NCBI GenBank assembly: GCA_034006035.1
Contig: JAVETN010000009.1
Location: 1-64,000, forward strand
Source: Desulforegulaceae bacterium
GTDB taxonomy: Bacteria > Desulfobacterota > Desulfobacteria > Desulfobacterales > JACKCP01
Length of the DNA stretch: 64,000 bases
Direction: 5' to 3'
Below are positions 1-64,000 of this stretch, piece by piece. How positions within the stretch are numbered: position 1 is the stretch's first letter; each line of letters opens with the position of its first letter. A program made the position numbers and the translations under genes. The notes beneath the pieces are model-generated. The model was not told where the DNA came from. It searched no databases and was given only the letters and a program-made list of their open reading frames with translations.

Positions 1-29
1 TCTGAGCCAGGATCAAACTCTCCGTAAAA
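1..29 (-). rRNA. rrs: 16S ribosomal RNA, 5' end only (partial)
   Basis: The first 22 bases are the reverse complement of the universal 16S 5'-end primer site (AGAGTTTGATCCTGGCTCAG). A 16S gene therefore runs leftward off the window with its first nucleotides near position 29. Only the extreme 5' end is present, so species identification from it is impossible. The leader just upstream on the minus strand contains the CTTTGAAAACT-like string common in rRNA leaders. The exact mature 5' end is estimated by comparison with other 16S genes. Confidence 0.93.
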
Positions 30-101
30 AATTTATTTCAAGGACCTGTCTGCTGTTTAGTTTTCAAAGATCGATTTGTTTTTAAATTCAAACAAACGGA
101 A

Positions 102-134
102 GACAGAATTATATCTTTTCTTTTCTTCTGTCAA
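102..134 (-). promoter_or_regulatory. rRNA promoter P2 (proximal)
   Basis: Read on the minus strand, TTGACA (134-129) is followed after 15 bases by a perfect TATAAT (113-108). Both hexamers are consensus although the spacing is short. It lies about 80 bases upstream of the 16S 5' end, as expected for the proximal rRNA promoter. Confidence 0.6.
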
Positions 135-211
135 CTACTTTTTTCAGTTTGTTAAACTTTTCTTAAAGAACTTGCCCCTCAAAAACTTTTGTTTTACTTC
201 CCTGAGGAACG

Positions 212-247
212 AGACAGCTTATAGTTCTTTTTACTTTACATTGTCAA
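212..247 (-). promoter_or_regulatory. rRNA promoter P1 (distal)
   Basis: On the minus strand a consensus TTGACA (247-242) precedes TATAAG (223-218) with an 18-base spacer. Together with the copy at 108-134 it makes a tandem promoter pair, the usual arrangement for rRNA operons. It sits just beyond the 3' end of the PHP phosphatase gene, which is also on the minus strand. Confidence 0.5.
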
Positions 248-255
248 ACTCTTTT

Positions 256-1092
256 TTAATAAAAATTTAAAAAAAGTCTATCTGAAAACTCAACCCCTTG
301 ATTTACAAGATAATCAGTGGCTTCTTTTATTTTAAAACCTACGTCAGCATTACTGTGTGAATCATCTCCAGGTACTATTTTAATGCCCAGATCAATTGCC
401 TCTTCCAAAATAAATCTGCAGGGGTAAGGCTCTTTCATCTTCTTTTTTAATGCCCTTTGATTATAATCAATTATAATATCATAATCTTTAACAAGCTTAA
501 GGTTTCTAGATATTTTTTTTCTTACACTATCCCTTTTCATATTTTTTTCATAATCTTCATCAAAAATCCTTACAAGATCAAAATGTCCTGCTATTTGGGG
601 CCTGATATTTAAAAGCATTTCATATTGGAGATCAAAATACTGATTGTAAAAATCTATAATTGTACCGCAAGAATCAATGGTCTTTGAATAAGCTTCCGGC
701 GATAAATCAAAACAAATATCATTTAAATGGTGAACAGAACCTATAATATAATCAGGCTTAAATCTTTTGACAAGGGCTGGAATATATCTTTTATAGCCTG
801 AGTAGGATTCTGCTTCAAACCCCTTAAATATTTTCAACTTATTTTTGTATTTGATTTTTAATTGCTCTATCTTTAAAATATAAGCCTCAAATCTTGAAAA
901 CATAATTTCAGGACAAAGACCAGCCTCTTTTTCATCATCAAACATTAAATCTTTTGTGTAGGGAGGAATGTGCTCGGAAACTCCTACATGTGTAAACCCA
1001 AGCTCAACATATTTTTCAATCATTGCCTCAAGATTCCCTGAGGCATGATTGCAAAAATCTTTACTATGTCCTCCATGAAGGGACAAAAGCAT
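256..1092 (-). CDS. hisK: PHP-family histidinol-phosphatase-like phosphoesterase
   Basis: The 278-aa protein is a PHP-domain metallophosphoesterase of the length and style of HisJ/HisK histidinol-phosphate phosphatases, which remove phosphate from L-histidinol phosphate in histidine synthesis. Visible metal-binding motifs are HGGHS near the N-terminus (residues 6-10), SEH at about 39-41, GSVHH at about 138-142, and GDDSHS near 243-248. It starts only 3 bases after the DUF4389 gene, so the two are probably co-transcribed. No other histidine gene is nearby, so the substrate is inferred from the family. A generic PHP phosphatase is the alternative. Confidence 0.75.
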   Translation of the reverse strand: MLLSLHGGHSKDFCNHASGNLEAMIEKYVELGFTHVGVSEHIPPYTKDLMFDDEKEAGLCPEIMFSRFEAYILKIEQLKIKYKNKLKIFKGFEAESYSGYKRYIPALVKRFKPDYIIGSVHHLNDICFDLSPEAYSKTIDSCGTIIDFYNQYFDLQYEMLLNIRPQIAGHFDLVRIFDEDYEKNMKRDSVRKKISRNLKLVKDYDIIIDYNQRALKKKMKEPYPCRFILEEAIDLGIKIVPGDDSHSNADVGFKIKEATDYLVNQGVEFSDRLFLNFY

Positions 1093-1095
1093 AAT

Positions 1096-1446
1096 TTATT
1101 CCTCTATATCTGCTATGTCTAGAGGTTCAAGATCGGTTTCGGTTTTTGGAAACTCATTGAAAGGAAAAGGCTTTTTATTTGATACAAGAAGAATATAATC
1201 AAGAACTTCCTTTAGGTATAAGGCAAAATTTCTAGAAAAATTTCTAAGTGGTTTTATATAATTTTTTGTAATTAAAAGAAAAATATACTGAAAAACAGTA
1301 ATTACCCAGGCAATATTTGTTGCAATTCCCAAAACAGCAAGAAAAAGAATTGTATAAAGAAGCCTGATCACAATGTTTTTTCTGTTAACAAAAAACTCCT
1401 TAACCTTTGCTTTTAAATCTGAACTTCCGTTAATCTGATCTGTCAT
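1096..1446 (-). CDS. DUF4389 family membrane protein
   Basis: The 116-aa protein has two hydrophobic segments (about residues 26-60) between charged ends and a conserved-looking block with YIKPLRNFSRNFALYLKEV. This is the pattern of DUF4389 proteins, small inner-membrane proteins of unknown function sometimes linked to lipid or ligase-type enzymes. An acidic tail follows. It has a gene-start context with upstream purines and sits directly before the PHP phosphatase, with which it probably forms an operon. Function is unknown. Confidence 0.65.
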   Translation of the reverse strand: MTDQINGSSDLKAKVKEFFVNRKNIVIRLLYTILFLAVLGIATNIAWVITVFQYIFLLITKNYIKPLRNFSRNFALYLKEVLDYILLVSNKKPFPFNEFPKTETDLEPLDIADIEE

Positions 1447-1573
1447 TTAATTGCTCCTTAAATTTTAATAATTTTATTTTTTATTTTCTTAGTTTGCCCA
1501 TAAAAAAACCAAGTAAAGCCTACAAAGTAAAAGTTTTATTTAAGTTTTTCAAGTAAGAGTTTGTGTTTAATAG

Positions 1574-2110
1574 TTAAAACCAAAACTCAGGATACTTTCT
1601 TGTTTTTGGAATATTATTGACTAAAAGACCAATTAAAAGCAATATAAAAGCTCCAAGACCAACAGGAATAGCAGCATAAAGATATCCAAGGTTTTTAATG
1701 CTGTCTCCTCCAATCACTGCAATAAGAGCAGTTGCACCTCCAGGCGGATGAAGAGTCTTTGTAGTATGCATCAAGGCTATGGAAACTGAAACAGCCATGG
1801 CTGCAGCAAACCAGGGAGTACCCGCAAAAAACTGTTGAAAAAACACTCCTGTAACTGCTGATAAAACATGTCCTCCAAACACATTCCTTGGTTGGGCAAG
1901 AGGACTTCTTATTGCACCATAAACCAAAACAGCTGTAGCCCCAAAAGATCCTATAACTAGAGTCAAATCCATGGATTCAAGAAAATAGGAACTTAAAAGA
2001 CCAATAGATGCTATTCCAAGAAAAGATCCAAACCAGGACCAAAAAACTTCTGTTTTGCTAACCTTGGGAGGACTTTGCCCCTGCCCTGACATTTTTTTAA
2101 AATAATTCAT
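1574..2110 (-). CDS. HPP family integral membrane protein
   Basis: The protein has several transmembrane segments and the family signature HPPGGATA, which gives the HPP family its name. HPP proteins are small inner-membrane proteins; some are implicated in nitrite transport in plants and cyanobacteria, but most are uncharacterised. I prefer the start MNYFKK at 2110 because an AGGGA element precedes it by five bases. A longer frame from 2128 overlaps the upstream CBS gene. The CBS protein ends at 2113, so the two genes are nearly fused. HPP and CBS domains also occur as single fused proteins, which supports a joint function with the CBS part as sensor. Confidence 0.8.
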   Translation of the reverse strand: MNYFKKMSGQGQSPPKVSKTEVFWSWFGSFLGIASIGLLSSYFLESMDLTLVIGSFGATAVLVYGAIRSPLAQPRNVFGGHVLSAVTGVFFQQFFAGTPWFAAAMAVSVSIALMHTTKTLHPPGGATALIAVIGGDSIKNLGYLYAAIPVGLGAFILLLIGLLVNNIPKTRKYPEFWF

Positions 2111-2112
2111 AA

Positions 2113-2712
2113 CTATCCCTGAATACAAATTGCATTAACAAGATCTGAGCGTGTAACAATACCCACTGGAAAGCCTTTTTGATCACACACTGGAAGACGA
2201 TTAATGGATTTTTCCATAAAAATTATTGAAACTTCAGAAACAGAAACCTCCTCTAAAATAGTTACAGCAGGAGAAGTTAAAATATCTTTTAAAAAAACTG
2301 TTTTAAGACCTGAAACCATACAACCTGAACTATTAAGACATCTTGAAATTACACTCATAAAAGAAGGATCTGTTTCAAGGCCCATTTTTTTTAAAAAATC
2401 CTTTTCAGAGACAACTCCAACAACTTTTCCTTCTTTATCTATAACAGGAGCCCCGCTTATTTTATGATCAGCGAGATATTTTGCAGTTTCAGCAGCACTC
2501 AAATCATGGTTTACACAAAAAACAGGTTTTGACATTATGTTTTTTACAGGCATGGAGTCAAGCATTCGCTTTATTGCGTGCTCATAGGCAAGTTCATAAA
2601 TCTCCCTGAAAGTTGAAGTTGTAATATCAATAAAACCATCCATTGATTTCATAGCATCAATTATATCTTCTTCGGAAAATTCAAAATAATTGCATTTTAA
2701 GTTTTTATCCAT
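2113..2712 (-). CDS. Tandem CBS-domain protein
   Basis: The 199-aa soluble protein has two CBS domains. The first spans about residues 57-115 (VKNIMSKPVFCVNH, then SGAPVIDKEGKVVGVVSEKD). The second spans about 140-199 (LKDILTSPAV, then NRLPVCDQKGFPVGIVTRSD). CBS pairs bind adenine nucleotides and commonly regulate a linked transporter or enzyme. Its gene is immediately upstream of, and nearly overlaps, the HPP membrane gene, so it likely acts as the cytosolic regulatory module of that protein. No other domain is visible in the N-terminal 55 residues. Confidence 0.85.
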   Translation of the reverse strand: MDKNLKCNYFEFSEEDIIDAMKSMDGFIDITTSTFREIYELAYEHAIKRMLDSMPVKNIMSKPVFCVNHDLSAAETAKYLADHKISGAPVIDKEGKVVGVVSEKDFLKKMGLETDPSFMSVISRCLNSSGCMVSGLKTVFLKDILTSPAVTILEEVSVSEVSIIFMEKSINRLPVCDQKGFPVGIVTRSDLVNAICIQG

Positions 2713-2759
2713 AAAAATCCTCGAGTTTAAGTTTTGCTCTTGATTTGAGGCAAGCTAAA

Positions 2760-3383
2760 CTATCTTTCAATCACAGCTGTAAAAACTCCTGCTGTGCAAA
2801 GAGCTACTCCCCCTGCCATATTAAATCTTTTTTGTGCTTTCAAACTTCCAAGAAAACCACCTAAGGTTCCTGAAAAAACACTATAAAGGACAACATTGAA
2901 AATTGAAACAAGAGAAAATGTGGAACAAAGAATAAGAATCTGAATAAAATAACTTTTTTCTTCAGATATAAATTGAGGGAAAAACGCAAGAAAAAAAACT
3001 ATTCCTTTGGGATTAAGCGAAGTTACAAGAAAAGCTCTTTTTATTATTTTTTTATTCTCTTTTTTTACTTTTTTTAAATCGGGTAAAGTCTCAGGAGTTG
3101 GTTTTTCTAAAAAAAACTTAAGCCCTAGAAAAATAAGGTATAAGGCTCCCAGCCACTTCAAAATTATAAATACAACAGAAGATGTGTAAATAATTGCACC
3201 TAAACCCATAATAGAACAAGCCATTATAGCAAGATCACCTGGGATTATTCCTGCTAAAAGAGGAAATACAACTTTCTTACCGTTGACAGCTGACTGGGTT
3301 ATTACATAAAGGATGGTGGGACCGGGGGTTGCTATAAGAACAAATACAGTTAAAAAATAAGCTAACCAGACCTGAAAGCTCAA
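2760..3383 (-). CDS. LysE-family translocator (amino acid exporter)
   Basis: The 207-aa hydrophobic protein has about six transmembrane segments and the typical N-terminal motif with ATPGPTILYVI (residues 18-28), found in LysE/RhtB exporters. A charged loop follows the third segment (about 90-115). These proteins export amino acids such as homoserine, threonine or lysine at the inner membrane; the substrate cannot be told from sequence. It stands alone between the CBS gene and the DEAD-box helicase, with a terminator hairpin between it and the helicase. Confidence 0.85.
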   Translation of the reverse strand: MSFQVWLAYFLTVFVLIATPGPTILYVITQSAVNGKKVVFPLLAGIIPGDLAIMACSIMGLGAIIYTSSVVFIILKWLGALYLIFLGLKFFLEKPTPETLPDLKKVKKENKKIIKRAFLVTSLNPKGIVFFLAFFPQFISEEKSYFIQILILCSTFSLVSIFNVVLYSVFSGTLGGFLGSLKAQKRFNMAGGVALCTAGVFTAVIER

Positions 3384-3401
3384 AACTCACCTCTTGAAAA
3401 T

Positions 3402-3434
3402 AAAAGCCTGACAACTCTCTATTGACAGGCTTTT
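3402..3434 (-). terminator. Rho-independent terminator after the DEAD-box helicase
   Basis: The arms AAAAGCCTG (3402-3410) and CAGGCTTTT (3426-3434) are perfect reverse complements with a 15-base loop. On the minus strand the right arm runs into a T-rich tail. It lies immediately after the helicase stop codon (3442) and ends just before the LysE gene. Confidence 0.7.
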
Positions 3435-3441
3435 GTATTTC

Positions 3442-5082
3442 TTAGCTTCTTCTGCTTTTAGACATTGAAACAGAAACCTTTTTTCCGTCAAAACTTACAT
3501 TTTTCATTGAAGAAATAACAGCATCAGCACAACCTGACTCAACTTCGAAAAATGAAAATTCTCTTAAAACATCAATTTTTTTAATCCGGTTGGATTTAAT
3601 TCCTGCATTATCACAAACAAGTCTTATTATGGCACCCTTATTAAGATTGTCTAGCTTGCCTGCTCCAATAAAAAGCTTAGAAGTTTTACCGTTTTTGTAT
3701 TTAACTTTACCAGAATATGAATCTGTCTGACTTGAATGTTTTCTTTTCCTGGGAGAATCAAGAGCGTTTACGTCTTCAGCATTTCTGTAGTAATCAAGAA
3801 ATCTATTAAACTCCATGGAAATAAATCTTTCAATTATTTCATTTTTGGTGAGTTTTTTAAGTTTTTCATAAGCAGGTTCAATAAATCTTGAAATTTCATC
3901 TTTATCAACATCTACATTCTTAAACCTATCAACAAGGGCAAAAAGCTGCTTTTCACAAATAAGATTTCCTGAAGGAACTTTTTCCTGTTTAAAACTTACC
4001 TTTGTTCTATTTTCAACAGCTGCAAGCTTTCTTTTTTCAGCAGGTGTTATAATTGCAATTGAAATCCCTGATTTTCCAGCTCTTGCAGTTCTTCCGCTTC
4101 TATGGGTGTATGCTTCAACATCATCTGGAAGATTGTAATTTATTACATGGGTGATATCATCAATATCAATTCCTCTGGCTGCAACATCAGTGGCAACAAG
4201 AAAGTCAAGACTTTTGGATCTAAAACTTTTCATCACAGCATCCCTTTGCATCTGGGATAAATCTCCGTGAAGAGCTTCTGCATTATAGCCTTCCCTGATA
4301 AGTTTTTCTGCAACCTCACCAGTTTCATTTCTTGTTCTGCAAAAAATAAGACCATAAATATCAGGATAAAAATCTATTATTCTTTTTAGAGCCTCGTACC
4401 TATTTTTTTCTCTTACACAATAAGATAGATGCTCAATATTTTGTGCAAGTGAATTCTTTTTACCGGCAACTATTTCAACAGGTGAGTCCATATAGTTTTT
4501 GGAAATTCTAGATACTTCTGCTGGCATAGTTGCTGAAAAAAGCCAGGTTCTTTTTTCCTTTGGGGTTTGTTTTAAAATAATATCAAGGTCTTCTTTAAAT
4601 CCCATGCTCATCATTTCATCAGCTTCATCAAGAACAACATATCTTACATTTGAAAGGTCAATTGCTCTTCTTCTTATAAGATCATGAAGCCTTCCTGGAG
4701 TTGCAACAACAATATGTGCACCTCTTTTAAGGGATGACATCTGGCCTACAATTCCTGCTCCGCCGTAAACAGATACAGTTTTTGCACCTTTGATGAATTG
4801 GGTAAAATTGGTATAATCCTTAGAAATCTGAATACAGAGTTCTCTTGTGGGACAAATTACAAGACCCTGAATTTTTCTTGTTTCAAAGTTTGTAAGTTCA
4901 ATCATTGGAAGGCCGAATGCTGCTGTTTTTCCGGTTCCTGTCTGTGCAAGACCTACAAGATCCTTGTTGCCGTTAAGTAATTCAGGAATTGTTTTTTCCT
5001 GAATCGGAGTAGGATTTTCAAAACCAATAGCTTCCACAGCACGCAAAACATCATCACTCAAACCTAAATTTTCAAAGCTCAT
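3442..5082 (-). CDS. deaD: ATP-dependent DEAD-box RNA helicase with DbpA-type RNA-binding domain
   Basis: All helicase motifs are readable: Q motif (NPTPIQEKTIP), Walker A AQTGTGKT, the DEAD box within LDEADEM, SAT in FSATMP, and motif VI HRSGRTARAG. The two RecA-like domains fill roughly residues 1-370. A linker follows, then a C-terminal DbpA/CsdA-type RNA-binding domain (about 470-545, starting KLFIGAGKL). This matches the CsdA/DeaD group, which remodels rRNA and mRNA, often in ribosome assembly and in the cold. I place the start at the ATG at 5082; one codon upstream is a TTG. An AT-rich leader precedes it. Confidence 0.9.
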   Translation of the reverse strand: MSFENLGLSDDVLRAVEAIGFENPTPIQEKTIPELLNGNKDLVGLAQTGTGKTAAFGLPMIELTNFETRKIQGLVICPTRELCIQISKDYTNFTQFIKGAKTVSVYGGAGIVGQMSSLKRGAHIVVATPGRLHDLIRRRAIDLSNVRYVVLDEADEMMSMGFKEDLDIILKQTPKEKRTWLFSATMPAEVSRISKNYMDSPVEIVAGKKNSLAQNIEHLSYCVREKNRYEALKRIIDFYPDIYGLIFCRTRNETGEVAEKLIREGYNAEALHGDLSQMQRDAVMKSFRSKSLDFLVATDVAARGIDIDDITHVINYNLPDDVEAYTHRSGRTARAGKSGISIAIITPAEKRKLAAVENRTKVSFKQEKVPSGNLICEKQLFALVDRFKNVDVDKDEISRFIEPAYEKLKKLTKNEIIERFISMEFNRFLDYYRNAEDVNALDSPRKRKHSSQTDSYSGKVKYKNGKTSKLFIGAGKLDNLNKGAIIRLVCDNAGIKSNRIKKIDVLREFSFFEVESGCADAVISSMKNVSFDGKKVSVSMSKSRRS

Positions 5083-5101
5083 CAATAAATTTCTCTTTTT
5101 C

Positions 5102-5554
5102 TTAAATTGTTTCAGTTAATGCCAAAATCGGCAAACTGTTATAATTATACTTATTTTCAATAAATTGCAAGTTTAAAAAATTGAAACCTTGGGTTTATTT
5201 TCAATTTTTTCAATTAGATCTGGTCTACAGTTTACAAAATAAGGATTAAACCCAATAAAAGAAAAGTTCCCATAATAATCAAATAAAATTATGTGTTTTA
5301 GGAATAATAATGATAAACAGAAATTAAGCTGAATCATCACACGACTTAAAAAAGAAAGGCTTTAAACCCATTTTGTATCTAAATTTGCAAACTGAGACTA
5401 ACAGGGTTTTTTTAGATTGTCAAACTCAACTACAGCATTAAGTTAAACTTAACAGTTTACAAAATTAAAACACAATTGTAATAATTCTTGACAAAAATAA
5501 GAACTTTAACCATCCAGGTAAATTAAAAAATTAAAACAAACTCCAGGAGTTCCA
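5102..5554. other. Intergenic region between divergent genes
   Basis: This 450-base AT-rich stretch separates the divergently transcribed helicase and flavodoxin-like genes and must hold both promoters. A TTGACA occurs at about 5488-5493 on the plus strand, but no convincing -10 box follows at normal spacing. No RNA gene or reading frame with coding character is seen. Confidence 0.4.
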
Positions 5555-6928
5555 ATGAAAATAACAGTGCTAAGCGGAAGCCCAAAAGGAAAGCAAAGTG
5601 TAAGTCTTCAGTCTTTGCTTTATCTTTTTAAAAAAAACAAAAATCACGAATACAATATTTTTCATATATCCAAATCAATAAAAAAAATTGAATCGAACTT
5701 AGAAGAATTTGAAAAAATAACAAATGATATAGTTTCCTCAGATATGGTGATTTTTGTAACTCCCGTATATACATTCATCATTCCTTCTCAACTTAAAAGG
5801 TTTATTGAACTTATATTTGAAAGAAAAAAAGAAGATATTTTTAAAGGCAAATTTGCCGGTGCAATAACAACCTCAATCAACTTTTTTGACAATTGTGCCC
5901 ACAACTATTTAAGAAGCATTTGCGATGATTTTGAAATGAAGTTCTGCGGAAGTTTTAGCGCAGACTCTTATGACCTTTTAGACGACCTGGGAAGAGAAAA
6001 ACTTTTTAAATTTGGAAAAGTCCTTTTTAACAATGCAAAAAATAATATGCCCCTTCAAAGACTATTTACCAAATCAGAGTCTACACCCAAACCCTATAGC
6101 CCTAAAAAATCCTTTGAAAAAGTAGAAATTAAAGACAAAAATCTCTTAATAATTAAAGACAAGTCCTATGAGGGAACAAATCTTCATCAAATGATAAATT
6201 CTTTTAAAGAATGTTTAAGTTCTGAGTTTGAAGAAATAACCCTTTCAGACCTTAATATAAAAGGTGGGTGCACAGGATGTGTTCAATGCGGATTTGATCA
6301 TCAATGTATTTATGAAGGAGTTGATGATTTTATTGACTTTTTCAACGACAAAGTCTCCAAGGCTGATATAATAATTATGGCTGGAGAAATAAAAGACAGA
6401 TGGCTTTCTGCAAAATGGAAAGAGTTTTTTGATAGAAGTTTCTTTCAAAATCATGTCCCTACAATGATGGGAAAACAGGTGGGAATGATAATTTCAGGCA
6501 ATCTTTCCCAACACTTTAATTTAACAGAAGTAATGGAAGGATTTATCCAATGGCAAAGGGCAAACCTTTGCGATATTGTTACAGATGAGTTTGTGGAGTC
6601 CATAGACGAAAACATTCAAAATCTTGCAAAAAGAATTAAACTTGAAGCAGAACTTGACTATATTGCTCCCCAGGGATTCCCAGGAAAAGGCGGACACAAA
6701 ATTTTTAGAGATGATATTTGGGGAAGACATAGATTTGTATTTCAAACAGATCACAAATGGTATGAAGAAAACGACTTTTATGATTTTCCTCAATACGATG
6801 AAAAAGCAATTGAAATGAACGAAAATATGTTAAAACTCACAAGTGATCCTAAAATGCGTGAAGCAATAAGAAAAATGCTTAGAACCGAAATGGTAAAGCC
6901 ACACGTAAAAATTGTTGAAGAAAGCTAA
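5555..6928 (+). CDS. Two-domain flavodoxin-like NAD(P)H-dependent oxidoreductase
   Basis: The 457-aa protein contains two successive NADPH-dependent FMN-reductase/flavodoxin-like folds. The first covers about residues 1-165, beginning MKITVLSGSPKGKQS (FMN phosphate-binding loop), with VTPVYTFIIPSQLKRF. The second covers about 200-385, with a CTGCVQC motif (235-241) typical of iron-sulfur flavoprotein or NADPH reductase relatives. A tail of about 70 residues rich in aromatic and charged residues follows. Usual family members have one such domain, so this is a tandem fusion. The next gene, an FMN-dependent oxidase-family enzyme, starts 58 bases after the stop, which suggests a shared redox role. 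Electron donor and acceptor are unknown. Confidence 0.75.
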   Translation: MKITVLSGSPKGKQSVSLQSLLYLFKKNKNHEYNIFHISKSIKKIESNLEEFEKITNDIVSSDMVIFVTPVYTFIIPSQLKRFIELIFERKKEDIFKGKFAGAITTSINFFDNCAHNYLRSICDDFEMKFCGSFSADSYDLLDDLGREKLFKFGKVLFNNAKNNMPLQRLFTKSESTPKPYSPKKSFEKVEIKDKNLLIIKDKSYEGTNLHQMINSFKECLSSEFEEITLSDLNIKGGCTGCVQCGFDHQCIYEGVDDFIDFFNDKVSKADIIIMAGEIKDRWLSAKWKEFFDRSFFQNHVPTMMGKQVGMIISGNLSQHFNLTEVMEGFIQWQRANLCDIVTDEFVESIDENIQNLAKRIKLEAELDYIAPQGFPGKGGHKIFRDDIWGRHRFVFQTDHKWYEENDFYDFPQYDEKAIEMNENMLKLTSDPKMREAIRKMLRTEMVKPHVKIVEES

Positions 6929-6986
6929 GGTTTTAGGCAGATTAATCACAAGCCAAGCAAACTTAAAACTTGCCAAAGGAGAGTTT

Positions 6987-8006
6987 ATGAAGGAAATAAA
7001 TGAAAAAGCAAGGGAGTTGATGAAAGGATACTGCAGAGTATGCCCTGTTTGTGATGGAAAAGCATGCAGAAGTGAGGTTCCTGGAATGGGGGGAATTGGA
7101 ACAGGGTCTTCTTTTGAAGAAAACTATAATGCCTTGAAAAAAATAAAACTTAACATGAAACTTATCCACAAGGTCACAAGTCCAGACACTTCTATAAATC
7201 TTTTTGGAAAACATCTTGATATGCCGGTTCTTGCTGCTCCAATTGGAGGCGTTGCCTATAATATGGGTGGAAAAATTTCAGAATCTCAATATGCTGACTC
7301 AATTGTTCTTGGATGTAAGTCAAAAAACATAATGGGAACAACAGGAGACGGTGTTCCAGACGAAATTCATCTGGCAGGACTTGATGCTTTAAAAAAAGCA
7401 GGTGGACACTCTATTCCCTTTATCAAACCCTGGGAAGACAAAGAGCTTTTTGAAAAACTTGAAAAAGTACATAAATCCGGGGCAGACTATGTTGGAATGG
7501 ATATTGACGCAGCAGGACTTATCACCCTTGGACTTATGGGAAGACCTGTGTCACCTAAAACTCCTGAAAAACTAAAAGAAATTATCCAATCAACTCCAAT
7601 AAAATTTATTGTTAAAGGAGTAATGACTGTAGAAGATGCTGTTTTAGCAGTAGAAGCTGGAGCCTACGGGATTGTTGTTTCAAACCACGGAGGAAGAGTC
7701 CTTGATTTCAGTCCTGGAACAGCAGAGGTTCTTCCAGCTATTGCATCCAGCTTAAAAGGCAAGGCTGTTATTCTTGTTGACGGAGGAGTAAGAACAGGAA
7801 CAGATGTTTTAAAAATGCTCGCTCTTGGAGCTGACGCTGTAATGCTTGGAAGACCGTTTACAATTGCAGCAATGGGTGGTCTTCAGACCGGAGTTGAAAA
7901 GCTTATAGACAAAATAAAATCTGATCTTATTCAGGCAATGATTCTCACAGGAACAGCTTCTGTATCAAATGTTTCAAACTCAGTAATTTACCATGGTTTT
8001 TCTTAA
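6987..8006 (+). CDS. FMN-dependent alpha-hydroxy-acid oxidizing protein
   Basis: The C-terminal two thirds form a TIM barrel of the lactate/glycolate oxidase family. Readable parts are the FMN-binding strands, the lysine in KFIVKGVMTVEDA, the catalytic SNHGGR motif, and the phosphate-binding DGGVRTGTDVLKMLALGA and GRPF motifs. The N-terminus carries CPVCDGKACRSEVPGMGG, a cysteine-rich segment seen in clostridial and deltaproteobacterial members and possibly a metal or redox site. I choose the ATG at 6987 because AAAGGAGAG lies just upstream; a longer frame from 6912 overlaps the upstream gene. The substrate is unknown; the enzyme probably oxidises a 2-hydroxy acid. It likely works with the preceding flavoprotein. 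Confidence 0.82.
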   Translation: MKEINEKARELMKGYCRVCPVCDGKACRSEVPGMGGIGTGSSFEENYNALKKIKLNMKLIHKVTSPDTSINLFGKHLDMPVLAAPIGGVAYNMGGKISESQYADSIVLGCKSKNIMGTTGDGVPDEIHLAGLDALKKAGGHSIPFIKPWEDKELFEKLEKVHKSGADYVGMDIDAAGLITLGLMGRPVSPKTPEKLKEIIQSTPIKFIVKGVMTVEDAVLAVEAGAYGIVVSNHGGRVLDFSPGTAEVLPAIASSLKGKAVILVDGGVRTGTDVLKMLALGADAVMLGRPFTIAAMGGLQTGVEKLIDKIKSDLIQAMILTGTASVSNVSNSVIYHGFS

Positions 8007-8250
8007 GCCGGATTTTAAATCATCCCGGTTACCTTGATTAAAATCCGGGATAAATTTATAAAATTTAAAAAAAGATCAATTGTAAATCCGGCTCACCTGA
8101 ATTTTATTAAATCCGTCTTGATAAAACTCCTTCCTTAAGATGGGGGAGGATCTCAAATTAATAAGATTTGTTCAAAAAGAGTAAACAAGTTATTCTTAAC
8201 TATAAACAGATGATGCAAGCCTTAAAATAAGAACTAAGAAAGGATCAATA

Positions 8251-8997
8251 ATGAAAATTAAAGGAAAAGTTGTTCTGATAACAGGAGCCAATGGCGGAAT
8301 TGGTACCGCTTTGGTCAATGAACTACTTACAAGAGGAGCAGAAAAAATTTATGCTGCTGTCCGGAGCAACCCTTCAGACTGCAAATTTGAAAAAGATGTT
8401 GATGGTAAAGTTGTTCCCATCAAGCTTGATATAACCAATGCTGAAGATGTTAAATCAGCAGCAGACCAGTGCAAAGATGTTGATATCCTTATAAACAACG
8501 CAGGAATTAATCGCCTGATGTGGCTTACCGGGCCTTCTGGAATGGAAGCTGCCAGAAATGAAATGGAAGTCAACTTCTTCGGCACTCTTGCTGTAAGTCA
8601 GGCATTTGCACCAATTCTTGCTTCAAGAGGCGGCGGAGCAATGGTAATAGTTTCTTCAATCATTGGAATAATTAGTATGCCTGCCAACAGCACTTATTGC
8701 TGTTCAAAAGCTGCAGCTCACTCAATGACCCAGGGATTGCGAGGTGAACTTTCAGCCCAGGGAACTTTAGTTGCAGGTGTTTATCCCGGTCCTGTGGAAA
8801 CTCCAATGACGGACGGGCAGGAAATGCCTAAAGCAAAACCTGAGCAAGTTGCTGATGCTATTCTTACAGGACTTGAAAATGGCCAGGAAGATATTTTCCC
8901 TGATCCAATGTCCCAGGATGTCTATGCTCAGTTTACAAAGGATCCCAAGCAGGCTGAAAAAGAGCTTGGTGCAATAGTTCCTCCCCAGGAGGTTTAA
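8251..8997 (+). CDS. Short-chain dehydrogenase/reductase (SDR)
   Basis: This is a 248-aa classical SDR. It has the NAD(P)-binding TGANGGIGTAL motif at residues 11-21, NNAG at about 87-90, a catalytic serine in VSSIIGI, and the catalytic YCCSK (Y-x-x-x-K) near residue 149. The start is supported by AAGAAAGGATCA just upstream. It is monocistronic, with a strong terminator about 90 bases after the stop. The substrate cannot be predicted; the fold oxidises or reduces alcohols and ketones. Confidence 0.88.
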   Translation: MKIKGKVVLITGANGGIGTALVNELLTRGAEKIYAAVRSNPSDCKFEKDVDGKVVPIKLDITNAEDVKSAADQCKDVDILINNAGINRLMWLTGPSGMEAARNEMEVNFFGTLAVSQAFAPILASRGGGAMVIVSSIIGIISMPANSTYCCSKAAAHSMTQGLRGELSAQGTLVAGVYPGPVETPMTDGQEMPKAKPEQVADAILTGLENGQEDIFPDPMSQDVYAQFTKDPKQAEKELGAIVPPQEV

Positions 8998-9089
8998 TAG
9001 TATTCTATTGAGTTGAAAAAAACTTTTAACTTGAATGGATAGCATAAAAAATAAGACCGGTTTTATAAACCGTAAATATTTCTAAAAAA

Positions 9090-9126
9090 AGAGCGGATTT
9101 TCCTATCAGGTGTCCGCTCTTTTTTC
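9090..9126 (+). terminator. Rho-independent terminator
   Basis: A perfect stem AGAGCGGA (9090-9097) / TCCGCTCT (9113-9120) is followed by TTTTTT on the plus strand and preceded by AAAAAAA. It can therefore act in both directions, ending the SDR gene (plus) and any transcript arriving from the arsenic gene (minus). Confidence 0.85.
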
Positions 9127-9228
9127 TAATTCAATTAATTCCTTATTTCTTTTTCATACTTATAAGATGACAAGACTTCTTTTGTTTTTATAAAAGCTAT
9201 CATATCAAAAATTAAAAACAAATATTGC

Positions 9229-10479
9229 TTATCTTACAGCAGTTATTAAGGCTGAACGAACATATTTTTCCATCCCACTCCCAGGAAACCAATCGCTAAT
9301 AAACTGAGCACTGTCTTCCTTGATATCAATTAAAATTTCTGAAAATCCTGAATTTTTTAGCATTTTCTCAATATCGCCTACTAAAGCTGCTCCGGCTACA
9401 CATCCGCAATGGGCATCAACATTTTCACTTACTTCATTGGGAAGTTGAGCTATAGCTACAACATCGGACAAAGCAAGTCGCCCTTTTGGTCTTAATACCC
9501 TGTAAGCCTCTTGAAACACCTGATCTTTTGCAGGAGAAAGATTGATAACACAATTAGATATAATCAGATCAACTGAACTATCGGCTACAGGTAAGTGTTC
9601 AATTTCTCCCAAACGGAACTCAACATTTGCATATTTACCCTTATGGGCATTTTCTCTTGCTTTTGAAATCATTTCAGGTGTCATATCCACTCCGATAACC
9701 TTTCCCTCACTGCCAACCTGTTTTGCAGCTAAAAAACAATCAAAACCACCCCCAGCTCCAAGATCAAGAACCACTTCTCCTTGCTTAATCTGTGCTATAG
9801 CCTGAGGGTTACCGCAGCCAAGCCCCATATTTGCCCCTGGGGGTACTGATGACAAATCATCGCCTGTATAACCAAATCGAGTTGAGAATTCCGGGTTTCC
9901 TAAAGGACTACTTGAACTGTAGCAACTGCTTCCACAGCATGAGTCACCTTCATTTGCAATTCCTGAATAAAGGTTTCTCACCTGATTACGAAGATTGTCT
10001 TTATCTGAATCAATCCTAACAACCTTGTCGCTTTGATTTATCAATGACTCTGGAAGTGTTTTTACAAAGGCTTTGATTTCATCTCGAACTTTTCGGTAAC
10101 AATCCAACTGCTCTTCTTTTAAAGTTCCTTTGTCAGCAAGCTCTTTAGCCATCTCAGGAGGATCATTAAAACCATAATGAACAACTTTACAATTACCCGA
10201 AAAAACTGGACAGGTTTCCTTGGCATTACTGCAGACAATTATCACCACATCCAGCTGTACATCCTTGAACTCATCAATATGTTTAGCTCTATAATCAGAA
10301 ATATCCACACCTGCCTCAGACATAACCTTTACAGCATCAGGATTAAGTCCATGAGATTCAACCCCAGCAGAAAAAGCATGAATCTCGTCACTTTTGAGAT
10401 GACGGGTCCACCCTTCAGCCATCTGGCTTCGGCACGAATTTCCAGTGCATAGAAATAATAAATTCACTTTTTTACCCAC
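9229..10479 (-). CDS. arsM: Arsenate reductase (ArsC) - arsenite methyltransferase (ArsM) fusion
   Basis: The N-terminal 140 or so residues are a low-molecular-weight phosphatase-type arsenate reductase with the P-loop CTGNSCRS and a second cysteine region (VCSNAKETCP). After a linker with SCCGSSC, residues about 190-418 form an ArsM-type SAM methyltransferase with LDLGAGGGFD (SAM binding), ISNCVINL and HCGC, which carry the arsenic-binding cysteines. The fused enzyme could reduce arsenate and then methylate the arsenite. A GTG start at 10479 has AAGGAG six bases upstream; the ATG two codons earlier abuts that element. The arsR gene lies 78 bases upstream on the same strand. Confidence 0.88.
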   Translation of the reverse strand: MGKKVNLLFLCTGNSCRSQMAEGWTRHLKSDEIHAFSAGVESHGLNPDAVKVMSEAGVDISDYRAKHIDEFKDVQLDVVIIVCSNAKETCPVFSGNCKVVHYGFNDPPEMAKELADKGTLKEEQLDCYRKVRDEIKAFVKTLPESLINQSDKVVRIDSDKDNLRNQVRNLYSGIANEGDSCCGSSCYSSSSPLGNPEFSTRFGYTGDDLSSVPPGANMGLGCGNPQAIAQIKQGEVVLDLGAGGGFDCFLAAKQVGSEGKVIGVDMTPEMISKARENAHKGKYANVEFRLGEIEHLPVADSSVDLIISNCVINLSPAKDQVFQEAYRVLRPKGRLALSDVVAIAQLPNEVSENVDAHCGCVAGAALVGDIEKMLKNSGFSEILIDIKEDSAQFISDWFPGSGMEKYVRSALITAVR

Positions 10480-10562
10480 AATCATCTCCTTAACTTCTTA
10501 GCTTTTTATTAAATTAGAAAAGTTTTCATTTTAATTTACTTATTACAACACTTTTCACCCCG

Positions 10563-10913
10563 TTATTTTCTGCAAATTACTTCCGGATCCAAAGAGATGA
10601 TTTCACCAAGAACTCTCATATCTAAAGCCACGCTTGAATCATGACTTAGTTGTGATTCTATCCAGGTAAACAGTGCAGCTAAATCAGTTTTTTCCCGGGA
10701 AAGCCTATAATAGACCCAACGCCCTTTTTTACGACTGTCAACCATACCTGAGGCAATAAGAACCCCCATGTGTCGGGAAACCGTAGCACCTGTAACCTGA
10801 ATCAATTCTATGATATGACAGGCACACAATTCTTCATATTTCATAAGAGCTGACAAAATCCTGAGTCTATTTCGGTCAGACAATGCTTTAAAAATTGAAG
10901 TTAACTTCTTCAT
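10563..10913 (-). CDS. arsR: ArsR/SmtB-family arsenic-responsive repressor
   Basis: The 116-aa winged-helix protein has the ArsR layout: LSDRNRLRILSAL, then ELCACHI with the CxC metal-binding pair, then the recognition helix around GATVSRHMGVLIASGMV and a beta wing (RKKGRWVYYRL). The CAC motif is the classic As(III)/Sb(III) sensor site. It precedes the ArsC-ArsM gene and most likely represses its own operon until arsenite binds. A second RNA-polymerase promoter in the 77-base gap before the fusion gene is not evident. Confidence 0.9.
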   Translation of the reverse strand: MKKLTSIFKALSDRNRLRILSALMKYEELCACHIIELIQVTGATVSRHMGVLIASGMVDSRKKGRWVYYRLSREKTDLAALFTWIESQLSHDSSVALDMRVLGEIISLDPEVICRK

Positions 10914-11189
10914 CCATACCTCAAATCAATAGTTACATAGTTAGCCAACAGACTAAGTCTATATGTTTAAAAATCACACCAGTCAACTTTTTTCTTAAAA
11001 TTTGATTTAACTAAAAAAGTTACCTGTCAATTATTTTGTAAAAAAAACCAGGTAAAAAAAGTGAGTAAATGAAAAACACAAAAAATCATTTAGAAGACAA
11101 ATAATGAAGGTCAGGGAAAATAAAACAACAGCTATAAAGTTCCTGATTAAAAAAACTATCCTTTTTCTATAGTTTTCAAAGTTTTTAAA

Positions 11190-11750
11190 TTAATATCTCT
11201 TAATTTTAATTTTACTAAGTTCATTCTTTGCTAGAATAAGACTAAAAGCTTTTATAAAAGGATGGGCCATATCAAAATCCTGGGTTTCTAATTTTTCAAG
11301 CTCAGATTCCAAGTCAAAATCAGGTTTAAAGTTTTCAAAGACAATTCTTTTATCATTCATTGTGTTTTTAGCTGAAGATAAAATTTGTTCTTTAGAAACT
11401 GAAATATCATTTTCATTTGCCTGAACATTGCCGTTTAAAACAATCCGGCTTTTTGAAACTCTTAATTTTTCCATTATTTTTGTAATTTGATTATCTTCAA
11501 TATATACAAATTCCGGGGGAACAAGAACTTTCCGTGCTGGTCTTCCTGACTGACTGAATTTCTTTTTCATTAAAACAAAATCATTTGAAGCCTGATATTT
11601 GCTTATTATTTTTTCAAAATCAGAATAATCAGAGTTTTTAAAAACTTCACAAATAAAAGGCTCATAGGTTCTTTTTGCCGTTTTTCTATGCATTAAGGCT
11701 GCAAAAAAATAAAAATCATTATCTTTTTTATAAATTCCAATATAATACAT
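11190..11750 (-). CDS. Conserved-looking hypothetical protein, last gene of the menaquinone operon
   Basis: I do not recognise this 186-aa protein. It begins MYYIGIYKKDNDFYFFAALMHRK and has a charged, mostly soluble composition with no signal peptide or membrane segment and no cysteine pair. It lies 22 bases downstream of mqnD in the same direction, so it is probably co-transcribed with the futalosine genes. No catalytic motif is visible. It could be an accessory protein or an unrelated passenger. Confidence 0.55.
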   Translation of the reverse strand: MYYIGIYKKDNDFYFFAALMHRKTAKRTYEPFICEVFKNSDYSDFEKIISKYQASNDFVLMKKKFSQSGRPARKVLVPPEFVYIEDNQITKIMEKLRVSKSRIVLNGNVQANENDISVSKEQILSSAKNTMNDKRIVFENFKPDFDLESELEKLETQDFDMAHPFIKAFSLILAKNELSKIKIKRY

Positions 11751-11772
11751 TTTTTACCTTAAATTTATTGAG

Positions 11773-12603
11773 TTAAAGAAAAAGATTTTTTCCTGAATTT
11801 TTAATTATATCTTTTTTGTTTGCTTCATCAAATAATTTTTTCAAAGCTTTTTCCCCTTCAGGCCCTGTATTAACTGAAAATTCATTCACATAAAGAAAAA
11901 TATGCTCTTTTATAACATTATCTTCCATTTCCTGGGCATATTTTCTTATATATTTCTTTGACTCATCAGGGTTTTCAAATCCATATAAAATACTTTTAGA
12001 AAGTTTTTTTTCAATGTCTTTTATAGTTTTTTCGCCAAGACTTCTTTTTGCGGCAATTCCTCCAAGGGGAATGGGAAGTCCGGTTGTATCTTCCCACCAT
12101 TTTCCAAGGTCAACTAAAGAAACAAGATTGTAGTTTTGATATGTAAATCTTCCTTCATGGATAACAACTCCAAGATCTGCTTTTTTATCTCTGACAAAAG
12201 GCATAATTTCATAAAAAGGCATGGAAACAAGATTTAGCTCATCTTCAGAATAAAGCCTTAGAAGCAAGGCTGCAGTTGTATTAATTCCAGGTATTGCAAT
12301 TTTTTTATTTTTTAAATCATTAAAATCTTCAAGATTTCTTCCAACAATTAAAGGCCCGCACCCTCTTCCAAGTGCTGAACCTGATCTTAAAAGAACATAG
12401 TCATCAAGAAGGTTTCCAAGGGCTGAAAAAGAAATTTTTGTAATATCGTATTTTTTTGCAAATGCACTTTCATTCAAATCTTCAATGTCTGAAAGATAAA
12501 GTTTAAAATCATAGTCAGAAGGTAAAATTTTATTTACAAGTGCATGAAACATGAATGTATCATTTGGGCAGGTTGAAAAAGCCAGTTTTAATTTTTTTTC
12601 CAT
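11773..12603 (-). CDS. mqnD: 1,4-dihydroxy-6-naphthoate synthase
   Basis: The protein (276 aa) starts KLKLAFSTCPNDTFMFHAL, the hallmark N-terminus of MqnD, a periplasmic-binding-protein-fold enzyme. It converts cyclic dehypoxanthinyl futalosine into 1,4-dihydroxy-6-naphthoate in the futalosine menaquinone route. Length is normal for the family. The gene starts two bases after mqnA ends, in an operon with mqnE, mqnC, a deaminase and mqnA. This confirms the assignment against the related MqnA fold. Confidence 0.92.
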   Translation of the reverse strand: MEKKLKLAFSTCPNDTFMFHALVNKILPSDYDFKLYLSDIEDLNESAFAKKYDITKISFSALGNLLDDYVLLRSGSALGRGCGPLIVGRNLEDFNDLKNKKIAIPGINTTAALLLRLYSEDELNLVSMPFYEIMPFVRDKKADLGVVIHEGRFTYQNYNLVSLVDLGKWWEDTTGLPIPLGGIAAKRSLGEKTIKDIEKKLSKSILYGFENPDESKKYIRKYAQEMEDNVIKEHIFLYVNEFSVNTGPEGEKALKKLFDEANKKDIIKNSGKNLFL

Positions 12604-12605
12604 TT

Positions 12606-13430
12606 TTAGCCTTTTACAAATTCGAGGATAACTTTATTTTTTATAAATTTATGCTTAAATAAAAGCGAATAAAAAAGTTTAAGACCTTTTATTTTTTGCT
12701 CTGACAGGTCATATTCTATTGTTTTAAAATAGTTTGCCATAAATTCTTTTGAGGTATTTTTTTTATTGGCTGAAATTGCACTCATTTCATCTGAAAAATC
12801 AAGATTCCTTTTTTTATTTTCATGCAAAATATCTTTTATCTGATTAATTTTAATTTTGTTTTTCAGATAGGACTTTTTAGAAACTGCCCAAACTCCAAAA
12901 ACAAAGGGAAGATTTGTAAATTCAAACCAGCTTTGCCCTAAATCATAAACATTTTTAAACTTCTTTTCCCAGTCAATTAAAAGGGCATTGTCCCCTATTA
13001 CTAAAACTGCGTCATATTCTTTTTTATCAAGTTTATGAATATCTCCTGAATAAAATTTTGGATAAATATTTTTTTCATAAAACAAAATTTTCAGCAAGGA
13101 TGCTCCGCTTGCAGACTCATTGGTTAAAAGAATTTTTTTATTGTCAAGCTCTTCAAACTTTAAATCTGCTGCTAAAAGAACACTGATAACTTTTTTTGTG
13201 CACCCAATGGAAATATCAGGAATAAGCTGCCATTTTTCATGATTAACTGCATAAGCAAAGGCAGAAACAGGACTTAAATCCAAATTTTCTTCTTCTAGAG
13301 CTAAGTTTAATTTTGCAGGAGGACCTTCTTTTATTATACAAAAATTTTGGGGCAGATATTTTTCCAGATTATAATAAACAGGAGCTACATTTATATAACT
13401 GAATTTTCCAAGCTTTATTAAATTACTCAT
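12606..13430 (-). CDS. mqnA: Chorismate dehydratase
   Basis: The 274-aa protein begins with LGKFSYINVAPVYYNL, typical of MqnA. It shows the substrate-binding stretch around LSPVSAFAYA and the FVFGVWAVS segment. MqnA dehydrates chorismate to 3-enolpyruvylbenzoate, the entry step of futalosine menaquinone synthesis. Its start overlaps the stop of the upstream deaminase by four bases, so translation is coupled. Confidence 0.92.
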   Translation of the reverse strand: MSNLIKLGKFSYINVAPVYYNLEKYLPQNFCIIKEGPPAKLNLALEEENLDLSPVSAFAYAVNHEKWQLIPDISIGCTKKVISVLLAADLKFEELDNKKILLTNESASGASLLKILFYEKNIYPKFYSGDIHKLDKKEYDAVLVIGDNALLIDWEKKFKNVYDLGQSWFEFTNLPFVFGVWAVSKKSYLKNKIKINQIKDILHENKKRNLDFSDEMSAISANKKNTSKEFMANYFKTIEYDLSEQKIKGLKLFYSLLFKHKFIKNKVILEFVKG

Positions 13431-14572
13431 AATACAATTCTTTTTTTAGTGTCTGAAAAAACAATAGATTCATAGATATCTTTACTTACATCCTTTATAT
13501 AAATTGCCTTAATTTTATTCTCTTTTTTAAAAACCGAAGATATTTTTTTAAATCCAGGAACTTGTGCAGGATTAATACATCCCATTTTTAAAATCTCTTT
13601 TGGAGAAATGGTTTTAAATTTATTGTAAATAAATTTCATTTCATCAAAAACATCAAGGCTTTCACAGCTTGCAAGACTGTCTGTTCCAATAACAATATTA
13701 ATTTTCATCTCAATCATTTTTTCTAAATCAGGAAGTTTATTATGAAGATTAACATTGCTTCTAGGACAGATACAAATGGTTGAATTTCTTTTTTTTACAA
13801 TGGAAAAATCATTTTCATTGGTATCAAGAAGATGAACAAGAAGAGTTTTGTCATCAAGAACTCCAAGTTTATCAAGATATTGGACTGAAGAATCTGAAGG
13901 AATGGGCCAGTCTGAAAAATCTATATTTCTTGATTTCAAAAAATCACCCCAATTATTTGATTTATAGGAGATAAAATCAAACTCATCATCTGATTCTGCA
14001 CAATGAATTGAAAATGGAGCACTTTGATTTAAAGTAAGCTTTTTTATTTTTTTTATAAGTTCAGGAGATGTTGTGTGGGGTGCATGGGCTGCAAATGAAA
14101 CTTTGTCTTCTTTTTTATCATTTAAAAATTTTTCATTTGATCCAAGTTCTTCGTAAAAAAAATATCCTTCAAGTTTAGAATCTTGGAAAATATTTTTGGT
14201 GATTCCAAGTGAAGAAATATCACACACTCCGCCTATACCAGAATTTACAAGAGAATTTATTTCTAAATAGGCAGATTTAATTAATTTTTTTTGAGAAACT
14301 TTTTCTCTTTTTTCAATTAAATCAATCACCCAGGATTTAAATCCTTTTGAAAAATCCAGTTGATTTTTAAGGCATGATAATTCAAGATGGGTATGCATAT
14401 TAAAAGGCTGGGGAATTAAAATCCCAGGCCCGTAATCTTTAATATATTTTTTGGAAATATTTTTTAAGGACTTTTCAATTCCTTTTACAATATTATTTTC
14501 AGTGTAAAGAGCAGCATTTTCAATAATATTCCCAAGTTCATCTAAAATATATGCTGCCCTGTGATAAATCAT
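13427..14572 (-). CDS. Amidohydrolase, probable aminodeoxyfutalosine deaminase
   Basis: This 381-aa metal-dependent amidohydrolase has the N-terminal metal pair in FNMHTHLELS, further ligands in FAAHAPHT and SIHCAESDDE, then VHLLDTNEND and the C-terminal GTDSLAS aspartate. It sits between mqnC and mqnA in a menaquinone operon. In organisms that make aminodeoxyfutalosine with MqnE, a deaminase of this superfamily converts it to futalosine. The deaminase role is therefore inferred from position and family. Start and stop overlap or abut both neighbours. Confidence 0.8.
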   Translation of the reverse strand: MIYHRAAYILDELGNIIENAALYTENNIVKGIEKSLKNISKKYIKDYGPGILIPQPFNMHTHLELSCLKNQLDFSKGFKSWVIDLIEKREKVSQKKLIKSAYLEINSLVNSGIGGVCDISSLGITKNIFQDSKLEGYFFYEELGSNEKFLNDKKEDKVSFAAHAPHTTSPELIKKIKKLTLNQSAPFSIHCAESDDEFDFISYKSNNWGDFLKSRNIDFSDWPIPSDSSVQYLDKLGVLDDKTLLVHLLDTNENDFSIVKKRNSTICICPRSNVNLHNKLPDLEKMIEMKINIVIGTDSLASCESLDVFDEMKFIYNKFKTISPKEILKMGCINPAQVPGFKKISSVFKKENKIKAIYIKDVSKDIYESIVFSDTKKRIVL

Positions 14573-14574
14573 TT

Positions 14575-15636
14575 TTAATCAAGCTTTTTAATTCTATTAT
14601 AGAAACAATCTCTTTGCCATGGTTCAAATCCTGCTGTCTGAACAAGCCTAATCATTTCATCCATTGGCAGTCTGAAGTCAATATCTGCAGCCTTTACAAC
14701 ATTTTCTTCAATCATTGTGCTTCCAAGATCATTTGCCCCAAAAAACAAAGCTGTCTGAGCAATTTTTGAGCCCTGGGTAACCCAGGAAGCCTGAATATTA
14801 TCAAAATTATCAAGAAAAATTCTGGCTAAAGCCAAAACCCTTAAATATTCTGCTGAAGTTACAGTAGTTGATTTAATTTTTGTATTTGCAGGCTGAAAAG
14901 TCCATGGAATAAAAGCTGTAAACCCCTTGGTCTTATCCTGAAGCTGCCTTAATCTTTCCATATGTTCAATTATATCTTCTTTTTTTTCAATATGACCAAA
15001 CATCATAGTTGCTGTGGTTTTAAGTCCAAGGCTGTGGGCATCTTCCATTACATCAAGCCATTTATCTGCATTGCATTTGTTTGGAGAAATTTTTTGTCTT
15101 ATTTCATTTACTAAAATTTCAGCCCCGCCACCTGGAATTGAACCAAGACCTGAATCAATAAAAACTTTTAAAACATCTTTTACACTCATATTTTCAAGCT
15201 CAGCAATATGTGAAATTTCAGGAGGTGAAAAACCATGAATATGAATATCAAAGGATTTCATATATTTTAAAAGTTTTACATAATCATTAAGTTTTTTATC
15301 AGGATGAAGTCCGCCCTGCAAAAGAATCTGGGTTCCTCCAACTTCTTTTGTTTCATTTATTTTTTGTTCAAGTTCTTTTTCTGTTATCCAGTATCCGCCT
15401 TCTTCACCCGGATTTTTGTAAAAAGCACAAAACTTGCATCCTGAAATACAGATATTTGTATAATTAATATTTCTGTCTATTACAAAAGTAACCTGATTTT
15501 TATCTGTTTTTTTGTTTCTTATAAGATTGGCAAAGGTTCCAAGTGTTAAAAGATCTGCATTATCATAAAGAAAAAGAGCTTCCTCACCTAAAATTCTTTG
15601 ACCTTCAAGAGCTTTGTTTAAAATATCTTTTGTCAT
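14575..15636 (-). CDS. mqnC: Cyclic dehypoxanthinyl futalosine synthase (radical SAM)
   Basis: The 353-aa radical SAM enzyme has the cluster motif CISGCKFCAF (CxxxCxxC, about residues 62-70) and FYKNPGEEGGYW, which is typical of MqnC. It closes the ring of dehypoxanthinyl futalosine in menaquinone synthesis. It follows mqnE, a paralogue with the same fold, without a gap and precedes the deaminase by two bases. Length is normal. Confidence 0.92.
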   Translation of the reverse strand: MTKDILNKALEGQRILGEEALFLYDNADLLTLGTFANLIRNKKTDKNQVTFVIDRNINYTNICISGCKFCAFYKNPGEEGGYWITEKELEQKINETKEVGGTQILLQGGLHPDKKLNDYVKLLKYMKSFDIHIHGFSPPEISHIAELENMSVKDVLKVFIDSGLGSIPGGGAEILVNEIRQKISPNKCNADKWLDVMEDAHSLGLKTTATMMFGHIEKKEDIIEHMERLRQLQDKTKGFTAFIPWTFQPANTKIKSTTVTSAEYLRVLALARIFLDNFDNIQASWVTQGSKIAQTALFFGANDLGSTMIEENVVKAADIDFRLPMDEMIRLVQTAGFEPWQRDCFYNRIKKLD

Positions 15637-16731
15637 TTATCCCGCCTTTACTTCATTGTAAAAAGCATCTCTTTCAACAGCAGTCATTCCTGCTTTTTCA
15701 ATGAGCCTTATCATTGTTTCTTTGGCATGACCCACAGCAGATTTTGCACCGGCACTATGGGTTATTTTTTCCTTTAAAATTGTTCCATCAAGATCATCTG
15801 CTCCAAAATGAAGGGCAGTTTGAGCAAGCTTTTCTCCAAGCATTACCCAATAAGCCTTAATATGGGGAACATTGTCCAGCATAAGCCTTGAAACAATAAT
15901 GTTTTTAAGGTCTTCAAAAGCTGTTGTTTCTTTTATATGGGATAACCTTGTGTTTTCAGAATGAAAAGCCAAGGGAATAAATGCTGTAAAACCGTTTGTT
16001 CTATCCTGAAGGTCTCTTAAATATACAAGATGCTGAACTTTTTCTTCAACAGTTTCAATATGGCCGTAGAGCATGGTACAATTTGTTGTAATTCCGGAGT
16101 TGTGAACTTTTTCTATTATTTCAAGCCATCTGTCCTTATTTATTTTTCTTGGAAAAAGCTTTTTGTGAACCCTGTAACTTAAAATTTCAGCACCGCCTCC
16201 AGGCATCATTTCAAGTCCGTTTTCCCTTAGCTCATTAATTACATCTTCAACTGATTTACCTGAAATATTTGAAAGATGATCTATTTCAACAGCTGTAAAA
16301 GCTTTGATTGTAACATTTGGCCTTACTTTTTTTATGGTTTTTAAAAGATCTATATAATATCCATAAGGAAGTGCTTCATTAAGACCTCCAACCATATGAA
16401 TTTCATTTACAGGTTCATCAAATTTTTCAGTCAGTTCTTTTTCAACATCTTCCATTGTATATTGGTATGAACCGTTATCGCAGTAGTCTTTTGCATAAGC
16501 ACAAAAAAGACAGCGGTTTCTGCAAATATTTGTATAATTAAGATGCTGATTGTAAATAAAAAAAGACTTCTTTCCGTGTAAAGATTGTCTTTTACAATTT
16601 GCAATTTGACCTGCACCCATAAGATCTTTTGTTTCATAAAGATAAAGTCCGTCATCAAAATCAAGACGAACTTTGTTTTTTACTTTTTCATAAATTTTGT
16701 TTAATTTATCATCTATAAAAATTGGTTCCAT
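15637..16731 (-). CDS. mqnE: Aminofutalosine synthase (radical SAM)
   Basis: The 364-aa radical SAM protein has CRNRCLFCAYAKD (CxxxCxxC) and the HMVGGLNEALPYGYY block typical of MqnE. It joins 3-enolpyruvylbenzoate to SAM-derived adenosyl radical chemistry to make aminofutalosine. It is the first gene of the operon; the next gene mqnC starts directly after its stop. The start at 16731 is preceded by GGGCAGGG and, further up, by a well-formed promoter with an internal palindrome. Confidence 0.92.
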   Translation of the reverse strand: MEPIFIDDKLNKIYEKVKNKVRLDFDDGLYLYETKDLMGAGQIANCKRQSLHGKKSFFIYNQHLNYTNICRNRCLFCAYAKDYCDNGSYQYTMEDVEKELTEKFDEPVNEIHMVGGLNEALPYGYYIDLLKTIKKVRPNVTIKAFTAVEIDHLSNISGKSVEDVINELRENGLEMMPGGGAEILSYRVHKKLFPRKINKDRWLEIIEKVHNSGITTNCTMLYGHIETVEEKVQHLVYLRDLQDRTNGFTAFIPLAFHSENTRLSHIKETTAFEDLKNIIVSRLMLDNVPHIKAYWVMLGEKLAQTALHFGADDLDGTILKEKITHSAGAKSAVGHAKETMIRLIEKAGMTAVERDAFYNEVKAG

Positions 16732-16764
16732 TTTAACCCTGCCCTTATTATATATAGCAAAAAA

Positions 16765-16797
16765 AGTATTATGACCAATTGGTCATTTGGTGTCAAT
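16765..16797 (-). promoter_or_regulatory. Promoter of the menaquinone operon with nested palindromic operator
   Basis: Read on the minus strand, TTGACA is followed after 17 bases by CATAAT. Between them lies the perfect 16-base palindrome ATGACCAATTGGTCAT (16771-16786). A dimeric repressor bound there would occlude RNA polymerase. The promoter lies 35-65 bases upstream of the mqnE start codon. The palindrome is read directly; repression is inferred from its position. Confidence 0.6.
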
Positions 16798-16943
16798 AAT
16801 ATTTAATTATTTAAATTAATCTTTACAGTTCAAATATATTCAGTACCCAAGAATCTTGAAAATAAACAAAATTGCAAGTAACATAAAAAAACAATTAATC
16901 TGACAATTAATTTTTAAGATTTCAGGATAAAAAAGGACAATCA

Positions 16944-17222
16944 ATGAAAAAGCAAATTGGACTTGGTACATCTTCATTTAAAATTTTACGGGAAGAAAAT
17001 TATATAAAGGTAAAATCAAGACCAAATCTTCTTGAAAGTTTTGATATTGAAAATCTTCAGATAGCTCCTCTTCTTTTTCAAACTGGTTATCTTACAATAA
17101 AAAAGTATGACCATGAACTTTTACTTCTTTCATATCCAAACCAGGAAGTTAAAAAAAGTTTCAATGAAATTTTAATGCAAAGTATTGTAAATGAACATAG
17201 AGAAATTTTATTTGAAGAATAA
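16944..17222 (+). pseudogene. Fragment of an AAA-ATPase-like / PD-(D/E)XK family protein
   Basis: The 92-aa frame contains SFDIENLQIAPLLFQTGYLTI and YPNQEVKKSFNE, a block I recognise from the middle of large proteins annotated as AAA-ATPase-like with a C-terminal PD-(D/E)XK nuclease (DUF1703). Both the N-terminal ATPase and the C-terminal nuclease are absent, so this is an internal remnant. It lies at the edge of a run of other broken genes, which supports decay. Expression is doubtful. Confidence 0.6.
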
Positions 17223-17242
17223 AAACATAGGAATAAATCTTT

Positions 17243-18168
17243 TTAATCCCCTATCATAATTCGAATAATTTCTTTATCAGTTTCAGACATCCCTTCACGT
17301 CCAAGACGTCCAATATTATTAATTGTATTTTTTACACCTTTACTTACAATACCATCACCACCATAAAATTGCTGTTTATTTTGATACAGGTAAAAACCTA
17401 AAAGACTTGCTTCAACTGCTACTGCAATTTTTCCTGCACAAGAAGGTTTTGCACCATCACAAACAATACCGGAAACTGTTGCCAGACTGTTTACAATTGT
17501 GTGGGCAATCTCTTCAAAATGACCACCATAAAGCCAGGTGATACCAGAAGCAGCACCACTTGCGGCATTAACAACACCACAATATGCAGACAAACGTCCA
17601 ATACCTGTTTTTTGATGAATTGTAATCAAATTTGAAATAAGAAGTGCACGCAGTAATTTTTCATGGCTGACACCCATTTCTCTTGCGTAAACTATTACAG
17701 GCACAGATGCTGTTATTCCTTGATTACCACTTCCCGAAACAATTATAACTGGCAAAGAACAGCCGCTCATTCTGGCATCAGAAGCTGAAGCAGCTAAGGC
17801 TTTTGCCCTGATTTTTACATCATCACCCCAGGTATCTAAAATAGTAGAACCCACATTGGCCCCCCATTTTCCCTTAATACCCTCTTCTGCTATGGCCATG
17901 TTATATTCTATCTGGCTTTCCAATAAATCTTTGACCTCTTTAAGATCAACAGTTTCTGCAAAATCGATAATATCTCTGACATTTAAAATAGAACGATCAG
18001 TAAGATTTAACTTCGCCAGACTTTAATTTCAGGTAAAACACCAAGAATCGCTCTTACCTTTGCAGCGGCATAAGCTATTGCAATAGGCTCGGTACAACCC
18101 ATTGCCGGAAGAAGCTCCTCTTTTAATATCTCAATATAGCCTTTGAAACGTTTGTCTGTTGTTTCCAT
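17243..18168 (-). pseudogene. Broken UPF0597 / serine dehydratase-alpha-like (L-cysteine desulfidase-type) gene
   Basis: From the ATG at 18168 the N-terminal part (METTDKRFKG, then AMGCTEPIAIAYAAAK) is clear but stops after about 50 residues. The rest resumes in another frame (KLNLTDRSILNVRD onward) and runs as a clean 226-aa C-terminal half with SGSGNQGITASVPV and CDGAKPSCAGK. About 60-70 residues expected between the two parts are missing, so an internal deletion has shifted the frame. The family (UPF0597) includes L-cysteine desulfidases and L-serine dehydratase-like enzymes with an iron-sulfur site. The C-terminal half alone is unlikely to be active. Confidence 0.75.
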
Positions 18169-18215
18169 TTTGTTTCCGTATTCTGGTATAAATGAGAACT
18201 GCCATGGTAAATTTC

Positions 18216-18805
18216 TTAAGAGTCATTTTCTTTTTTAACTAAAATAGCATTAAGCCATTTTTCATCTTTACGTTCCGGCCTTGCATCATTGGTAATCCAA
18301 ATTTTTTCAGGAAAAAGTCCGGTATTTTCAATAAATAAATTAAGTTTTTTTTCTGTTAAATTGGTAAAATGTCTTCCGCCCCTTTGAGTTTCATTCTCAC
18401 CGTATTTAAATGAACAATAAAAATATCCCTTGTTTTTCAGATAAGCTGAAAGGTTTTTGAATGCAAGCTTGAGTTTATCCGATGAAACATGAAGAAGAGA
18501 TGCACATGCCCATATTCCGTCAAATTTTATTTTAGTTTCAAATTCTTCAAATTTGCAAGCATGAACTTTAATCCCTATTCTTTTTTCAGCAATTTCAGAT
18601 ATTTTAAAACTGCCATCAATTGCAGTTACATCAAAACCTTTTTCAAGAAAAAATTTAATGTCTCTTCCTGAACACAGCCTGCATCAAGGATATGACTTCC
18701 TTTGGGTAAATAAGGCAAAAAAACATCATAAATTAAACTCATATCAACATTTAAAGTTGAATCTGAAAACTTTTTAGCATTTTCATTATAAAATTTTACT
18801 GACAT
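18216..18805 (-). pseudogene. SAM-dependent methyltransferase broken by a one-base deletion
   Basis: From ATG 18805 the frame reads MSVKFYNENAKKFSDST and on to ILDAGC, then shifts and soon stops. One extra G near 18671 would restore DAGCGSGRDIKFFLEKG, followed by AIDGSFKISEIAEKR and a complete C-terminus ending in LVKKENDS at 18216. The intact protein would be a class I methyltransferase of about 196 aa, of the kind loosely called TehB-like. Because only one base is missing, this is either very recent decay or a sequencing error. Substrate unknown. Confidence 0.78.
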
Positions 18806-18880
18806 TGATTTTGTTTTATTTATCTTCCTATAAATGAAGAAAAGAAATTTTGTTCCCAGCCAATCATTAATTAACTAACT

Positions 18881-19131
18881 CTAATAAATATAACCCTTAA
18901 TTAATTGTTGTGCCCAGATAAAAGCATTAAAAAAATTTAAAAAATATCTTTTTTATTCGCAAAATGATCCTTAGCCCAATCTTTTACTACATTAAACGTT
19001 TCTAATTTTTCATTTTCATCAATTTTATTTCTTTTCCCTGAATGGAACCCTAAAGTAAAGGCATAAAGATACACCTCATAAAAAGGACCAAAAGTTGTAT
19101 ACAACTGTTTAGATTTACCATAATTAGACAT
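18881..19131 (-). pseudogene. Remnant of a small gene of unknown family downstream of the SMC-like remnant
   Basis: A 64-aa frame (19131-18937) starts MSNYGKSKQLYTTFGPFYEVY and continues YAFTLGFHSGKRNK. After its stop, coding character continues in another frame (FNAFIWAQQLIKGYIY, ending near 18881), and in-frame residues upstream of the Met also look coding. It therefore appears to be a frameshifted piece of a somewhat longer protein. It follows the decayed SMC-like gene on the same strand, so it may have been the last gene of the large operon. A DndE-like role by position is speculation; I do not recognise the family with confidence. Confidence 0.45.
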
Positions 19132-19216
19132 TTTATCTTTTAATGCTTCCTTTATATGAAGCTAAAATTCTAAACTTCTTTTTTTTCAACTTCATCCCAA
19201 ATAAAATTAACAAGTA

Positions 19217-20731
19217 TTAATTTTCTCCTTCATGAATCAGCACAATTTCAGCTTCTCTTTCCCGCTGATTTTCAACTAAGGCTCTATTCAGATAAACTTT
19301 TGGATTTAAATATCGATCTGTAATCAACTCTTCTCCAAAAGAATGTATTTTTCATCCTAAGTATAGAGATCTTTTACTAAAACTAGTGATTGTTTAAAGC
19401 TAGTTGAAATTTGATAAAAAAAGTTATGTACTAAGACTTCACCCATTTCAGAAATTGGAGCATCAGCTATTATTGGGTAAGAACTTTGTTTGTCCATTTT
19501 TAAAATTCCCATAACAATAGCAAATTGTCATTCTTTAAAAAGCTGCACCCTGCCCTGATAACAATCCGCCTTTATTATTAAGCAACTCAGACAAAAAAAT
19601 GATAATTATCATTAACATACACGGAAACAACACCTGGATTTATTTCATTACCTCTTGTCAATGATTGGTAAATATTGTTTATATTTTCTCAAATTGTTCA
19701 GAAAATTCTTCTACATTCACTTTCATATTTTTATATTCTTCAGCTTTTTTTTCTTTTAACTCTTTAATTGTTTCAGCTTTAGGAATATTTGGATGAACAT
19801 TTAAACAAATCATCAATAAAAGACCTGATTACTGAAACCTTTTGTTTTTTATTTTTAATACTCAAATTATTATCGTAAAATTTTCTTATATGATTGTATT
19901 TCTGTGAGTTTTTTAACATCTCTTCCACAAACTAAACATTTATTTTTATCTAACATGAGTTTGAGTGAACTGATATCAGGGGTTCCTTGTGGCAAAATGT
20001 TTTTTACATAACTATCATCAATTATTTTTTCTTCATGAACACATTGCTGATAATCATCTCTAAGCTCATTAAAAATATTTATTTTTTCATCAAAACCTTC
20101 TAAAATCCATTTATTTGTAAAGAAATGTTATTATAGAACTTTTCAAAGTTTTTTACTTTATTAGTTACCTCTTCTAGCTTTTGCTCAACTTTAATCCTTT
20201 TTATCAAATTTTCATTTTGTTTATTGTATTCAAACAATTTAGATTCAAGAAGATTTAATTTGTTATTTTTTTCTTCTTCGTCTTCTTTATAATTTTTAAC
20301 TTCTTTAGTCGATTTTTCAATTACCAATTTAAGATCATTAATCGAATTTGAAAGAATCTCAGCTTTTTCTTTGTTTTTTGCATTCTTTTTCAAATTCATA
20401 TTTTTTTTATTTTATATTCTGTTGGCCCGTAATTAGGCTTATCTAAATCAGTCATAAAACAAAGCTCTAAACTTGTTTCTATGACATCCCCTAACTTTGC
20501 TTTATCTGAAATTAATCTAGAAATATCTTTATTATGTTCTAATAATTGCTAAATCCTTAAATCAGAATCAAAAATTTTATTAGAAACTGTCCAAAGAAAG
20601 GTATTATATAATTTGAATTTACCACCATTATTATCAATAACTACAATATTAATTCCTTCTTTAAAATCAAAGGCTTTCTCAACGAATTAATGATAAAAAC
20701 TTTTAATTTTCACATATTTTATAAAAGACAT
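19217..20731 (-). pseudogene. Decayed SMC/Rad50-like (DndD-like) ATPase
   Basis: The ATG (20731-20729) overlaps the stop of the 1433-aa ATPase gene (TAATG). The frame reads MSFIKYVKIKSFYH, a TAA stop, then FVEKAFDFKEGINIVVIDNN. The expected Walker A glycine-lysine pattern is corrupted to NNGGKFKL. After further stops comes a coiled coil (20399-20100), then a zinc hook with CLVCGRD (near 19930), a second coiled-coil stretch in another frame, a degraded signature region, and a Walker B/D-loop-like YPIIADAPIS (near 19475). It ends EIVLIHEGEN at 19217. At least four stops or shifts make it non-functional. The architecture is that of SMC-like ATPases such as DndD or Rad50. Confidence 0.8.
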
Positions 20732-23700
20732 TACTTAATTCCAATCCTTTCAAAAAAAACAAATTTTAGTTTTTCAGGTAATTCTTTAAATCGCTGGACT
20801 AACCATTCTAATTCAAGAGCATTGCATCTTTGTTCAGCTTTATTTGAAATTTGATCCACAACTTTTAATTCATCTTTCGACAAAAGAGGTGATGGCACAG
20901 AAAGTTCTTTTAAGACACGATTCGATTCTTCAACACTCATTTTTGAGATTTCTTCTTCTTTATCAAGATAATCAACTAGCCATTCTTTTGCTTTAATTTT
21001 CCTTTTTTCAGAAATAACATTTGATATAATATCAATAGTTTTTTCAAAATCCCATGGTGGAAGTTCATTATCACCATATTCTATTTCAATGTTATTTTTA
21101 ATTTCACTGATTAAATCAGTATATTTATCCCATTTCAGATCAAAATTATTAAGCTGATTATAAGATTTTTTTAAAAGACCCAAAGCTTTGTTCATTAAGT
21201 AAAAATCCTCTAAATCACTATCAACGCCCTCATATATTGTGATGCATTCATTAACTAAATTTACAAGGTTATCAATATCATCAATGTTATTTATCTGAGA
21301 ATCCCAGAGATTATTTGCTTTTTCAGCAAGCTCAGTTTCTCTTTGATTAATTTTTTTAATAAAACCTGACAAATCAGACCTTATATTATCCAACTTCTCA
21401 AGCTTAACTTTTTTACTTATAGACTGGAGGTTTTTATTAAATTCTTTAGCAGCACCACTGATGGTTTTTAAGTCATTTATTTTTGCAATATTTGAAATTT
21501 TTGAATTTTCAATCATAAAAGAATTTACTGAATCAATCAACCTCCTAGCTTCAGCATTGTCTCTTGAGTGTTTTAACTGCACTTCAACATGTTCTCTTAA
21601 TTTTAAAGCTAAGTCATCTAATTCTAATAATTTCAGCCTTCCATATAATTTTCTGCCTAAATGGTTGTTAAATCTTGATACATCTTCAGGCTCATCTGAT
21701 AAAAGTATTTGACTCGAAATCCATCTATTAAAATTTTCAATAATTATCTGTCTGCCTTTTCCAACATCTATTTCAACATTTTTTATTTCAGTATCAAGCC
21801 ACATGCCATCTGAAATCATGGAATTAAGTTGTTCCTTAAGCATTCCAACTTGCCAGCAAGCATTGTCAATTTGATTTATCTTTATTGATTTTTCTATTTC
21901 AACCCATGCATAATTTATTTCATTATTAATTTTTTCAATAATTTCTTTTGATTTTTTAGCATCTTCTTTTAAACTTTTATATTGATAGACTAAAATAGAT
22001 GGAGTACTTATGTTTTTTTCTAATAAAAAAGCTCTATTGTAAAAATCAATTTTTTCCTGATGTTTTTCAGCTTCTCCCCATTCCTCTAAAAGTTCTTCCC
22101 ACTCAGAAGAAGTTTCACCAATCTTGATTATTTCTGTTTTACCAAGCTTATTCATGTCAAGACATTTGTTTGAAAACAAATCGTTTTCATTTTGAATCCA
22201 CTGATAAATATCTACCTGGCTCCCGTTTTCTTTTATAATTCTAATTTTATCGGTTCTATTACATAAAAAAACACCTAAAAGAACTCCGGCAGAAACAATA
22301 TTTGCTCCATAAGGCGGTCTGCAAATTGAAATTAATTCATCAGATACAATAAAAGGCTCTTCATCAGACTCAAGTTTGTTTTTCCAATTTTGAACTATAG
22401 TTCCGGCAGTTTTATTTTTAGGAATTATTATTTTACCATTGCTTTTACTAAAACAGTCCCAATAATTTTTTAAAAAAGGTAAAATTCTATTTTTATCTGT
22501 AGTACTTTTAGCTGAGCAATAATCAAAAGTTACTTTTCCTGCTAATAATTCCATAGTCAATTCATGACATGTTTTTGCAGCTCCCCCTCTTAAAGTAGCA
22601 AAGCCGTCAAACTTAAAAGACAGAGCTTTTGGATAAATATTTGTAAAAATTTCAGTGCATAAAGGACCAATTCTTCGAGAATTAAGTTCTTCTTTAAATC
22701 CGGTAACATATTCTCTTGATTTGATAGCTGCTTCAATTAAGTCTTTTAATTTATTTTTATTTTTTTCTTCATGCGCTCCAATTAAATGACCAAACTTTAC
22801 TTTCTCATCAGGTGTAATAGAATTTGATAATACGGAAAGTTCAGCCATTATTTTACCAATTTCATCATTGTTGTCATTTAATAAAACAATTAATACTGGT
22901 AAATTTTTTTGTCCCATTTCTTTTGCATTACTTCTAATTAAACGAGTTTTTTCAATCTTTATTTTTTCAAGATCTTCATCAGAGCTAACATAATAATAAA
23001 TTATGGAGCCTCTTTTATCTTCGACACCTAAAGAATTAATCCAATTATCAGCTTCTAATTTTAGCTTAATATCAATATTTGAAGTATTTGCAGTAAGAGC
23101 TTTAAAACCCCATTCTTTAGTTGTAATATTATTTGATTCTGCAAAATCACATGTAATTTCCTGAATTAAATCAGGACACCATTTTGTAATATTAGTGATG
23201 AAAAGTTCAGACTTGTCTCTTTGGTCAAAACTGCTTGAAACCCTTTGCCTTAAAAAAGAAATAAATTGTGTTTTAGGAACTGCGTCCCCTAAGATATCAT
23301 AAACCTTAAAATTATTGTCCCATTCAATAATATTATACTCTTCATGCAGATCTAAAAGCACTTGTTTGACAATTTTGATGTCTAATCCAGATAGATATGA
23401 AAAAGCTTCAATGTTTTTTTCTTTATCAGAAACAGATAAGCCAACTTTAGATGCTAAAACAATGGATTGAAGAATTTTTGTATGTTCTATTTTTAGTTTA
23501 TTTGCATGTTTATTAATTACAGTTGAATATGAATGAGCTATTGTACCCTGCTGTGAGCTTTGTTCGGAATTTATAAATTCATCAAGTAAATTTTGAGACC
23601 ATAAATCAACTGGATTTAATTCAACAGAAATTCCTTTTGAATCTAATTCAATTTCACTGAATTTTTCAATTGTCTGAGAAAGAAGTGAAATTGCAGACCT

Positions 23701-25032
23701 TTCCTGCAAATGCTTACCAGCAGCAGACAGATAATATAAAACCCAGATAGAAAAAGGAGAAAAAGGCCAGCATCCTTTTCTTATAACACCATGAAATTTT
23801 TCATCATTAGACCATAAACTCTGTTTAGCTGACAAAGGAAACCAGTCATTGAGAAGATACATCAGCTGTTTTGATTTATTAATACTTTCATCATTATCAA
23901 ACCAGATATCAATATCTTTAGTTTTCTTTTCAATCAAATTTGCAATAAGGGTTTCAAGATTTGTACTTAAATATGATTTTGCAGAATTTTGATATCTTGT
24001 AATAACCCTTGTAATATCATTTTTAAACTCAGGTGCTATTCTCTGAATATATGCGGTTAATTCAAATTGAATAAAACCAACAAAGGTTGTTTTTTCAGCA
24101 TTGCTTTGTATTCCTTCAAATAATTGCTGCAAAACGCCGCTTCCAGCAATTTGCCTTGATAAAGTAGCAAATTCTGCATATCTTCCAAATTCATCAAAAA
24201 GGATAAGTATACTGGAAAAAGGTTTATCTGAATCCTCACCACAATAATTTTGAGCAGTAACATCAAAGATATCTTTTAATGATTCACCACCATGAATTGA
24301 AATTTTAAGGCCGCTATTATCAAATAATTCTGCTAAAATTTCATAAATTTTTTCATTTTGATTTTGAAGAGCTTCAATAACAGCATCATAATTTGAAAGC
24401 TGAGTTCTTTCCAATATCTCGTCTAAATGTTCTTTATCAAGGGACATCAACTCAACTCTTTTAACTGCTTCTTTAAAACGGGGTCTTAAAGTTTCCAAAG
24501 GGGTTGGATCTGCATTTGATTTTTTGACTTGATTCATTACCTGCCTGCTTATTTCAGCAGTTAAATCATAATTTTCCATACCATTTAGAGATAAAACAAG
24601 AGCAGGTTTCATCATATTTTTTAAGTAATTTTCTATTTCCTTACCTAAAAATTCATCTGCCTGAATCAGAGATGCTAAAATAGATTTATATGAGTCACTT
24701 CCAAAATTTACAAATAATTCAGCCAGGGTAATTGCAAGATGAGATTTTCCTGTTCCATATCCTGCAATTGCAAGATTAAAGGGAGTATCAGAAAGGCCAG
24801 AACAATTTTTAACAATAGAGTGAGTAAAAGAAACTGTATCCTGAAGACTGTGACCGTCAGAAAAGCCTACGCTGTCTTTTAAAACACCATGATAATCAGG
24901 ACCATGAAAAACAAAAGATACAGCCGCTTTGTTTGCAAGTTCAGGATTTTTTATTAACCAATCAAGACTTACTGCACCTTCAAAAATTTTTTCATTTTTA
25001 AATCTTACAACATCAGATAATTTAAAAGACAT
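20731..25032 (-). CDS. Large P-loop ATPase, second DUF4007-partner (BrxC/DUF499-like style)
   Basis: This 1433-aa protein has a Walker A AGYGTGKSHLA at about residues 88-98 and a Walker B SILILFDEFGRYAEF at about 273-287. That gives a large AAA/STAND-like NTPase module resembling the giant ATPases of BREX (BrxC/PglY) and DUF499 proteins in general style. The C-terminal 450 residues are rich in charged heptads, suggesting coiled coils. AAGGAG lies eight bases before the start. The gene follows a DUF4007-like gene by 17 bases and is coupled by TAATG to the decayed SMC-like gene. By analogy it would be a nucleotide-driven core or remodelling factor of a defence complex. Exact family is uncertain. 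Confidence 0.75.
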   Translation of the reverse strand: MSFKLSDVVRFKNEKIFEGAVSLDWLIKNPELANKAAVSFVFHGPDYHGVLKDSVGFSDGHSLQDTVSFTHSIVKNCSGLSDTPFNLAIAGYGTGKSHLAITLAELFVNFGSDSYKSILASLIQADEFLGKEIENYLKNMMKPALVLSLNGMENYDLTAEISRQVMNQVKKSNADPTPLETLRPRFKEAVKRVELMSLDKEHLDEILERTQLSNYDAVIEALQNQNEKIYEILAELFDNSGLKISIHGGESLKDIFDVTAQNYCGEDSDKPFSSILILFDEFGRYAEFATLSRQIAGSGVLQQLFEGIQSNAEKTTFVGFIQFELTAYIQRIAPEFKNDITRVITRYQNSAKSYLSTNLETLIANLIEKKTKDIDIWFDNDESINKSKQLMYLLNDWFPLSAKQSLWSNDEKFHGVIRKGCWPFSPFSIWVLYYLSAAGKHLQERSAISLLSQTIEKFSEIELDSKGISVELNPVDLWSQNLLDEFINSEQSSQQGTIAHSYSTVINKHANKLKIEHTKILQSIVLASKVGLSVSDKEKNIEAFSYLSGLDIKIVKQVLLDLHEEYNIIEWDNNFKVYDILGDAVPKTQFISFLRQRVSSSFDQRDKSELFITNITKWCPDLIQEITCDFAESNNITTKEWGFKALTANTSNIDIKLKLEADNWINSLGVEDKRGSIIYYYVSSDEDLEKIKIEKTRLIRSNAKEMGQKNLPVLIVLLNDNNDEIGKIMAELSVLSNSITPDEKVKFGHLIGAHEEKNKNKLKDLIEAAIKSREYVTGFKEELNSRRIGPLCTEIFTNIYPKALSFKFDGFATLRGGAAKTCHELTMELLAGKVTFDYCSAKSTTDKNRILPFLKNYWDCFSKSNGKIIIPKNKTAGTIVQNWKNKLESDEEPFIVSDELISICRPPYGANIVSAGVLLGVFLCNRTDKIRIIKENGSQVDIYQWIQNENDLFSNKCLDMNKLGKTEIIKIGETSSEWEELLEEWGEAEKHQEKIDFYNRAFLLEKNISTPSILVYQYKSLKEDAKKSKEIIEKINNEINYAWVEIEKSIKINQIDNACWQVGMLKEQLNSMISDGMWLDTEIKNVEIDVGKGRQIIIENFNRWISSQILLSDEPEDVSRFNNHLGRKLYGRLKLLELDDLALKLREHVEVQLKHSRDNAEARRLIDSVNSFMIENSKISNIAKINDLKTISGAAKEFNKNLQSISKKVKLEKLDNIRSDLSGFIKKINQRETELAEKANNLWDSQINNIDDIDNLVNLVNECITIYEGVDSDLEDFYLMNKALGLLKKSYNQLNNFDLKWDKYTDLISEIKNNIEIEYGDNELPPWDFEKTIDIISNVISEKRKIKAKEWLVDYLDKEEEISKMSVEESNRVLKELSVPSPLLSKDELKVVDQISNKAEQRCNALELEWLVQRFKELPEKLKFVFFERIGIK

Positions 25033-25049
25033 AAACTAACTCCTTTATA

Positions 25050-25904
25050 TTAAATCAAATCATCATAAGTTTTTTTCCATAAATTTTGGCTTGATTCTAT
25101 CGGTTGAATAACCCAGGGTTCCATATGACGATCAACATTTAAAATTTTTTTCTGCTCAAAAAAAAACAAAATTTTATGAAAGTCGCTGATATCCCAGCCT
25201 GGTATGGTTTTACATCCAATAGCTCGTTCTAGTTCTGTTAAAGTAATTTGATTGTTATCAGGATAAAAAATTTCAATTAAATTCAAAATCCATGCACCAT
25301 ATCCCCAAATATTTTCATCTGTTACTGGTGCAGATTTTCTCTCGTAGTTTTCGCCTCTTGCAACTAATGCTGAACAAGCTGAAAAAGATGCAGGATCATT
25401 ATACATTCTCACTAAAGGTCCAATAATTGATGTGTTTTGAACCTCATAAATATTTTCAAGGTAATTAAGAAGAATTTTTCTATTAAAAGACATTCCAAGG
25501 GTAAAAAAACCTTTAAAAAAAACCTGATACCATACATCAGCCCCAATATTTGGACTGCATAAATTAAAATGGCAAATCCATTGAGTAATATTTTCTTTTA
25601 AAAAAGGGTCTTCAAATAAAACAACTCTTCCAAAATCTGTTAAAACAGGTTGTTTTACAGAATTATTTTTTGATTCATCCGAAAGTTCAATCAAACCCAT
25701 TCCTCTGCAATAATCAAGAGTAGGTACTACCTTACCACTGGATTTACCTGTTGGTATCCCTGTATCTTGCCCTATTTCAACAAAACTCCCTTTTTTACCT
25801 ATTGAAGCATATTTAAGCATTGCGTTTATATGCGTTCTTTCAGGCACAAAAGTTTTATGAAAATTTCTTGAAAGCCTTGTGTTTATATTTTTTGAACTAA
25901 CCAT
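25050..25904 (-). CDS. DUF4007-like protein (second copy)
   Basis: The 284-aa protein begins with a region containing FHKTFVPERTHI, then IGQDTGIPTGKSSGKVVPTLDYC and RGMGLIEL, a winged-helix-like pattern I associate with DUF4007-type proteins of defence islands. It is a distant counterpart of the 310-aa protein at the head of the operon. Each is followed by a giant ATPase, so the operon has two DUF4007-ATPase pairs. Its start overlaps the upstream stop (TAATG). DUF4007 has no established biochemical function; DNA binding is inferred from the winged-helix-like pattern. Confidence 0.65.
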   Translation of the reverse strand: MVSSKNINTRLSRNFHKTFVPERTHINAMLKYASIGKKGSFVEIGQDTGIPTGKSSGKVVPTLDYCRGMGLIELSDESKNNSVKQPVLTDFGRVVLFEDPFLKENITQWICHFNLCSPNIGADVWYQVFFKGFFTLGMSFNRKILLNYLENIYEVQNTSIIGPLVRMYNDPASFSACSALVARGENYERKSAPVTDENIWGYGAWILNLIEIFYPDNNQITLTELERAIGCKTIPGWDISDFHKILFFFEQKKILNVDRHMEPWVIQPIESSQNLWKKTYDDLI

Positions 25905-28900
25905 TAAAATCCTCTTTGCTTCATAGAAGTAACAGATATTTTGAATACTTTTGATACTAGCTGGTTATCATCATTTAAAGATGGCCCAAGTGAATAACAC
26001 TCTCCTTTTTTCAGTTGCGATAATTTGCTAGTCCAAAATTTTGCAGGCTCACTTGTGGCATTTTCCAAAAGTTTAGAATATTCACTAATCTCTGTATCAG
26101 CAGGTTTAAAAAACAATTTATGTCCAGCCTGAAAAAGCCTGCTTCTTTCTTCAGCAGAAAGATTGCTTAAAGTTTGAGTTGCCAAGATAAGAGAAATTCC
26201 AAATTTTCTTCCTTCAGTTAAATATTTTGCAAGGGGGAATTCTTCACGATGGTTTAAATTTTGAACTTCATCCAGCACAATAACTTTTGGATTATTTTTA
26301 TTTCCTGTACCACGTACAAATGCATAAAAATCCCATAGCAAAAATTCTGTAACAAGCTTCCACGAATGAAGATCCATCCCGGCAAGCTGAAAAATATTAC
26401 ATAGCTGGTTTTTCTTTTCAAACAAATGATCCCAGCTGATTCCAGAAAATTCAGACGAAAAAGGATTGTCAAGAATAAATGGTTTTATTTTACTTATTAA
26501 ACTTAATACAGAATTTTTTTGCTTAATTTTATCTTCTAAATAATCCTTTAAAATTTCTAAAAGATTGTCTAAATTAAAACTATTTCCATATGTTAAAATC
26601 CCATCACTTATTGCATCAAGTAAAACACTGTACTGCTGATCTCCAAAATTATAAACAGAATCAAAAATTGAAGTTATTCTTTTAGATGCTGTACCTATTT
26701 TTTCAGGCATAGCCTCACCATCAAGAATGGGAGCATGAATTTTAAAAGGACTAATTGGCAAAGGTTCCTTCATTATATAATGCTGTTTTGGTTCTAAAAA
26801 TTTTTTTGTTTCTTTTTCTAAATGCTCTGGCAAAAACCCATTTGTATAATCTATAACCAATGAATTTTGATTGTTTTTCCCAAATTCATTTAAAAAACAT
26901 TGGATAGCATATGTTTTACCCATACCCGAACTGCCAAAAATAAGCATATGCCTATTACTTAAATCTTCATTACCATACTCCCAATACACATCCCTGCTGC
27001 CATTTACCGAAGTACCAAGAAATATTCGCTCTGGTATTTTGGGTTCAAAAACATTAGAATTATTTTTTCCTTCAAACTCTCTATAATTTACTAATGAATC
27101 TATGTTTTTATTAGTTTCTCTTCGAACTCTTTCCAACTTTCCGGAACTTTCAATATCAGGAATGTTTTCTTCTTCAATATTGAGTTCATGCTTTTCATCA
27201 TTCCCATAAGATTCAAATTCCTCTGATTCTGATTCCTGTCTGATAAATTTTGTAAAATCAAAATTAAACTCAAAGCTCATATTATTATCAAAACATAATT
27301 TTCTTAATGCATAACTTCCTGCATTAATTTCACTAATTTTTATTGTTTTTCCTTCAAAATAATAATTCCAGCTTTCCTTTTCGCAAATAACATCAGTTTT
27401 ATTTCCTGATGAACAAGTAAGAATTGAACCCCCCCATGATATTTCGAACTCACCTTCAGCTAATTTTTCAAAAGCTTCTAAAACATTTTTTCTTTTCTTT
27501 TTTTTAACCTGAGTTTTACTTGCAATAAGTCTGTGAAGCTGAAGCCACCAATATCTTGCATCTGGTCTTTGTAATAAATAATTATTTTCATTATTTTTTA
27601 CAAAAGGCATAAAAGCAGGAATTAGAGTATCAAGGCCGTTTATAATTTGTTCAAAGGCTTTATCTAAGTAACCATCTGTATTTTCAGCAAATTTACATTC
27701 AATAATCATTGCAGAAATTGAAAACAAACCAGATTCATTAATATCTGCATTTAACAGCAAAATATCAGGCCTTATATTTGACTCTGCTGCTTCAAACCAA
27801 TGCCTGTAAGCATCTAAAGAAATAAATTTGCTGCATAAAATGTTTTCTGAAAAATTATAAATTTTACATGCATATGCATAGGCCAGTAAATTTCTGATTT
27901 CCTGGCTTAAACCTGTTGATTTTATTAAGGATAAACCAGAAAAATTTTCAGATTGCTTTATTGCAAACTCAGCTGCTTTTTCATAATCATCATGTTCCCA
28001 GCCAGACATTATATTTGAAATTGAAGCTCTTAATTTTTTTTTTAAGTCAGTTAATTTAAACTGCTCTGTAGATATTGTGTAATTTGCTTCTCCATGTGAG
28101 CCAACGCCTGAACCAAAACCAATTATTTTTCGAGAATTTTTTTCAAGATCATCTTGAAGAAGTCTTTCATCAATATTTGAATCTATACATACAACCCATT
28201 CTGCTTTTTTGTGTAAAGCATTTACAACTTCATTCCACGGTGAAAAATCTCCGCTTCCAATAGCAATATATGAAGTTTTTTTCATATTTTTCATACTTGC
28301 CATAATTCCAAGATGTTTTGTTGAAATTGTGAATTGTCTGTTGCTGATTACTCTTTCTCTTGTATCAGAGTTTCTTTTTTCAGTTGAAGAGCAAAATATT
28401 TTTTCAAGGATAGGATATTTCAAAGGTCTTGATGTTACATCAAAACTATCAACTTCTTCAAATCTGTTCTCATTTGATGTGCCTATAAAATTTGATAGAA
28501 TTATGATATCACAATCAAAATTTTCATTTATAATTTTTTTGAATTGTTCATAATTATTATCTGATTTCACAATTCTGTGCGATAATTTTAAATTACAATT
28601 TCTATAATGTGCCAGACTTTCTTCTACTTCAGATACTTCCCACCTCTCTCTCCACTCTTCAATCCAGTTTGAAAGAGCTCTATCATCTGCAGTTTCAGAA
28701 AAAATTGTGATATTTAAATTATAATTCAAAGAAATATTGTTACTTTTTTCTTTCATAAACTTATCAATTGCAGCAATTAAAGGCTGAATATCTAAATTTT
28801 GAAATACAGAAATATTTAAACCATCGTTTGCATGGGGATAAAGCTCTAAAAAATCAGTAATAATTCTATATATAAGCTTTGATTCTCTTGTTTCTTTAAA

Positions 28901-31183
28901 TAATACATAATCTTTAATATCCTCATCAAAATTATCATATTTAAGAATTATTCTTGTAGATAATGAGGACTCTGTTCCATCTATTGAACCTAATATATGA
29001 ATCAGATCTTCACCTCTTACTGAAGAATCAAAAACATCCTGACTTTTAATTAAACCGCATAAAGGCATTTTTATTGTTGATAAATCAAGATAGTAATCCC
29101 ATGCCTTAATTTGGAAACTGTTTCTTTTAGGTGAATTTAAATTTTTATTGGATTCATAATTAAAACATTCAAATAAATAAATTATTTTTGCCTGAAACAT
29201 TTCTAAAACTGACGGATGCAAAATAGTTGCAACAGCAGAATTTTCAAATTTATCCCAAACCCATGATTCTATCTGATTTTCCTGTTTTTCTTTAACTATA
29301 AAAAATAACCTGTGTAATATTGTGCCAAAATCATTATCTATATTGTTTTTTTCATCAAGAAAACAGTCAAACAAATCAATAAATGTCTGCCGTAAACTTG
29401 ACCAGGATGATTTATTGGAAACAGCATAATATAAACCATTTTCGCAAACATTTTGTACAAACTCACAAAATTCAAAACCAAGTTTTCTAACAAAATTGGA
29501 AAAATTGCTATCCTCATTTTTAAGTTCATCTGAAATAGGTTTTAATAAATCAATTGTAATTTTTTCACTGTTTCTTATTGCCTGCATTAAAACACGATTT
29601 GCTTCTAAACTGTCTTTTGAAAGCATTAACTCATCATAAAAAGGCACAAAAAACACAGGTAAAACAGCACTGTTTTTTGCTTGTTTTAAATCATCAAAAA
29701 CTTTATCAAATAATTCCTTTGATATTTTATATGGAGAAATATCCGGGATCCTGATTAAATATTTTTTTTCAACAAATATTTCTTCATCAAAGGAATTGAT
29801 TTTAACTGAAAAAACCAAATTAGGCTCTTTGTTAGCCTTATATTGGCAATGAATATTATCATTGAAAATGTTTGAATCAATTTTAACCTTATTATCTTCC
29901 AAGCTATCGTTTTTTATAAAAATTCGTTCAGGTTCATTAAACCAAACATCTAATCCGCCTAAAAAAACCTTTAAAAAACTTTTGGCTTCTGTTTCACTGT
30001 CTAAAGCACTGCCACCTTCAAAATCATGCTCAAAAATTTCAGAATTAATTTTTATTTCTTTTATCTGATCCTTTGCAATCAAACTGTTTTTTTCAGCATC
30101 TTTTTTAAATTTAGATAAAGTTATCCAGATACCAGACAAAATACTTTCAAGAGGATCCATGTCCAGTTTTTTTATTGTTTCTTTTTTAGTTGCAGTGTCT
30201 GATTTTTTTGTAGCTGGTTTAAACTTTAAAATTTTGTCTTTAATTGTAATAAAATCGCAGGCAATCAAATCTTTTTTTACAGACTGATCATCTTTTTCTA
30301 CATAAGAGTATAAAGCATCTAAAAACTTATTATCAGATGAATATGAGCCTGTTTTATTTTCATCAGATAAAAAATTTTCTAAACCTTTTTCATCCTTATA
30401 GTCTTTAATTTTTTTACAGAATTTTTTTCTATTTGTTTCATCAATAAACATTGAATAGGATACAAAAGAAGATGCAGAATCTATATAAGGGCCAATGTTT
30501 TTTTTCTTAATATTAATAAAACCTGAAAGATCAGGAAGATTAAAAAACTCAAGACTTGATAAAGCTCTTTGTAAAAAATCCTTACCATCTTGAACTCCTG
30601 ATAAATTAATTGCTTCTAAAAAAGAGCTTATCTGAACAATATCTGTTGGCAGTCTTTCAACAAGAGCTTTTAAAATTTTGTCAAATTCTTTTATTGTATC
30701 CAATTCATAGGCAATTGAATTTTCATCCAACAAAATTTCTATCCAGGCTGAAAAACTTCTGTTTAAACCCTCTTCAGAATTCCAGATTATAGTTGAAGAA
30801 CAAGAATGAAAATCTGCAAGACTTGCAGAATCATTAATAAGATCCACACCTCCCAAAATAATTAAACATTTATCATATTTATTTCTATCAAATTCCTGAT
30901 TTCTGTATCTTGTTAGATTTCCGTCATTATCCAGCCAGTTATTATCAAATGCTTTTTTTATTTTATCTTTAGAAATATTTTGGTTTTCCCATAACGGCCT
31001 GGCTATTTTATATATTAATTCAACATTTTTACCAATTAACCTGGAGTCAAGACTTTCCCCCAAAGCTTCCATAATTTGATAATTGTAAGAAGGAAGAGTA
31101 ATTATTAATTTCTCATTGCTGTCTTTAAAATGTTCTATCTGCTTAAAAATATAGTTACTTACAGTATTCACAAAAAAATTCAT
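25904..31183 (-). CDS. DptH-like protein with C-terminal HerA/FtsK-type ATPase
   Basis: The 1759-aa protein ends in a HerA/FtsK-type motor: Walker A GSSGMGKT at residues 1417-1424, Walker B KVIVLDEVQN at about 1630, then LATQTLSNLS, typical of HerA helicases. Upstream, around residues 1140-1165, DILLLNADI and IIECKFAE form a D...ExK pattern suggestive of a PD-(D/E)XK nuclease core. The remaining 1100 residues match nothing I can name. Size and layout resemble DptH of the phosphorothioation-dependent restriction system DptFGH. It would translocate on or cut foreign DNA. It overlaps both neighbours by one or two bases (TGATG upstream, TAATG downstream). Confidence 0.72.
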   Translation of the reverse strand: MNFFVNTVSNYIFKQIEHFKDSNEKLIITLPSYNYQIMEALGESLDSRLIGKNVELIYKIARPLWENQNISKDKIKKAFDNNWLDNDGNLTRYRNQEFDRNKYDKCLIILGGVDLINDSASLADFHSCSSTIIWNSEEGLNRSFSAWIEILLDENSIAYELDTIKEFDKILKALVERLPTDIVQISSFLEAINLSGVQDGKDFLQRALSSLEFFNLPDLSGFINIKKKNIGPYIDSASSFVSYSMFIDETNRKKFCKKIKDYKDEKGLENFLSDENKTGSYSSDNKFLDALYSYVEKDDQSVKKDLIACDFITIKDKILKFKPATKKSDTATKKETIKKLDMDPLESILSGIWITLSKFKKDAEKNSLIAKDQIKEIKINSEIFEHDFEGGSALDSETEAKSFLKVFLGGLDVWFNEPERIFIKNDSLEDNKVKIDSNIFNDNIHCQYKANKEPNLVFSVKINSFDEEIFVEKKYLIRIPDISPYKISKELFDKVFDDLKQAKNSAVLPVFFVPFYDELMLSKDSLEANRVLMQAIRNSEKITIDLLKPISDELKNEDSNFSNFVRKLGFEFCEFVQNVCENGLYYAVSNKSSWSSLRQTFIDLFDCFLDEKNNIDNDFGTILHRLFFIVKEKQENQIESWVWDKFENSAVATILHPSVLEMFQAKIIYLFECFNYESNKNLNSPKRNSFQIKAWDYYLDLSTIKMPLCGLIKSQDVFDSSVRGEDLIHILGSIDGTESSLSTRIILKYDNFDEDIKDYVLFKETRESKLIYRIITDFLELYPHANDGLNISVFQNLDIQPLIAAIDKFMKEKSNNISLNYNLNITIFSETADDRALSNWIEEWRERWEVSEVEESLAHYRNCNLKLSHRIVKSDNNYEQFKKIINENFDCDIIILSNFIGTSNENRFEEVDSFDVTSRPLKYPILEKIFCSSTEKRNSDTRERVISNRQFTISTKHLGIMASMKNMKKTSYIAIGSGDFSPWNEVVNALHKKAEWVVCIDSNIDERLLQDDLEKNSRKIIGFGSGVGSHGEANYTISTEQFKLTDLKKKLRASISNIMSGWEHDDYEKAAEFAIKQSENFSGLSLIKSTGLSQEIRNLLAYAYACKIYNFSENILCSKFISLDAYRHWFEAAESNIRPDILLLNADINESGLFSISAMIIECKFAENTDGYLDKAFEQIINGLDTLIPAFMPFVKNNENNYLLQRPDARYWWLQLHRLIASKTQVKKKKRKNVLEAFEKLAEGEFEISWGGSILTCSSGNKTDVICEKESWNYYFEGKTIKISEINAGSYALRKLCFDNNMSFEFNFDFTKFIRQESESEEFESYGNDEKHELNIEEENIPDIESSGKLERVRRETNKNIDSLVNYREFEGKNNSNVFEPKIPERIFLGTSVNGSRDVYWEYGNEDLSNRHMLIFGSSGMGKTYAIQCFLNEFGKNNQNSLVIDYTNGFLPEHLEKETKKFLEPKQHYIMKEPLPISPFKIHAPILDGEAMPEKIGTASKRITSIFDSVYNFGDQQYSVLLDAISDGILTYGNSFNLDNLLEILKDYLEDKIKQKNSVLSLISKIKPFILDNPFSSEFSGISWDHLFEKKNQLCNIFQLAGMDLHSWKLVTEFLLWDFYAFVRGTGNKNNPKVIVLDEVQNLNHREEFPLAKYLTEGRKFGISLILATQTLSNLSAEERSRLFQAGHKLFFKPADTEISEYSKLLENATSEPAKFWTSKLSQLKKGECYSLGPSLNDDNQLVSKVFKISVTSMKQRGF

Positions 31184-32817
31184 CAGCTATCTACCCTTTT
31201 TGATTTAAATGGATTTTCTATCATAGAGCAGGAATCAGACAATGAAACAAGCATTCCCGAAGCATTGAGCATTTCTATTACCCAGCTGTCAATATCATCG
31301 CCTAAAGAATCAATTTTATGCAAATTGCACCATTGAATAGCTTTTGATAAATATTTTTTCCCAATTGCTATTCCATATTTTAAAAACACCTGATCTATAA
31401 AAGAATCATATGTCATTCGTTCTCCAGGTCTTACAATTGTAAGAACAAGAAATCTTAATAAATGATCATTTAAAACAAATCTTGCTCCTGTCCCACGTCT
31501 TGGAACCATAAAACCCATATTTCTTGCTATTTTCCCAAAATATTTATATCCATATTTAACATCAGCATTTTTTAATTTTGGCTCAATTTTTTTTTGTTTC
31601 AATTGATTTAAAATATTTTCATTTCTTACTGCATTTTGAATTATCAAACTGTTTGTTTCAGCAGAACGCCTGGAAATTCTTTTTAGATTTTCATTTTTCC
31701 CCTCAATATCTGAAACTGCCCAGACATAACCAAGTGGACTTGCAAATTTTTTATCAAACTTATCAGAGGAATAATATCTTGAACTTTGAGCAGATAAAGT
31801 TCTTAAAACCTGAAACGCACAAGCTGTTTCCAAAAGCAAAATTCTTTCTATTATGTCAATTTCTGTTTGACAGAGCCTTAACATTTCTATGCAAAACAAA
31901 AACCCCTCTTTCCATGTTTCCTTGGGACACCACCCTGATTTAAAATAACCTTTTCCTTCATTTTCTTTTTTTACATAAGTTTGTTTATCAGTTTCTGGAT
32001 CAATTTTTTCATCAATAAATATTGCCAAATCTCCAAATGCTTCAGGAATATCTGTGATTGATTCTTTTAAATATAAATTTAAGTTTTTAATTAATTTTTC
32101 TAAATCTTTTTCTTCCGAATTAAAATTTATTCCTGAAGATTCAAGCCAGTTATTTACTTCATTTAAAGGCTGTCGTAACGCATTGCAAATTTGGAGGAAT
32201 AAGACTTCTCCTCCTCTCGCTAAAAAGAGCTTTTGATTATGATCAAAAAAATTTTTGTAGCTTGCATCGTGCCAAGTTGAGCTGTCTTTAGCCTTTTTAT
32301 ATGCAACTGACCTCCAAATCGATTCACCTGCTATCAATTGTGAAGAAATTGGAAAAAAATTTTGAGCACACCAGGTTCTATCGCCGCCAATATTTTGAAA
32401 CCCAAAAAAAAGATTTTTTAAAAGAAAAATAACTTTTTCTTTAGACTCAACTCCAGATATATTTAAACTTCCCTTAATTTTATTTTCAAGCTCACGGTAA
32501 TGTTCAATATGAGATTCATGTCTTGTTTCAAGCTTTGAGCCACTTAAAAAAGAAAACAATTTCAGGTTTAATCTATGTTTTGGCAAATATTCCAAATAAG
32601 ATTTTTCAGGCCAGCCATTTAAAGAATCTAAATCAGGAAATTCCATTTTTTTTATTTCTGTATCAGAAATTCTTTTTTTAGAAATAAACACAAGTAAAAG
32701 TTCAATTAATAATTCAGGTATAGTCTGATCACTGAAAAATCTTCTGCCAAAAAGTAAAATTGCAGGGTTGTTATCTTCTTTAGAATCACTTAATATATTT
32801 GGGAAAGGTTCAGGCAT
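31183..32817 (-). CDS. Unknown 544-aa protein of the putative defence operon
   Basis: I do not recognise this family. The protein is soluble, with no P-loop, signal peptide or membrane segment. Points of note are RTWCAQNFFPISSQLIAGES (about residues 145-165), LARGGEVLFLQICNALRQPL, VPRRGTGARFVLNDH near residue 430, and a possible helix-turn-helix stretch afterwards (RMTYDSFIDQVFLKYG). It overlaps the kinase gene by eight bases and the DptH-like gene by three, so it is made in step with them. By position it could correspond to DptG, but this is only positional analogy. Confidence 0.6.
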   Translation of the reverse strand: MPEPFPNILSDSKEDNNPAILLFGRRFFSDQTIPELLIELLLVFISKKRISDTEIKKMEFPDLDSLNGWPEKSYLEYLPKHRLNLKLFSFLSGSKLETRHESHIEHYRELENKIKGSLNISGVESKEKVIFLLKNLFFGFQNIGGDRTWCAQNFFPISSQLIAGESIWRSVAYKKAKDSSTWHDASYKNFFDHNQKLFLARGGEVLFLQICNALRQPLNEVNNWLESSGINFNSEEKDLEKLIKNLNLYLKESITDIPEAFGDLAIFIDEKIDPETDKQTYVKKENEGKGYFKSGWCPKETWKEGFLFCIEMLRLCQTEIDIIERILLLETACAFQVLRTLSAQSSRYYSSDKFDKKFASPLGYVWAVSDIEGKNENLKRISRRSAETNSLIIQNAVRNENILNQLKQKKIEPKLKNADVKYGYKYFGKIARNMGFMVPRRGTGARFVLNDHLLRFLVLTIVRPGERMTYDSFIDQVFLKYGIAIGKKYLSKAIQWCNLHKIDSLGDDIDSWVIEMLNASGMLVSLSDSCSMIENPFKSKRVDS

Positions 32818-35800
32818 TATTTATTACCTCCAGCTTTTCTTTATTAAAATGAATTTTATATTCTTTAAAATTATGATCTGTTTTCAAATTAAGAAGTATT
32901 AATTGTTTTTGATTTTTATTTTTTTTCAGTGAAATGAGCTGAGATTTAAAACTTTCAAGCCTATCATTGTATCCAAGATCAAGTGTCTGTCCAATATCTC
33001 CATAATGCCTGTTCATTACATAATCTAAGAAAGGCAGTTCAAGGTTAAGCAAAATATCTTCTTTTTCACTAAACCTAAAAAACAATTTTTCATTTTCTAT
33101 TGCTAAATCAAAGTCTTTGGCTCTAAAATCTGCAAGAACAATTTGAGAGGACTGTCTTATATTTCTGGTTTGTCTTGAAAGTGTTATATAAAGATTTCCT
33201 GTAAATGATTTTTTTTCAGGCAACCTGTTCCCTGTAAAAAATTCCTGAAGAACATGCAAAATTTTATTTTTTAAACTTTCTTTTTCAATATTTTCTAATG
33301 TTCTATTCTTTTTCCATTTTAAAAAACTTAAAAGCATAGGGGACTTTAAAAAGTTTGAGACAAAAGGGTTTTCATCTTTGTTTTTAGTATATTCAGGGAA
33401 GTGATAAAAAAAGTATAAAATCCTTCTTATTTGTTTTCTTGCAAAAACAGGCTCAAGTTCATTCTTGTTATTTGATTTACCAATTGATCTTAAATAATTA
33501 AACTGAATAGATTCCTTGTCAAAATCGCTGTCAAATTTAATTTCATCTTCTCGAACCCAGAGTTTTCTATCCCAAAATGAATTAATTTCTTCGCCGATGT
33601 CTGAATTTTTTAAGCATTTTATTACCTTTATCTGCTGAGCTTTTTCATCTTCTTTAGCACCATTGTCACCAAAAAATCTGTTAAAAAACAGCAACTCACT
33701 TATCAAAACATGATTTTTGGAAGAATAATTCACTATATCAAGATAATTCATTCCTGATGTTATAATATAGCTCAAATGGCTTACAATTTGCCTTAAGGTA
33801 AATCTATAACCATATTCAAACATTCTCTGATAAATATAAAAAATTCTTTCTACAGCTAAACTGCTGTTTTTAATTAAAGAATAATTTTTAAAAACAGGAC
33901 ATTTTTTATTGTCATTACAATCTTCACATTTTTTCCATAAAGGACAATTTATTGTTTTTTCAAAAATTTTTTTTGCTACAGGCAGGTTGTCATACATAGC
34001 AAGATTTATTACACAATATTCAGTATTATCATGAATAAAAGTATAAGGTTCAGATTTTGAGAATGATTCCAGCAGTTTATTCTCATAACATAACCAATCA
34101 TTGTTTTTTTCTTTATTCAAAAATTTAAAGGCATTAAGTAAAGTTCCAGTATTTGAAATTAAAAGCATTTTAGGTGAATTTTTATCTGAAGCTGAATTTA
34201 AAATTTCAACCCAGTCCTCAGCTTTCCATTCACTGAAATCCTTTATTATTTTAATATTTTTATCTTTTATATATTCAATTCTTTTCATTTCTTCAAAAAG
34301 ATGCTCGTCTAAAGGAATTCCTCTTAAATCTTTAAAAAGTTCAAGTGCTATTGTTGTTTTTCCATCTCCAGCATGTCCTGTTAAAATAACATGCCTTTTA
34401 TTTTCAAAAAGTTCTTTTTTAATTATCGCTTTAAGATCATGTTCTACATGAATATATTTAAAATACTCATTGCATGCCTGACTTTCTGCAAGCATATTTG
34501 AACTATTTGAGTTTATATTATTTAAAGTATTTAAATATGCTACAAAAGGATTTGGAGACTTATCTTCAAAGTCATCAGTTTTTATTTTTTCTAAATTTAT
34601 ATTATTGGTTTCTTTTGCAATGATATTTGTATCATTTGTATGTTGTTCGACTTTATTTACCTGGATTTCATTTTTTGAAAAACAACTTGTCAGTTCATTT
34701 TTCATTTCAAAACATGATAAAAATCTGTTTTCAGCTTTTGTATCAACAGACTTTAAAAACCATATTTTTAATTTTGGGTTCAAATTAGGAATTATAAAAT
34801 CAATATCAGCTATTTTTTCTCCTACTACAAAATTTTTATAAGGCTTTATACCAAAAAACCATTCAAACAAAGTAACTCCTAATGCAAACAAATCTCCGCT
34901 AACACAATATTCCCTTTGCGAATCAATAACTAAATCTGGTGCTATATATCCTTCAGTCCCTGAATATATATCAATTTTATTTCTTGAAGAAATACCAAAA
35001 TCTATAATTTTTGGCCGTTTATCATTTGTAATAATGATATTTTCAGGTTTTATATCATTATGTAAAATTTCAAATTCTTCGTAAGTATGGAGAGCTTCTA
35101 TTCCGCTGATTAAAGAAAATGCAGTTTTTTTAAAAAAATCTAGTTCAGGAAGGCCGAATTTCATAATTTCTCTTAAATTTGAACCTTCAATCCATTTAAA
35201 AGCCAATACTGGACGTTTATCAGACCACTTAAAAAAATTTTCACATTTTACAAGGGTATTATGGGTAACATATGTTGAAAAATCTTTTTCACTCTGTATT
35301 TTTTTTAAATCAGTGTCAAAGTTGAAAATTTTTAACAAATAATCTTCACCAAGTGCTCCCTTTGATTTATAAAGCTGAGCTTCCCCTTTTTCTTTTTTTA
35401 AATTTTCAACTATGCAATAAAGATCATGGTTTTCATCTGGCTTTAATAACTTGTTTTCAAAACTGATTGTTTTGTTTTTATAATTTTCCAAAATTTCAAT
35501 TATTTCATCAACAGTTTGAGGCCTTTTATTAAAATCATACTTTAATAGTTTTAGTAAAAGATTTTTTATTTCTTTTGCTAAATTAAGTGAATTGATTTTT
35601 TTTATGCATGAATCACTTAAATTCCCATTATTAAGCTTAAGATCTTTATATGAATTAAAGGGATACTCTTTTGTAAGCATATAATATAAGATAACTCCAA
35701 CACTAAAAAAATCTGAACTTTCGGCTGATTCCCCTTCATATATTTCCGGTGCTATAAACGGACTCTTTTTCAATTTAGAAGGCTCTGGGATAACTGTAAA

Positions 35801-37321
35801 TTCAGAACTAGCTATTTGATAGGAAAGATCAAAATTCATAAGTTTTGGTATATCATCATTTATTATAAGAATATTATCTGGCGATAAATTTCTATGAACA
35901 ACGCCTTTATCATGAACTGCTTTTAAACCAGACAAAATGCCATATGTTATTTTAAGAGCTTTATTTGTTTTAATAGGTGTTTTTTTTTCAATATAAGACT
36001 GTAAGTCGCCTTGGTTTGACCAATCACTGCTTTCAATAAGATAACCATAATCATTTGGGATATCAGTAACTTTTAAAATATTAGGATGATCACCTATTTC
36101 TTCTACTGTTTTTAAAGTTCTCTCAGGATCTCTAAACCTTGATTTGTCGTATATAACTCTTAATTTTCTTAAGTTTTTACTATTTTCTCTTTTTGCAATT
36201 AATTCTTCATAATTTTCATCCTGATAAATTTTCTCAACAATTTTTAAACCATTAAACTTAATTGATTCAGGTTTTTTAGGTTCATTTAAGGAATTAATGT
36301 AATCGCATATTTTTTTTGCTTGAGCTTTTTCAATTATATTTCCATTTATTTCTGACTGATTTTCTAAATAGGAGATAAAATCTTTTATATTTCTAAAACT
36401 AGGCTGACTTTTTGTTGTTTTTGGATCAGATGCTCCTTCAATTTCACATTCATCATGAGTAAAAACAACTACTGATTCAACAAAAGGAAGATTTAAATAA
36501 GGAAATTTTTTTTCGCATTCTCCTTTTATCAATTTAGCTTTAAAGCTGTTTGGCTGATGAACATCTTTTCTATAGCCCCCATTAAAAACCCAATCGTAGG
36601 GCTTGATTTCCACCTTACCTTTCCAATGCTTAAGTTCAACAACATAAAGCCCATATGGGGCTACAATTAAAAGATCAATTTCAAAATATCTATTAGAATG
36701 ATAATTATAAATATTAATATTTGTGGAGACATAGCCTAAGTTTTTAGGTTTAATAATTAACTCAATTTTATCTAAAGCTTTTTGTTCATGTGGGAATAAA
36801 GATGAGTTTAAAAACTGTTTATTCGCATCATATAAAAAATCACTGCTACTTATTTCCTTTATTTTTTTTTCTAAATAATTCTTTATTCTAACTCTGCAAA
36901 AATCATCAGAAAATCCTTTGTGCACAATATCTTCCAAATATGCGAACTTTACTGTTTCCAGCAATTTTTTTTTGGTTAATCTTTTACCTGATTTAGAATA
37001 ATTTTTATATTTAATTTCTTTCCCTTCATTAATTTTAAAACTCCAAATATTAGAGTTTTTCAGATAAAAAAAAGGATATTCTATAACTATTTTATCAACT
37101 GATGTTTCAGGCATAAATTTAAGCCAAATTTTAACAAAAAAATCTTCCAATTCTTTATTTAAATAAAATTTATTATCTCTATTGTTTTTGATATTATAAA
37201 GTTCTACTAGAGTTAATAAAAAAAAATATTTATGTGGCGAGATATCTGGCCCTTTTTTATTAACATTAATTTTTTTAATATTTTCTATAATCTGATCACA
37301 TAAACTTTTAAGTAAACTCAT
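32810..37321 (-). CDS. NERD nuclease - pseudokinase - protein kinase - NTPase fusion (PglW-like, DptF-like C-terminus)
   Basis: The 1503-aa protein has at least four modules. A NERD nuclease-like domain holds EIDLLIVAPYGLYVVELKHW (about residues 212-231), giving the D...ExK pattern. A first Ser/Thr-kinase fold (about 350-600) has VVHRNLSPDN where HRD is expected and NFD in place of DFG, so it looks catalytically dead. A second kinase (about 640-890) keeps HNDIKPEN and IIDFGIS and looks active. The C-terminal NTPase begins GHAGDGKTTIA (about 975-990) and carries CPLWKKCEDCNDNKKCP (about 1125-1141), a possible metal site. NERD plus kinase recalls PglW of the Pgl/BREX system; the C-terminus recalls DptF. 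It could sense or signal by phosphorylation. Confidence 0.78.
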   Translation of the reverse strand: MSLLKSLCDQIIENIKKINVNKKGPDISPHKYFFLLTLVELYNIKNNRDNKFYLNKELEDFFVKIWLKFMPETSVDKIVIEYPFFYLKNSNIWSFKINEGKEIKYKNYSKSGKRLTKKKLLETVKFAYLEDIVHKGFSDDFCRVRIKNYLEKKIKEISSSDFLYDANKQFLNSSLFPHEQKALDKIELIIKPKNLGYVSTNINIYNYHSNRYFEIDLLIVAPYGLYVVELKHWKGKVEIKPYDWVFNGGYRKDVHQPNSFKAKLIKGECEKKFPYLNLPFVESVVVFTHDECEIEGASDPKTTKSQPSFRNIKDFISYLENQSEINGNIIEKAQAKKICDYINSLNEPKKPESIKFNGLKIVEKIYQDENYEELIAKRENSKNLRKLRVIYDKSRFRDPERTLKTVEEIGDHPNILKVTDIPNDYGYLIESSDWSNQGDLQSYIEKKTPIKTNKALKITYGILSGLKAVHDKGVVHRNLSPDNILIINDDIPKLMNFDLSYQIASSEFTVIPEPSKLKKSPFIAPEIYEGESAESSDFFSVGVILYYMLTKEYPFNSYKDLKLNNGNLSDSCIKKINSLNLAKEIKNLLLKLLKYDFNKRPQTVDEIIEILENYKNKTISFENKLLKPDENHDLYCIVENLKKEKGEAQLYKSKGALGEDYLLKIFNFDTDLKKIQSEKDFSTYVTHNTLVKCENFFKWSDKRPVLAFKWIEGSNLREIMKFGLPELDFFKKTAFSLISGIEALHTYEEFEILHNDIKPENIIITNDKRPKIIDFGISSRNKIDIYSGTEGYIAPDLVIDSQREYCVSGDLFALGVTLFEWFFGIKPYKNFVVGEKIADIDFIIPNLNPKLKIWFLKSVDTKAENRFLSCFEMKNELTSCFSKNEIQVNKVEQHTNDTNIIAKETNNINLEKIKTDDFEDKSPNPFVAYLNTLNNINSNSSNMLAESQACNEYFKYIHVEHDLKAIIKKELFENKRHVILTGHAGDGKTTIALELFKDLRGIPLDEHLFEEMKRIEYIKDKNIKIIKDFSEWKAEDWVEILNSASDKNSPKMLLISNTGTLLNAFKFLNKEKNNDWLCYENKLLESFSKSEPYTFIHDNTEYCVINLAMYDNLPVAKKIFEKTINCPLWKKCEDCNDNKKCPVFKNYSLIKNSSLAVERIFYIYQRMFEYGYRFTLRQIVSHLSYIITSGMNYLDIVNYSSKNHVLISELLFFNRFFGDNGAKEDEKAQQIKVIKCLKNSDIGEEINSFWDRKLWVREDEIKFDSDFDKESIQFNYLRSIGKSNNKNELEPVFARKQIRRILYFFYHFPEYTKNKDENPFVSNFLKSPMLLSFLKWKKNRTLENIEKESLKNKILHVLQEFFTGNRLPEKKSFTGNLYITLSRQTRNIRQSSQIVLADFRAKDFDLAIENEKLFFRFSEKEDILLNLELPFLDYVMNRHYGDIGQTLDLGYNDRLESFKSQLISLKKNKNQKQLILLNLKTDHNFKEYKIHFNKEKLEVINNA

Positions 37322-37328
37322 TCAAACC

Positions 37329-38123
37329 TCACCTAAATATAATGTTATTGATATCTTGTGAATTATCTAATATAGAGGATAACGTCTCAGAAAGTAGATT
37401 TTTGTTTTTTCCGTTAAAACAGCTTTCATGCTCGTAATTATTTAAATCAGTTTTTTTTAATTTTTTTAGAAACCCTTTTTCTCTCCATGTATACTTTCTG
37501 TTATCAGAATGATTTTCTTCATATTCACAAGCTTTATTAAAAAGGGTTCTGTGTTTCTTTTTTAAACCAAGCCATTCGCTATCTTTTTGATAAAAACAAA
37601 AAAAACAGCCGGATCTTTTTCTCCACGAATAATAACCTGGTAAACCTAATCCACTATCTCCTAGAATTTTTATAATTTCTTCTAGTCCATGACCGTCTTC
37701 TACAAATGGGTATTTTGGGAAAAAATTACTTTGCTCTCTAAAACCTTCTCTGTCTTCATCAGCTCTTATTCCTACATAATTATATACAATTTGATCTTTA
37801 CAATTATTTTTTAGCCATTTGTCATAAGGCTTAAGCTTAAGCAACCTTGTACACCACCTATTATTGGGTGAAGGTAAAACTCCATTAAAATATTTAAGCC
37901 AATAATCAAAATCTTTTTCAGGCCTAATTGTAATAATTTTTATATTTAACAACGCTCTTATTTTTTTTAAATACAAATAAGTTTCAGGAAGTTCATGTCC
38001 ACTATCAGTGAAAACATACTCCAAATCAAGCTCAGGATGTTTTTCTTTCATATAAACTGCTAAAGCAGCACTATCCTTTCCCCCTGATAATCCAAGAATG
38101 TGGCGTTCTTTTTTTTTATTCAT
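37329..38123 (-). CDS. PAPS reductase-family PP-loop protein (DndC-like / BrxP-like)
   Basis: The 264-aa protein has the PP-loop ATP-pyrophosphatase motif SGGKDS at residues 14-19, FTDSGHELPETY, the cysteine in NNRWCTRLLK (about residue 90), VGIRADE, and a CFFC pair (about 171-174) in KRSGCFFCFYQK. These are features of phosphoadenosine-phosphosulfate-reductase-like enzymes including DndC, which activates DNA for sulfur insertion and carries an iron-sulfur cluster. It is much shorter than classical DndC (about 500 aa), so it holds only the core domain. It overlaps the upstream ATPase gene by eight bases. In BREX type 4 a PAPS-reductase-like protein (BrxP) also occurs. No cysteine desulfurase is encoded nearby. 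Confidence 0.82.
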   Translation of the reverse strand: MNKKKERHILGLSGGKDSAALAVYMKEKHPELDLEYVFTDSGHELPETYLYLKKIRALLNIKIITIRPEKDFDYWLKYFNGVLPSPNNRWCTRLLKLKPYDKWLKNNCKDQIVYNYVGIRADEDREGFREQSNFFPKYPFVEDGHGLEEIIKILGDSGLGLPGYYSWRKRSGCFFCFYQKDSEWLGLKKKHRTLFNKACEYEENHSDNRKYTWREKGFLKKLKKTDLNNYEHESCFNGKNKNLLSETLSSILDNSQDINNIIFR

Positions 38124-41100
38124 TTTTCAAAATCCTGTCTTCTATTAAAAATGCAATAAGCTTTTCAATATCAGAAAGTTCAAGCTTATTTATTCCAGAA
38201 AAATTTTCTTGAACTTTTAATTTGTCTTTTTCGCTGAGATGAAAAACTTTTCTTATATTAGAACCGTTTTTTTGAGTTAAATTTAAAAGAAATTTATTTT
38301 CATCTTTTTTAAATTCAGATAAAAATGTATTAGACAAAAGCACTTCAAAATCTTTTATTCTATTAGAAATTTCTTCAAGATAAGCATAATAAACATCAAC
38401 ATCTCCGTCCCTCCAGGAATCAACAGGCTTTTCTACTATTAAACCAGAAACTCCCATTATCCATTTGTTAATATCGCCTTTGTCAGTGCAAATGGCTTTT
38501 AAAATTTGCTTAAGTTCTAAGTCTTTACATGGAGAAACAAGTTTTATGTATTTTTTATAAATATTATTCCTAAACTCATCAAAAGTTTCGCTGTCTTTTT
38601 TATCAAAACATTTACAAAAATGTTCCTTGATTTTGACTAATAAATTTTCAAAAGAAGTATTTAGTTCTAAAAGGCATGTTTGAAGATTTTCAAATATTTT
38701 TGTTTTAAAATCGTCGTTAATTTTTTCATTCTCAATTATTTCTATATTCAAAGCTTGAGGTATTTCTTTAAAAAGAAGTTCTAGAGGCTCTTTTGAATTC
38801 AAAAGAACAGACCTAAGCTTTTGAGCTTTTGTCGAAATTTTTCTTGTGTAAAGAGTGTAGTCAGGAAGTCTTTTTACAAACTCGACTAAAGGTGCAACAA
38901 TTTTTAGCAAAGATTTATTTCTTGTTGATGAGTTTAAATTTACCAAATCTGTATTTAAAACACTCATGTATGCCTGAACAATTTCCTTTTTAAAGCCAGT
39001 ATTTGTAATTTTTTTTATTGAAAAAAGATCAGGTCTTTTTAAAAGCAATGCAGCTTCAGCTTTATTAAATACAGGCTTAAAAATTCCTTCTTGATATAAA
39101 GCGATTTCGTCATTATTTACTAAAATATAATGACACAAAAACAAAGGAATAACCCCTTTTCTCAGACCATAAGGTCTTTTCTGAAAAACTTTTATTAATT
39201 CAGAAATTAAAACCGGTGAATTGTTTTTTTCTGCCTTTTCCATTGTTGAATTGATTTTATCCCAAACACAGGCTAATTTTTTTTGTTTTTCATCTTTTTT
39301 CTCAGGTTTTACAAATTGCCAAAAACTTTGTTCTTTTTTAATTTTTTTATGAAGTCCAAGGGATTTAAACATTGCCCTGTAAAATGCAACTTCAGGACCA
39401 AAGCCTTCCATATCCAAATTATCAATATGCTCTTTTGTCACCATTGCTTCTATCAGCTCTCTTTGTGCTCTTGCTGCAGAAGGTGATAATTTATTATGAT
39501 TTATCATTTCCATATGAACTTCAGGACAAATGGAATAAACTTCATCGCAAACTTCAGAAACAAATGAAGATATTTTAAATCTCGAATTGTTTAACTTTTC
39601 TTCCCCCAAAGCAAACCATTGTACTTTTTTATTACCTGAATTTAAAAGTTCATTTATAAGTTTTTGTAAATTATTATGGGAAGTTTCAACCCTAAACCGA
39701 ACTTCTCTTCTTGCCACACCATCATTAAAAAGCTGTGGGTTTGTTTCAAGAACTTTTTTAGAAGCTGCTGCTTCTAATGCAAGTTCTTTTATTAAAGCTT
39801 CAAAAGGGAGAAAACCTATTATAATGGGATGTTCTTTTGTTATTTTCTTTAAATAATCTTTTTCATCATTATCTTTTCCAACAACTAAAAAAATATGACC
39901 ATCAAACTTTAAGTTATCAAAATTTGATTCTTCAAGTTTTTTTATATCTCCAATTTCTGACCATGACTGTGAAAATTCCCTGATTATTCCTTTTTGATAA
40001 GAATGCCTTGAAGCTATAATGTTTTGTCTTTTTAAATTTAAATTTAATAACTCCGATAAATTTAAAACTGCAAGCCTACTTTTCTCAGCAATAACAGCTT
40101 TTTCAATATCAAAATCTGTGCCTTCCCAAAGCCTAAATTCATCAGAATAACTTCTATATAAAAGTGCTCCACTTGAAATAAGGTTATCAAGAGATTTGTC
40201 TATCTTTATTTTTAGTTGTCTGTCTTCTGATTCAAAACAAGCATAAATTAAATTTTTAGATGCTTTAATTCCTAAATAACCAAGTAAATTTAAAACTCCA
40301 ATTGTTTTTAATAATTTTATTTCCAAAGGACTACTAGCATTAAAGGAGTTTATAATATTTTTAATTTCTATCCATTTTTGAGTTGTAGCTCTGTTATTAT
40401 GAAACTGAGTTGTTTCCTCACAGAAATAGTTGTAGAGCCAATCAAGGCCTAAGGGCTCAAACTTTTTTTTTTCATCCAGTTTAGATATCTCAAGGTATTT
40501 TTTTAAAGCTCTTGGATTCCCGCTGGAAATAAAAGAAAAAATTGTTCTTTGATTTTGAGCAAAAGTTTTACTTAATTCGCCTAAAACTATGCCAAAAATA
40601 GGGTTTATAGGAAAAATTTTCCATAAATCTTTATGATTTAACTCAGGAATATTTGGAATATTTAAATCATTTATTAAATTAGCGTTTTTCTTACACCAAC
40701 TATCAATTAATTTAGAAATTTTACTATCTATCTTCTCCTCATCTATATTTACTGATTTAGATATTAAGCTTAATACCCTTCCAGGAGGTTCTACATAAGA
40801 AATGTCTTCAAAACGACCTTGAACTTTCCCCCATTCATTTAACTGAATATTAGATAAATTTGATGCATAGTCATTAAAGGATTGATGAAGACACACAAAG
40901 ACATAACAATTTTGACTTTCTGCTAAGCATTGTAACGCAAAAACATCCCCTTTACCTGGATTATGGGACATAAACTCAAGATTTTTACCAAACTCATCAA
41001 TCACAATAAGAAAAGGCCGTTTCAGAGCAGATGATATTTTATCAATAGAATCTACAATTAATGAAGTTTCAAAAGAATCTTGATTTAATAAGTTTTCAAT

Positions 41101-41559
41101 CTCAGTTGTTAATTCTTCTAATTTTTTATCGTTTATATTTTTTAAAGTTGACAATAAAGCTCTTAATAAAGATTTATTCAAAGGTTCATATTGTGATAAA
41201 GCTCTGACATTAATAAAATTTTCAATATTTATTTTATCCAGGCTCTTTTCCAATCTGACTTTAAATTTTTTATCAGTTTTATTAAGGCTATTCCAAGCAG
41301 TTGATTTGACTTTTTTATCTTCTGAAAATAAAGAAAAGAGGTAATTGCAAAAAGCTGATTTACCGCTTCCATAAGGCCCGGTTAAAGACCAAGCTGAAAT
41401 TGGTTCCCCCTCTAACGAATCAGCAAATCTGCTAAGAACATCTAGAACAACAGGAGTTAACTGAAATCTTTTTATCTGGTCTAAATCAGAAGCATCTCTT
41501 TCAATATTGACTGATCTTGCAACCTTAGAGTCTATTTTTATAAATTCATTTAAAAACAA
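38116..41559 (-). CDS. Large P-loop ATPase, first DUF4007-partner
   Basis: The 1147-aa protein begins with a P-loop ATPase module: Walker A GPYGSGKSAF at about residues 60-69 and Walker B PFLIVIDEFGKNLEF at about 181-195, then a sensor-like VFVCLHQSF. The rest (about 400-1147) is mixed helical with no recognised domain. The start lies four bases after the DUF4007 stop, so translation is coupled. The DEFGK/DEFGR Walker B signature is shared with the 1433-aa ATPase of this operon, suggesting two distant paralogues. A role in DNA recognition or complex assembly is inferred by analogy with BREX and Dpt ATPases. Confidence 0.72.
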   Translation of the reverse strand: MFLNEFIKIDSKVARSVNIERDASDLDQIKRFQLTPVVLDVLSRFADSLEGEPISAWSLTGPYGSGKSAFCNYLFSLFSEDKKVKSTAWNSLNKTDKKFKVRLEKSLDKINIENFINVRALSQYEPLNKSLLRALLSTLKNINDKKLEELTTEIENLLNQDSFETSLIVDSIDKISSALKRPFLIVIDEFGKNLEFMSHNPGKGDVFALQCLAESQNCYVFVCLHQSFNDYASNLSNIQLNEWGKVQGRFEDISYVEPPGRVLSLISKSVNIDEEKIDSKISKLIDSWCKKNANLINDLNIPNIPELNHKDLWKIFPINPIFGIVLGELSKTFAQNQRTIFSFISSGNPRALKKYLEISKLDEKKKFEPLGLDWLYNYFCEETTQFHNNRATTQKWIEIKNIINSFNASSPLEIKLLKTIGVLNLLGYLGIKASKNLIYACFESEDRQLKIKIDKSLDNLISSGALLYRSYSDEFRLWEGTDFDIEKAVIAEKSRLAVLNLSELLNLNLKRQNIIASRHSYQKGIIREFSQSWSEIGDIKKLEESNFDNLKFDGHIFLVVGKDNDEKDYLKKITKEHPIIIGFLPFEALIKELALEAAASKKVLETNPQLFNDGVARREVRFRVETSHNNLQKLINELLNSGNKKVQWFALGEEKLNNSRFKISSFVSEVCDEVYSICPEVHMEMINHNKLSPSAARAQRELIEAMVTKEHIDNLDMEGFGPEVAFYRAMFKSLGLHKKIKKEQSFWQFVKPEKKDEKQKKLACVWDKINSTMEKAEKNNSPVLISELIKVFQKRPYGLRKGVIPLFLCHYILVNNDEIALYQEGIFKPVFNKAEAALLLKRPDLFSIKKITNTGFKKEIVQAYMSVLNTDLVNLNSSTRNKSLLKIVAPLVEFVKRLPDYTLYTRKISTKAQKLRSVLLNSKEPLELLFKEIPQALNIEIIENEKINDDFKTKIFENLQTCLLELNTSFENLLVKIKEHFCKCFDKKDSETFDEFRNNIYKKYIKLVSPCKDLELKQILKAICTDKGDINKWIMGVSGLIVEKPVDSWRDGDVDVYYAYLEEISNRIKDFEVLLSNTFLSEFKKDENKFLLNLTQKNGSNIRKVFHLSEKDKLKVQENFSGINKLELSDIEKLIAFLIEDRILKNE

Positions 41560-41563
41560 TTCT

Positions 41564-42496
41564 TTATTCCCTATTATAATACTTTTCTAAAATTTCCCAA
41601 TACAACTCAATAGGCTCTTGAGAAAAATGTAATTGTTGAGTTCCTGATGATTCAACAAAATTTATATTATCAATTTTTGAGACCGCATCTTCTATTAATG
41701 TACCGCATTCTGTTTCGGTTAATTTAAAAGCAATACCAGGTGAATCTTGGCCATATACAATTTTGTTTAAACTAAATGTTTTCTCTTTTAACCCTAATTT
41801 GTTGGCATACGAGCAGCATGTAGCTAGAAAGATTAAAGGATGCAATGAGTTTTTTTTCTCGAAATTAAATTTAAAATGTGAGCTTTCTGTTGTCTTTTCT
41901 ATCAAGTTCAAATTAGTAAATGGACATTTGATTCCAAAGTCAGAGTTAATATTAGGCACATACATTTGAATTATGCAATTTGCATCTTTTTCAAAAGATT
42001 TTGAAGAAATTTTACTTAACTTTTCATTACCTTTCGCAAAATTGACAATGTTTTTTGACAAATCCTGTCTTGTAAATTTTTGAAGTGAACAATAGTTAAA
42101 AAACAAAACCCATGAAACAGCTGATAGTGGATTTAAAAAAATTTGCCAATGAAGAAGCCAGAGGCTTGCATCATCTTCTAAAAAAGGGTCAAATCCGCTG
42201 CTCCAATCGAACTCAGAATTATTTGGATTAATTTTGCCAATAAGCATTTCTCCAAATTTTGTCGAAATAAGCTCAGTTTTATTTTTTTCTAAAAGACCAA
42301 ACAGTATGCACCAATATCTAATGGATCTTACCATATTTTTACCTACTCCAAGTACTTCAACAGCGTTTTCTACCTTAAAGACATCAGGGTCTTCTAAAGC
42401 TTTTACATATCCTTTTGTAAGCCAACCATATCTTGGAACAAAAGTTTCATGCCTTCCAGCCGAGCCATTGGAATACTGTTCTAAATTTATTAACAT
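41564..42496 (-). CDS. DUF4007 family protein, first gene of the operon
   Basis: The 310-aa protein begins with RHETFVPRYGWLTKGYVKAL (residues 15-34) and continues VEVLGVGKNMVRSIRYW, the defining block of DUF4007, found in defence islands next to PAPS-reductase and ATPase genes. No catalytic motif is visible; the GVGKNMV segment is not a P-loop. It is the first gene of an eight-gene operon. The ribosome-binding site is weak (GAAAGAC). Several inverted repeats lie in the upstream region, so the operon may be repressed when not needed. Confidence 0.75.
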   Translation of the reverse strand: MLINLEQYSNGSAGRHETFVPRYGWLTKGYVKALEDPDVFKVENAVEVLGVGKNMVRSIRYWCILFGLLEKNKTELISTKFGEMLIGKINPNNSEFDWSSGFDPFLEDDASLWLLHWQIFLNPLSAVSWVLFFNYCSLQKFTRQDLSKNIVNFAKGNEKLSKISSKSFEKDANCIIQMYVPNINSDFGIKCPFTNLNLIEKTTESSHFKFNFEKKNSLHPLIFLATCCSYANKLGLKEKTFSLNKIVYGQDSPGIAFKLTETECGTLIEDAVSKIDNINFVESSGTQQLHFSQEPIELYWEILEKYYNRE

Positions 42497-42519
42497 ATTT
42501 ATTTGTCTTTCACACGATG

Positions 42520-42571
42520 TGATGTTTATTAAAATTAATGACCTTTAATTTATTTTACTTTTGTAAAGTAA
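42520..42571 (-). promoter_or_regulatory. Inverted repeats upstream of the defence-like operon
   Basis: Two inverted repeats sit 24-75 bases before the first start codon: TCACA-CGA-TGTGA (42520-42532) and TTACTTT-TGT-AAAGTAA (42555-42571). An overlapping AGATATCT palindrome follows at 42571-42578. Their position fits repressor or activator sites. No strong sigma-70 promoter could be assigned; a TTGACT at about 42600-42605 has only a poor -10 partner. Confidence 0.35.
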
Positions 42572-42693
42572 GATATCTCTAACTATTAATAGCGATCTTT
42601 AAAGTCAAGATGAAATAAAAGATAAAGCTTTGTTGTTAAAATAATTAACACTACTTTATCTTTATAATATTTTTTTATTATAGAATACAAACT

Positions 42694-42710
42694 CTGTCAA
42701 AAACTGACAG
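42694..42710. repeat. Inverted repeat CTGTCA-AAAAC-TGACAG upstream of the operon
   Basis: Perfect six-base arms with a five-base spacer lie about 200 bases before the DUF4007 start codon. On the minus strand this repeat contains a TTGACA hexamer, which could serve as a -35 box, but a TATAAT follows at only 12 bases. It may be an operator for a distal promoter. Read directly; the role is conjecture. Confidence 0.3.
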
Positions 42711-42760
42711 ACCTTTAAAATAATTCTTATAAAAAAATAGAGTTTAGTTTGTATTGATAA

Positions 42761-42791
42761 AAAAGTTCCCCAAAACTAAAAGGGAACTTTT
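42761..42791 (-). terminator. Terminator downstream of the FmdB-type gene
   Basis: Perfect ten-base arms AAAAGTTCCC (42761-42770) and GGGAACTTTT (42782-42791) flank an 11-base loop, with A/T-rich tails on both sides. It follows the FmdB-type gene (stop at 42835) and insulates it from the downstream operon. Confidence 0.7.
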
Positions 42792-42802
42792 AAGAGGTTT
42801 AG

Positions 42803-42820
42803 ATTGGTCACCTGACCAAT
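42803..42820. repeat. Inverted repeat ATTGGTCA-CC-TGACCAAT
   Basis: Perfect eight-base arms with a two-base centre lie 15 bases after the stop of the FmdB-type gene. The loop is too small for an ordinary terminator. The half-site TTGGTCA also forms the operator-like palindrome in the menaquinone promoter, although in the opposite arrangement. It may bind the same type of regulator or be coincidence. Confidence 0.35.
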
Positions 42821-42834
42821 AAACATTAAATTCC

Positions 42835-43050
42835 TCAGCCGCCTCCACTGCTGCATGCTTTTGGAGGAGGATTAAAACCGCCCTTTCCCCCAGGAATTCC
42901 ATTTGGCCTTATTGCTCCTGTAGAAAGAAGTTTTTTTACATTGATACTTTTACAATTTTTACATTCTATTTTTTCCTCATCTTCTCCCGGGAGCACAAGA
43001 TATTCAAATATCTTGTTACAGTCTTGACACTGATATTCATAAATAGGCAT
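42835..43050 (-). CDS. FmdB-type zinc-ribbon regulatory protein
   Basis: The 71-aa protein begins MPIYEYQCQDCNKIFEYL and has a second pair ECKNC, giving the four-cysteine zinc ribbon of the FmdB family (putative regulatory proteins). A glycine/proline-rich tail ends in SSGGG. The start at 43050 has AAGGAG seven bases upstream; a longer frame from 43095 lacks such support. FmdB proteins occur widely in anaerobes and their target is mostly unknown. It is monocistronic, with a terminator downstream. Confidence 0.85.
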   Translation of the reverse strand: MPIYEYQCQDCNKIFEYLVLPGEDEEKIECKNCKSINVKKLLSTGAIRPNGIPGGKGGFNPPPKACSSGGG

Positions 43051-43222
43051 AGTTAAACTCCTTAAAATTTTATATTTAACTTTAATAATAATCATATATT
43101 TAATTATGCGTTTTAAATTTACAACTCAAAACTTAAAAACATGGAAATATAAATTGATGAAATGCTTAAATATATAGTATCTTCATTTTTTTGACCTAAA
43201 TTTTAAAATGGAAATTTCAATA

Positions 43223-44449
43223 ATGGCAGTATTTGAGTATCAAGCACTTACAAAAAATGGTAAAAACAAAAAAGGAATTATAGATGCTGACAGCCCTGAA
43301 ACAGCAAAAGTAAAAATAAAAGAAAAAAATCTTTATCCTGTTTCCTTAAAAGAAGTTAAATCGGAAAGCGAGTTAAAAGGTTCTTCTTCTATCTTAACCT
43401 CTTTTTTTCGCCCAAAAATCAAAACAAAGGAAATTGCTCTTGCAACAAGACAAATTTCCACCCTTCTTTCAGCAAGATTTGATCTTGTTGGTGCACTTAA
43501 AGCAGTTTCAGACCAAATAAGGTCTGAATCTCTTAAAAAAATACTTACAAAAGTAAAAGATGAGGTTGAAGCGGGAAAAAGCTTTGCTGAAGCCCTTTCT
43601 GATTATCCAGAAACATTTACCTCAGTTTATATAAATATGATTAAAGCTGCTGAAGCCGCAGGAACTCTTGAAATTGTAATGGAAAGGGTGGCGGATTTAA
43701 TGGAAACAACAGAAAAAAGAAAATCAAAAATAAGAGCCGCCCTGGCTTACCCTGTTCTTATGATGTTTTTTGGAATCATTGTTTTGGTTATTCTTATGAC
43801 AATGATTGTTCCAAAAATTGTTTCCATATTTTCTGATATGAATCAGCAACTGCCGGCTATTACAATTTTACTTATATCTTCAAGCGACTTTCTTAAAAAA
43901 TTTTGGTGGTTTCTTATGCTTTTGATTGTACTTTTCCCGGGCTTGATAAGGTATTTGTTTAAAAATGAAAAAACCGGCTATTTTATGGATCAGCTTGTGA
44001 TTAAAATTCCGCTTTTTGGGGAACTTAACAAAAAACTTATAGCAGCAAGGTTTTCAAGAATTTTATCCTCACTTGTTAAATATGACGTTCCAATTTTAAA
44101 ATCCCTGGATATAGTAATTAATATAGTTGAAAACAGAATTTTTAAAGATGCTCTTTTGAAAGCTAAAAATGGAGTTGAAAGAGGCGACGGGCTTGCCTAT
44201 TCCCTTGAAAGAGAAAAGATTTTTCCTGAAATCACGACGCAAATGATTGCTGTTGGAGAAAAAAGTGGAAATCTTGAAGACATGCTTTCTAAGGTTGCTG
44301 ATATTTATGAATCTGAAACAGAAGATTTAATTGTTACACTTACATCAATGCTTGAGCCGCTTATTATTGTGTTTATGGCGGTTGTTATAGGGTTTATTGT
44401 TTTTGCTATCTGTGTTCCTATTTTTACAATGAACCAGCTTATTGGGTAA
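43223..44449 (+). CDS. Type II secretion / type IV pilus inner-membrane protein (GspF/PilC family)
   Basis: The protein begins MAVFEYQALTKNGKNKKG, the GspF/PilC N-terminal signature, and contains two T2SSF domains (about residues 65-190 and 270-395). Three transmembrane segments are visible near residues 170-190, 220-240 and 375-400. Such proteins form the membrane platform that couples the assembly ATPase to pseudopilus or pilus growth. Start at 43223 (second Met) fits the family; an upstream ATG at 43208 exists. No other gsp/pil gene lies next to it, so it is an orphan here. Confidence 0.85.
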   Translation: MAVFEYQALTKNGKNKKGIIDADSPETAKVKIKEKNLYPVSLKEVKSESELKGSSSILTSFFRPKIKTKEIALATRQISTLLSARFDLVGALKAVSDQIRSESLKKILTKVKDEVEAGKSFAEALSDYPETFTSVYINMIKAAEAAGTLEIVMERVADLMETTEKRKSKIRAALAYPVLMMFFGIIVLVILMTMIVPKIVSIFSDMNQQLPAITILLISSSDFLKKFWWFLMLLIVLFPGLIRYLFKNEKTGYFMDQLVIKIPLFGELNKKLIAARFSRILSSLVKYDVPILKSLDIVINIVENRIFKDALLKAKNGVERGDGLAYSLEREKIFPEITTQMIAVGEKSGNLEDMLSKVADIYESETEDLIVTLTSMLEPLIIVFMAVVIGFIVFAICVPIFTMNQLIG

Positions 44450-44520
44450 AACTAAAGATTGACTTATTTTAAGAAATATTAAAGTTTAAAGATTTAACTT
44501 AATTGTCTGACTGGAGTTTT

Positions 44521-45573
44521 ATGAAAGAAGTAATGGAAAATATCTATTGTATCACCCAAAAATCTCGGTGGTCAATGTTCAAACCGCCTGCAAACATTTA
44601 TATAATTGCAGGTAAAAAGGGTATTATTTTTGACAGTGGATTCGGCACTTATTTTGATTTGAGATTTTTCAGAAAAGAATATTTAAAAGTTCTTGAAGAT
44701 TTAAGAAAAAAAACCATTGATTTCAAAGCAACATATATAATCCCAAGCCACTCCCATGGCGACCATTTTTCAGGGCTTGAAGGAATAAGAAAATTTACAG
44801 GAGCAAAAGTATGCCTTACCCCCCAGATGGCAGAAGTAATTTCCTCCAAAGAAAACCTGATAAAAAAACACAGGGTTTCAAGCTCTCCTGTAAGAGTTTT
44901 ATGGAAAGAGGAAAAAAGCAAGGCCACAGGACGATGGGATCTTATTCTTCCTTATGTTTTCGGTCTTAAATTCTTAAATGACCCTGATTGTATAATTAAA
45001 GAAAACAATACAATCAACGATGGAGAAAGAGACTGGAAAATAATTCCTGCAAAAGGTCATTGCGATGATCATATTGCTCTTTTTAATGAAGAAACAGGGA
45101 TAATGTTTTCCGGCGACAATATTTTAGAAAAGGTTATAACCTGGCTTGGTCCTCCAAGATCAGATCTTGAAGATTATTGTAAAAGTCTTCAAACAATTTA
45201 TAATCTTAAAAATTTAAAAGTTCTTCTTCCAGGTCATGGAAGACCCATAACAGATCCCAAAAGAAGAATTACTGAAATCCTTACACACAGAAAAAACAGA
45301 ACAAAAGATGTAGTTGATATTGTTTTAAAAAACAATAAAGGAATAAGATTTAAAGAAATAAGGGATATAATTTATCCTCCTGGAACAAAATTCTGGGTTA
45401 AAAGTAGCGGTGAGGGCTGGATTTTATCAACAATAGAATTTTTAATTAAAAAAAGACTTGTTCGTTTATCAAGAAAAAACCGCAAAACATGGATTGTTCC
45501 AAGAAAAAAAATATATGACAAAACTGAGGTTCAAAAAGTTTTTTCCCTCCTTTTAAATGAAAAATTTATTTAA
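44521..45573 (+). CDS. Metallo-beta-lactamase-fold hydrolase
   Basis: The protein (350 aa) has the HxHxDH zinc motif as SHSHGDHFSG (about residues 79-88), a later zinc histidine in KGHCDDH, the FSGDN aspartate, and PGHG near the end of the fold. A C-terminal domain of about 100 residues with charged helices follows, resembling the winged-helix tail of LACTB2-type enzymes. The ATG at 44521 has CTGGAG at a good distance; a TTG at 44503 is less likely. Substrate is unknown; hydroxyacylglutathione hydrolase-like or nuclease activity are options. Confidence 0.82.
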   Translation: MKEVMENIYCITQKSRWSMFKPPANIYIIAGKKGIIFDSGFGTYFDLRFFRKEYLKVLEDLRKKTIDFKATYIIPSHSHGDHFSGLEGIRKFTGAKVCLTPQMAEVISSKENLIKKHRVSSSPVRVLWKEEKSKATGRWDLILPYVFGLKFLNDPDCIIKENNTINDGERDWKIIPAKGHCDDHIALFNEETGIMFSGDNILEKVITWLGPPRSDLEDYCKSLQTIYNLKNLKVLLPGHGRPITDPKRRITEILTHRKNRTKDVVDIVLKNNKGIRFKEIRDIIYPPGTKFWVKSSGEGWILSTIEFLIKKRLVRLSRKNRKTWIVPRKKIYDKTEVQKVFSLLLNEKFI

Positions 45574-45875
45574 AAGGAAAATATTTCAAAAGCTAAAAAT
45601 TTGCTCTATATACAAAACTCTATTCAGACAAATATACTTTTATTCGTTATTGCAATAATTTGTAGGATTCCAGTCAAGACAAAGTCTTTTTGATATTCTT
45701 GCTGTTACCAACGAGCTTTTTAATTAAGCCCGATTAAAAAAATCTACAATAAAAATTCGGGATATTTATTCACCTTGTTTTTATTATAAAAAACTTACCC
45801 ATTTCCCCAAATTTATAACCTATATTTTTGTATGTCTTAAAAATCTCAGCTAATATTTTAAATAAAAAAAATTTA
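45574..45875. other. Intergenic region
   Basis: About 300 bases between convergent genes. A loose inverted repeat with GCCCGATT and ATTCGGGAT lies near 45728-45764 and might form a weak terminator. No coding frame or RNA gene is seen. Confidence 0.3.
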
Positions 45876-46079
45876 CTAAAATCCTCTTATAGCATGATGA
45901 AGTATTCCACTAAAAAAACTTCCTAAAACAACAAAAATCAATGTAGCTATTATTAGAGCCGGAATTGAGGCAAGAGCAAGCTTTACCATAAAAATCACCA
46001 TGGAAATAAAAGGCATTTTTACATCAACTACTATTATTTCTTGTTTTTTTTCATTAGCTTTCCTATCTAAATTTTCCAT
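45876..46079 (-). CDS. Small membrane protein, unknown function
   Basis: This 67-aa frame is preceded by AAGGAGGT at an ideal distance from its ATG, which supports translation. The N-terminal 20 residues are charged (KANEKKQE). The rest is hydrophobic with one or two membrane segments (about residues 27-58) and a short tail HHAIRGF. No family is recognised. It stands alone on the minus strand between the MBL hydrolase and the lipoprotein gene. Confidence 0.55.
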   Translation of the reverse strand: MENLDRKANEKKQEIIVVDVKMPFISMVIFMVKLALASIPALIIATLIFVVLGSFFSGILHHAIRGF

Positions 46080-46442
46080 TCTTAACCTCCTTTTTGTTTT
46101 TACAGTTTTTTATTCCCCGGTAGAATAGAACACTATCAAACTTTTATTCTCCAGGAAACAACTATCAACACATCACGAATGTTTGGCTAAAAAACCTCCA
46201 AAAAACAACTCTTGGTTGTTATTTGTATTCCAATTCTCAACAAAACACTGTATTCTGTAAACAAAAAATCTCTTTGTCTTAAGCTTTAGTAGTTTATAAT
46301 TTTTCAAATTGTGATTTGCATTAAAACAAGTATTTTAACTTTGTTCAAATCAAAACTTACCAAAGTGTAAAATCAGTTTTTGCTCATCACTTGGCGATTA
46401 AAAGCCGGATAAAAATCAAACAAAAAAGGGGGCTTAAAGTTT
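46080..46442. other. Intergenic region with a small hairpin
   Basis: This 360-base gap separates divergent genes. A short hairpin-like repeat AACAAC-TCTT-GGTTGTT lies near 46204-46222. A purine-rich AAAAAAGGGGG at about 46421-46431 precedes the lipoprotein start and can serve as its ribosome-binding site. No gene is seen. Confidence 0.35.
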
Positions 46443-48732
46443 ATGAAGAAAAATATGAGTTTACATTTTTTTGTGGCAGCTATTTTAGCACTTTTTTTTG
46501 GCTTTTACCTTCTCAGCCTGCAGTAGCAGCAGTGATTCTGACACTCCAGCTGGAAAACCAACTGGAGAGCGAAAAATCACAATAGCTGATATTTCAGCAT
46601 CAGCACCTAAGGAAGTAAACTTGAGTTCAAAAACTATCACAGCTTCAGGAGGAACTATAACAAGCACTGATATTAAAGAATTTAAAATTGAAATCCCACC
46701 TGGAGCAGTAAGCGATTCTATTGATTTTTCAGTAGAAACTGCTGATGTATCAGGGCAAACTGGATTACCTGAAAACCTTGAGCTGGGAAGCAAATTGTTT
46801 ATTATCTCAGCCACTGGCTCTGATGAATGGAATAAATACAAATTATTCAACAAGCCAGTTAAAGTAACTCTTCCGGTCTCTGATTCAGATAGTTTGGATG
46901 GATGGTTTTTTTTCTCCTACAATTCAGACGGTACTTTAGAAGCACTTGGGTATGAATCATTGGATAAAATCAATAAAACAATTACTTTTGAAACAAGAAC
47001 TTTTGGCGACACCAGGTCAGGTGAAAAAATACCAGCAGCCTTCAAAACAACACAAAGTACAGGTAATATAATAAAAAATGTCTATATTGCCATTGGTACC
47101 GCAAAGGTATGGCAAGCTTTTTTAACTGGGGATTTAAATATTGACACCGGCTTCAGGCCCTCAAAAAATGGATGGTATATTCCAAATTACGGAGCTTACT
47201 ACAAAGCCTCAAGAGGTGGAAACTGTATGGGAATGTGCACATGGGCAAACTACTGGTTCAAAAAACACGGAAGCGGGTTTTACTCAAAATATCGTGATCC
47301 CCAGCAGACCCAAACCTGGGTTGATGACTCAACTGCAATTGAACTTGCAAGCAGGGCTCATGCAGCAGAAGTTGCAATCTGGGATGACTATGCAAGCCGT
47401 GAACTTGCTTCCCAAAAACCTTCTTCAACAGATGTTGCAAGGGCATATATAGGATCAATTTATGTAACAGGTGTTCCAGCCCTTGTTGGAATGTATCAGG
47501 CTGTAGAAGTTGGTAGCAGTTATCAGCTCACCGGTGCCCATGCAATTTCAGTTTACAAAGCCTCTATAGACCAGTCAGGTGAATGTAAACTATATGTTTA
47601 TGATCCAAATTACCCCAATAAAGACACAAGATATATAAAATATGTTGATGGAAAAGGTTTTTATATTTACCAGGGAGGTCCAAGTGCAAGTGACCCCGGG
47701 TACAGATATAATTATTTTAAACAATTTGGATACAGCTTTGGAATAAATGATTCTGTATTTGATGATTTAAAAACTTCAGCAGACAATAATTTTTCAGACA
47801 ATAGCGTTTTCCCTCAAATAACAATAACATCAATTGAAGCAAAAAACATTGATGAAAATGTTCTTGAAACAGAAGATAAAACTGAAAATGGAGAAACACT
47901 TTTCACAACTAAAGATAATGCCGTTGTAATCAAAGGAACTGTGCTTGGAGGTAATGCACAGGTTGAAGGCTCAGTTGTAAACAATATAAATCTAATTGTA
48001 ACAGACGATCTTTACTCAACTTCGGTAAATAATGAAGCAGACAAAGGAGACGGTTCATTTGAAATAACTCTTCCCCTTAAAAAAGGGGATAATGAAGTTA
48101 TATTTCTTGGCAGCAGCCCAAACAGTTTTTCCCATTGGGCAGCATTCAAAAGGGTTATTATCAACTCCGATGCAAGTCCTTCAAGTATGACAATAACACT
48201 TAGCTGGAGTCAAAATAACAGTGATGTTGACCTTTATGTAAAAGAACCTGCTTTTGAAGGTGATACAGGTGATACAGTTTATTACGGAAACAGAACAGGT
48301 GCAGACTCATCCAATCCTTATCTTGATTTTGATAATACAGAAGGATACGGACCTGAACATTATATTGGTAAATGGGGAATGTCCACCCTTTCATCCAACG
48401 AAGTTTCAAATCCAAACGGACTTTATGGAGACTATACTGTTGCTGTACATTATTATAGTGATGACGATGATGACTATGATAAAGATCAGGTCATTTCATG
48501 GAATGTAAGCTGGAGGTATCTTGCAGGAGCTCCATATGGTTCAGAAAATCCTGAAAAAAACGGTATCTGGATAGAAGGAAACAGGAACGGAGTTTTAACA
48601 AAGGCAAACTCAGGCACATCCGGAAGCATTAATTCAGGACCTGAATGGTCTGAAGCCTGGACTATTTCATACGACAATCCAGATGATTTTCAAATAACTA
48701 TACCCGAAGCTCATACAGTAATGCTTCCATAA
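46443..48732 (+). CDS. Putative lipoprotein with papain-like peptidase and DUF2135-like domains; frame broken at a T8 tract
   Basis: From TTG 46498 a 744-aa frame runs, but its true start is probably ATG 46443: MKKNMSLHFFVAAILALF continues into the main frame if one T is removed from the T8 run at 46492-46499, giving a lipoprotein signal ending in FSAC. The mature protein has a ZU5-like segment (GGTITSTDIKEFKIEIPPGAV), a papain/C39-like peptidase core with NCMGMC, GAHAISVYK and YDPNYP as the possible Cys-His-Asp set, and a C-terminal DUF2135-like domain (NNSDVDLYVKEP, GYGPEHYIG). It would be exported to the envelope. The T8 tract could act as a phase switch or be a read error. Confidence 0.7.
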
Positions 48733-48750
48733 ACTAACCTTTTAACTATA

Positions 48751-48782
48751 CCTCCTTTACATAAAAGCAAAGGAGGTTTTTA
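48751..48782 (+). terminator. Rho-independent terminator after the peptidase-like lipoprotein
   Basis: CCTCCTTT (48751-48758) pairs perfectly with AAAGGAGG (48769-48776) and a TTTTT run follows. It comes 18 bases after the stop. Its right arm AGGAGG could also serve as ribosome-binding sequence for the following lipoprotein, 15 bases before that ATG. Confidence 0.8.
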
Positions 48783-48791
48783 TGGTAAAAA

Positions 48792-49298
48792 ATGAAAATT
48801 TTAAAAAAACAAAAAGTGATTTTATTTCTTATTATCCTATCTGGTGTTTCCGGGTGTAACAAACCTTCAAAGCCTGATTCCCAAACTAATAAAAACACAA
48901 ACCCTGTTTCATATATTTATTATCACGAAAACAAACCCCTTGAATCTGATTTGATTGTCAAGATTCAAAGCAGCGGAAAAGTAAGTTCAATAATAAAAAA
49001 ACTTAAACCTTTTTCCCAAAACCCCCACAGCTTTTCTTCATGGGAAAAATTCGAAGAAACAATTTTCATTGATAATAAAACTTTTTTTGAACTTACAGAG
49101 CTTTTAAAAAAAATTGGAGATAATGGTAAGATGGAAAAACCACCATTCCCGGGACAGCCAATTATTGATCTAAAAATTTGCTTTAATAATTTAAAATGTA
49201 AAAACTTTAGATTTTTTGAAGAAAATAAAACGAAAAACTTTAATCTGTTCAGGGAAAAACTAAATGAAGATGTTTTAAAAAAGTTTTCATTTTTTTAA
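48792..49298 (+). CDS. Small putative lipoprotein, unknown function
   Basis: This 168-aa protein has a basic N-terminus, a hydrophobic stretch (VILFLIILSGVSG) and a lipobox cysteine at residue 22 in GVSGC. The mature part is rich in asparagine, lysine and serine, with no recognised domain. It lies after the terminator of the peptidase-like lipoprotein gene, so it is transcribed independently or by readthrough. Outer-membrane or periplasmic anchoring is inferred from the signal. Confidence 0.65.
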   Translation: MKILKKQKVILFLIILSGVSGCNKPSKPDSQTNKNTNPVSYIYYHENKPLESDLIVKIQSSGKVSSIIKKLKPFSQNPHSFSSWEKFEETIFIDNKTFFELTELLKKIGDNGKMEKPPFPGQPIIDLKICFNNLKCKNFRFFEENKTKNFNLFREKLNEDVLKKFSFF

Positions 49299-49703
49299 AT
49301 TCAGCGGGTTGAGCTTACCTAGGACAACGGATAAACTCAATTTTTTGGGGAACAATTCTAATCAATTTTCCCAGCCAACAAAAGCTATTGGTTAGTGTTT
49401 AGCTCAAAAGATAAAATCTCATAATTTATAATCTTTAAAAAAACCAACTCATCAGCTGCCCCTTGAATTATCCAAGTCAGTGGTCTTCTTAGAGTATAAA
49501 GAAAATAGCCCCTGTCTTTGTTTGCATTAACCAACGGTCTTGTTGTTAAATTTCTTTTCTTCTTTAATTAAAACAAATTTCCAGTTTTTCACCAAAGATT
49601 ATATAGTTTGCAAAACATAATCTATAATGTTAAAAAATCTGTTTTGATATTTATATACAAAAAAATTTACAATAAACTAAATTAAGAGTTTCAGGAATAT
49701 ATT
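49299..49703. other. Intergenic region upstream of metG
   Basis: This 405-base stretch has no convincing frame, RNA gene or hairpin. It presumably contains the metG promoter, but I could not assign one. No T-box-like or SAM-riboswitch signature was recognised by eye. Confidence 0.3.
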
Positions 49704-51830
49704 ATGAAAAAACTTATTACTTCAGCCCTTCCCTATGTAAATAATGTTCCCCATCTTGGAAATATAATAGGATGTGTTCTTTCAGCAGATGTTTATGCAA
49801 GATTTTGCAGGCTAAGGGGATATGAAACACTTTATGTATGTGGAACAGATGAATACGGCACAGCAACTGAAAATAAGGCAAGGGAAGAAGGACTCACTCC
49901 AAAACAAGTTTGCGATAAATACCATGAAATACACAAAAATATTTACAAAAATTTTAATATTTCATTTGATATTTTTGGAAGAACCTCCTCTCCTGAACAA
50001 ACAAAAATAGCCCAGGAAATATTTTTTGACCTTGAAAAAAACAATCTGATTAAAGAACAAACAACCAAAAGATCTTTTTGCCAAAATGATACAATCTTCC
50101 TTGCAGACAGATATATTGAAGGAGTCTGCCCTTTTTGCAATTATGAAGATGCAAGAGGAGATCAATGTGACAAATGCGGTAAACTCCTGGAACCGGAACT
50201 TTTAAAAGAACCAAGATGTAAAATCTGCCAAAACACTCCGATTTTAAAAGAAACTTCCCATCTTTACCTTAAACTTGATAAACTTCAGGAAAGCCTTGAA
50301 ACCTGGTATAAAGAATCTTCTATCAAAGGCAAATGGACAAACAATGCCGTAAAAACAACAAAGGCCTGGTTTGATCTTGGTCTTTTACCAAGACCAATTA
50401 CAAGAGACTTGTCATGGGGAATTCCTGTTCCCAAAAAAGGGTATGAAAACAAAGTCTTTTATGTATGGTTTGACGCTCCAATTGGATATATTTCCATGAC
50501 GGCAAAAAAGAGAAGCGACTGGAAAGATTGGTGGCAAAACCCTGAAAATGTAGAACTTTATCAGTTTATGGCCAAAGACAATATTCCTTTTCATACAGTA
50601 ATTTTTCCTGCTTCCTTAATTGGAACAGGCAAAAAATGGACTCTTTTACACCATATAAATGCAACAGAATATCTTAATTATGAAGATACAAAATTTTCCA
50701 AATCAAACAATATTGGAGTTTTTGGAACAGATGTAAAAGAAACTGGAATTGATATTGATTTGTGGAGATTTTACCTTCTTGCAAACAGACCTGAAAGAAC
50801 AGATTCGGATTTTACCTGGAGTGATTTCATTGAAAAAGTAAACTCTGAATTTATTGATAATATTGGAAACCTTGTAAACAGAACCCTTACTTATCTTAAA
50901 AAGAATTTTGACGGTGAAATTAAAGATATTGATTCTTTTGAAGAACACAATGAATTTACAAAAACCTGTGCAAAGGAAGCAGATAAAATAACAGAATATC
51001 TTGAAAAAGTTAAAATAAGGGAAGCCATAAGGCAAGTTCTTTTAATTGGAAACAAGGGAAATAAGTTTTTCCAGGACATGGTTCCCTGGGAAAAAATTAA
51101 AACTGATAAAGAACATGCCCATGCAACTGTTTCTGCTCTTGCATATCTTGTAAGAAATATTGCCATAGCAATTTCTCCTTATATGCCTGATACTTCCAAT
51201 AAAATTCTTGATATTTTAAACATTAAGAATGCTTCCTGGGAAGATATAAATAAATTCAAGGGACTTGATTCTCATAAAATTAACACCCCTGAAATTATCC
51301 ACAAAAAACTTGAATCTTCCTTGGCTGAAAAATTCAAGAAAAAGTTCTCGGGTAATAGCCCTGAATTTGGGAAACTTCAGTTAAAAGCTGCAAAAATTAT
51401 AGAAGTAAAAAATCATCCAAACGCTGAACATCTTTATCATTTAACAATTGATGCTGGCGAAGATAAAACAAGAAGTATAGCTGCAGCACTTGTAAAGCAC
51501 TATTCAAAAGAAGAGCTCAAAGGTAAAAAAGTTATAATTCTTGCAAATCTAAAATCTGCTGAACTTAAGGGAATAATCTCAGAGGGAATGGTTCTTGTTT
51601 GTAAGAAAAAGAAAAAAATGGAACTTCTTGACAGTTCAAAGTTTGAAATTGGAGATTTGGTTGAAGTTGAAAATCAAAAAACTGATCATAGTGAAATAAC
51701 AATTGAAGAATTTAAAAACGTTCCACTTCAGATCAAAGACTCTAAAATGATTTTTGATGAGGACAAAATTTGTTTTATAAAAGGAGTTGAGATTGAAACA
51801 CAAAATCTCAAATCTGGCAAAATTTGCTGA
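49704..51830 (+). CDS. metG: Methionyl-tRNA synthetase with C-terminal tRNA-binding domain
   Basis: The 708-aa enzyme charges tRNA-Met. It has the HIGH-like HLGN in NNVPHLGNI (residues 13-21) and zinc-binding cysteine clusters (CPFCNYEDARGDQCDKC, then CKIC). The KMSKS loop appears as KFSKS, and the anticodon-binding domain holds WEKIK. A C-terminal EMAP/Trbp111-type tRNA-binding domain (about 555-655, LQLKAAKIIEVKNHPNAEHL) follows, then a short tail. ATG at 49704 has AGGA upstream. It overlaps the following methyltransferase gene. Confidence 0.95.
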   Translation: MKKLITSALPYVNNVPHLGNIIGCVLSADVYARFCRLRGYETLYVCGTDEYGTATENKAREEGLTPKQVCDKYHEIHKNIYKNFNISFDIFGRTSSPEQTKIAQEIFFDLEKNNLIKEQTTKRSFCQNDTIFLADRYIEGVCPFCNYEDARGDQCDKCGKLLEPELLKEPRCKICQNTPILKETSHLYLKLDKLQESLETWYKESSIKGKWTNNAVKTTKAWFDLGLLPRPITRDLSWGIPVPKKGYENKVFYVWFDAPIGYISMTAKKRSDWKDWWQNPENVELYQFMAKDNIPFHTVIFPASLIGTGKKWTLLHHINATEYLNYEDTKFSKSNNIGVFGTDVKETGIDIDLWRFYLLANRPERTDSDFTWSDFIEKVNSEFIDNIGNLVNRTLTYLKKNFDGEIKDIDSFEEHNEFTKTCAKEADKITEYLEKVKIREAIRQVLLIGNKGNKFFQDMVPWEKIKTDKEHAHATVSALAYLVRNIAIAISPYMPDTSNKILDILNIKNASWEDINKFKGLDSHKINTPEIIHKKLESSLAEKFKKKFSGNSPEFGKLQLKAAKIIEVKNHPNAEHLYHLTIDAGEDKTRSIAAALVKHYSKEELKGKKVIILANLKSAELKGIISEGMVLVCKKKKKMELLDSSKFEIGDLVEVENQKTDHSEITIEEFKNVPLQIKDSKMIFDEDKICFIKGVEIETQNLKSGKIC

Positions 51831-52575
51831 TGAAATAAACAAAGAAAAATTCAAAAATCTTTCTTCAAAAAAACAACATGAAATTATAGCGTCTTTTGCT
51901 TGTTTATGTTTTAAAAAAAATAAACCCTTAGATTTTTATAAAAAATATGAAACTTTTCATTCCTGGGTGGAACTTGACAGGTTCTACCCGGGAAACTGGT
52001 TAAATGATAAAGAAAAACTCCAGGGGTTTTTTGAATTTCATATTTCTTTTTCCTTAAATCCCCCAATTAATGATCTGGAAAAAAACCTTGAACTTAATAC
52101 AAAATGGAATCCTTTATATAATCTTTCAATTTATTTAGATGAAATAAGAAGCCCTTATAATATTGGTTCAATTTTAAGAATTGCAGATAATTTTGGATTA
52201 AAAGGAGTTTTTCACTCATCTTCACATATAAACATTTCAAACTCTAAACTTAAAAAATCTTCAATGGGAACATCTAGATGGATTCCTTTAACTTTTATTG
52301 AAGACCCTGTTTCCTGGTTTTTAAATTCAGGTAAAGAAGTTGTTGCACTTGAAACAGGAAAAGACTCCCAAAATATTTCAGATTGGAATCCTTCAAAAAA
52401 CTGCATAATTGTTGCAGGAAATGAGGAAAACGGAATTAGCAAAAAAATTTTATCATCCTGTACACAAAAAGTTCATATTCCAATGTTTGGATTTAAAAAA
52501 TCAATGAATGTAAGCAATGCTGTTTCTGTTATCTGTTACAAATATATTGAAAAGATAAATAACCTGGCCGGCTAA
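51793..52575 (+). CDS. TrmH/SpoU-family RNA 2'-O-methyltransferase
   Basis: The C-terminal 150 residues form a SPOUT methyltransferase: LDEIRSPYNIGSILRIADNFG (motif 1), IIVAGNEENGIS (motif 2) and KVHIPMFGFKKSMNVSNAVSV (motif 3). The N-terminal 110 residues are an uncharacterised extension. The likely start is TTG 51793, six bases after AAGGAG. That makes the gene overlap the 3' end of metG by 38 bases, a sign of translational coupling. It probably methylates ribose in tRNA or rRNA; the exact target is unknown. Confidence 0.82.
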   Translation: MKHKISNLAKFADEINKEKFKNLSSKKQHEIIASFACLCFKKNKPLDFYKKYETFHSWVELDRFYPGNWLNDKEKLQGFFEFHISFSLNPPINDLEKNLELNTKWNPLYNLSIYLDEIRSPYNIGSILRIADNFGLKGVFHSSSHINISNSKLKKSSMGTSRWIPLTFIEDPVSWFLNSGKEVVALETGKDSQNISDWNPSKNCIIVAGNEENGISKKILSSCTQKVHIPMFGFKKSMNVSNAVSVICYKYIEKINNLAG

Positions 52576-52589
52576 GTTTTTTTAAATAT

Positions 52590-53333
52590 CTAATCATAAA
52601 TAACTTCTTTTAAATAAAGCCCATGAGGAGGTGCTGTCATTCCTGCACTTGCCCTGTCTTTTTTTTCAAGAATGGCTGGGATTTCATCTGGTGAGATTTT
52701 TCCAAGTCCAATCTGAACAAGGGTTCCTGTAATATTTCTAACCATATATCTTAAAAAACCGTCACCACTTACAATAATTTTTATTTTCCCGTTGGAAAAG
52801 GGTTTTACATCAAGATTAAAAATTGTTCTTATACTATGAGCTCTTAAACTTCCAGCAGCTTCAAATGATTTAAAATCATGTTTGCCAATTAAATAAGAAG
52901 CTGCCTTTTTCATTTTTTCAATATCCAGGGTCTGGCGTATATGCCAGATATAATTTCTTCCTATGGCTGGCCTTTGACTCTGGTTTAAAATTACATATTC
53001 ATAGATTTTTGATTTTGCAGAAAATCTTGAATGAAAATCAAGGGGAACTTCAATACATTCTTTAATTGCTATTCCTTTGGGAACAAGGTGATCCAAGCCT
53101 TTTTCAAAAGATTTTTCAACAATTTTTGTATTACAGGTGAAATTTGCAACCTGGTTTAAGGCATGGACTCCTGCATCTGTTCTTCCTGATCCATGAACTT
53201 CAACATAAGAATTTGTCATAATTGAAACTGCTTTTTCAATTTCTCCTTGAATTGTTCTCACACTAGGCTGAATCTGCCAACCATGAAAATTGGTACCATC
53301 ATATTCTATAGTTATCTTAAAATTTCTTTTCAA
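52590..53333 (-). CDS. truA: tRNA pseudouridine synthase A
   Basis: The 247-aa protein has the TruA catalytic motif GSGRTDAGVHA (with the nucleophilic Asp, about residues 49-59), RYMVRNITGTLVQIG and the N-terminal IEYDGTNFHGWQ. It makes pseudouridine at positions 38-40 of tRNA. It is transcribed toward the SPOUT methyltransferase and is preceded, 11 bases upstream, by a small zinc-ribbon frame. Length is normal. Confidence 0.95.
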   Translation of the reverse strand: MKRNFKITIEYDGTNFHGWQIQPSVRTIQGEIEKAVSIMTNSYVEVHGSGRTDAGVHALNQVANFTCNTKIVEKSFEKGLDHLVPKGIAIKECIEVPLDFHSRFSAKSKIYEYVILNQSQRPAIGRNYIWHIRQTLDIEKMKKAASYLIGKHDFKSFEAAGSLRAHSIRTIFNLDVKPFSNGKIKIIVSGDGFLRYMVRNITGTLVQIGLGKISPDEIPAILEKKDRASAGMTAPPHGLYLKEVIYD

Positions 53334-53344
53334 TTTAAATCTAC

Positions 53345-53527
53345 CTAAAGCCTGTCAACTGGAAGAAATGCCAAAAACTCTTCTGTATAATCGTTTAAGA
53401 AATATTTCATTTTGTCTTTATCAAACTTTGTCTTGCAATCCTTGCAATAAAAAAAAGCCTTTGTTCAGCTTCTTTTTAAAACTACCCTTCCATTACAATT
53501 TGGGCATCTTTCTTTAAGTTTTTTCAT
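53345..53527 (-). pseudogene. Small zinc-ribbon gene with an in-frame TGA
   Basis: From ATG 53527, with AGGAGG four bases upstream, the frame reads MKKLKERCPNCNGRVVLKRS, then TGA at 53467-53465. It continues TKAFFYCKDCKTKFDKDKM to a TAG at 53345. Two CxxC pairs (CPNC and CKDC) form a zinc ribbon across the TGA. The 60-residue frame ends 11 bases before truA, suggesting an operon. The TGA could be a nonsense mutation, a read error or, less likely, selenocysteine: a short TTGCAA-GGA-TTGCAA hairpin follows but lacks clear SECIS features. Confidence 0.6.
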
Positions 53528-53626
53528 CTAACCTCCTAAAATTGTCTTGCCATTACTTAAATTAAAAGTAAAATAAGTTCTTTCAAAAAAACTGTATTTA
53601 TACCAGAATAAGATAAAAAATTAAAG

Positions 53627-54820
53627 ATGGAAAATATCATGGAAAAACTTCAATGCAAAGGTTTTAAAGCAGCTGGAATAAGCTGTGGAATAAAAAAGAA
53701 CAATTTATTTGACCTTGGTCTTATTGTATCTGAAATTCCATCAAACGCAGCTGCTGTCTTTACAAAAAACAAAGCTGTGGCAGCTCCTGTAGTTGTATCC
53801 AAAGAAAACATTAATTCAAAAAAATGCTCTGCCGTTATTGTAAACAGCGGGAATGCAAATTGTGCAACTGGAAAACAGGGAATTGAAAACTCAAGAATAA
53901 CTGTAGAAGAAACTGCCAAAATCCTTGGAATCGACTTTTCACATATTCAAGTTGGGTCAACAGGTGTTATTGGTCAGCAGCTCCCCGTTGAAAAAATCAT
54001 TTCAAATTTAAAAACGCTTAAATCAAATTTAAAAAATGATTTTGATGATTTCAACTCTGCAATAATGACAACAGACAAGTTTAAAAAAAATATTGTTTTA
54101 AAAGAAAAAATCAATGGAAAAGAAGTAACACTTCTTGCCATAGCCAAAGGTGCTGGAATGATAAGACCTGATATGGCAACAATGCTTTGTTATGCATTAA
54201 CAGATGCTGAAATTGATGAAAATGATATAAAAAACTTTCTTTTAAGAGCTGTAAATAAAAGCTTCAATAAAATAACAGTTGATGGAGACACAAGTACAAA
54301 CGATACTGTTCTTTTAATGGCTAACGGTTTAAGCAAAGTAAAAATAGATTCCCACGAAAAATCTTTTGCCTTTCAAAATATGCTTGATAAAGCTCTTATT
54401 TATCTTTCAAGAGAAATCGTAAGAGATGGTGAAGGTGCAACAAAAGTTGTTAAAATTAATGCTGTAAATGCAAAATCTTATGAGGATGCTTTTAAAATTG
54501 TAGATTCAATTGCACATTCTAATCTTTTTAAAACAGCTCTTTTTGGTGAAGATCCAAACTGGGGAAGAATAATTGCGGCTGCAGGAAGATCTGGAGCTGA
54601 AATTGACCCTTATGAAACTGATATTTACTTTGAAGATGTGTGTATGATGGAAAAAGGATTCGGACTTGGCCATTTAAATGAAGAAAAAGCATTGGAAATA
54701 ATGAAAAGAGATTCTTTTGAAATTACTATTGATTTAAATTCAGGGACATTTTCAGATTATATAATAACAAATGATCTTTCCTATGAATACATTAAAATAA
54801 ATGCTGATTATAGAACATGA
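53627..54820 (+). CDS. argJ: Bifunctional glutamate N-acetyltransferase / amino-acid N-acetyltransferase
   Basis: The 397-aa ArgJ transfers acetyl groups between N-acetylornithine and glutamate in arginine synthesis. Visible signatures are VNSGNANCATG, the autocleavage site in GMIRPDMATML (cut before Thr), DGDTSTNDT and EDPNWGRIIAAAGRSG. The precursor is self-processed into alpha and beta chains. Start at 53627, with a second Met four codons later. Its stop overlaps the next start by four bases (ATGA). Confidence 0.94.
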   Translation: MENIMEKLQCKGFKAAGISCGIKKNNLFDLGLIVSEIPSNAAAVFTKNKAVAAPVVVSKENINSKKCSAVIVNSGNANCATGKQGIENSRITVEETAKILGIDFSHIQVGSTGVIGQQLPVEKIISNLKTLKSNLKNDFDDFNSAIMTTDKFKKNIVLKEKINGKEVTLLAIAKGAGMIRPDMATMLCYALTDAEIDENDIKNFLLRAVNKSFNKITVDGDTSTNDTVLLMANGLSKVKIDSHEKSFAFQNMLDKALIYLSREIVRDGEGATKVVKINAVNAKSYEDAFKIVDSIAHSNLFKTALFGEDPNWGRIIAAAGRSGAEIDPYETDIYFEDVCMMEKGFGLGHLNEEKALEIMKRDSFEITIDLNSGTFSDYIITNDLSYEYIKINADYRT

Positions 54821-55512
54821 CAGAAAAAATAAGACTTCAGAAATTTATTGGAAATTCAGGGTATTGCTCCAGAAGAAAAGCTGAAGAACTGATTTTGGAA
54901 AATAAGGTCAAGGTAAACAATGAAACTGCCACCCTTGGAACAAAAATTGATCCAAAAAAGGACAAAGTATATATAAACGGAAAAAAAATTGAGCTTAATG
55001 AAAAAACTGTTTATATTATGCTTAACAAGCCTCCTGGGTTTATTTCAAGCTGCAGCCATAAAGGGAAAAAAACTGTAATTGACCTGGTTGATGTAAAAGA
55101 AAGAGTTTATCCTGTTGGAAGACTTGATATGAACTCAAGGGGACTGATTCTTCTCATAAATGACGGAGAACTTCACAACAGACTTTCACATCCATCTTTT
55201 GATCATGAAAAGGAGTATCTTGTTAAAACAAATATCCCTTTGACCAACAAAGAGATTAAGCTTCTTTCTGAAGGTGTTGTAATAGACGGAAGAAAAACAA
55301 GGAAAGCTTTTATAAAAAGAAAAAAAAACGATTATTTAAGCATTACTCTTAAAGAAGGAAGAAATAGACAAATAAGAAAAATGGTTGAAACATTAAACAA
55401 AAAAGTTGTGGATCTTTTTAGAATAAGAATGTCTGAAATTTTACTTGGTAGTCTTCCTGAAGGTAAATGGAGATATCTCAGTAAAAATGAAATTAATAAT
55501 TTGAAAAAATAA
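54817..55512 (+). CDS. Pseudouridine synthase of the RsuA/RluB family
   Basis: The 231-aa protein starts with an S4 RNA-binding domain (IRLQKFIGNSGYCSRRKAEE). It then has the synthase core with catalytic GRLDMNSRGLILLINDG and HPSFDHEKEYLV. The family isomerises uridine in rRNA; RluB acts on 23S rRNA, RsuA on 16S, and I cannot separate them here. It overlaps argJ by four bases, an unusual but recurrent kind of housekeeping pairing. Confidence 0.88.
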   Translation: MTEKIRLQKFIGNSGYCSRRKAEELILENKVKVNNETATLGTKIDPKKDKVYINGKKIELNEKTVYIMLNKPPGFISSCSHKGKKTVIDLVDVKERVYPVGRLDMNSRGLILLINDGELHNRLSHPSFDHEKEYLVKTNIPLTNKEIKLLSEGVVIDGRKTRKAFIKRKKNDYLSITLKEGRNRQIRKMVETLNKKVVDLFRIRMSEILLGSLPEGKWRYLSKNEINNLKK

Positions 55513-55574
55513 TTTGACAATTAATTTTATAATGAGGCAGGTAAATAAGTTAATACTACCTGCCACAAAATTAT

Positions 55575-57158
55575 CTACCTAATAAAAGTTCTTGGAAAAA
55601 GTTTAAGCATTCTATAAAGACCTGAAAACCTTTTTTTTATCCCTTTTCCATACAAGAAATCAACAATTCCTTTTAGTCCAAAATAAACATTTTTGCTATG
55701 GGGATGCCACCACATATTTCTTTTTACAAATGGTAAAATATCATTAACTATCACCTGGGGCTCTGTCATTTCAGCAAATCCTAATTCCCCATGTGCTCTT
55801 CCTATTCCTGACTCCTTAAATCCTCCCCAAGGGGTTTCTGCAAGCCCATGACTCATGAGATGATCATTTATAGTAACAGCACCGGCTTTGATTTTAGATG
55901 CTATCTTTATTGCATTTCTCCTATTAGAAGACCAGACTGAGGCTGTAAGGCCAAGATTGGAATCATTTGCTAAATCAATACCTTCATCCATATTTTTTAT
56001 TTTCATCACACCAATTAACGGACCAAAAGTCTCTTCTTTCATTACAATCATTTCATGATTAACATTTGAAAGAACACAGGGACAAACAAGGTTATTCCAC
56101 TTATTTTCATCGGTAGTAATTGATTTTGCATAAATTTCAGCTCCTTTTTCCAGAGCATCTTTTAGATGGCTTTTAACGGTTTCAACCTGTTTTTTTGTTG
56201 TCATCAAGCCAATGTCAACATTAAAATCTTCGTCATAGCCAATTCTTAAATTCTCTACTCTTATTTTAAGCTCCTTCATAAAAGGATCATAAATGTCCTC
56301 ATGAACATAAACTCGCTCAACTCCTCCGCAGGATTGTCCTGCATTTTGAAATCCTGCCCAGATAATTCCATCCACGGTCCTTCCTATGTCTGCATCTTTG
56401 CATACAAGAGCAGCATCATTACCTCCAAGTTCAAGGCTTACAGGAGTAAGGGTTTCTGAAGCTTTGCCCATGAGATATTTTCCCACAGGAACAGAACCTG
56501 TGAAAAAAAGCTTGTCAATTCCATTTTCAAGAAAAGCATCTCCAGCTATTCTGCCGGGAATATTTACATAATTAAAAACATTTTCAGGCAACCCTGCTTC
56601 TTCAAACACTTCTTTTAAAATTTTTCCAACCATCTGGGTTTCTGAAGCAACTTTTAAAACAACGGTATTTCCTGCAAGAAGTCCCATTACAATTTCAGAA
56701 AAAGGAATTGCAAAGGGATAATTCCAGGGAGAAATAATTCCAATCACCCCAAATGGAACTTTTTTTATCCTGCTTATTTTATTTGAAAGAAGAAAGTTCC
56801 CGGGCATTATATATCTTGTTTTTAAATATTTTTTTGCCTTTTTTGTATAAAAAGCAGTAGCCATGGCAGCTGGTAAAATTTCAGAAAGCATTGCATCAAT
56901 CTTGGTTTTACCATTATCTTCTACGATTGTTTTTGCAATTTCATCGGATTTCTCGCAAACAATAGAACTTAATTTCTTTATATAAAAAGTCCTTTTCTTA
57001 ATAGGAAGCTCTTTCCATTCTTTTTGGGCTTTTCTTGAGTTTTCAATGATCGTTTTCAAAGAATCAACCGAATCAATCTTTGTTGACCCAGTTTTTTCAC
57101 CGGTCGCCTTATTAAATGAAATTGTAACTTCATTGCTTGATTCATTTTCCTGAAGCAT
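55575..57158 (-). CDS. Aldehyde dehydrogenase family protein
   Basis: The protein (527 aa from the preferred start) has the ALDH catalytic motifs: glutamate in VSLELGGNDAALV, the catalytic cysteine in GQSCGGVERV, and ISPWNYPFAIPF for cofactor binding. It also has EETFGPLIGVMK. It oxidises aldehydes to acids with NAD(P). ATG 57158 is preceded by AGGAGG, so I prefer it over 57188. A C-terminal tail of about 45 residues with basic aromatic character extends beyond the usual end. It is monocistronic; substrate unknown. Confidence 0.88.
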   Translation of the reverse strand: MLQENESSNEVTISFNKATGEKTGSTKIDSVDSLKTIIENSRKAQKEWKELPIKKRTFYIKKLSSIVCEKSDEIAKTIVEDNGKTKIDAMLSEILPAAMATAFYTKKAKKYLKTRYIMPGNFLLSNKISRIKKVPFGVIGIISPWNYPFAIPFSEIVMGLLAGNTVVLKVASETQMVGKILKEVFEEAGLPENVFNYVNIPGRIAGDAFLENGIDKLFFTGSVPVGKYLMGKASETLTPVSLELGGNDAALVCKDADIGRTVDGIIWAGFQNAGQSCGGVERVYVHEDIYDPFMKELKIRVENLRIGYDEDFNVDIGLMTTKKQVETVKSHLKDALEKGAEIYAKSITTDENKWNNLVCPCVLSNVNHEMIVMKEETFGPLIGVMKIKNMDEGIDLANDSNLGLTASVWSSNRRNAIKIASKIKAGAVTINDHLMSHGLAETPWGGFKESGIGRAHGELGFAEMTEPQVIVNDILPFVKRNMWWHPHSKNVYFGLKGIVDFLYGKGIKKRFSGLYRMLKLFPRTFIR

Positions 57159-57188
57159 AAAGCCTCCTTTGTTTATAATGTTTGCCAA

Positions 57189-57702
57189 AAATTAACTTAA
57201 CTTGATCTCATTTAACTCCAACACACTTAATACGATAAACTTAAAACACCACCGGAATTTTATATTTTTTTAAGAATCTAAATGACCCTAAGTCACCTAA
57301 CCATAATAAAATTTTATTTTCAACAAATAACACAAGTTGTTAAAAATTAATTTTATGACTTTTTAAAGTCGTTTAAATATCACTAAAACTCTTTTAAAAA
57401 CCGCTCTTTTTCGCCTTTTTTTCAAGCCAATTTAAAAATTTTATTCATCAACAATCAAGTATTGATCTGGTTTCATCTATATTTTTAAAACTCAAAACCC
57501 CTGATTTTACTCAGGTTTACTTAGACAATAAAAACAACTCCAAATAAAAATATATAATTAAATTATTTTCTTGATAGATTTTTTAAAAATTATACAATGA
57601 GTAATTAAATAAACAGACCTACAAAAAGATTTTTTATAATTATAATATAGTAATCAGTTTAAATTTAATCCGCAAATTTTGCTTAAAAAAAGAGAATAAA
57701 AT
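57189..57702. other. Intergenic region between divergent genes
   Basis: This very AT-rich stretch of about 510 bases separates the aldehyde dehydrogenase and MFS genes and should contain both promoters. I see no coding frame, RNA gene or repeat worth naming. Confidence 0.3.
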
Positions 57703-58884
57703 ATGATCAGACTTATGCTTCTTCTATCACTTCTTACAGCATTTCCACCGCTTTCCACAGCCATGTATCTGCCAGCTATTCCAACACTTGTAAGAATCTG
57801 GGATAAACCTCTTTACCTTGTGAACCTTACTCTTGTTATTTTCTTTGCAGTTTATTGTGTTTTCATTTTAATTTACGGCCCTTTATCTGACAAATACGGA
57901 AGAAAACCCCCACTTATAGCAGGGATTACAATTTATATTTTTTCTTGTTTTTTATGTGCTCTTTCCATTAATGTTTATATGCTTATTTTTGCAAGGGTAT
58001 TCCAGGCTGCAGGAGCTGCCTCAGCTGCAACAATAGCACTGGCAATAGCAAAGGACAGATTTCCTCCAAACCAAAGGGAAAAGGTTTTAAGCTATATTGG
58101 CGTTATAATTGCCCTTGCTCCCATGCTTTCGCCAATGGTAGGAAGCCTTATTCTCATTTACTTTAAGTGGAGATGGATTTTTATAGTTCAGGCATTTTTT
58201 GGTATTATTTCAATTTTTTTTGTATCTTTTATGGCGGAATCCAATTTGGATAAAAAAGATGTCTCTATAAGACAACTGACCAAAGGATTTAAAAATACAC
58301 TTAAAAACAAAAATTTCACTTCTCTTGTAATCTGCTTTTCAATGCTATCACTTCCAATCTTTGCATTTACTGCAGCATCTTCATTTATTTATATAAATAT
58401 TTTCAATATCAAGGAAACCATGTTTTCCCTATATTTTGGAATCAATGCTGTCTGTCTTATGGCTGGTTCGCTTACTTGCGCAAGACTTGGATATAAAATT
58501 GGAACATTCAGACTGATTAATCTTGGAATTTTGGGTGGAATTTTAGGCGGAATTTTAATGCTTCTAAAACTTTTTGAAGGACCTTTGCAATTTCTCATAC
58601 CAATGGCAGTAATTTCATATACCTTTGGTTTAAGCCGTCCGCCAGCAAACAATCTTATTCTTGAGCAGGTAACTCAAGACACAGGAACTGCCTCATCTTT
58701 GATGATTTTCTCCTACTTTATTCTGGGGGCTATTTCAATGGCAGTAGTTTCTCTGGAATGGCAGAGCAAAATCACCTATATTGGTTCTCTTGCAACTTTA
58801 TGCGGACTTTTCTCTTTTATTCTATGGTGCTTTATAAAGCCACAAATTATTGCTAACCAAAAATCTATCAACTCAAGAAATTAA
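57703..58884 (+). CDS. MFS transporter, Bcr/CflA-type drug exporter
   Basis: The 393-aa protein has about 12 transmembrane segments. The MFS loop 2-3 motif appears as GPLSDKYGRKPPLIAG (residues 65-80), and FARVFQAAGAASAATIALAIA matches the Bcr/CflA group. The first helix contains MYLPAIPTL, typical of this subfamily. It likely pumps small toxic compounds outward across the inner membrane. A hairpin with ATCCCGG / CCGGGAT follows the stop (58888-58906). Confidence 0.87.
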   Translation: MIRLMLLLSLLTAFPPLSTAMYLPAIPTLVRIWDKPLYLVNLTLVIFFAVYCVFILIYGPLSDKYGRKPPLIAGITIYIFSCFLCALSINVYMLIFARVFQAAGAASAATIALAIAKDRFPPNQREKVLSYIGVIIALAPMLSPMVGSLILIYFKWRWIFIVQAFFGIISIFFVSFMAESNLDKKDVSIRQLTKGFKNTLKNKNFTSLVICFSMLSLPIFAFTAASSFIYINIFNIKETMFSLYFGINAVCLMAGSLTCARLGYKIGTFRLINLGILGGILGGILMLLKLFEGPLQFLIPMAVISYTFGLSRPPANNLILEQVTQDTGTASSLMIFSYFILGAISMAVVSLEWQSKITYIGSLATLCGLFSFILWCFIKPQIIANQKSINSRN

Positions 58885-58887
58885 ACA

Positions 58888-58906
58888 ATCCCGGTCACAC
58901 CGGGAT
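58888..58906 (+). terminator. Hairpin after the MFS gene (possible terminator)
   Basis: Perfect seven-base arms ATCCCGG (58888-58894) and CCGGGAT (58900-58906) with a five-base loop lie just after the MFS stop. Only a short T-containing tail follows, so termination would be weak. The CGGC gene ends nearby on the other strand. Confidence 0.4.
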
Positions 58907-58920
58907 CCTTAAATGGTCTT

Positions 58921-59242
58921 TTAGTGAGTATATTCAATAATCTTAACTTCTGGACCAACTTTTCTTATAATAGCATCTCTCATTTCAGCAAAGTGAGGAC
59001 ATGGGAATCCTATTGGGTTCCCCTTTGAAATACATGATGCAAAAACAATAACTTCAACTCCCCTGTCCACCATTATTTTTGCTCTTTGAACTGCACGTTT
59101 TCCAGGACATCCTCCGCAGGAAACAAAGCCAGCAATTTGAACAGGGCCAGCCAAGCTTGCCTTCTGAAGCAACTTTAAAATCTGTTGTTCCAGGACACAA
59201 ATCTTCAGTTTGCTGACATCTTATAATTCCAGCTTTTTTCAT
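58921..59242 (-). pseudogene. CGGC-domain protein with a frameshift
   Basis: From ATG 59242 (GGGAGG nine bases upstream) the frame reads MKKAGIIRCQQTEDLCPGTT and on to KVASEGK. It then leaves frame near 59150. In the next frame it resumes AGPVQIAGFVSCGGCPGKRA and continues to the end EVKIIEYTH. Together these make a complete CGGC-domain protein of about 107 aa with conserved cysteines, a probable metal- or cluster-binding protein of anaerobes. A single indel in CTTGGCTGGC explains the break. Real decay or sequence error cannot be separated here. Confidence 0.75.
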
Positions 59243-59427
59243 TTCCAATATCCTCCCTTATATAATTAGTTAAAATCCAGCTTAGCAATCCAAGTTGTAA
59301 GCTGACTTTTTTATTAACCAGGGAATTCATCTTTTAAAAACAAAAAATATAATATTTAAAAAGACTTTTAATTCAAAGGCAGGTAATTAATATCTCAAAA
59401 AATGATTCGACTTATCAATTGTTTCAA

Positions 59428-59463
59428 TGAAACCTAGATGAAATGAATTTCGTCCAGGTTTCA
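59428..59463. repeat. Inverted repeat downstream of cimA
   Basis: TGAAACCT (59428-59435) and AGGTTTCA (59456-59463) are perfect complements, with partial pairing inside (GATGAAA / TTTCGTC). It is about 55 bases after the cimA stop and may help end or stabilise the ilv-cimA transcript. No T-run follows on the minus strand. Confidence 0.4.
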
Positions 59464-59518
59464 GCAGCTTTACTTAATAGCTTCAACAACTTTGATTAGT
59501 TTTTAAAAACAAAATTTT

Positions 59519-61117
59519 TTAAGATTGTTTTTTATCAAGAAACCCAAGCTTATAATAAAAACTATCTGCAAGAGCCTGCCAGCTAGCCTCAATAATGTCT
59601 TCGGAAACTCCCATGGTTGTCCAAATATTGTTTTCATCCCTTGATTCAATAAGAACCCTTACTTTTGATTCAGTTCCGCCGCTTCCATCAAGAACTCTTA
59701 CTTTAAAGTCCACAAGATGCATGGATTTGATACAATCAAAAAATGATGAAAGTGCTTTTCTAAGCGCATTATCAAGAGCACTAACAGGGCCTTCACCTTC
59801 TGCTGCAGTAATTTTTTCAATTCCGTTAACTGCAATTTTCACCATTGCATGGGAAGAACAAAAACGTTCCAAATCCTTTTCAACAGTTACTCGAAATGAC
59901 TTAAACTCAAAAGGAGGTTTAAATTCACCAGTAAGTTTTGACACCAAAATATGAAATGAAGCATCAGAAACCTCGTACTGGTAACCCTTTTGCTCAAGCT
60001 TTTTTATTTCATTAACTATAAATCTGCTGTCAACTTTTGCTTTATCAAGATTAATTCCAAGCTCTTTTGCCTTATATTCAATATTACTCTTTCCAGAATA
60101 ATCAGAAACAATAACCCTTCTTTCATTTCCTACAAGCTCAGGCAGCATATGCTCATATGCTCTGGCATCTTTTTGAACTGCACTCACATGAACTCCGCCT
60201 TTATGGGCAAAAGCACTTTTACCTACAAAAGGTCTATTATTTAAAGGGGGAACATTGGCTGTTTCGCTTACAAACCTTGAGACATTTTTAAGTTTCTTTA
60301 AATTTTCATCTGAAATACAGTTTTTGCCCATTTTAAGGGCAAGAACAGGAATAATTGAAGTTATGTCAGCATTTCCGCATCTTTCCCCATAGCCGTTTAT
60401 TGTACCCTGAACCATTGAAGCTCCTGCTCTAACTGCTTCAATTGAATTGGCAACTGCAAGACCTGAATCATTATGAGCGTGAATCCCAAGCCTTAAACTT
60501 GAAGTTTCACCAAGTTTCTGATTAAAAAAATCTGCCACAGCTGTTACAATTTCTGTTACTTCATGGGGAAGGGTTCCTCCGTTTGTATCACACAAAACAA
60601 TAAAAAGAGCCCCTCCTTTATATGCTGCTTCAAGAGTTTCAAGAGCATATAAGGGATTACCCTTAAATCCGTCAAAAAAATGTTCTGCATCATAAATAAT
60701 TTCACGGCCCTTTTCCTTAAAATAGGACACAGATTCTTCAATCATTTTAAGGTTTTCTTCAAGGCTGTTATTCATTATTTTAGTAACATGAAGATCCCAG
60801 GTTTTCCCAAACAAAGTAACCGCAGGTGAATTACTTTTTAAAATAGCCTGAATACTTGGATCTTCTTCGCATGTAAAACCAGCTCTTCTTGTTGCACCAA
60901 AAGCTGTGAGTTTTGAATTTTTAAATTCAATTTTTTTTGCTTCTTCAAAGAAAATAGTGTCTTTGGGATTAGATCCCGGCCAGCCTCCTTCAACATAATG
61001 AATACCAAATTCATCAAGTCTTTTTGCTATTTTGAGCTTATCTTCAACAGTAAAATTTATGTTTTCCCCCTGAGAACCATCTCTAAGGGTGGTATCATAT
61101 AAGTAGACTTCCGGCAT
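59519..61117 (-). CDS. cimA: (R)-citramalate synthase
   Basis: The 532-aa protein has the DRE-TIM aldolase signature DTTLRDGSQGENI at the N-terminus, the HxH metal motif in RLGIHAHNDSG, and the LeuA-type C-terminal regulatory domain (about 400-520). The length and the GGWPGSNPKD block fit CimA rather than 2-isopropylmalate synthase. CimA joins pyruvate and acetyl-CoA to make citramalate, giving 2-oxobutanoate for isoleucine without threonine. It follows ilvC in the same direction, matching this role. The C-terminal domain normally binds isoleucine for feedback control. Confidence 0.88.
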   Translation of the reverse strand: MPEVYLYDTTLRDGSQGENINFTVEDKLKIAKRLDEFGIHYVEGGWPGSNPKDTIFFEEAKKIEFKNSKLTAFGATRRAGFTCEEDPSIQAILKSNSPAVTLFGKTWDLHVTKIMNNSLEENLKMIEESVSYFKEKGREIIYDAEHFFDGFKGNPLYALETLEAAYKGGALFIVLCDTNGGTLPHEVTEIVTAVADFFNQKLGETSSLRLGIHAHNDSGLAVANSIEAVRAGASMVQGTINGYGERCGNADITSIIPVLALKMGKNCISDENLKKLKNVSRFVSETANVPPLNNRPFVGKSAFAHKGGVHVSAVQKDARAYEHMLPELVGNERRVIVSDYSGKSNIEYKAKELGINLDKAKVDSRFIVNEIKKLEQKGYQYEVSDASFHILVSKLTGEFKPPFEFKSFRVTVEKDLERFCSSHAMVKIAVNGIEKITAAEGEGPVSALDNALRKALSSFFDCIKSMHLVDFKVRVLDGSGGTESKVRVLIESRDENNIWTTMGVSEDIIEASWQALADSFYYKLGFLDKKQS

Positions 61118-61148
61118 TAATCACCTTCCTGTATTCATTTCAGTAAAT

Positions 61149-61169
61149 TCCGGAGAAAATTTCTCCGGA
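61149..61169 (-). repeat. Near-perfect 21-base palindrome between ilvC and cimA
   Basis: TCCGGAGAAA (61149-61158) and TTTCTCCGGA (61160-61169) pair around one central base, giving a stable RNA hairpin in the 64-base gap. No T-run follows in the minus direction, so an mRNA-processing or stability hairpin is more likely than a full terminator. It could lower cimA expression relative to ilvC. Confidence 0.55.
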
Positions 61170-61181
61170 TATTTATTACTG

Positions 61182-62228
61182 CTATCTATTAGTAGGACGA
61201 AGGGCTCTTACTGCAGCACCTGCCTGCCACATTTCAGAATCGTGTATTTCTTTAAGTTCCTTATTAAGTTTTTCTCTATAATCAGGAGCTGTATTAACCC
61301 TCATTACAACTTCAGTTTCTTTTCCAGTTTTAACTGAGTCGTAAAGCTCTTCAAAAACCGGCTTTACAGCTTCTTTAAATTTTGGAGACCAGTCAAGGGC
61401 TCCTCTTTGAGCTGTTGTTGAACAATTTGCATACATCCAGTCCATTCCGTTTTCCCCGACAAGACGAATAAGTGATTCTGTAAGCTCTTCTACAGTTTCA
61501 TTGAATGCTTCACTTGGAGAATGACCGTTTTTTCTTAAGAGATCATACTGGGCTTCCATCACACCGCGAAGGCATCCCATAAGAACTCCTCTTTCACCTG
61601 TAAGGTCTGAATAAACTTCTTTTTCAAAGGTTGTGTGAAAAAGATAACCTGAACCTATAACTATTCCAAGGGCAAGACATCTTTCCTTAGCTCTTCCTGT
61701 AAAATCCTGGTGAACTGCAAAGCTTGCATTAAGACCATTTCCTTCAAGGAAATTAACCCTTACAGAACGTCCAGAGCCCTTTGGTGCAACAAGGATAACA
61801 TCTACATTTTCAGGCGGAATTACTTTGGTCTGATCTTTGTAAGCAACTGAAAACCCATGGGAAAAATAAAGGGCGTCACCTTCATTAAGACACTCTTTAA
61901 CTACAGGCCAAAGCTGAGACTGCCCTGCATCTGAAAGAAGATACTGAATAACAGTTGCTTTTTTTGCAGCTTCTTCTATTGGGAAAAGAGTTTCTCCTGG
62001 AACCCATCCGTCTTTTACAGCCTTGTCCCAAGAAGCACTATTCTGTCTTTGACCGATTATCACGTTAATGCCGTTATCTCTCATATTCATAGCCTGACCA
62101 GGACCCTGAACACCATAGCCAAGAACAGCAACTATTTCATTTTTCAAAATTTCTCTTGCCTTGTCCATTGTGAACTCGTCAGAGGTTATTACTTCTTCAT
62201 CCGTACCACCAAAATTAATAATAGCCAT
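61182..62228 (-). CDS. ilvC: Ketol-acid reductoisomerase
   Basis: The 348-aa enzyme has the Rossmann NADPH motif AVLGYGVQGPGQA (residues 35-47), the APKGSGRSVR stretch and the metal-binding DLTGERGVL plus C-terminal EELTESLIRLVGE. It converts 2-acetolactate or 2-aceto-2-hydroxybutanoate into dihydroxy acids in valine, leucine and isoleucine synthesis. Length fits the class I type. It is third in the ilvB-ilvN-ilvC-cimA order. Confidence 0.95.
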   Translation of the reverse strand: MAIINFGGTDEEVITSDEFTMDKAREILKNEIVAVLGYGVQGPGQAMNMRDNGINVIIGQRQNSASWDKAVKDGWVPGETLFPIEEAAKKATVIQYLLSDAGQSQLWPVVKECLNEGDALYFSHGFSVAYKDQTKVIPPENVDVILVAPKGSGRSVRVNFLEGNGLNASFAVHQDFTGRAKERCLALGIVIGSGYLFHTTFEKEVYSDLTGERGVLMGCLRGVMEAQYDLLRKNGHSPSEAFNETVEELTESLIRLVGENGMDWMYANCSTTAQRGALDWSPKFKEAVKPVFEELYDSVKTGKETEVVMRVNTAPDYREKLNKELKEIHDSEMWQAGAAVRALRPTNR

Positions 62229-62302
62229 TTTTTCTCCATTAATATTTATTTCTTAAATTAAACAATTTGATGACTAATTTTTACCAGACATCTTAACATA
62301 AT

Positions 62303-62788
62303 CTATTTTGAACCCCTTGCAAGGGCAACACAACCAGTTCTTACAACTTCTTTTATACCAAAAGGCTTGAGTAAATTAAGCAAGGCCTCAAGCTTATCTT
62401 CATCAGCAGATACCTGAATTGTATAATGTTCAGGACCTGAATCAACAATTCTACATCTAAAAATATCAACAATTCTAAGCACTTCAGCTCTTACACTCGC
62501 TGTTGCATTAACTTTTATCATAGCGAGTTCCCTGCTTACAAACTTTTGATCTGTATAGTCAAGCACTTTTATAACATTGATAAGCTTGTGAAGCTGCTTT
62601 TTTATCTGTTCAACAATTGCCTTGTCACCTGTGGTAACCATTGTAAGTCTTGAAAGCCCGGGTTCACTTGTTTCAGCAACACAAAGACTGTCAATATTAT
62701 AACCTCTTCCACTAAAAAGCCCTACTATTCTTGAAAGAACTCCTGGCTTATTTTCCACAAGAATTGATAAAATACTTTTTTCTTCCAT
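62303..62788 (-). CDS. ilvN: Acetolactate synthase small (regulatory) subunit
   Basis: The 161-aa protein has an N-terminal ACT domain (ILVENKPGVLSRIVGLFSGR) and a second ACT-like half, the normal layout of IlvN/IlvH. It activates the catalytic subunit and confers valine feedback inhibition. It begins 17 bases after ilvB ends. Gene order and strand match a classical ilvBNC operon. Confidence 0.94.
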   Translation of the reverse strand: MEEKSILSILVENKPGVLSRIVGLFSGRGYNIDSLCVAETSEPGLSRLTMVTTGDKAIVEQIKKQLHKLINVIKVLDYTDQKFVSRELAMIKVNATASVRAEVLRIVDIFRCRIVDSGPEHYTIQVSADEDKLEALLNLLKPFGIKEVVRTGCVALARGSK

Positions 62789-62805
62789 ATCTTAAACCTC
62801 CTGAT

Positions 62806-64000
62806 TTATACCAAAAGCATCTTGGTAATTGGAGCTCCCGCAGGAACCATAGGATAAACGTTTTCTTCCCTGTCAACAACAAATTCCATGATAACAGGCC
62901 CTTCAGTTTCAAGACCTTTTTTAAGGGTTTCTTCCACCTCAGAAGGTTTTGTTGCTCTAAACCCTTTAGCTCCGTAAGCTTCAGCAAGTTTTACAAAATC
63001 CGGAGCATGTGACATATCAGTTCCTGAATAATTCTTGTTATAAAAAAGTCCCTGCCATTGTCTAACCATTCCAAGAAAACGGTTGTTTAAAATAACTATT
63101 TTTACAGGAAGATTATACTGAACAACTGTTGCAAGCTCCTGACTGTTCATCTGGATACTTCCATCTCCGGCAATATCTACAACAAGTGCATCAGGCTTTC
63201 CGGCCTGGGCTCCCATTGCTGCAGGAAAACCATAACCCATGGTTCCAAGACCGCCTGATGTAAGCCAGTGGTCAGGATTATTAAAATGATAATACTGGGC
63301 AGCCCACATCTGGTTTTGTCCAACTTCAGTTGCAATTATGGCATCGCCCTTGGTAATTTCAAAAAGTTTTTCAACAACATACTGAGGCTTGATAACTTCT
63401 TCATCCTGTTCATATTTAAGAGGAGTAGTGCTTTTCCAATCATCAATAGTATTCAACCATTTTTCTCTTTTTGGACAAATGGTTTCTTTGTCCTCTTTTT
63501 CAATCAGGCAATTCAATGCTTCAAGAGTTTCTTTGCAGTCTCCTACAATGGGAATTTCAACAGTTACGTTCTTATGAATAGAAGTAGGATCTATATCAAT
63601 ATGAACTATGGTGGACTTACTTGCAAATTCATCTGTTTTACCTGTAACCCTGTCATCAAAACGAACACCAACTGCAATCATAAGATCACTTTCTGAAATT
63701 GCCATGTTGGCCCTGTATGTTCCATGCATTCCAAGCATTCCAAGCCAGTTGTCATCAGTTCCGGGAAAAGTTCCAAGTCCCATTAAAGAAGTTGTAACAG
63801 GAATATTTGTAAGTTTTGCAAACTTTGTAAAAGCTTCGCTTGCCTGGCCTAGAGCAATGCCGCCACCACCGAAAATGATAGGTTTTTCAGCTTTTTTAAT
63901 TAAATCAACAACCTTTTGAAGCTGTTTCATATTAGGCTTAAATGTTGGGTTATATGAAGGCATTGTTATTTCTTTAATATCTTTATAAAGAGTTTTTGCA
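62806..64000 (-). CDS. ilvB: Acetolactate synthase large subunit (partial, truncated by window edge)
   Basis: The frame is open to the window end, so the N-terminal third lies outside; about 398 residues are seen. The visible part holds the central domain (PIIFGGGGIALGQA), then the thiamine-diphosphate module with VDIAGDGSIQMN and NNRFLGMVRQWQ. It ends ITKMLLV. It condenses two pyruvates, or pyruvate and 2-oxobutanoate. It is the first visible gene of the ilvB-ilvN-ilvC-cimA operon; the internal Met at 63963 is not the true start. Confidence 0.94.
   Translation of the reverse strand, partial: AKTLYKDIKEITMPSYNPTFKPNMKQLQKVVDLIKKAEKPIIFGGGGIALGQASEAFTKFAKLTNIPVTTSLMGLGTFPGTDDNWLGMLGMHGTYRANMAISESDLMIAVGVRFDDRVTGKTDEFASKSTIVHIDIDPTSIHKNVTVEIPIVGDCKETLEALNCLIEKEDKETICPKREKWLNTIDDWKSTTPLKYEQDEEVIKPQYVVEKLFEITKGDAIIATEVGQNQMWAAQYYHFNNPDHWLTSGGLGTMGYGFPAAMGAQAGKPDALVVDIAGDGSIQMNSQELATVVQYNLPVKIVILNNRFLGMVRQWQGLFYNKNYSGTDMSHAPDFVKLAEAYGAKGFRATKPSEVEETLKKGLETEGPVIMEFVVDREENVYPMVPAGAPITKMLLV

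What the first reader, a model, noticed from the sequence alone, without database searches (positions are those of the whole stretch)
20731..42496. A 22-kb eight-gene operon that looks like an undescribed phosphorothioation/BREX-like defence system
Seen directly: eight minus-strand genes with gaps or overlaps of at most about 17 bases. They encode DUF4007, P-loop ATPase, PP-loop PAPS-reductase-like enzyme, NERD-kinase-kinase-NTPase, unknown 544-aa protein, HerA-like motor with ExK motif, DUF4007-like protein and a second P-loop ATPase. Known: PAPS-reductase-like enzymes occur in Dnd and BREX type 4, NERD kinases in Pgl (PglW), HerA motors in DptH. Inference: the set is one hybrid antiviral system. 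DndB, PglZ, a DNA methyltransferase and a cysteine desulfurase are absent, so it is not a standard version of those systems as I know them.
Basis: partly seen in the sequence, partly recalled or inferred. Interest (0 to 1): 0.88.

Follow-up and report, generated by a model that had tools for sequence, protein, structure and literature searches.

The report
Ssp phosphorothioation defence with duplicated SspBC pair
This eight-gene operon is a version of a known antiviral system (Ssp) that swaps a sulfur atom into the cell's own DNA to mark it as self; this version adds a built-in sulfur-reading domain and a second DNA-recognition/ATPase pair that travels with the DNA-attacking half of the system in nearly every relative examined.

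Summary
In detail: eight same-strand ORFs at the stated coordinates, gaps/overlaps of 1-17 bp. The label "undescribed" is only partly right. Six genes are the known SspBCD (phosphorothioate, PT, modification) plus SspFGH (restriction) set, described in 2021; the "unknown 544-aa protein" is SspG, the HerA motor is SspH/DndH-like, and the NERD-kinase-kinase-NTPase is SspF with N-terminal fusions already reported for DndF. What I did not find described: (1) the last two genes are a second, anciently diverged SspB/SspC pair (B2C2). In 80 loci from many bacterial phyla the order F-G-H-B2-C2 is nearly invariant. B2C2 coevolves with G and H (r 0.80-0.84), not with B, C, D (r 0.34-0.44). Two canonical SspFGH loci lack it. 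Its nearest outside relatives sit in PT-type BREX. (2) SspF starts with a sulfur-binding domain (SBD; fold Z 18.2 to 8H0L) whose sulfur-pocket H, K/R and P are kept in 23 of 23. This predicts a restriction complex that reads PT directly. SspA is missing from the operon; a NifS elsewhere in the genome probably supplies sulfur. Verdict: new variant of a known kind, with a testable answer to how SspFGH tells self from non-self.

The parts
41564..42496 (-). sspB (310 aa, DUF4007): DNA-recognition subunit of the PT modification module
   Evidence: PADLOC SspB 4.5e-87; Pfam DUF4007 2.7e-79
38116..41559 (-). sspC (1147 aa): ORC/Cdc6-type AAA+ ATPase of the modification module, intact Walker A/B
   Evidence: PADLOC SspC 3.3e-287; GPYGSGKS and IVIDEFGK
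37329..38123 (-). sspD (264 aa): PP-loop PAPS-reductase-like sulfurtransferase
   Evidence: PADLOC SspD 1.3e-93; SGGKDS loop kept in relatives
32810..37321 (-). sspF (1503 aa): SBD - NERD nuclease - pseudokinase - active kinase - SspF core
36830..37306 (-). sulfur-binding domain of SspF (aa 6-164); pocket H30, K31, Y82, P83
   Evidence: PDB 8H0L 4.4e-12 by sequence; AlphaFold pLDDT 90.6, Z 18.2 to 8H0L and 13.4 to ScoMcrA SBD; H, K/R and P in 23/23
36458..36787 (-). NERD (PD-(D/E)XK) nuclease domain of SspF (aa 179-288), D...ExK intact
   Evidence: Pfam NERD 4e-13; motif
35447..36259 (-). first kinase domain of SspF (aa ~355-625), catalytic Asp lost (HRN, NFD): pseudokinase
   Evidence: Pfam Pkinase; motifs
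34652..35404 (-). second kinase domain of SspF (aa ~640-890), HND and DFG kept: probably active
32933..34552 (-). SspF/DndF core (aa ~924-1463): derived P-loop NTPase, Walker A GHAGDGKT, SNT at the Walker B position
   Evidence: PADLOC SspF 7e-27 and 5.8e-25; motifs
31183..32817 (-). sspG (544 aa)
   Evidence: PADLOC SspG 8.8e-21; conserved in relatives
25904..31183 (-). sspH (1759 aa), DndH-like
   Evidence: PADLOC DndH 1.5e-57, SspH 1.7e-20
27692..27772 (-). PD-(D/E)XK motif of SspH (RPD...ECK, aa 1138-1164)
   Evidence: kept in four distant relatives
26144..26965 (-). HerA/FtsK translocase domain of SspH (aa ~1407-1680)
   Evidence: Pfam DUF87 5.1e-10, TrwB 3.4e-11; GSSGMGKT and VIVLDEVQN
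25050..25904 (-). sspB2 (284 aa): second SspB paralogue, effector side
   Evidence: AlphaFold pLDDT 94.8; Z 20.7 over 270 residues to the SspB crystal structure, next unrelated 9.7
20731..25032 (-). sspC2 (1433 aa): second SspC paralogue, AAA+ with intact Walker A/B and a C-terminal extension, perhaps coiled coil
   Evidence: profile-profile to SspC 99.6%, E 1.5e-24 over 835 columns; own clade in the tree

Best explanation
The operon is a complete phosphorothioation-based restriction-modification system of the Ssp kind, in an extended subtype. Shown by sequence: a writing module SspB-SspC-SspD; a restriction module SspF-SspG-SspH; and a second SspB/SspC pair (B2C2) that belongs to the restriction module. 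Inferred from the families: SspD takes sulfur from a cysteine desulfurase in trans (NifS at G000:C4) and, with SspB (site recognition) and the SspC ring, places PT marks at a short motif in host DNA. SspH (PD-(D/E)XK nuclease plus HerA/FtsK motor) with SspG and SspF attacks DNA that lacks the marks. Proposed: the SBD of SspF docks on PT marks in host DNA and holds the complex off, while B2 (same fold as SspB) finds the unmarked sites and the C2 ring loads or activates SspH there. The NERD nuclease and kinase would be back-up or abortive effectors, as proposed for DndF. The identity of the parts and the module membership of B2C2 are well supported; the self/off polarity of PT reading and the loader role of B2C2 are hypotheses (roughly 0.6 and 0.45).
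For: Family models. Same eight-gene order in three distant genomes. 80 C2-anchored loci: B2 next to C2 in 76 of 77 with room (my count: one search prints 74, but its overlap rule missed L046 and L051, which one search shows with B2), H in 69 of 70, G in 45 of 47. A PT-writing module lies beside it in every locus whose upstream stretch was fetched. In a 395-genome sample of the window's phylum, the four genomes that score with this SspG profile are the same four that carry full-length C2 (one search's fifth, weak C2 hit G373 lies in a PglZ-BrxL locus). Distance-matrix correlation splits the operon into B/C/D (0.72-0.92) and G/H/B2/C2 (0.80-0.94), cross-block 0.34-0.51. SspC and SspC2 are separate supported groups. 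SBD by sequence, fold and pocket residues. B2 fold = SspB. Published: SspFGH damages non-PT DNA and is toxic without SspBCD (PMC8092258); the SBD pocket H116/R117/P165 binds PT sulfur (PMC6224610).
Against: No experiment. SspF lacks an SBD in 3 of 26 class-A systems and in all ten clostridial and the one gammaproteobacterial F whose start was read, so SBD reading is not universal. SBDs are otherwise known in PT-dependent (mark-attacking) nucleases, the opposite polarity. B2C2 could act in another step. Mirror-tree correlations are not corrected for shared ancestry or linked transfer.
Confidence: 0.75

Rival explanations
1. B2C2 is a second specificity unit for modification: it pairs with SspD to write PT at another motif, and only happens to lie at the end of the operon.
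For: B2 and C2 are true paralogues of SspB and SspC with the same fold and intact ATPase motifs. There is only one SspD per operon, so sharing it is conceivable.
Against: B2C2 follows SspH in nearly every locus and coevolves with G/H, not with B/C/D. In clostridia the writing module has a different, longer sulfurtransferase (BrxP-like in the one scanned) yet B2C2 stays with FGH.
Confidence: 0.12
2. PT-sensing activation, as in SspE: the SBD binds PT in host DNA and switches the complex on when infection supplies a second signal, so PT is an activator and not a brake.
For: SBDs known so far sit in PT-dependent nucleases (PMC6224610); SspE relies on PT in host DNA and DndI is called PT-sensing (abstract and title, PMC9646914, PMC11662687).
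Against: Tested SspFGH attacks non-PT DNA and is relieved by PT (PMC8092258). An SBD-activated nuclease encoded with its own PT writer would need another brake.
Confidence: 0.25
3. A stand-alone FGH-B2C2 'HerA/FtsK capture' defence that does not use PT, with SspBCD linked by chance.
For: DndFGH is often decoupled from DndABCDE, and HerA + ORC/Cdc6 + multi-wHTH gene sets are described as capture systems (PMC10853773).
Against: In every locus whose upstream stretch was fetched a PT writing module adjoins FGH-B2C2, and most class-A SspF carry a PT-reading SBD. L052, with no PAPS reductase hit in its genome, also lacks F and G.
Confidence: 0.06
4. A degenerate or inactive remnant, because SspA is missing.
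For: Many relatives have a cysteine desulfurase between D and F; the window has none.
Against: All ORFs are intact and catalytic motifs kept. A full-length NifS beside NifU is in the genome, and the tested FF-93 system was run with IscS (PMC8092258).
Confidence: 0.05

Closest known systems
SspABCD-SspFGH (Vibrio anguillarum FF-93; PMC8092258)
   Same: SspB, SspC, SspD writing module; SspF, SspG, SspH restriction module; cysteine desulfurase may be IscS
   Different: The published set is FGH only; two gammaproteobacterial loci of that type read here have no B2C2. The window's F carries SBD, NERD and kinases, and its SspH scores better to DndH than to SspH models
DndFGH/DptFGH with NERD-kinase DndF variants (PMC10853773)
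   Same: wHTH-NERD-inactive kinase-active kinase-DndF core architecture; DndH nuclease plus HerA
   Different: Paired with SspBCD, not DndBCDE; adds B2C2. The paper lists the N-terminal fusion as 'a wHTH' and elsewhere says the SBD is a wHTH; I found no text there calling the DndF domain an SBD
Type 4 BREX (PT-based; BrxP, BrxC, DUF4007, PglZ, BrxL; PMC12839542)
   Same: DUF4007 + BrxC/SspC + PAPS reductase chemistry; in Thermomicrobium and Pseudanabaena loci read here a second DUF4007/ATPase pair sits beside brxL (PglZ named in the first) and matches B2C2 best
   Different: No PglZ or BrxL in the window; the effector is FGH
PglW (Type 2 BREX) and MADS MAD6
   Same: NERD plus tandem kinase block
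   Different: No PglX/PglZ or MADS methyltransferase; here the block is fused to an SspF core

Membership tests
SspBCD PT modification module | SspB (DUF4007), SspC (AAA+), SspD (PP-loop) adjacent | tested here: met
   PADLOC 4.5e-87, 3.3e-287, 1.3e-93
SspBCD PT modification module | cysteine desulfurase SspA in the cluster | tested here: not met
   7-bp D/F gap, no such ORF; NifS in trans at G000:C4. Not treated as excluding: the tested FF-93 system was run with IscS (PMC8092258)
SspBCD PT modification module | PT in DNA (5'-CPSCA-3' in tested systems) | not testable with these tools
   needs LC-MS/MS
SspFGH restriction module | SspF core, SspG, SspH with nuclease and HerA motor | tested here: met
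   PADLOC SspF 7e-27, SspG 8.8e-21, DndH 1.5e-57 / SspH 1.7e-20; motifs
SspFGH restriction module | damage to non-PT DNA, relieved by PT | not testable with these tools
   shown for FF-93 (PMC8092258)
DndABCDE-DndFGH | DndB, DndD, DndE | tested here: not met
   no matches in Pfam, NCBIfam or PADLOC
BREX type 4 | PglZ and BrxL | tested here: not met
   no matches
BREX type 2 (Pgl) | PglX methyltransferase, PglZ | tested here: not met
   no matches; g5 matches PglW over residues 172-906 only
Sulfur-binding domain (SBD) | SBD fold with the H/K(R)/P sulfur pocket | tested here: met
Sulfur-binding domain (SBD) | binding of PT DNA | not testable with these tools
   needs EMSA

The most novel reading that the evidence does not exclude
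PT defence has a general two-machine design: one DUF4007/ORC-ATPase pair (SspB-SspC) writes the mark, and an ancient paralogous pair (B2-C2) serves the effector, whether FGH or PglZ-BrxL. In the FGH branch a sulfur-reading domain built into SspF lets the restriction complex read the backbone mark directly.
Probability: 0.45. Interest if true: 0.75.

Novelty: new variant of a known kind. Interest (0 to 1): 0.6.

Why it matters
How SspFGH and DndFGH complexes recognise PT-marked self DNA is not settled in the papers I read. This subtype carries a recognisable PT-reading domain inside the restriction complex and a dedicated recognition/ATPase pair on the effector side. Point mutations in three pocket residues and two gene deletions would test the question directly. 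It also adds two genes to the definition of a system found in many phyla; PADLOC's SspB and SspC models match the window's B2 and C2 only weakly (2.8e-7, 4e-8).

Tried and rejected
Standard Dnd, BREX type 2, BREX type 4 and MADS: core components absent. PbeABCD: unrelated parts (SF2-HKD, small protein, CxC ABC ATPase, DndE). Phage carriage: no C2 relative in viral contigs; plasmids hold only remote BREX-linked ones and DptH or HerA-domain hits. PDB sequence search with C2 gave only a weak hit to a SNARE construct, 0.0078, and none for B2. No text on 'SBDHga' is held. An alignment of SspC made with a wrong coordinate (A5) was discarded and redone (A6). Whether B2 keeps SspB's Mg2+/nickase residues could not be tested, as the residues are not given in the papers read. 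L169 is not the contig of locus L032 and was not used in the counts.
Full report
OBSERVATION. Eight minus-strand ORFs lie at the stated coordinates with junctions of +4, -8, +7, -8, -1, -1 and +17 bp. The operon is 26-32% G+C against mostly 29-39% around it, and sits between an SDH-alpha gene with small ORFs and a small ORF next to a T2SSF gene.

WHAT THE GENES ARE. In operon order: SspB (PADLOC 4.5e-87), SspC (3.3e-287), SspD (1.3e-93), a NERD-kinase-kinase protein whose residues 924-1463 are the SspF core (7e-27), SspG (8.8e-21), SspH/DndH (DndH 1.5e-57, SspH 1.7e-20), then a weakly scoring SspB (2.8e-7) and SspC (4e-8). So six genes form the SspBCD-SspFGH phosphorothioate system of Wang et al. 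2021 (PMC8092258), where SspBCD with IscS makes PT at 5'-CPSCA-3' and SspFGH damages non-PT DNA. [quoted passage not shown] In the window the first kinase has lost its catalytic Asp (HRN, NFD) and the second keeps HND and DFG.

THE SULFUR-BINDING DOMAIN. The N-terminal 180 residues of SspF hit the PT-bound sulfur-binding domain 8H0L at 4.4e-12 by sequence. The AlphaFold model of residues 1-176 (pLDDT 90.6) matches 8H0L at Z 18.2 over 150 residues and the ScoMcrA and SprMcrA SBDs at Z 12.7-13.4; the next unrelated chain scores 8.3. In ScoMcrA the sulfur pocket is H116, R117 (Lys in most homologues), Y164, P165 (PMC6224610). At these positions 23 of 23 SspF SBDs keep H and P, 22 keep K and one has R; the Y164 position, which contacts bases, varies. 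That pattern fits a working PT reader with varied motif specificity. Among class-A systems (SspD-type writer; neither clostridial nor gammaproteobacterial) whose SspF start I could read, 23 of 26 have the SBD; the exceptions are G132, L140 and L154. Fusions vary: SBD-F alone, SBD-NERD-kinase-kinase-F, and NERD-kinase-kinase-F.

THE SECOND PAIR. B2 models with pLDDT 94.8 and matches the SspB crystal structures at Z 20.7 over 270 residues, next unrelated 9.7. C2 aligns to SspC profile-to-profile at 99.6%, E 1.5e-24 over 835 columns, and keeps both Walker motifs. A tree of 39 sequences puts 20 SspC on one side of a branch (SH-aLRT 98) and 16 SspC2 on one side of another (99), so the duplication looks old. 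B2 and C2 are my labels; I found no published name for them.

CO-OCCURRENCE. Three genomes found in a phylum sample have the same eight genes in the same order (in one, G186, sspC is interrupted). A C2-anchored scan of one genome for each of 84,980 species gave 80 loci whose record titles include Desulfobacterota, Firmicutes, Chloroflexi, Bacteroidetes, Verrucomicrobia, Acidobacteria, Spirochaeta, Cloacimonadota and others (the scan keeps at most 80). B2 was counted next to C2 in 74 of 77 loci with room. Two of the three exceptions, L046 and L051, do have B2: their C2 start was called early and overlapped B2, so my count is 76 of 77. H lies upstream in 69 of 70, G in 45 of 47, F in 41 of 44 (F of L073 is in L152). 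Upstream of F lies B-C-D in the class-A loci read, often with a cysteine desulfurase between D and F; in ten clostridial loci the order is D-B-C followed by a ~385-aa gene, and in the one scanned with PADLOC D is BrxP (4.4e-80) and that gene SspA (1.1e-36); in two gammaproteobacteria B-C-D is on the other strand. In 395 genomes of the window's phylum, full-length C2 and this SspG occur in the same four genomes. Canonical SspFGH in two gammaproteobacteria (G683, G561) has no B2C2.

TWO MODULES. Pairwise distances across about 19 class-A systems correlate within B/C/D (0.72-0.92) and within G/H/B2/C2 (0.80-0.94) but only 0.34-0.51 between blocks. B2C2 therefore belongs to the restriction side. 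Outside FGH, the two C2 relatives in plasmids (Thermomicrobium roseum, Pseudanabaena galeata) sit in operons with their own B-C-D plus a second DUF4007, a second ATPase, brxL and a cysteine desulfurase (PglZ is named in the first; in the second that place holds a 'hypothetical protein'). Both second copies score higher to the B2/C2 models than to B/C, and both second ATPases branch next to SspC2 (100), though on long branches. This suggests a wider two-machine design, as a hypothesis from two loci.

SULFUR SUPPLY. The operon has no sspA. Among seven aminotransferase-V hits in the genome the best is a full NifS (TIGR03402, 605 bits, cut-off 531) beside NifU; the second is SerC.

MECHANISM. Shown: gene identities, intact motifs, module membership, SBD fold and pocket. 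Inferred from relatives: SspBCD writes PT; FGH attacks unmarked DNA. Hypothesis: the SBD reads PT and restrains the complex; B2C2 recognises sites and loads SspH; NERD and kinase are back-up effectors. The main rival is PT as activator.

LIMITS. No experiment. Novelty is judged against an open-access library without bioRxiv; a type-4 BREX preprint (Yuan et al. 2024) and the 2020 SspABCD-SspE paper could not be read.

Noticed in passing
L193:5206-20769 (Thermomicrobium roseum plasmid) and L194:3648-22242 (Pseudanabaena galeata pPg_05): PT-type BREX operons with two DUF4007/ATPase pairs: one beside the PAPS reductase, one beside brxL (and PglZ in the first). The second pair is closest to B2C2.
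   Followed up: partly
L182:6088-8673 (minus strand): A gammaproteobacterial SspBCD-FGH locus (G746) has an 862-aa protein after SspH in place of B2C2; from memory it looks like the 'DNA phosphorothioation-associated putative methyltransferase' annotated in L194.
   Followed up: no
L155-L164 (Clostridia): FGH-B2C2 linked to a ~580-aa PAPS reductase upstream of B and C; in L164 it is BrxP-like, so one restriction module is used with two kinds of PT writer.
   Followed up: partly
G296:C11:18252-18584: G296 (Desulforhabdus sp. TSK) has a second, divergent SspG besides the one in its eight-gene operon; possibly a second FGH system.
   Followed up: no
L052: Desulfobacter latus locus with H-B2-C2 but no F or G in the flank and no PAPS reductase hit in the genome; looks degraded.
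   Followed up: no
window:11776-16731: Futalosine-pathway menaquinone genes (two VitK2_biosynth, two CofH/MqnC-type radical SAM, an amidohydrolase) left of the operon.
   Followed up: no
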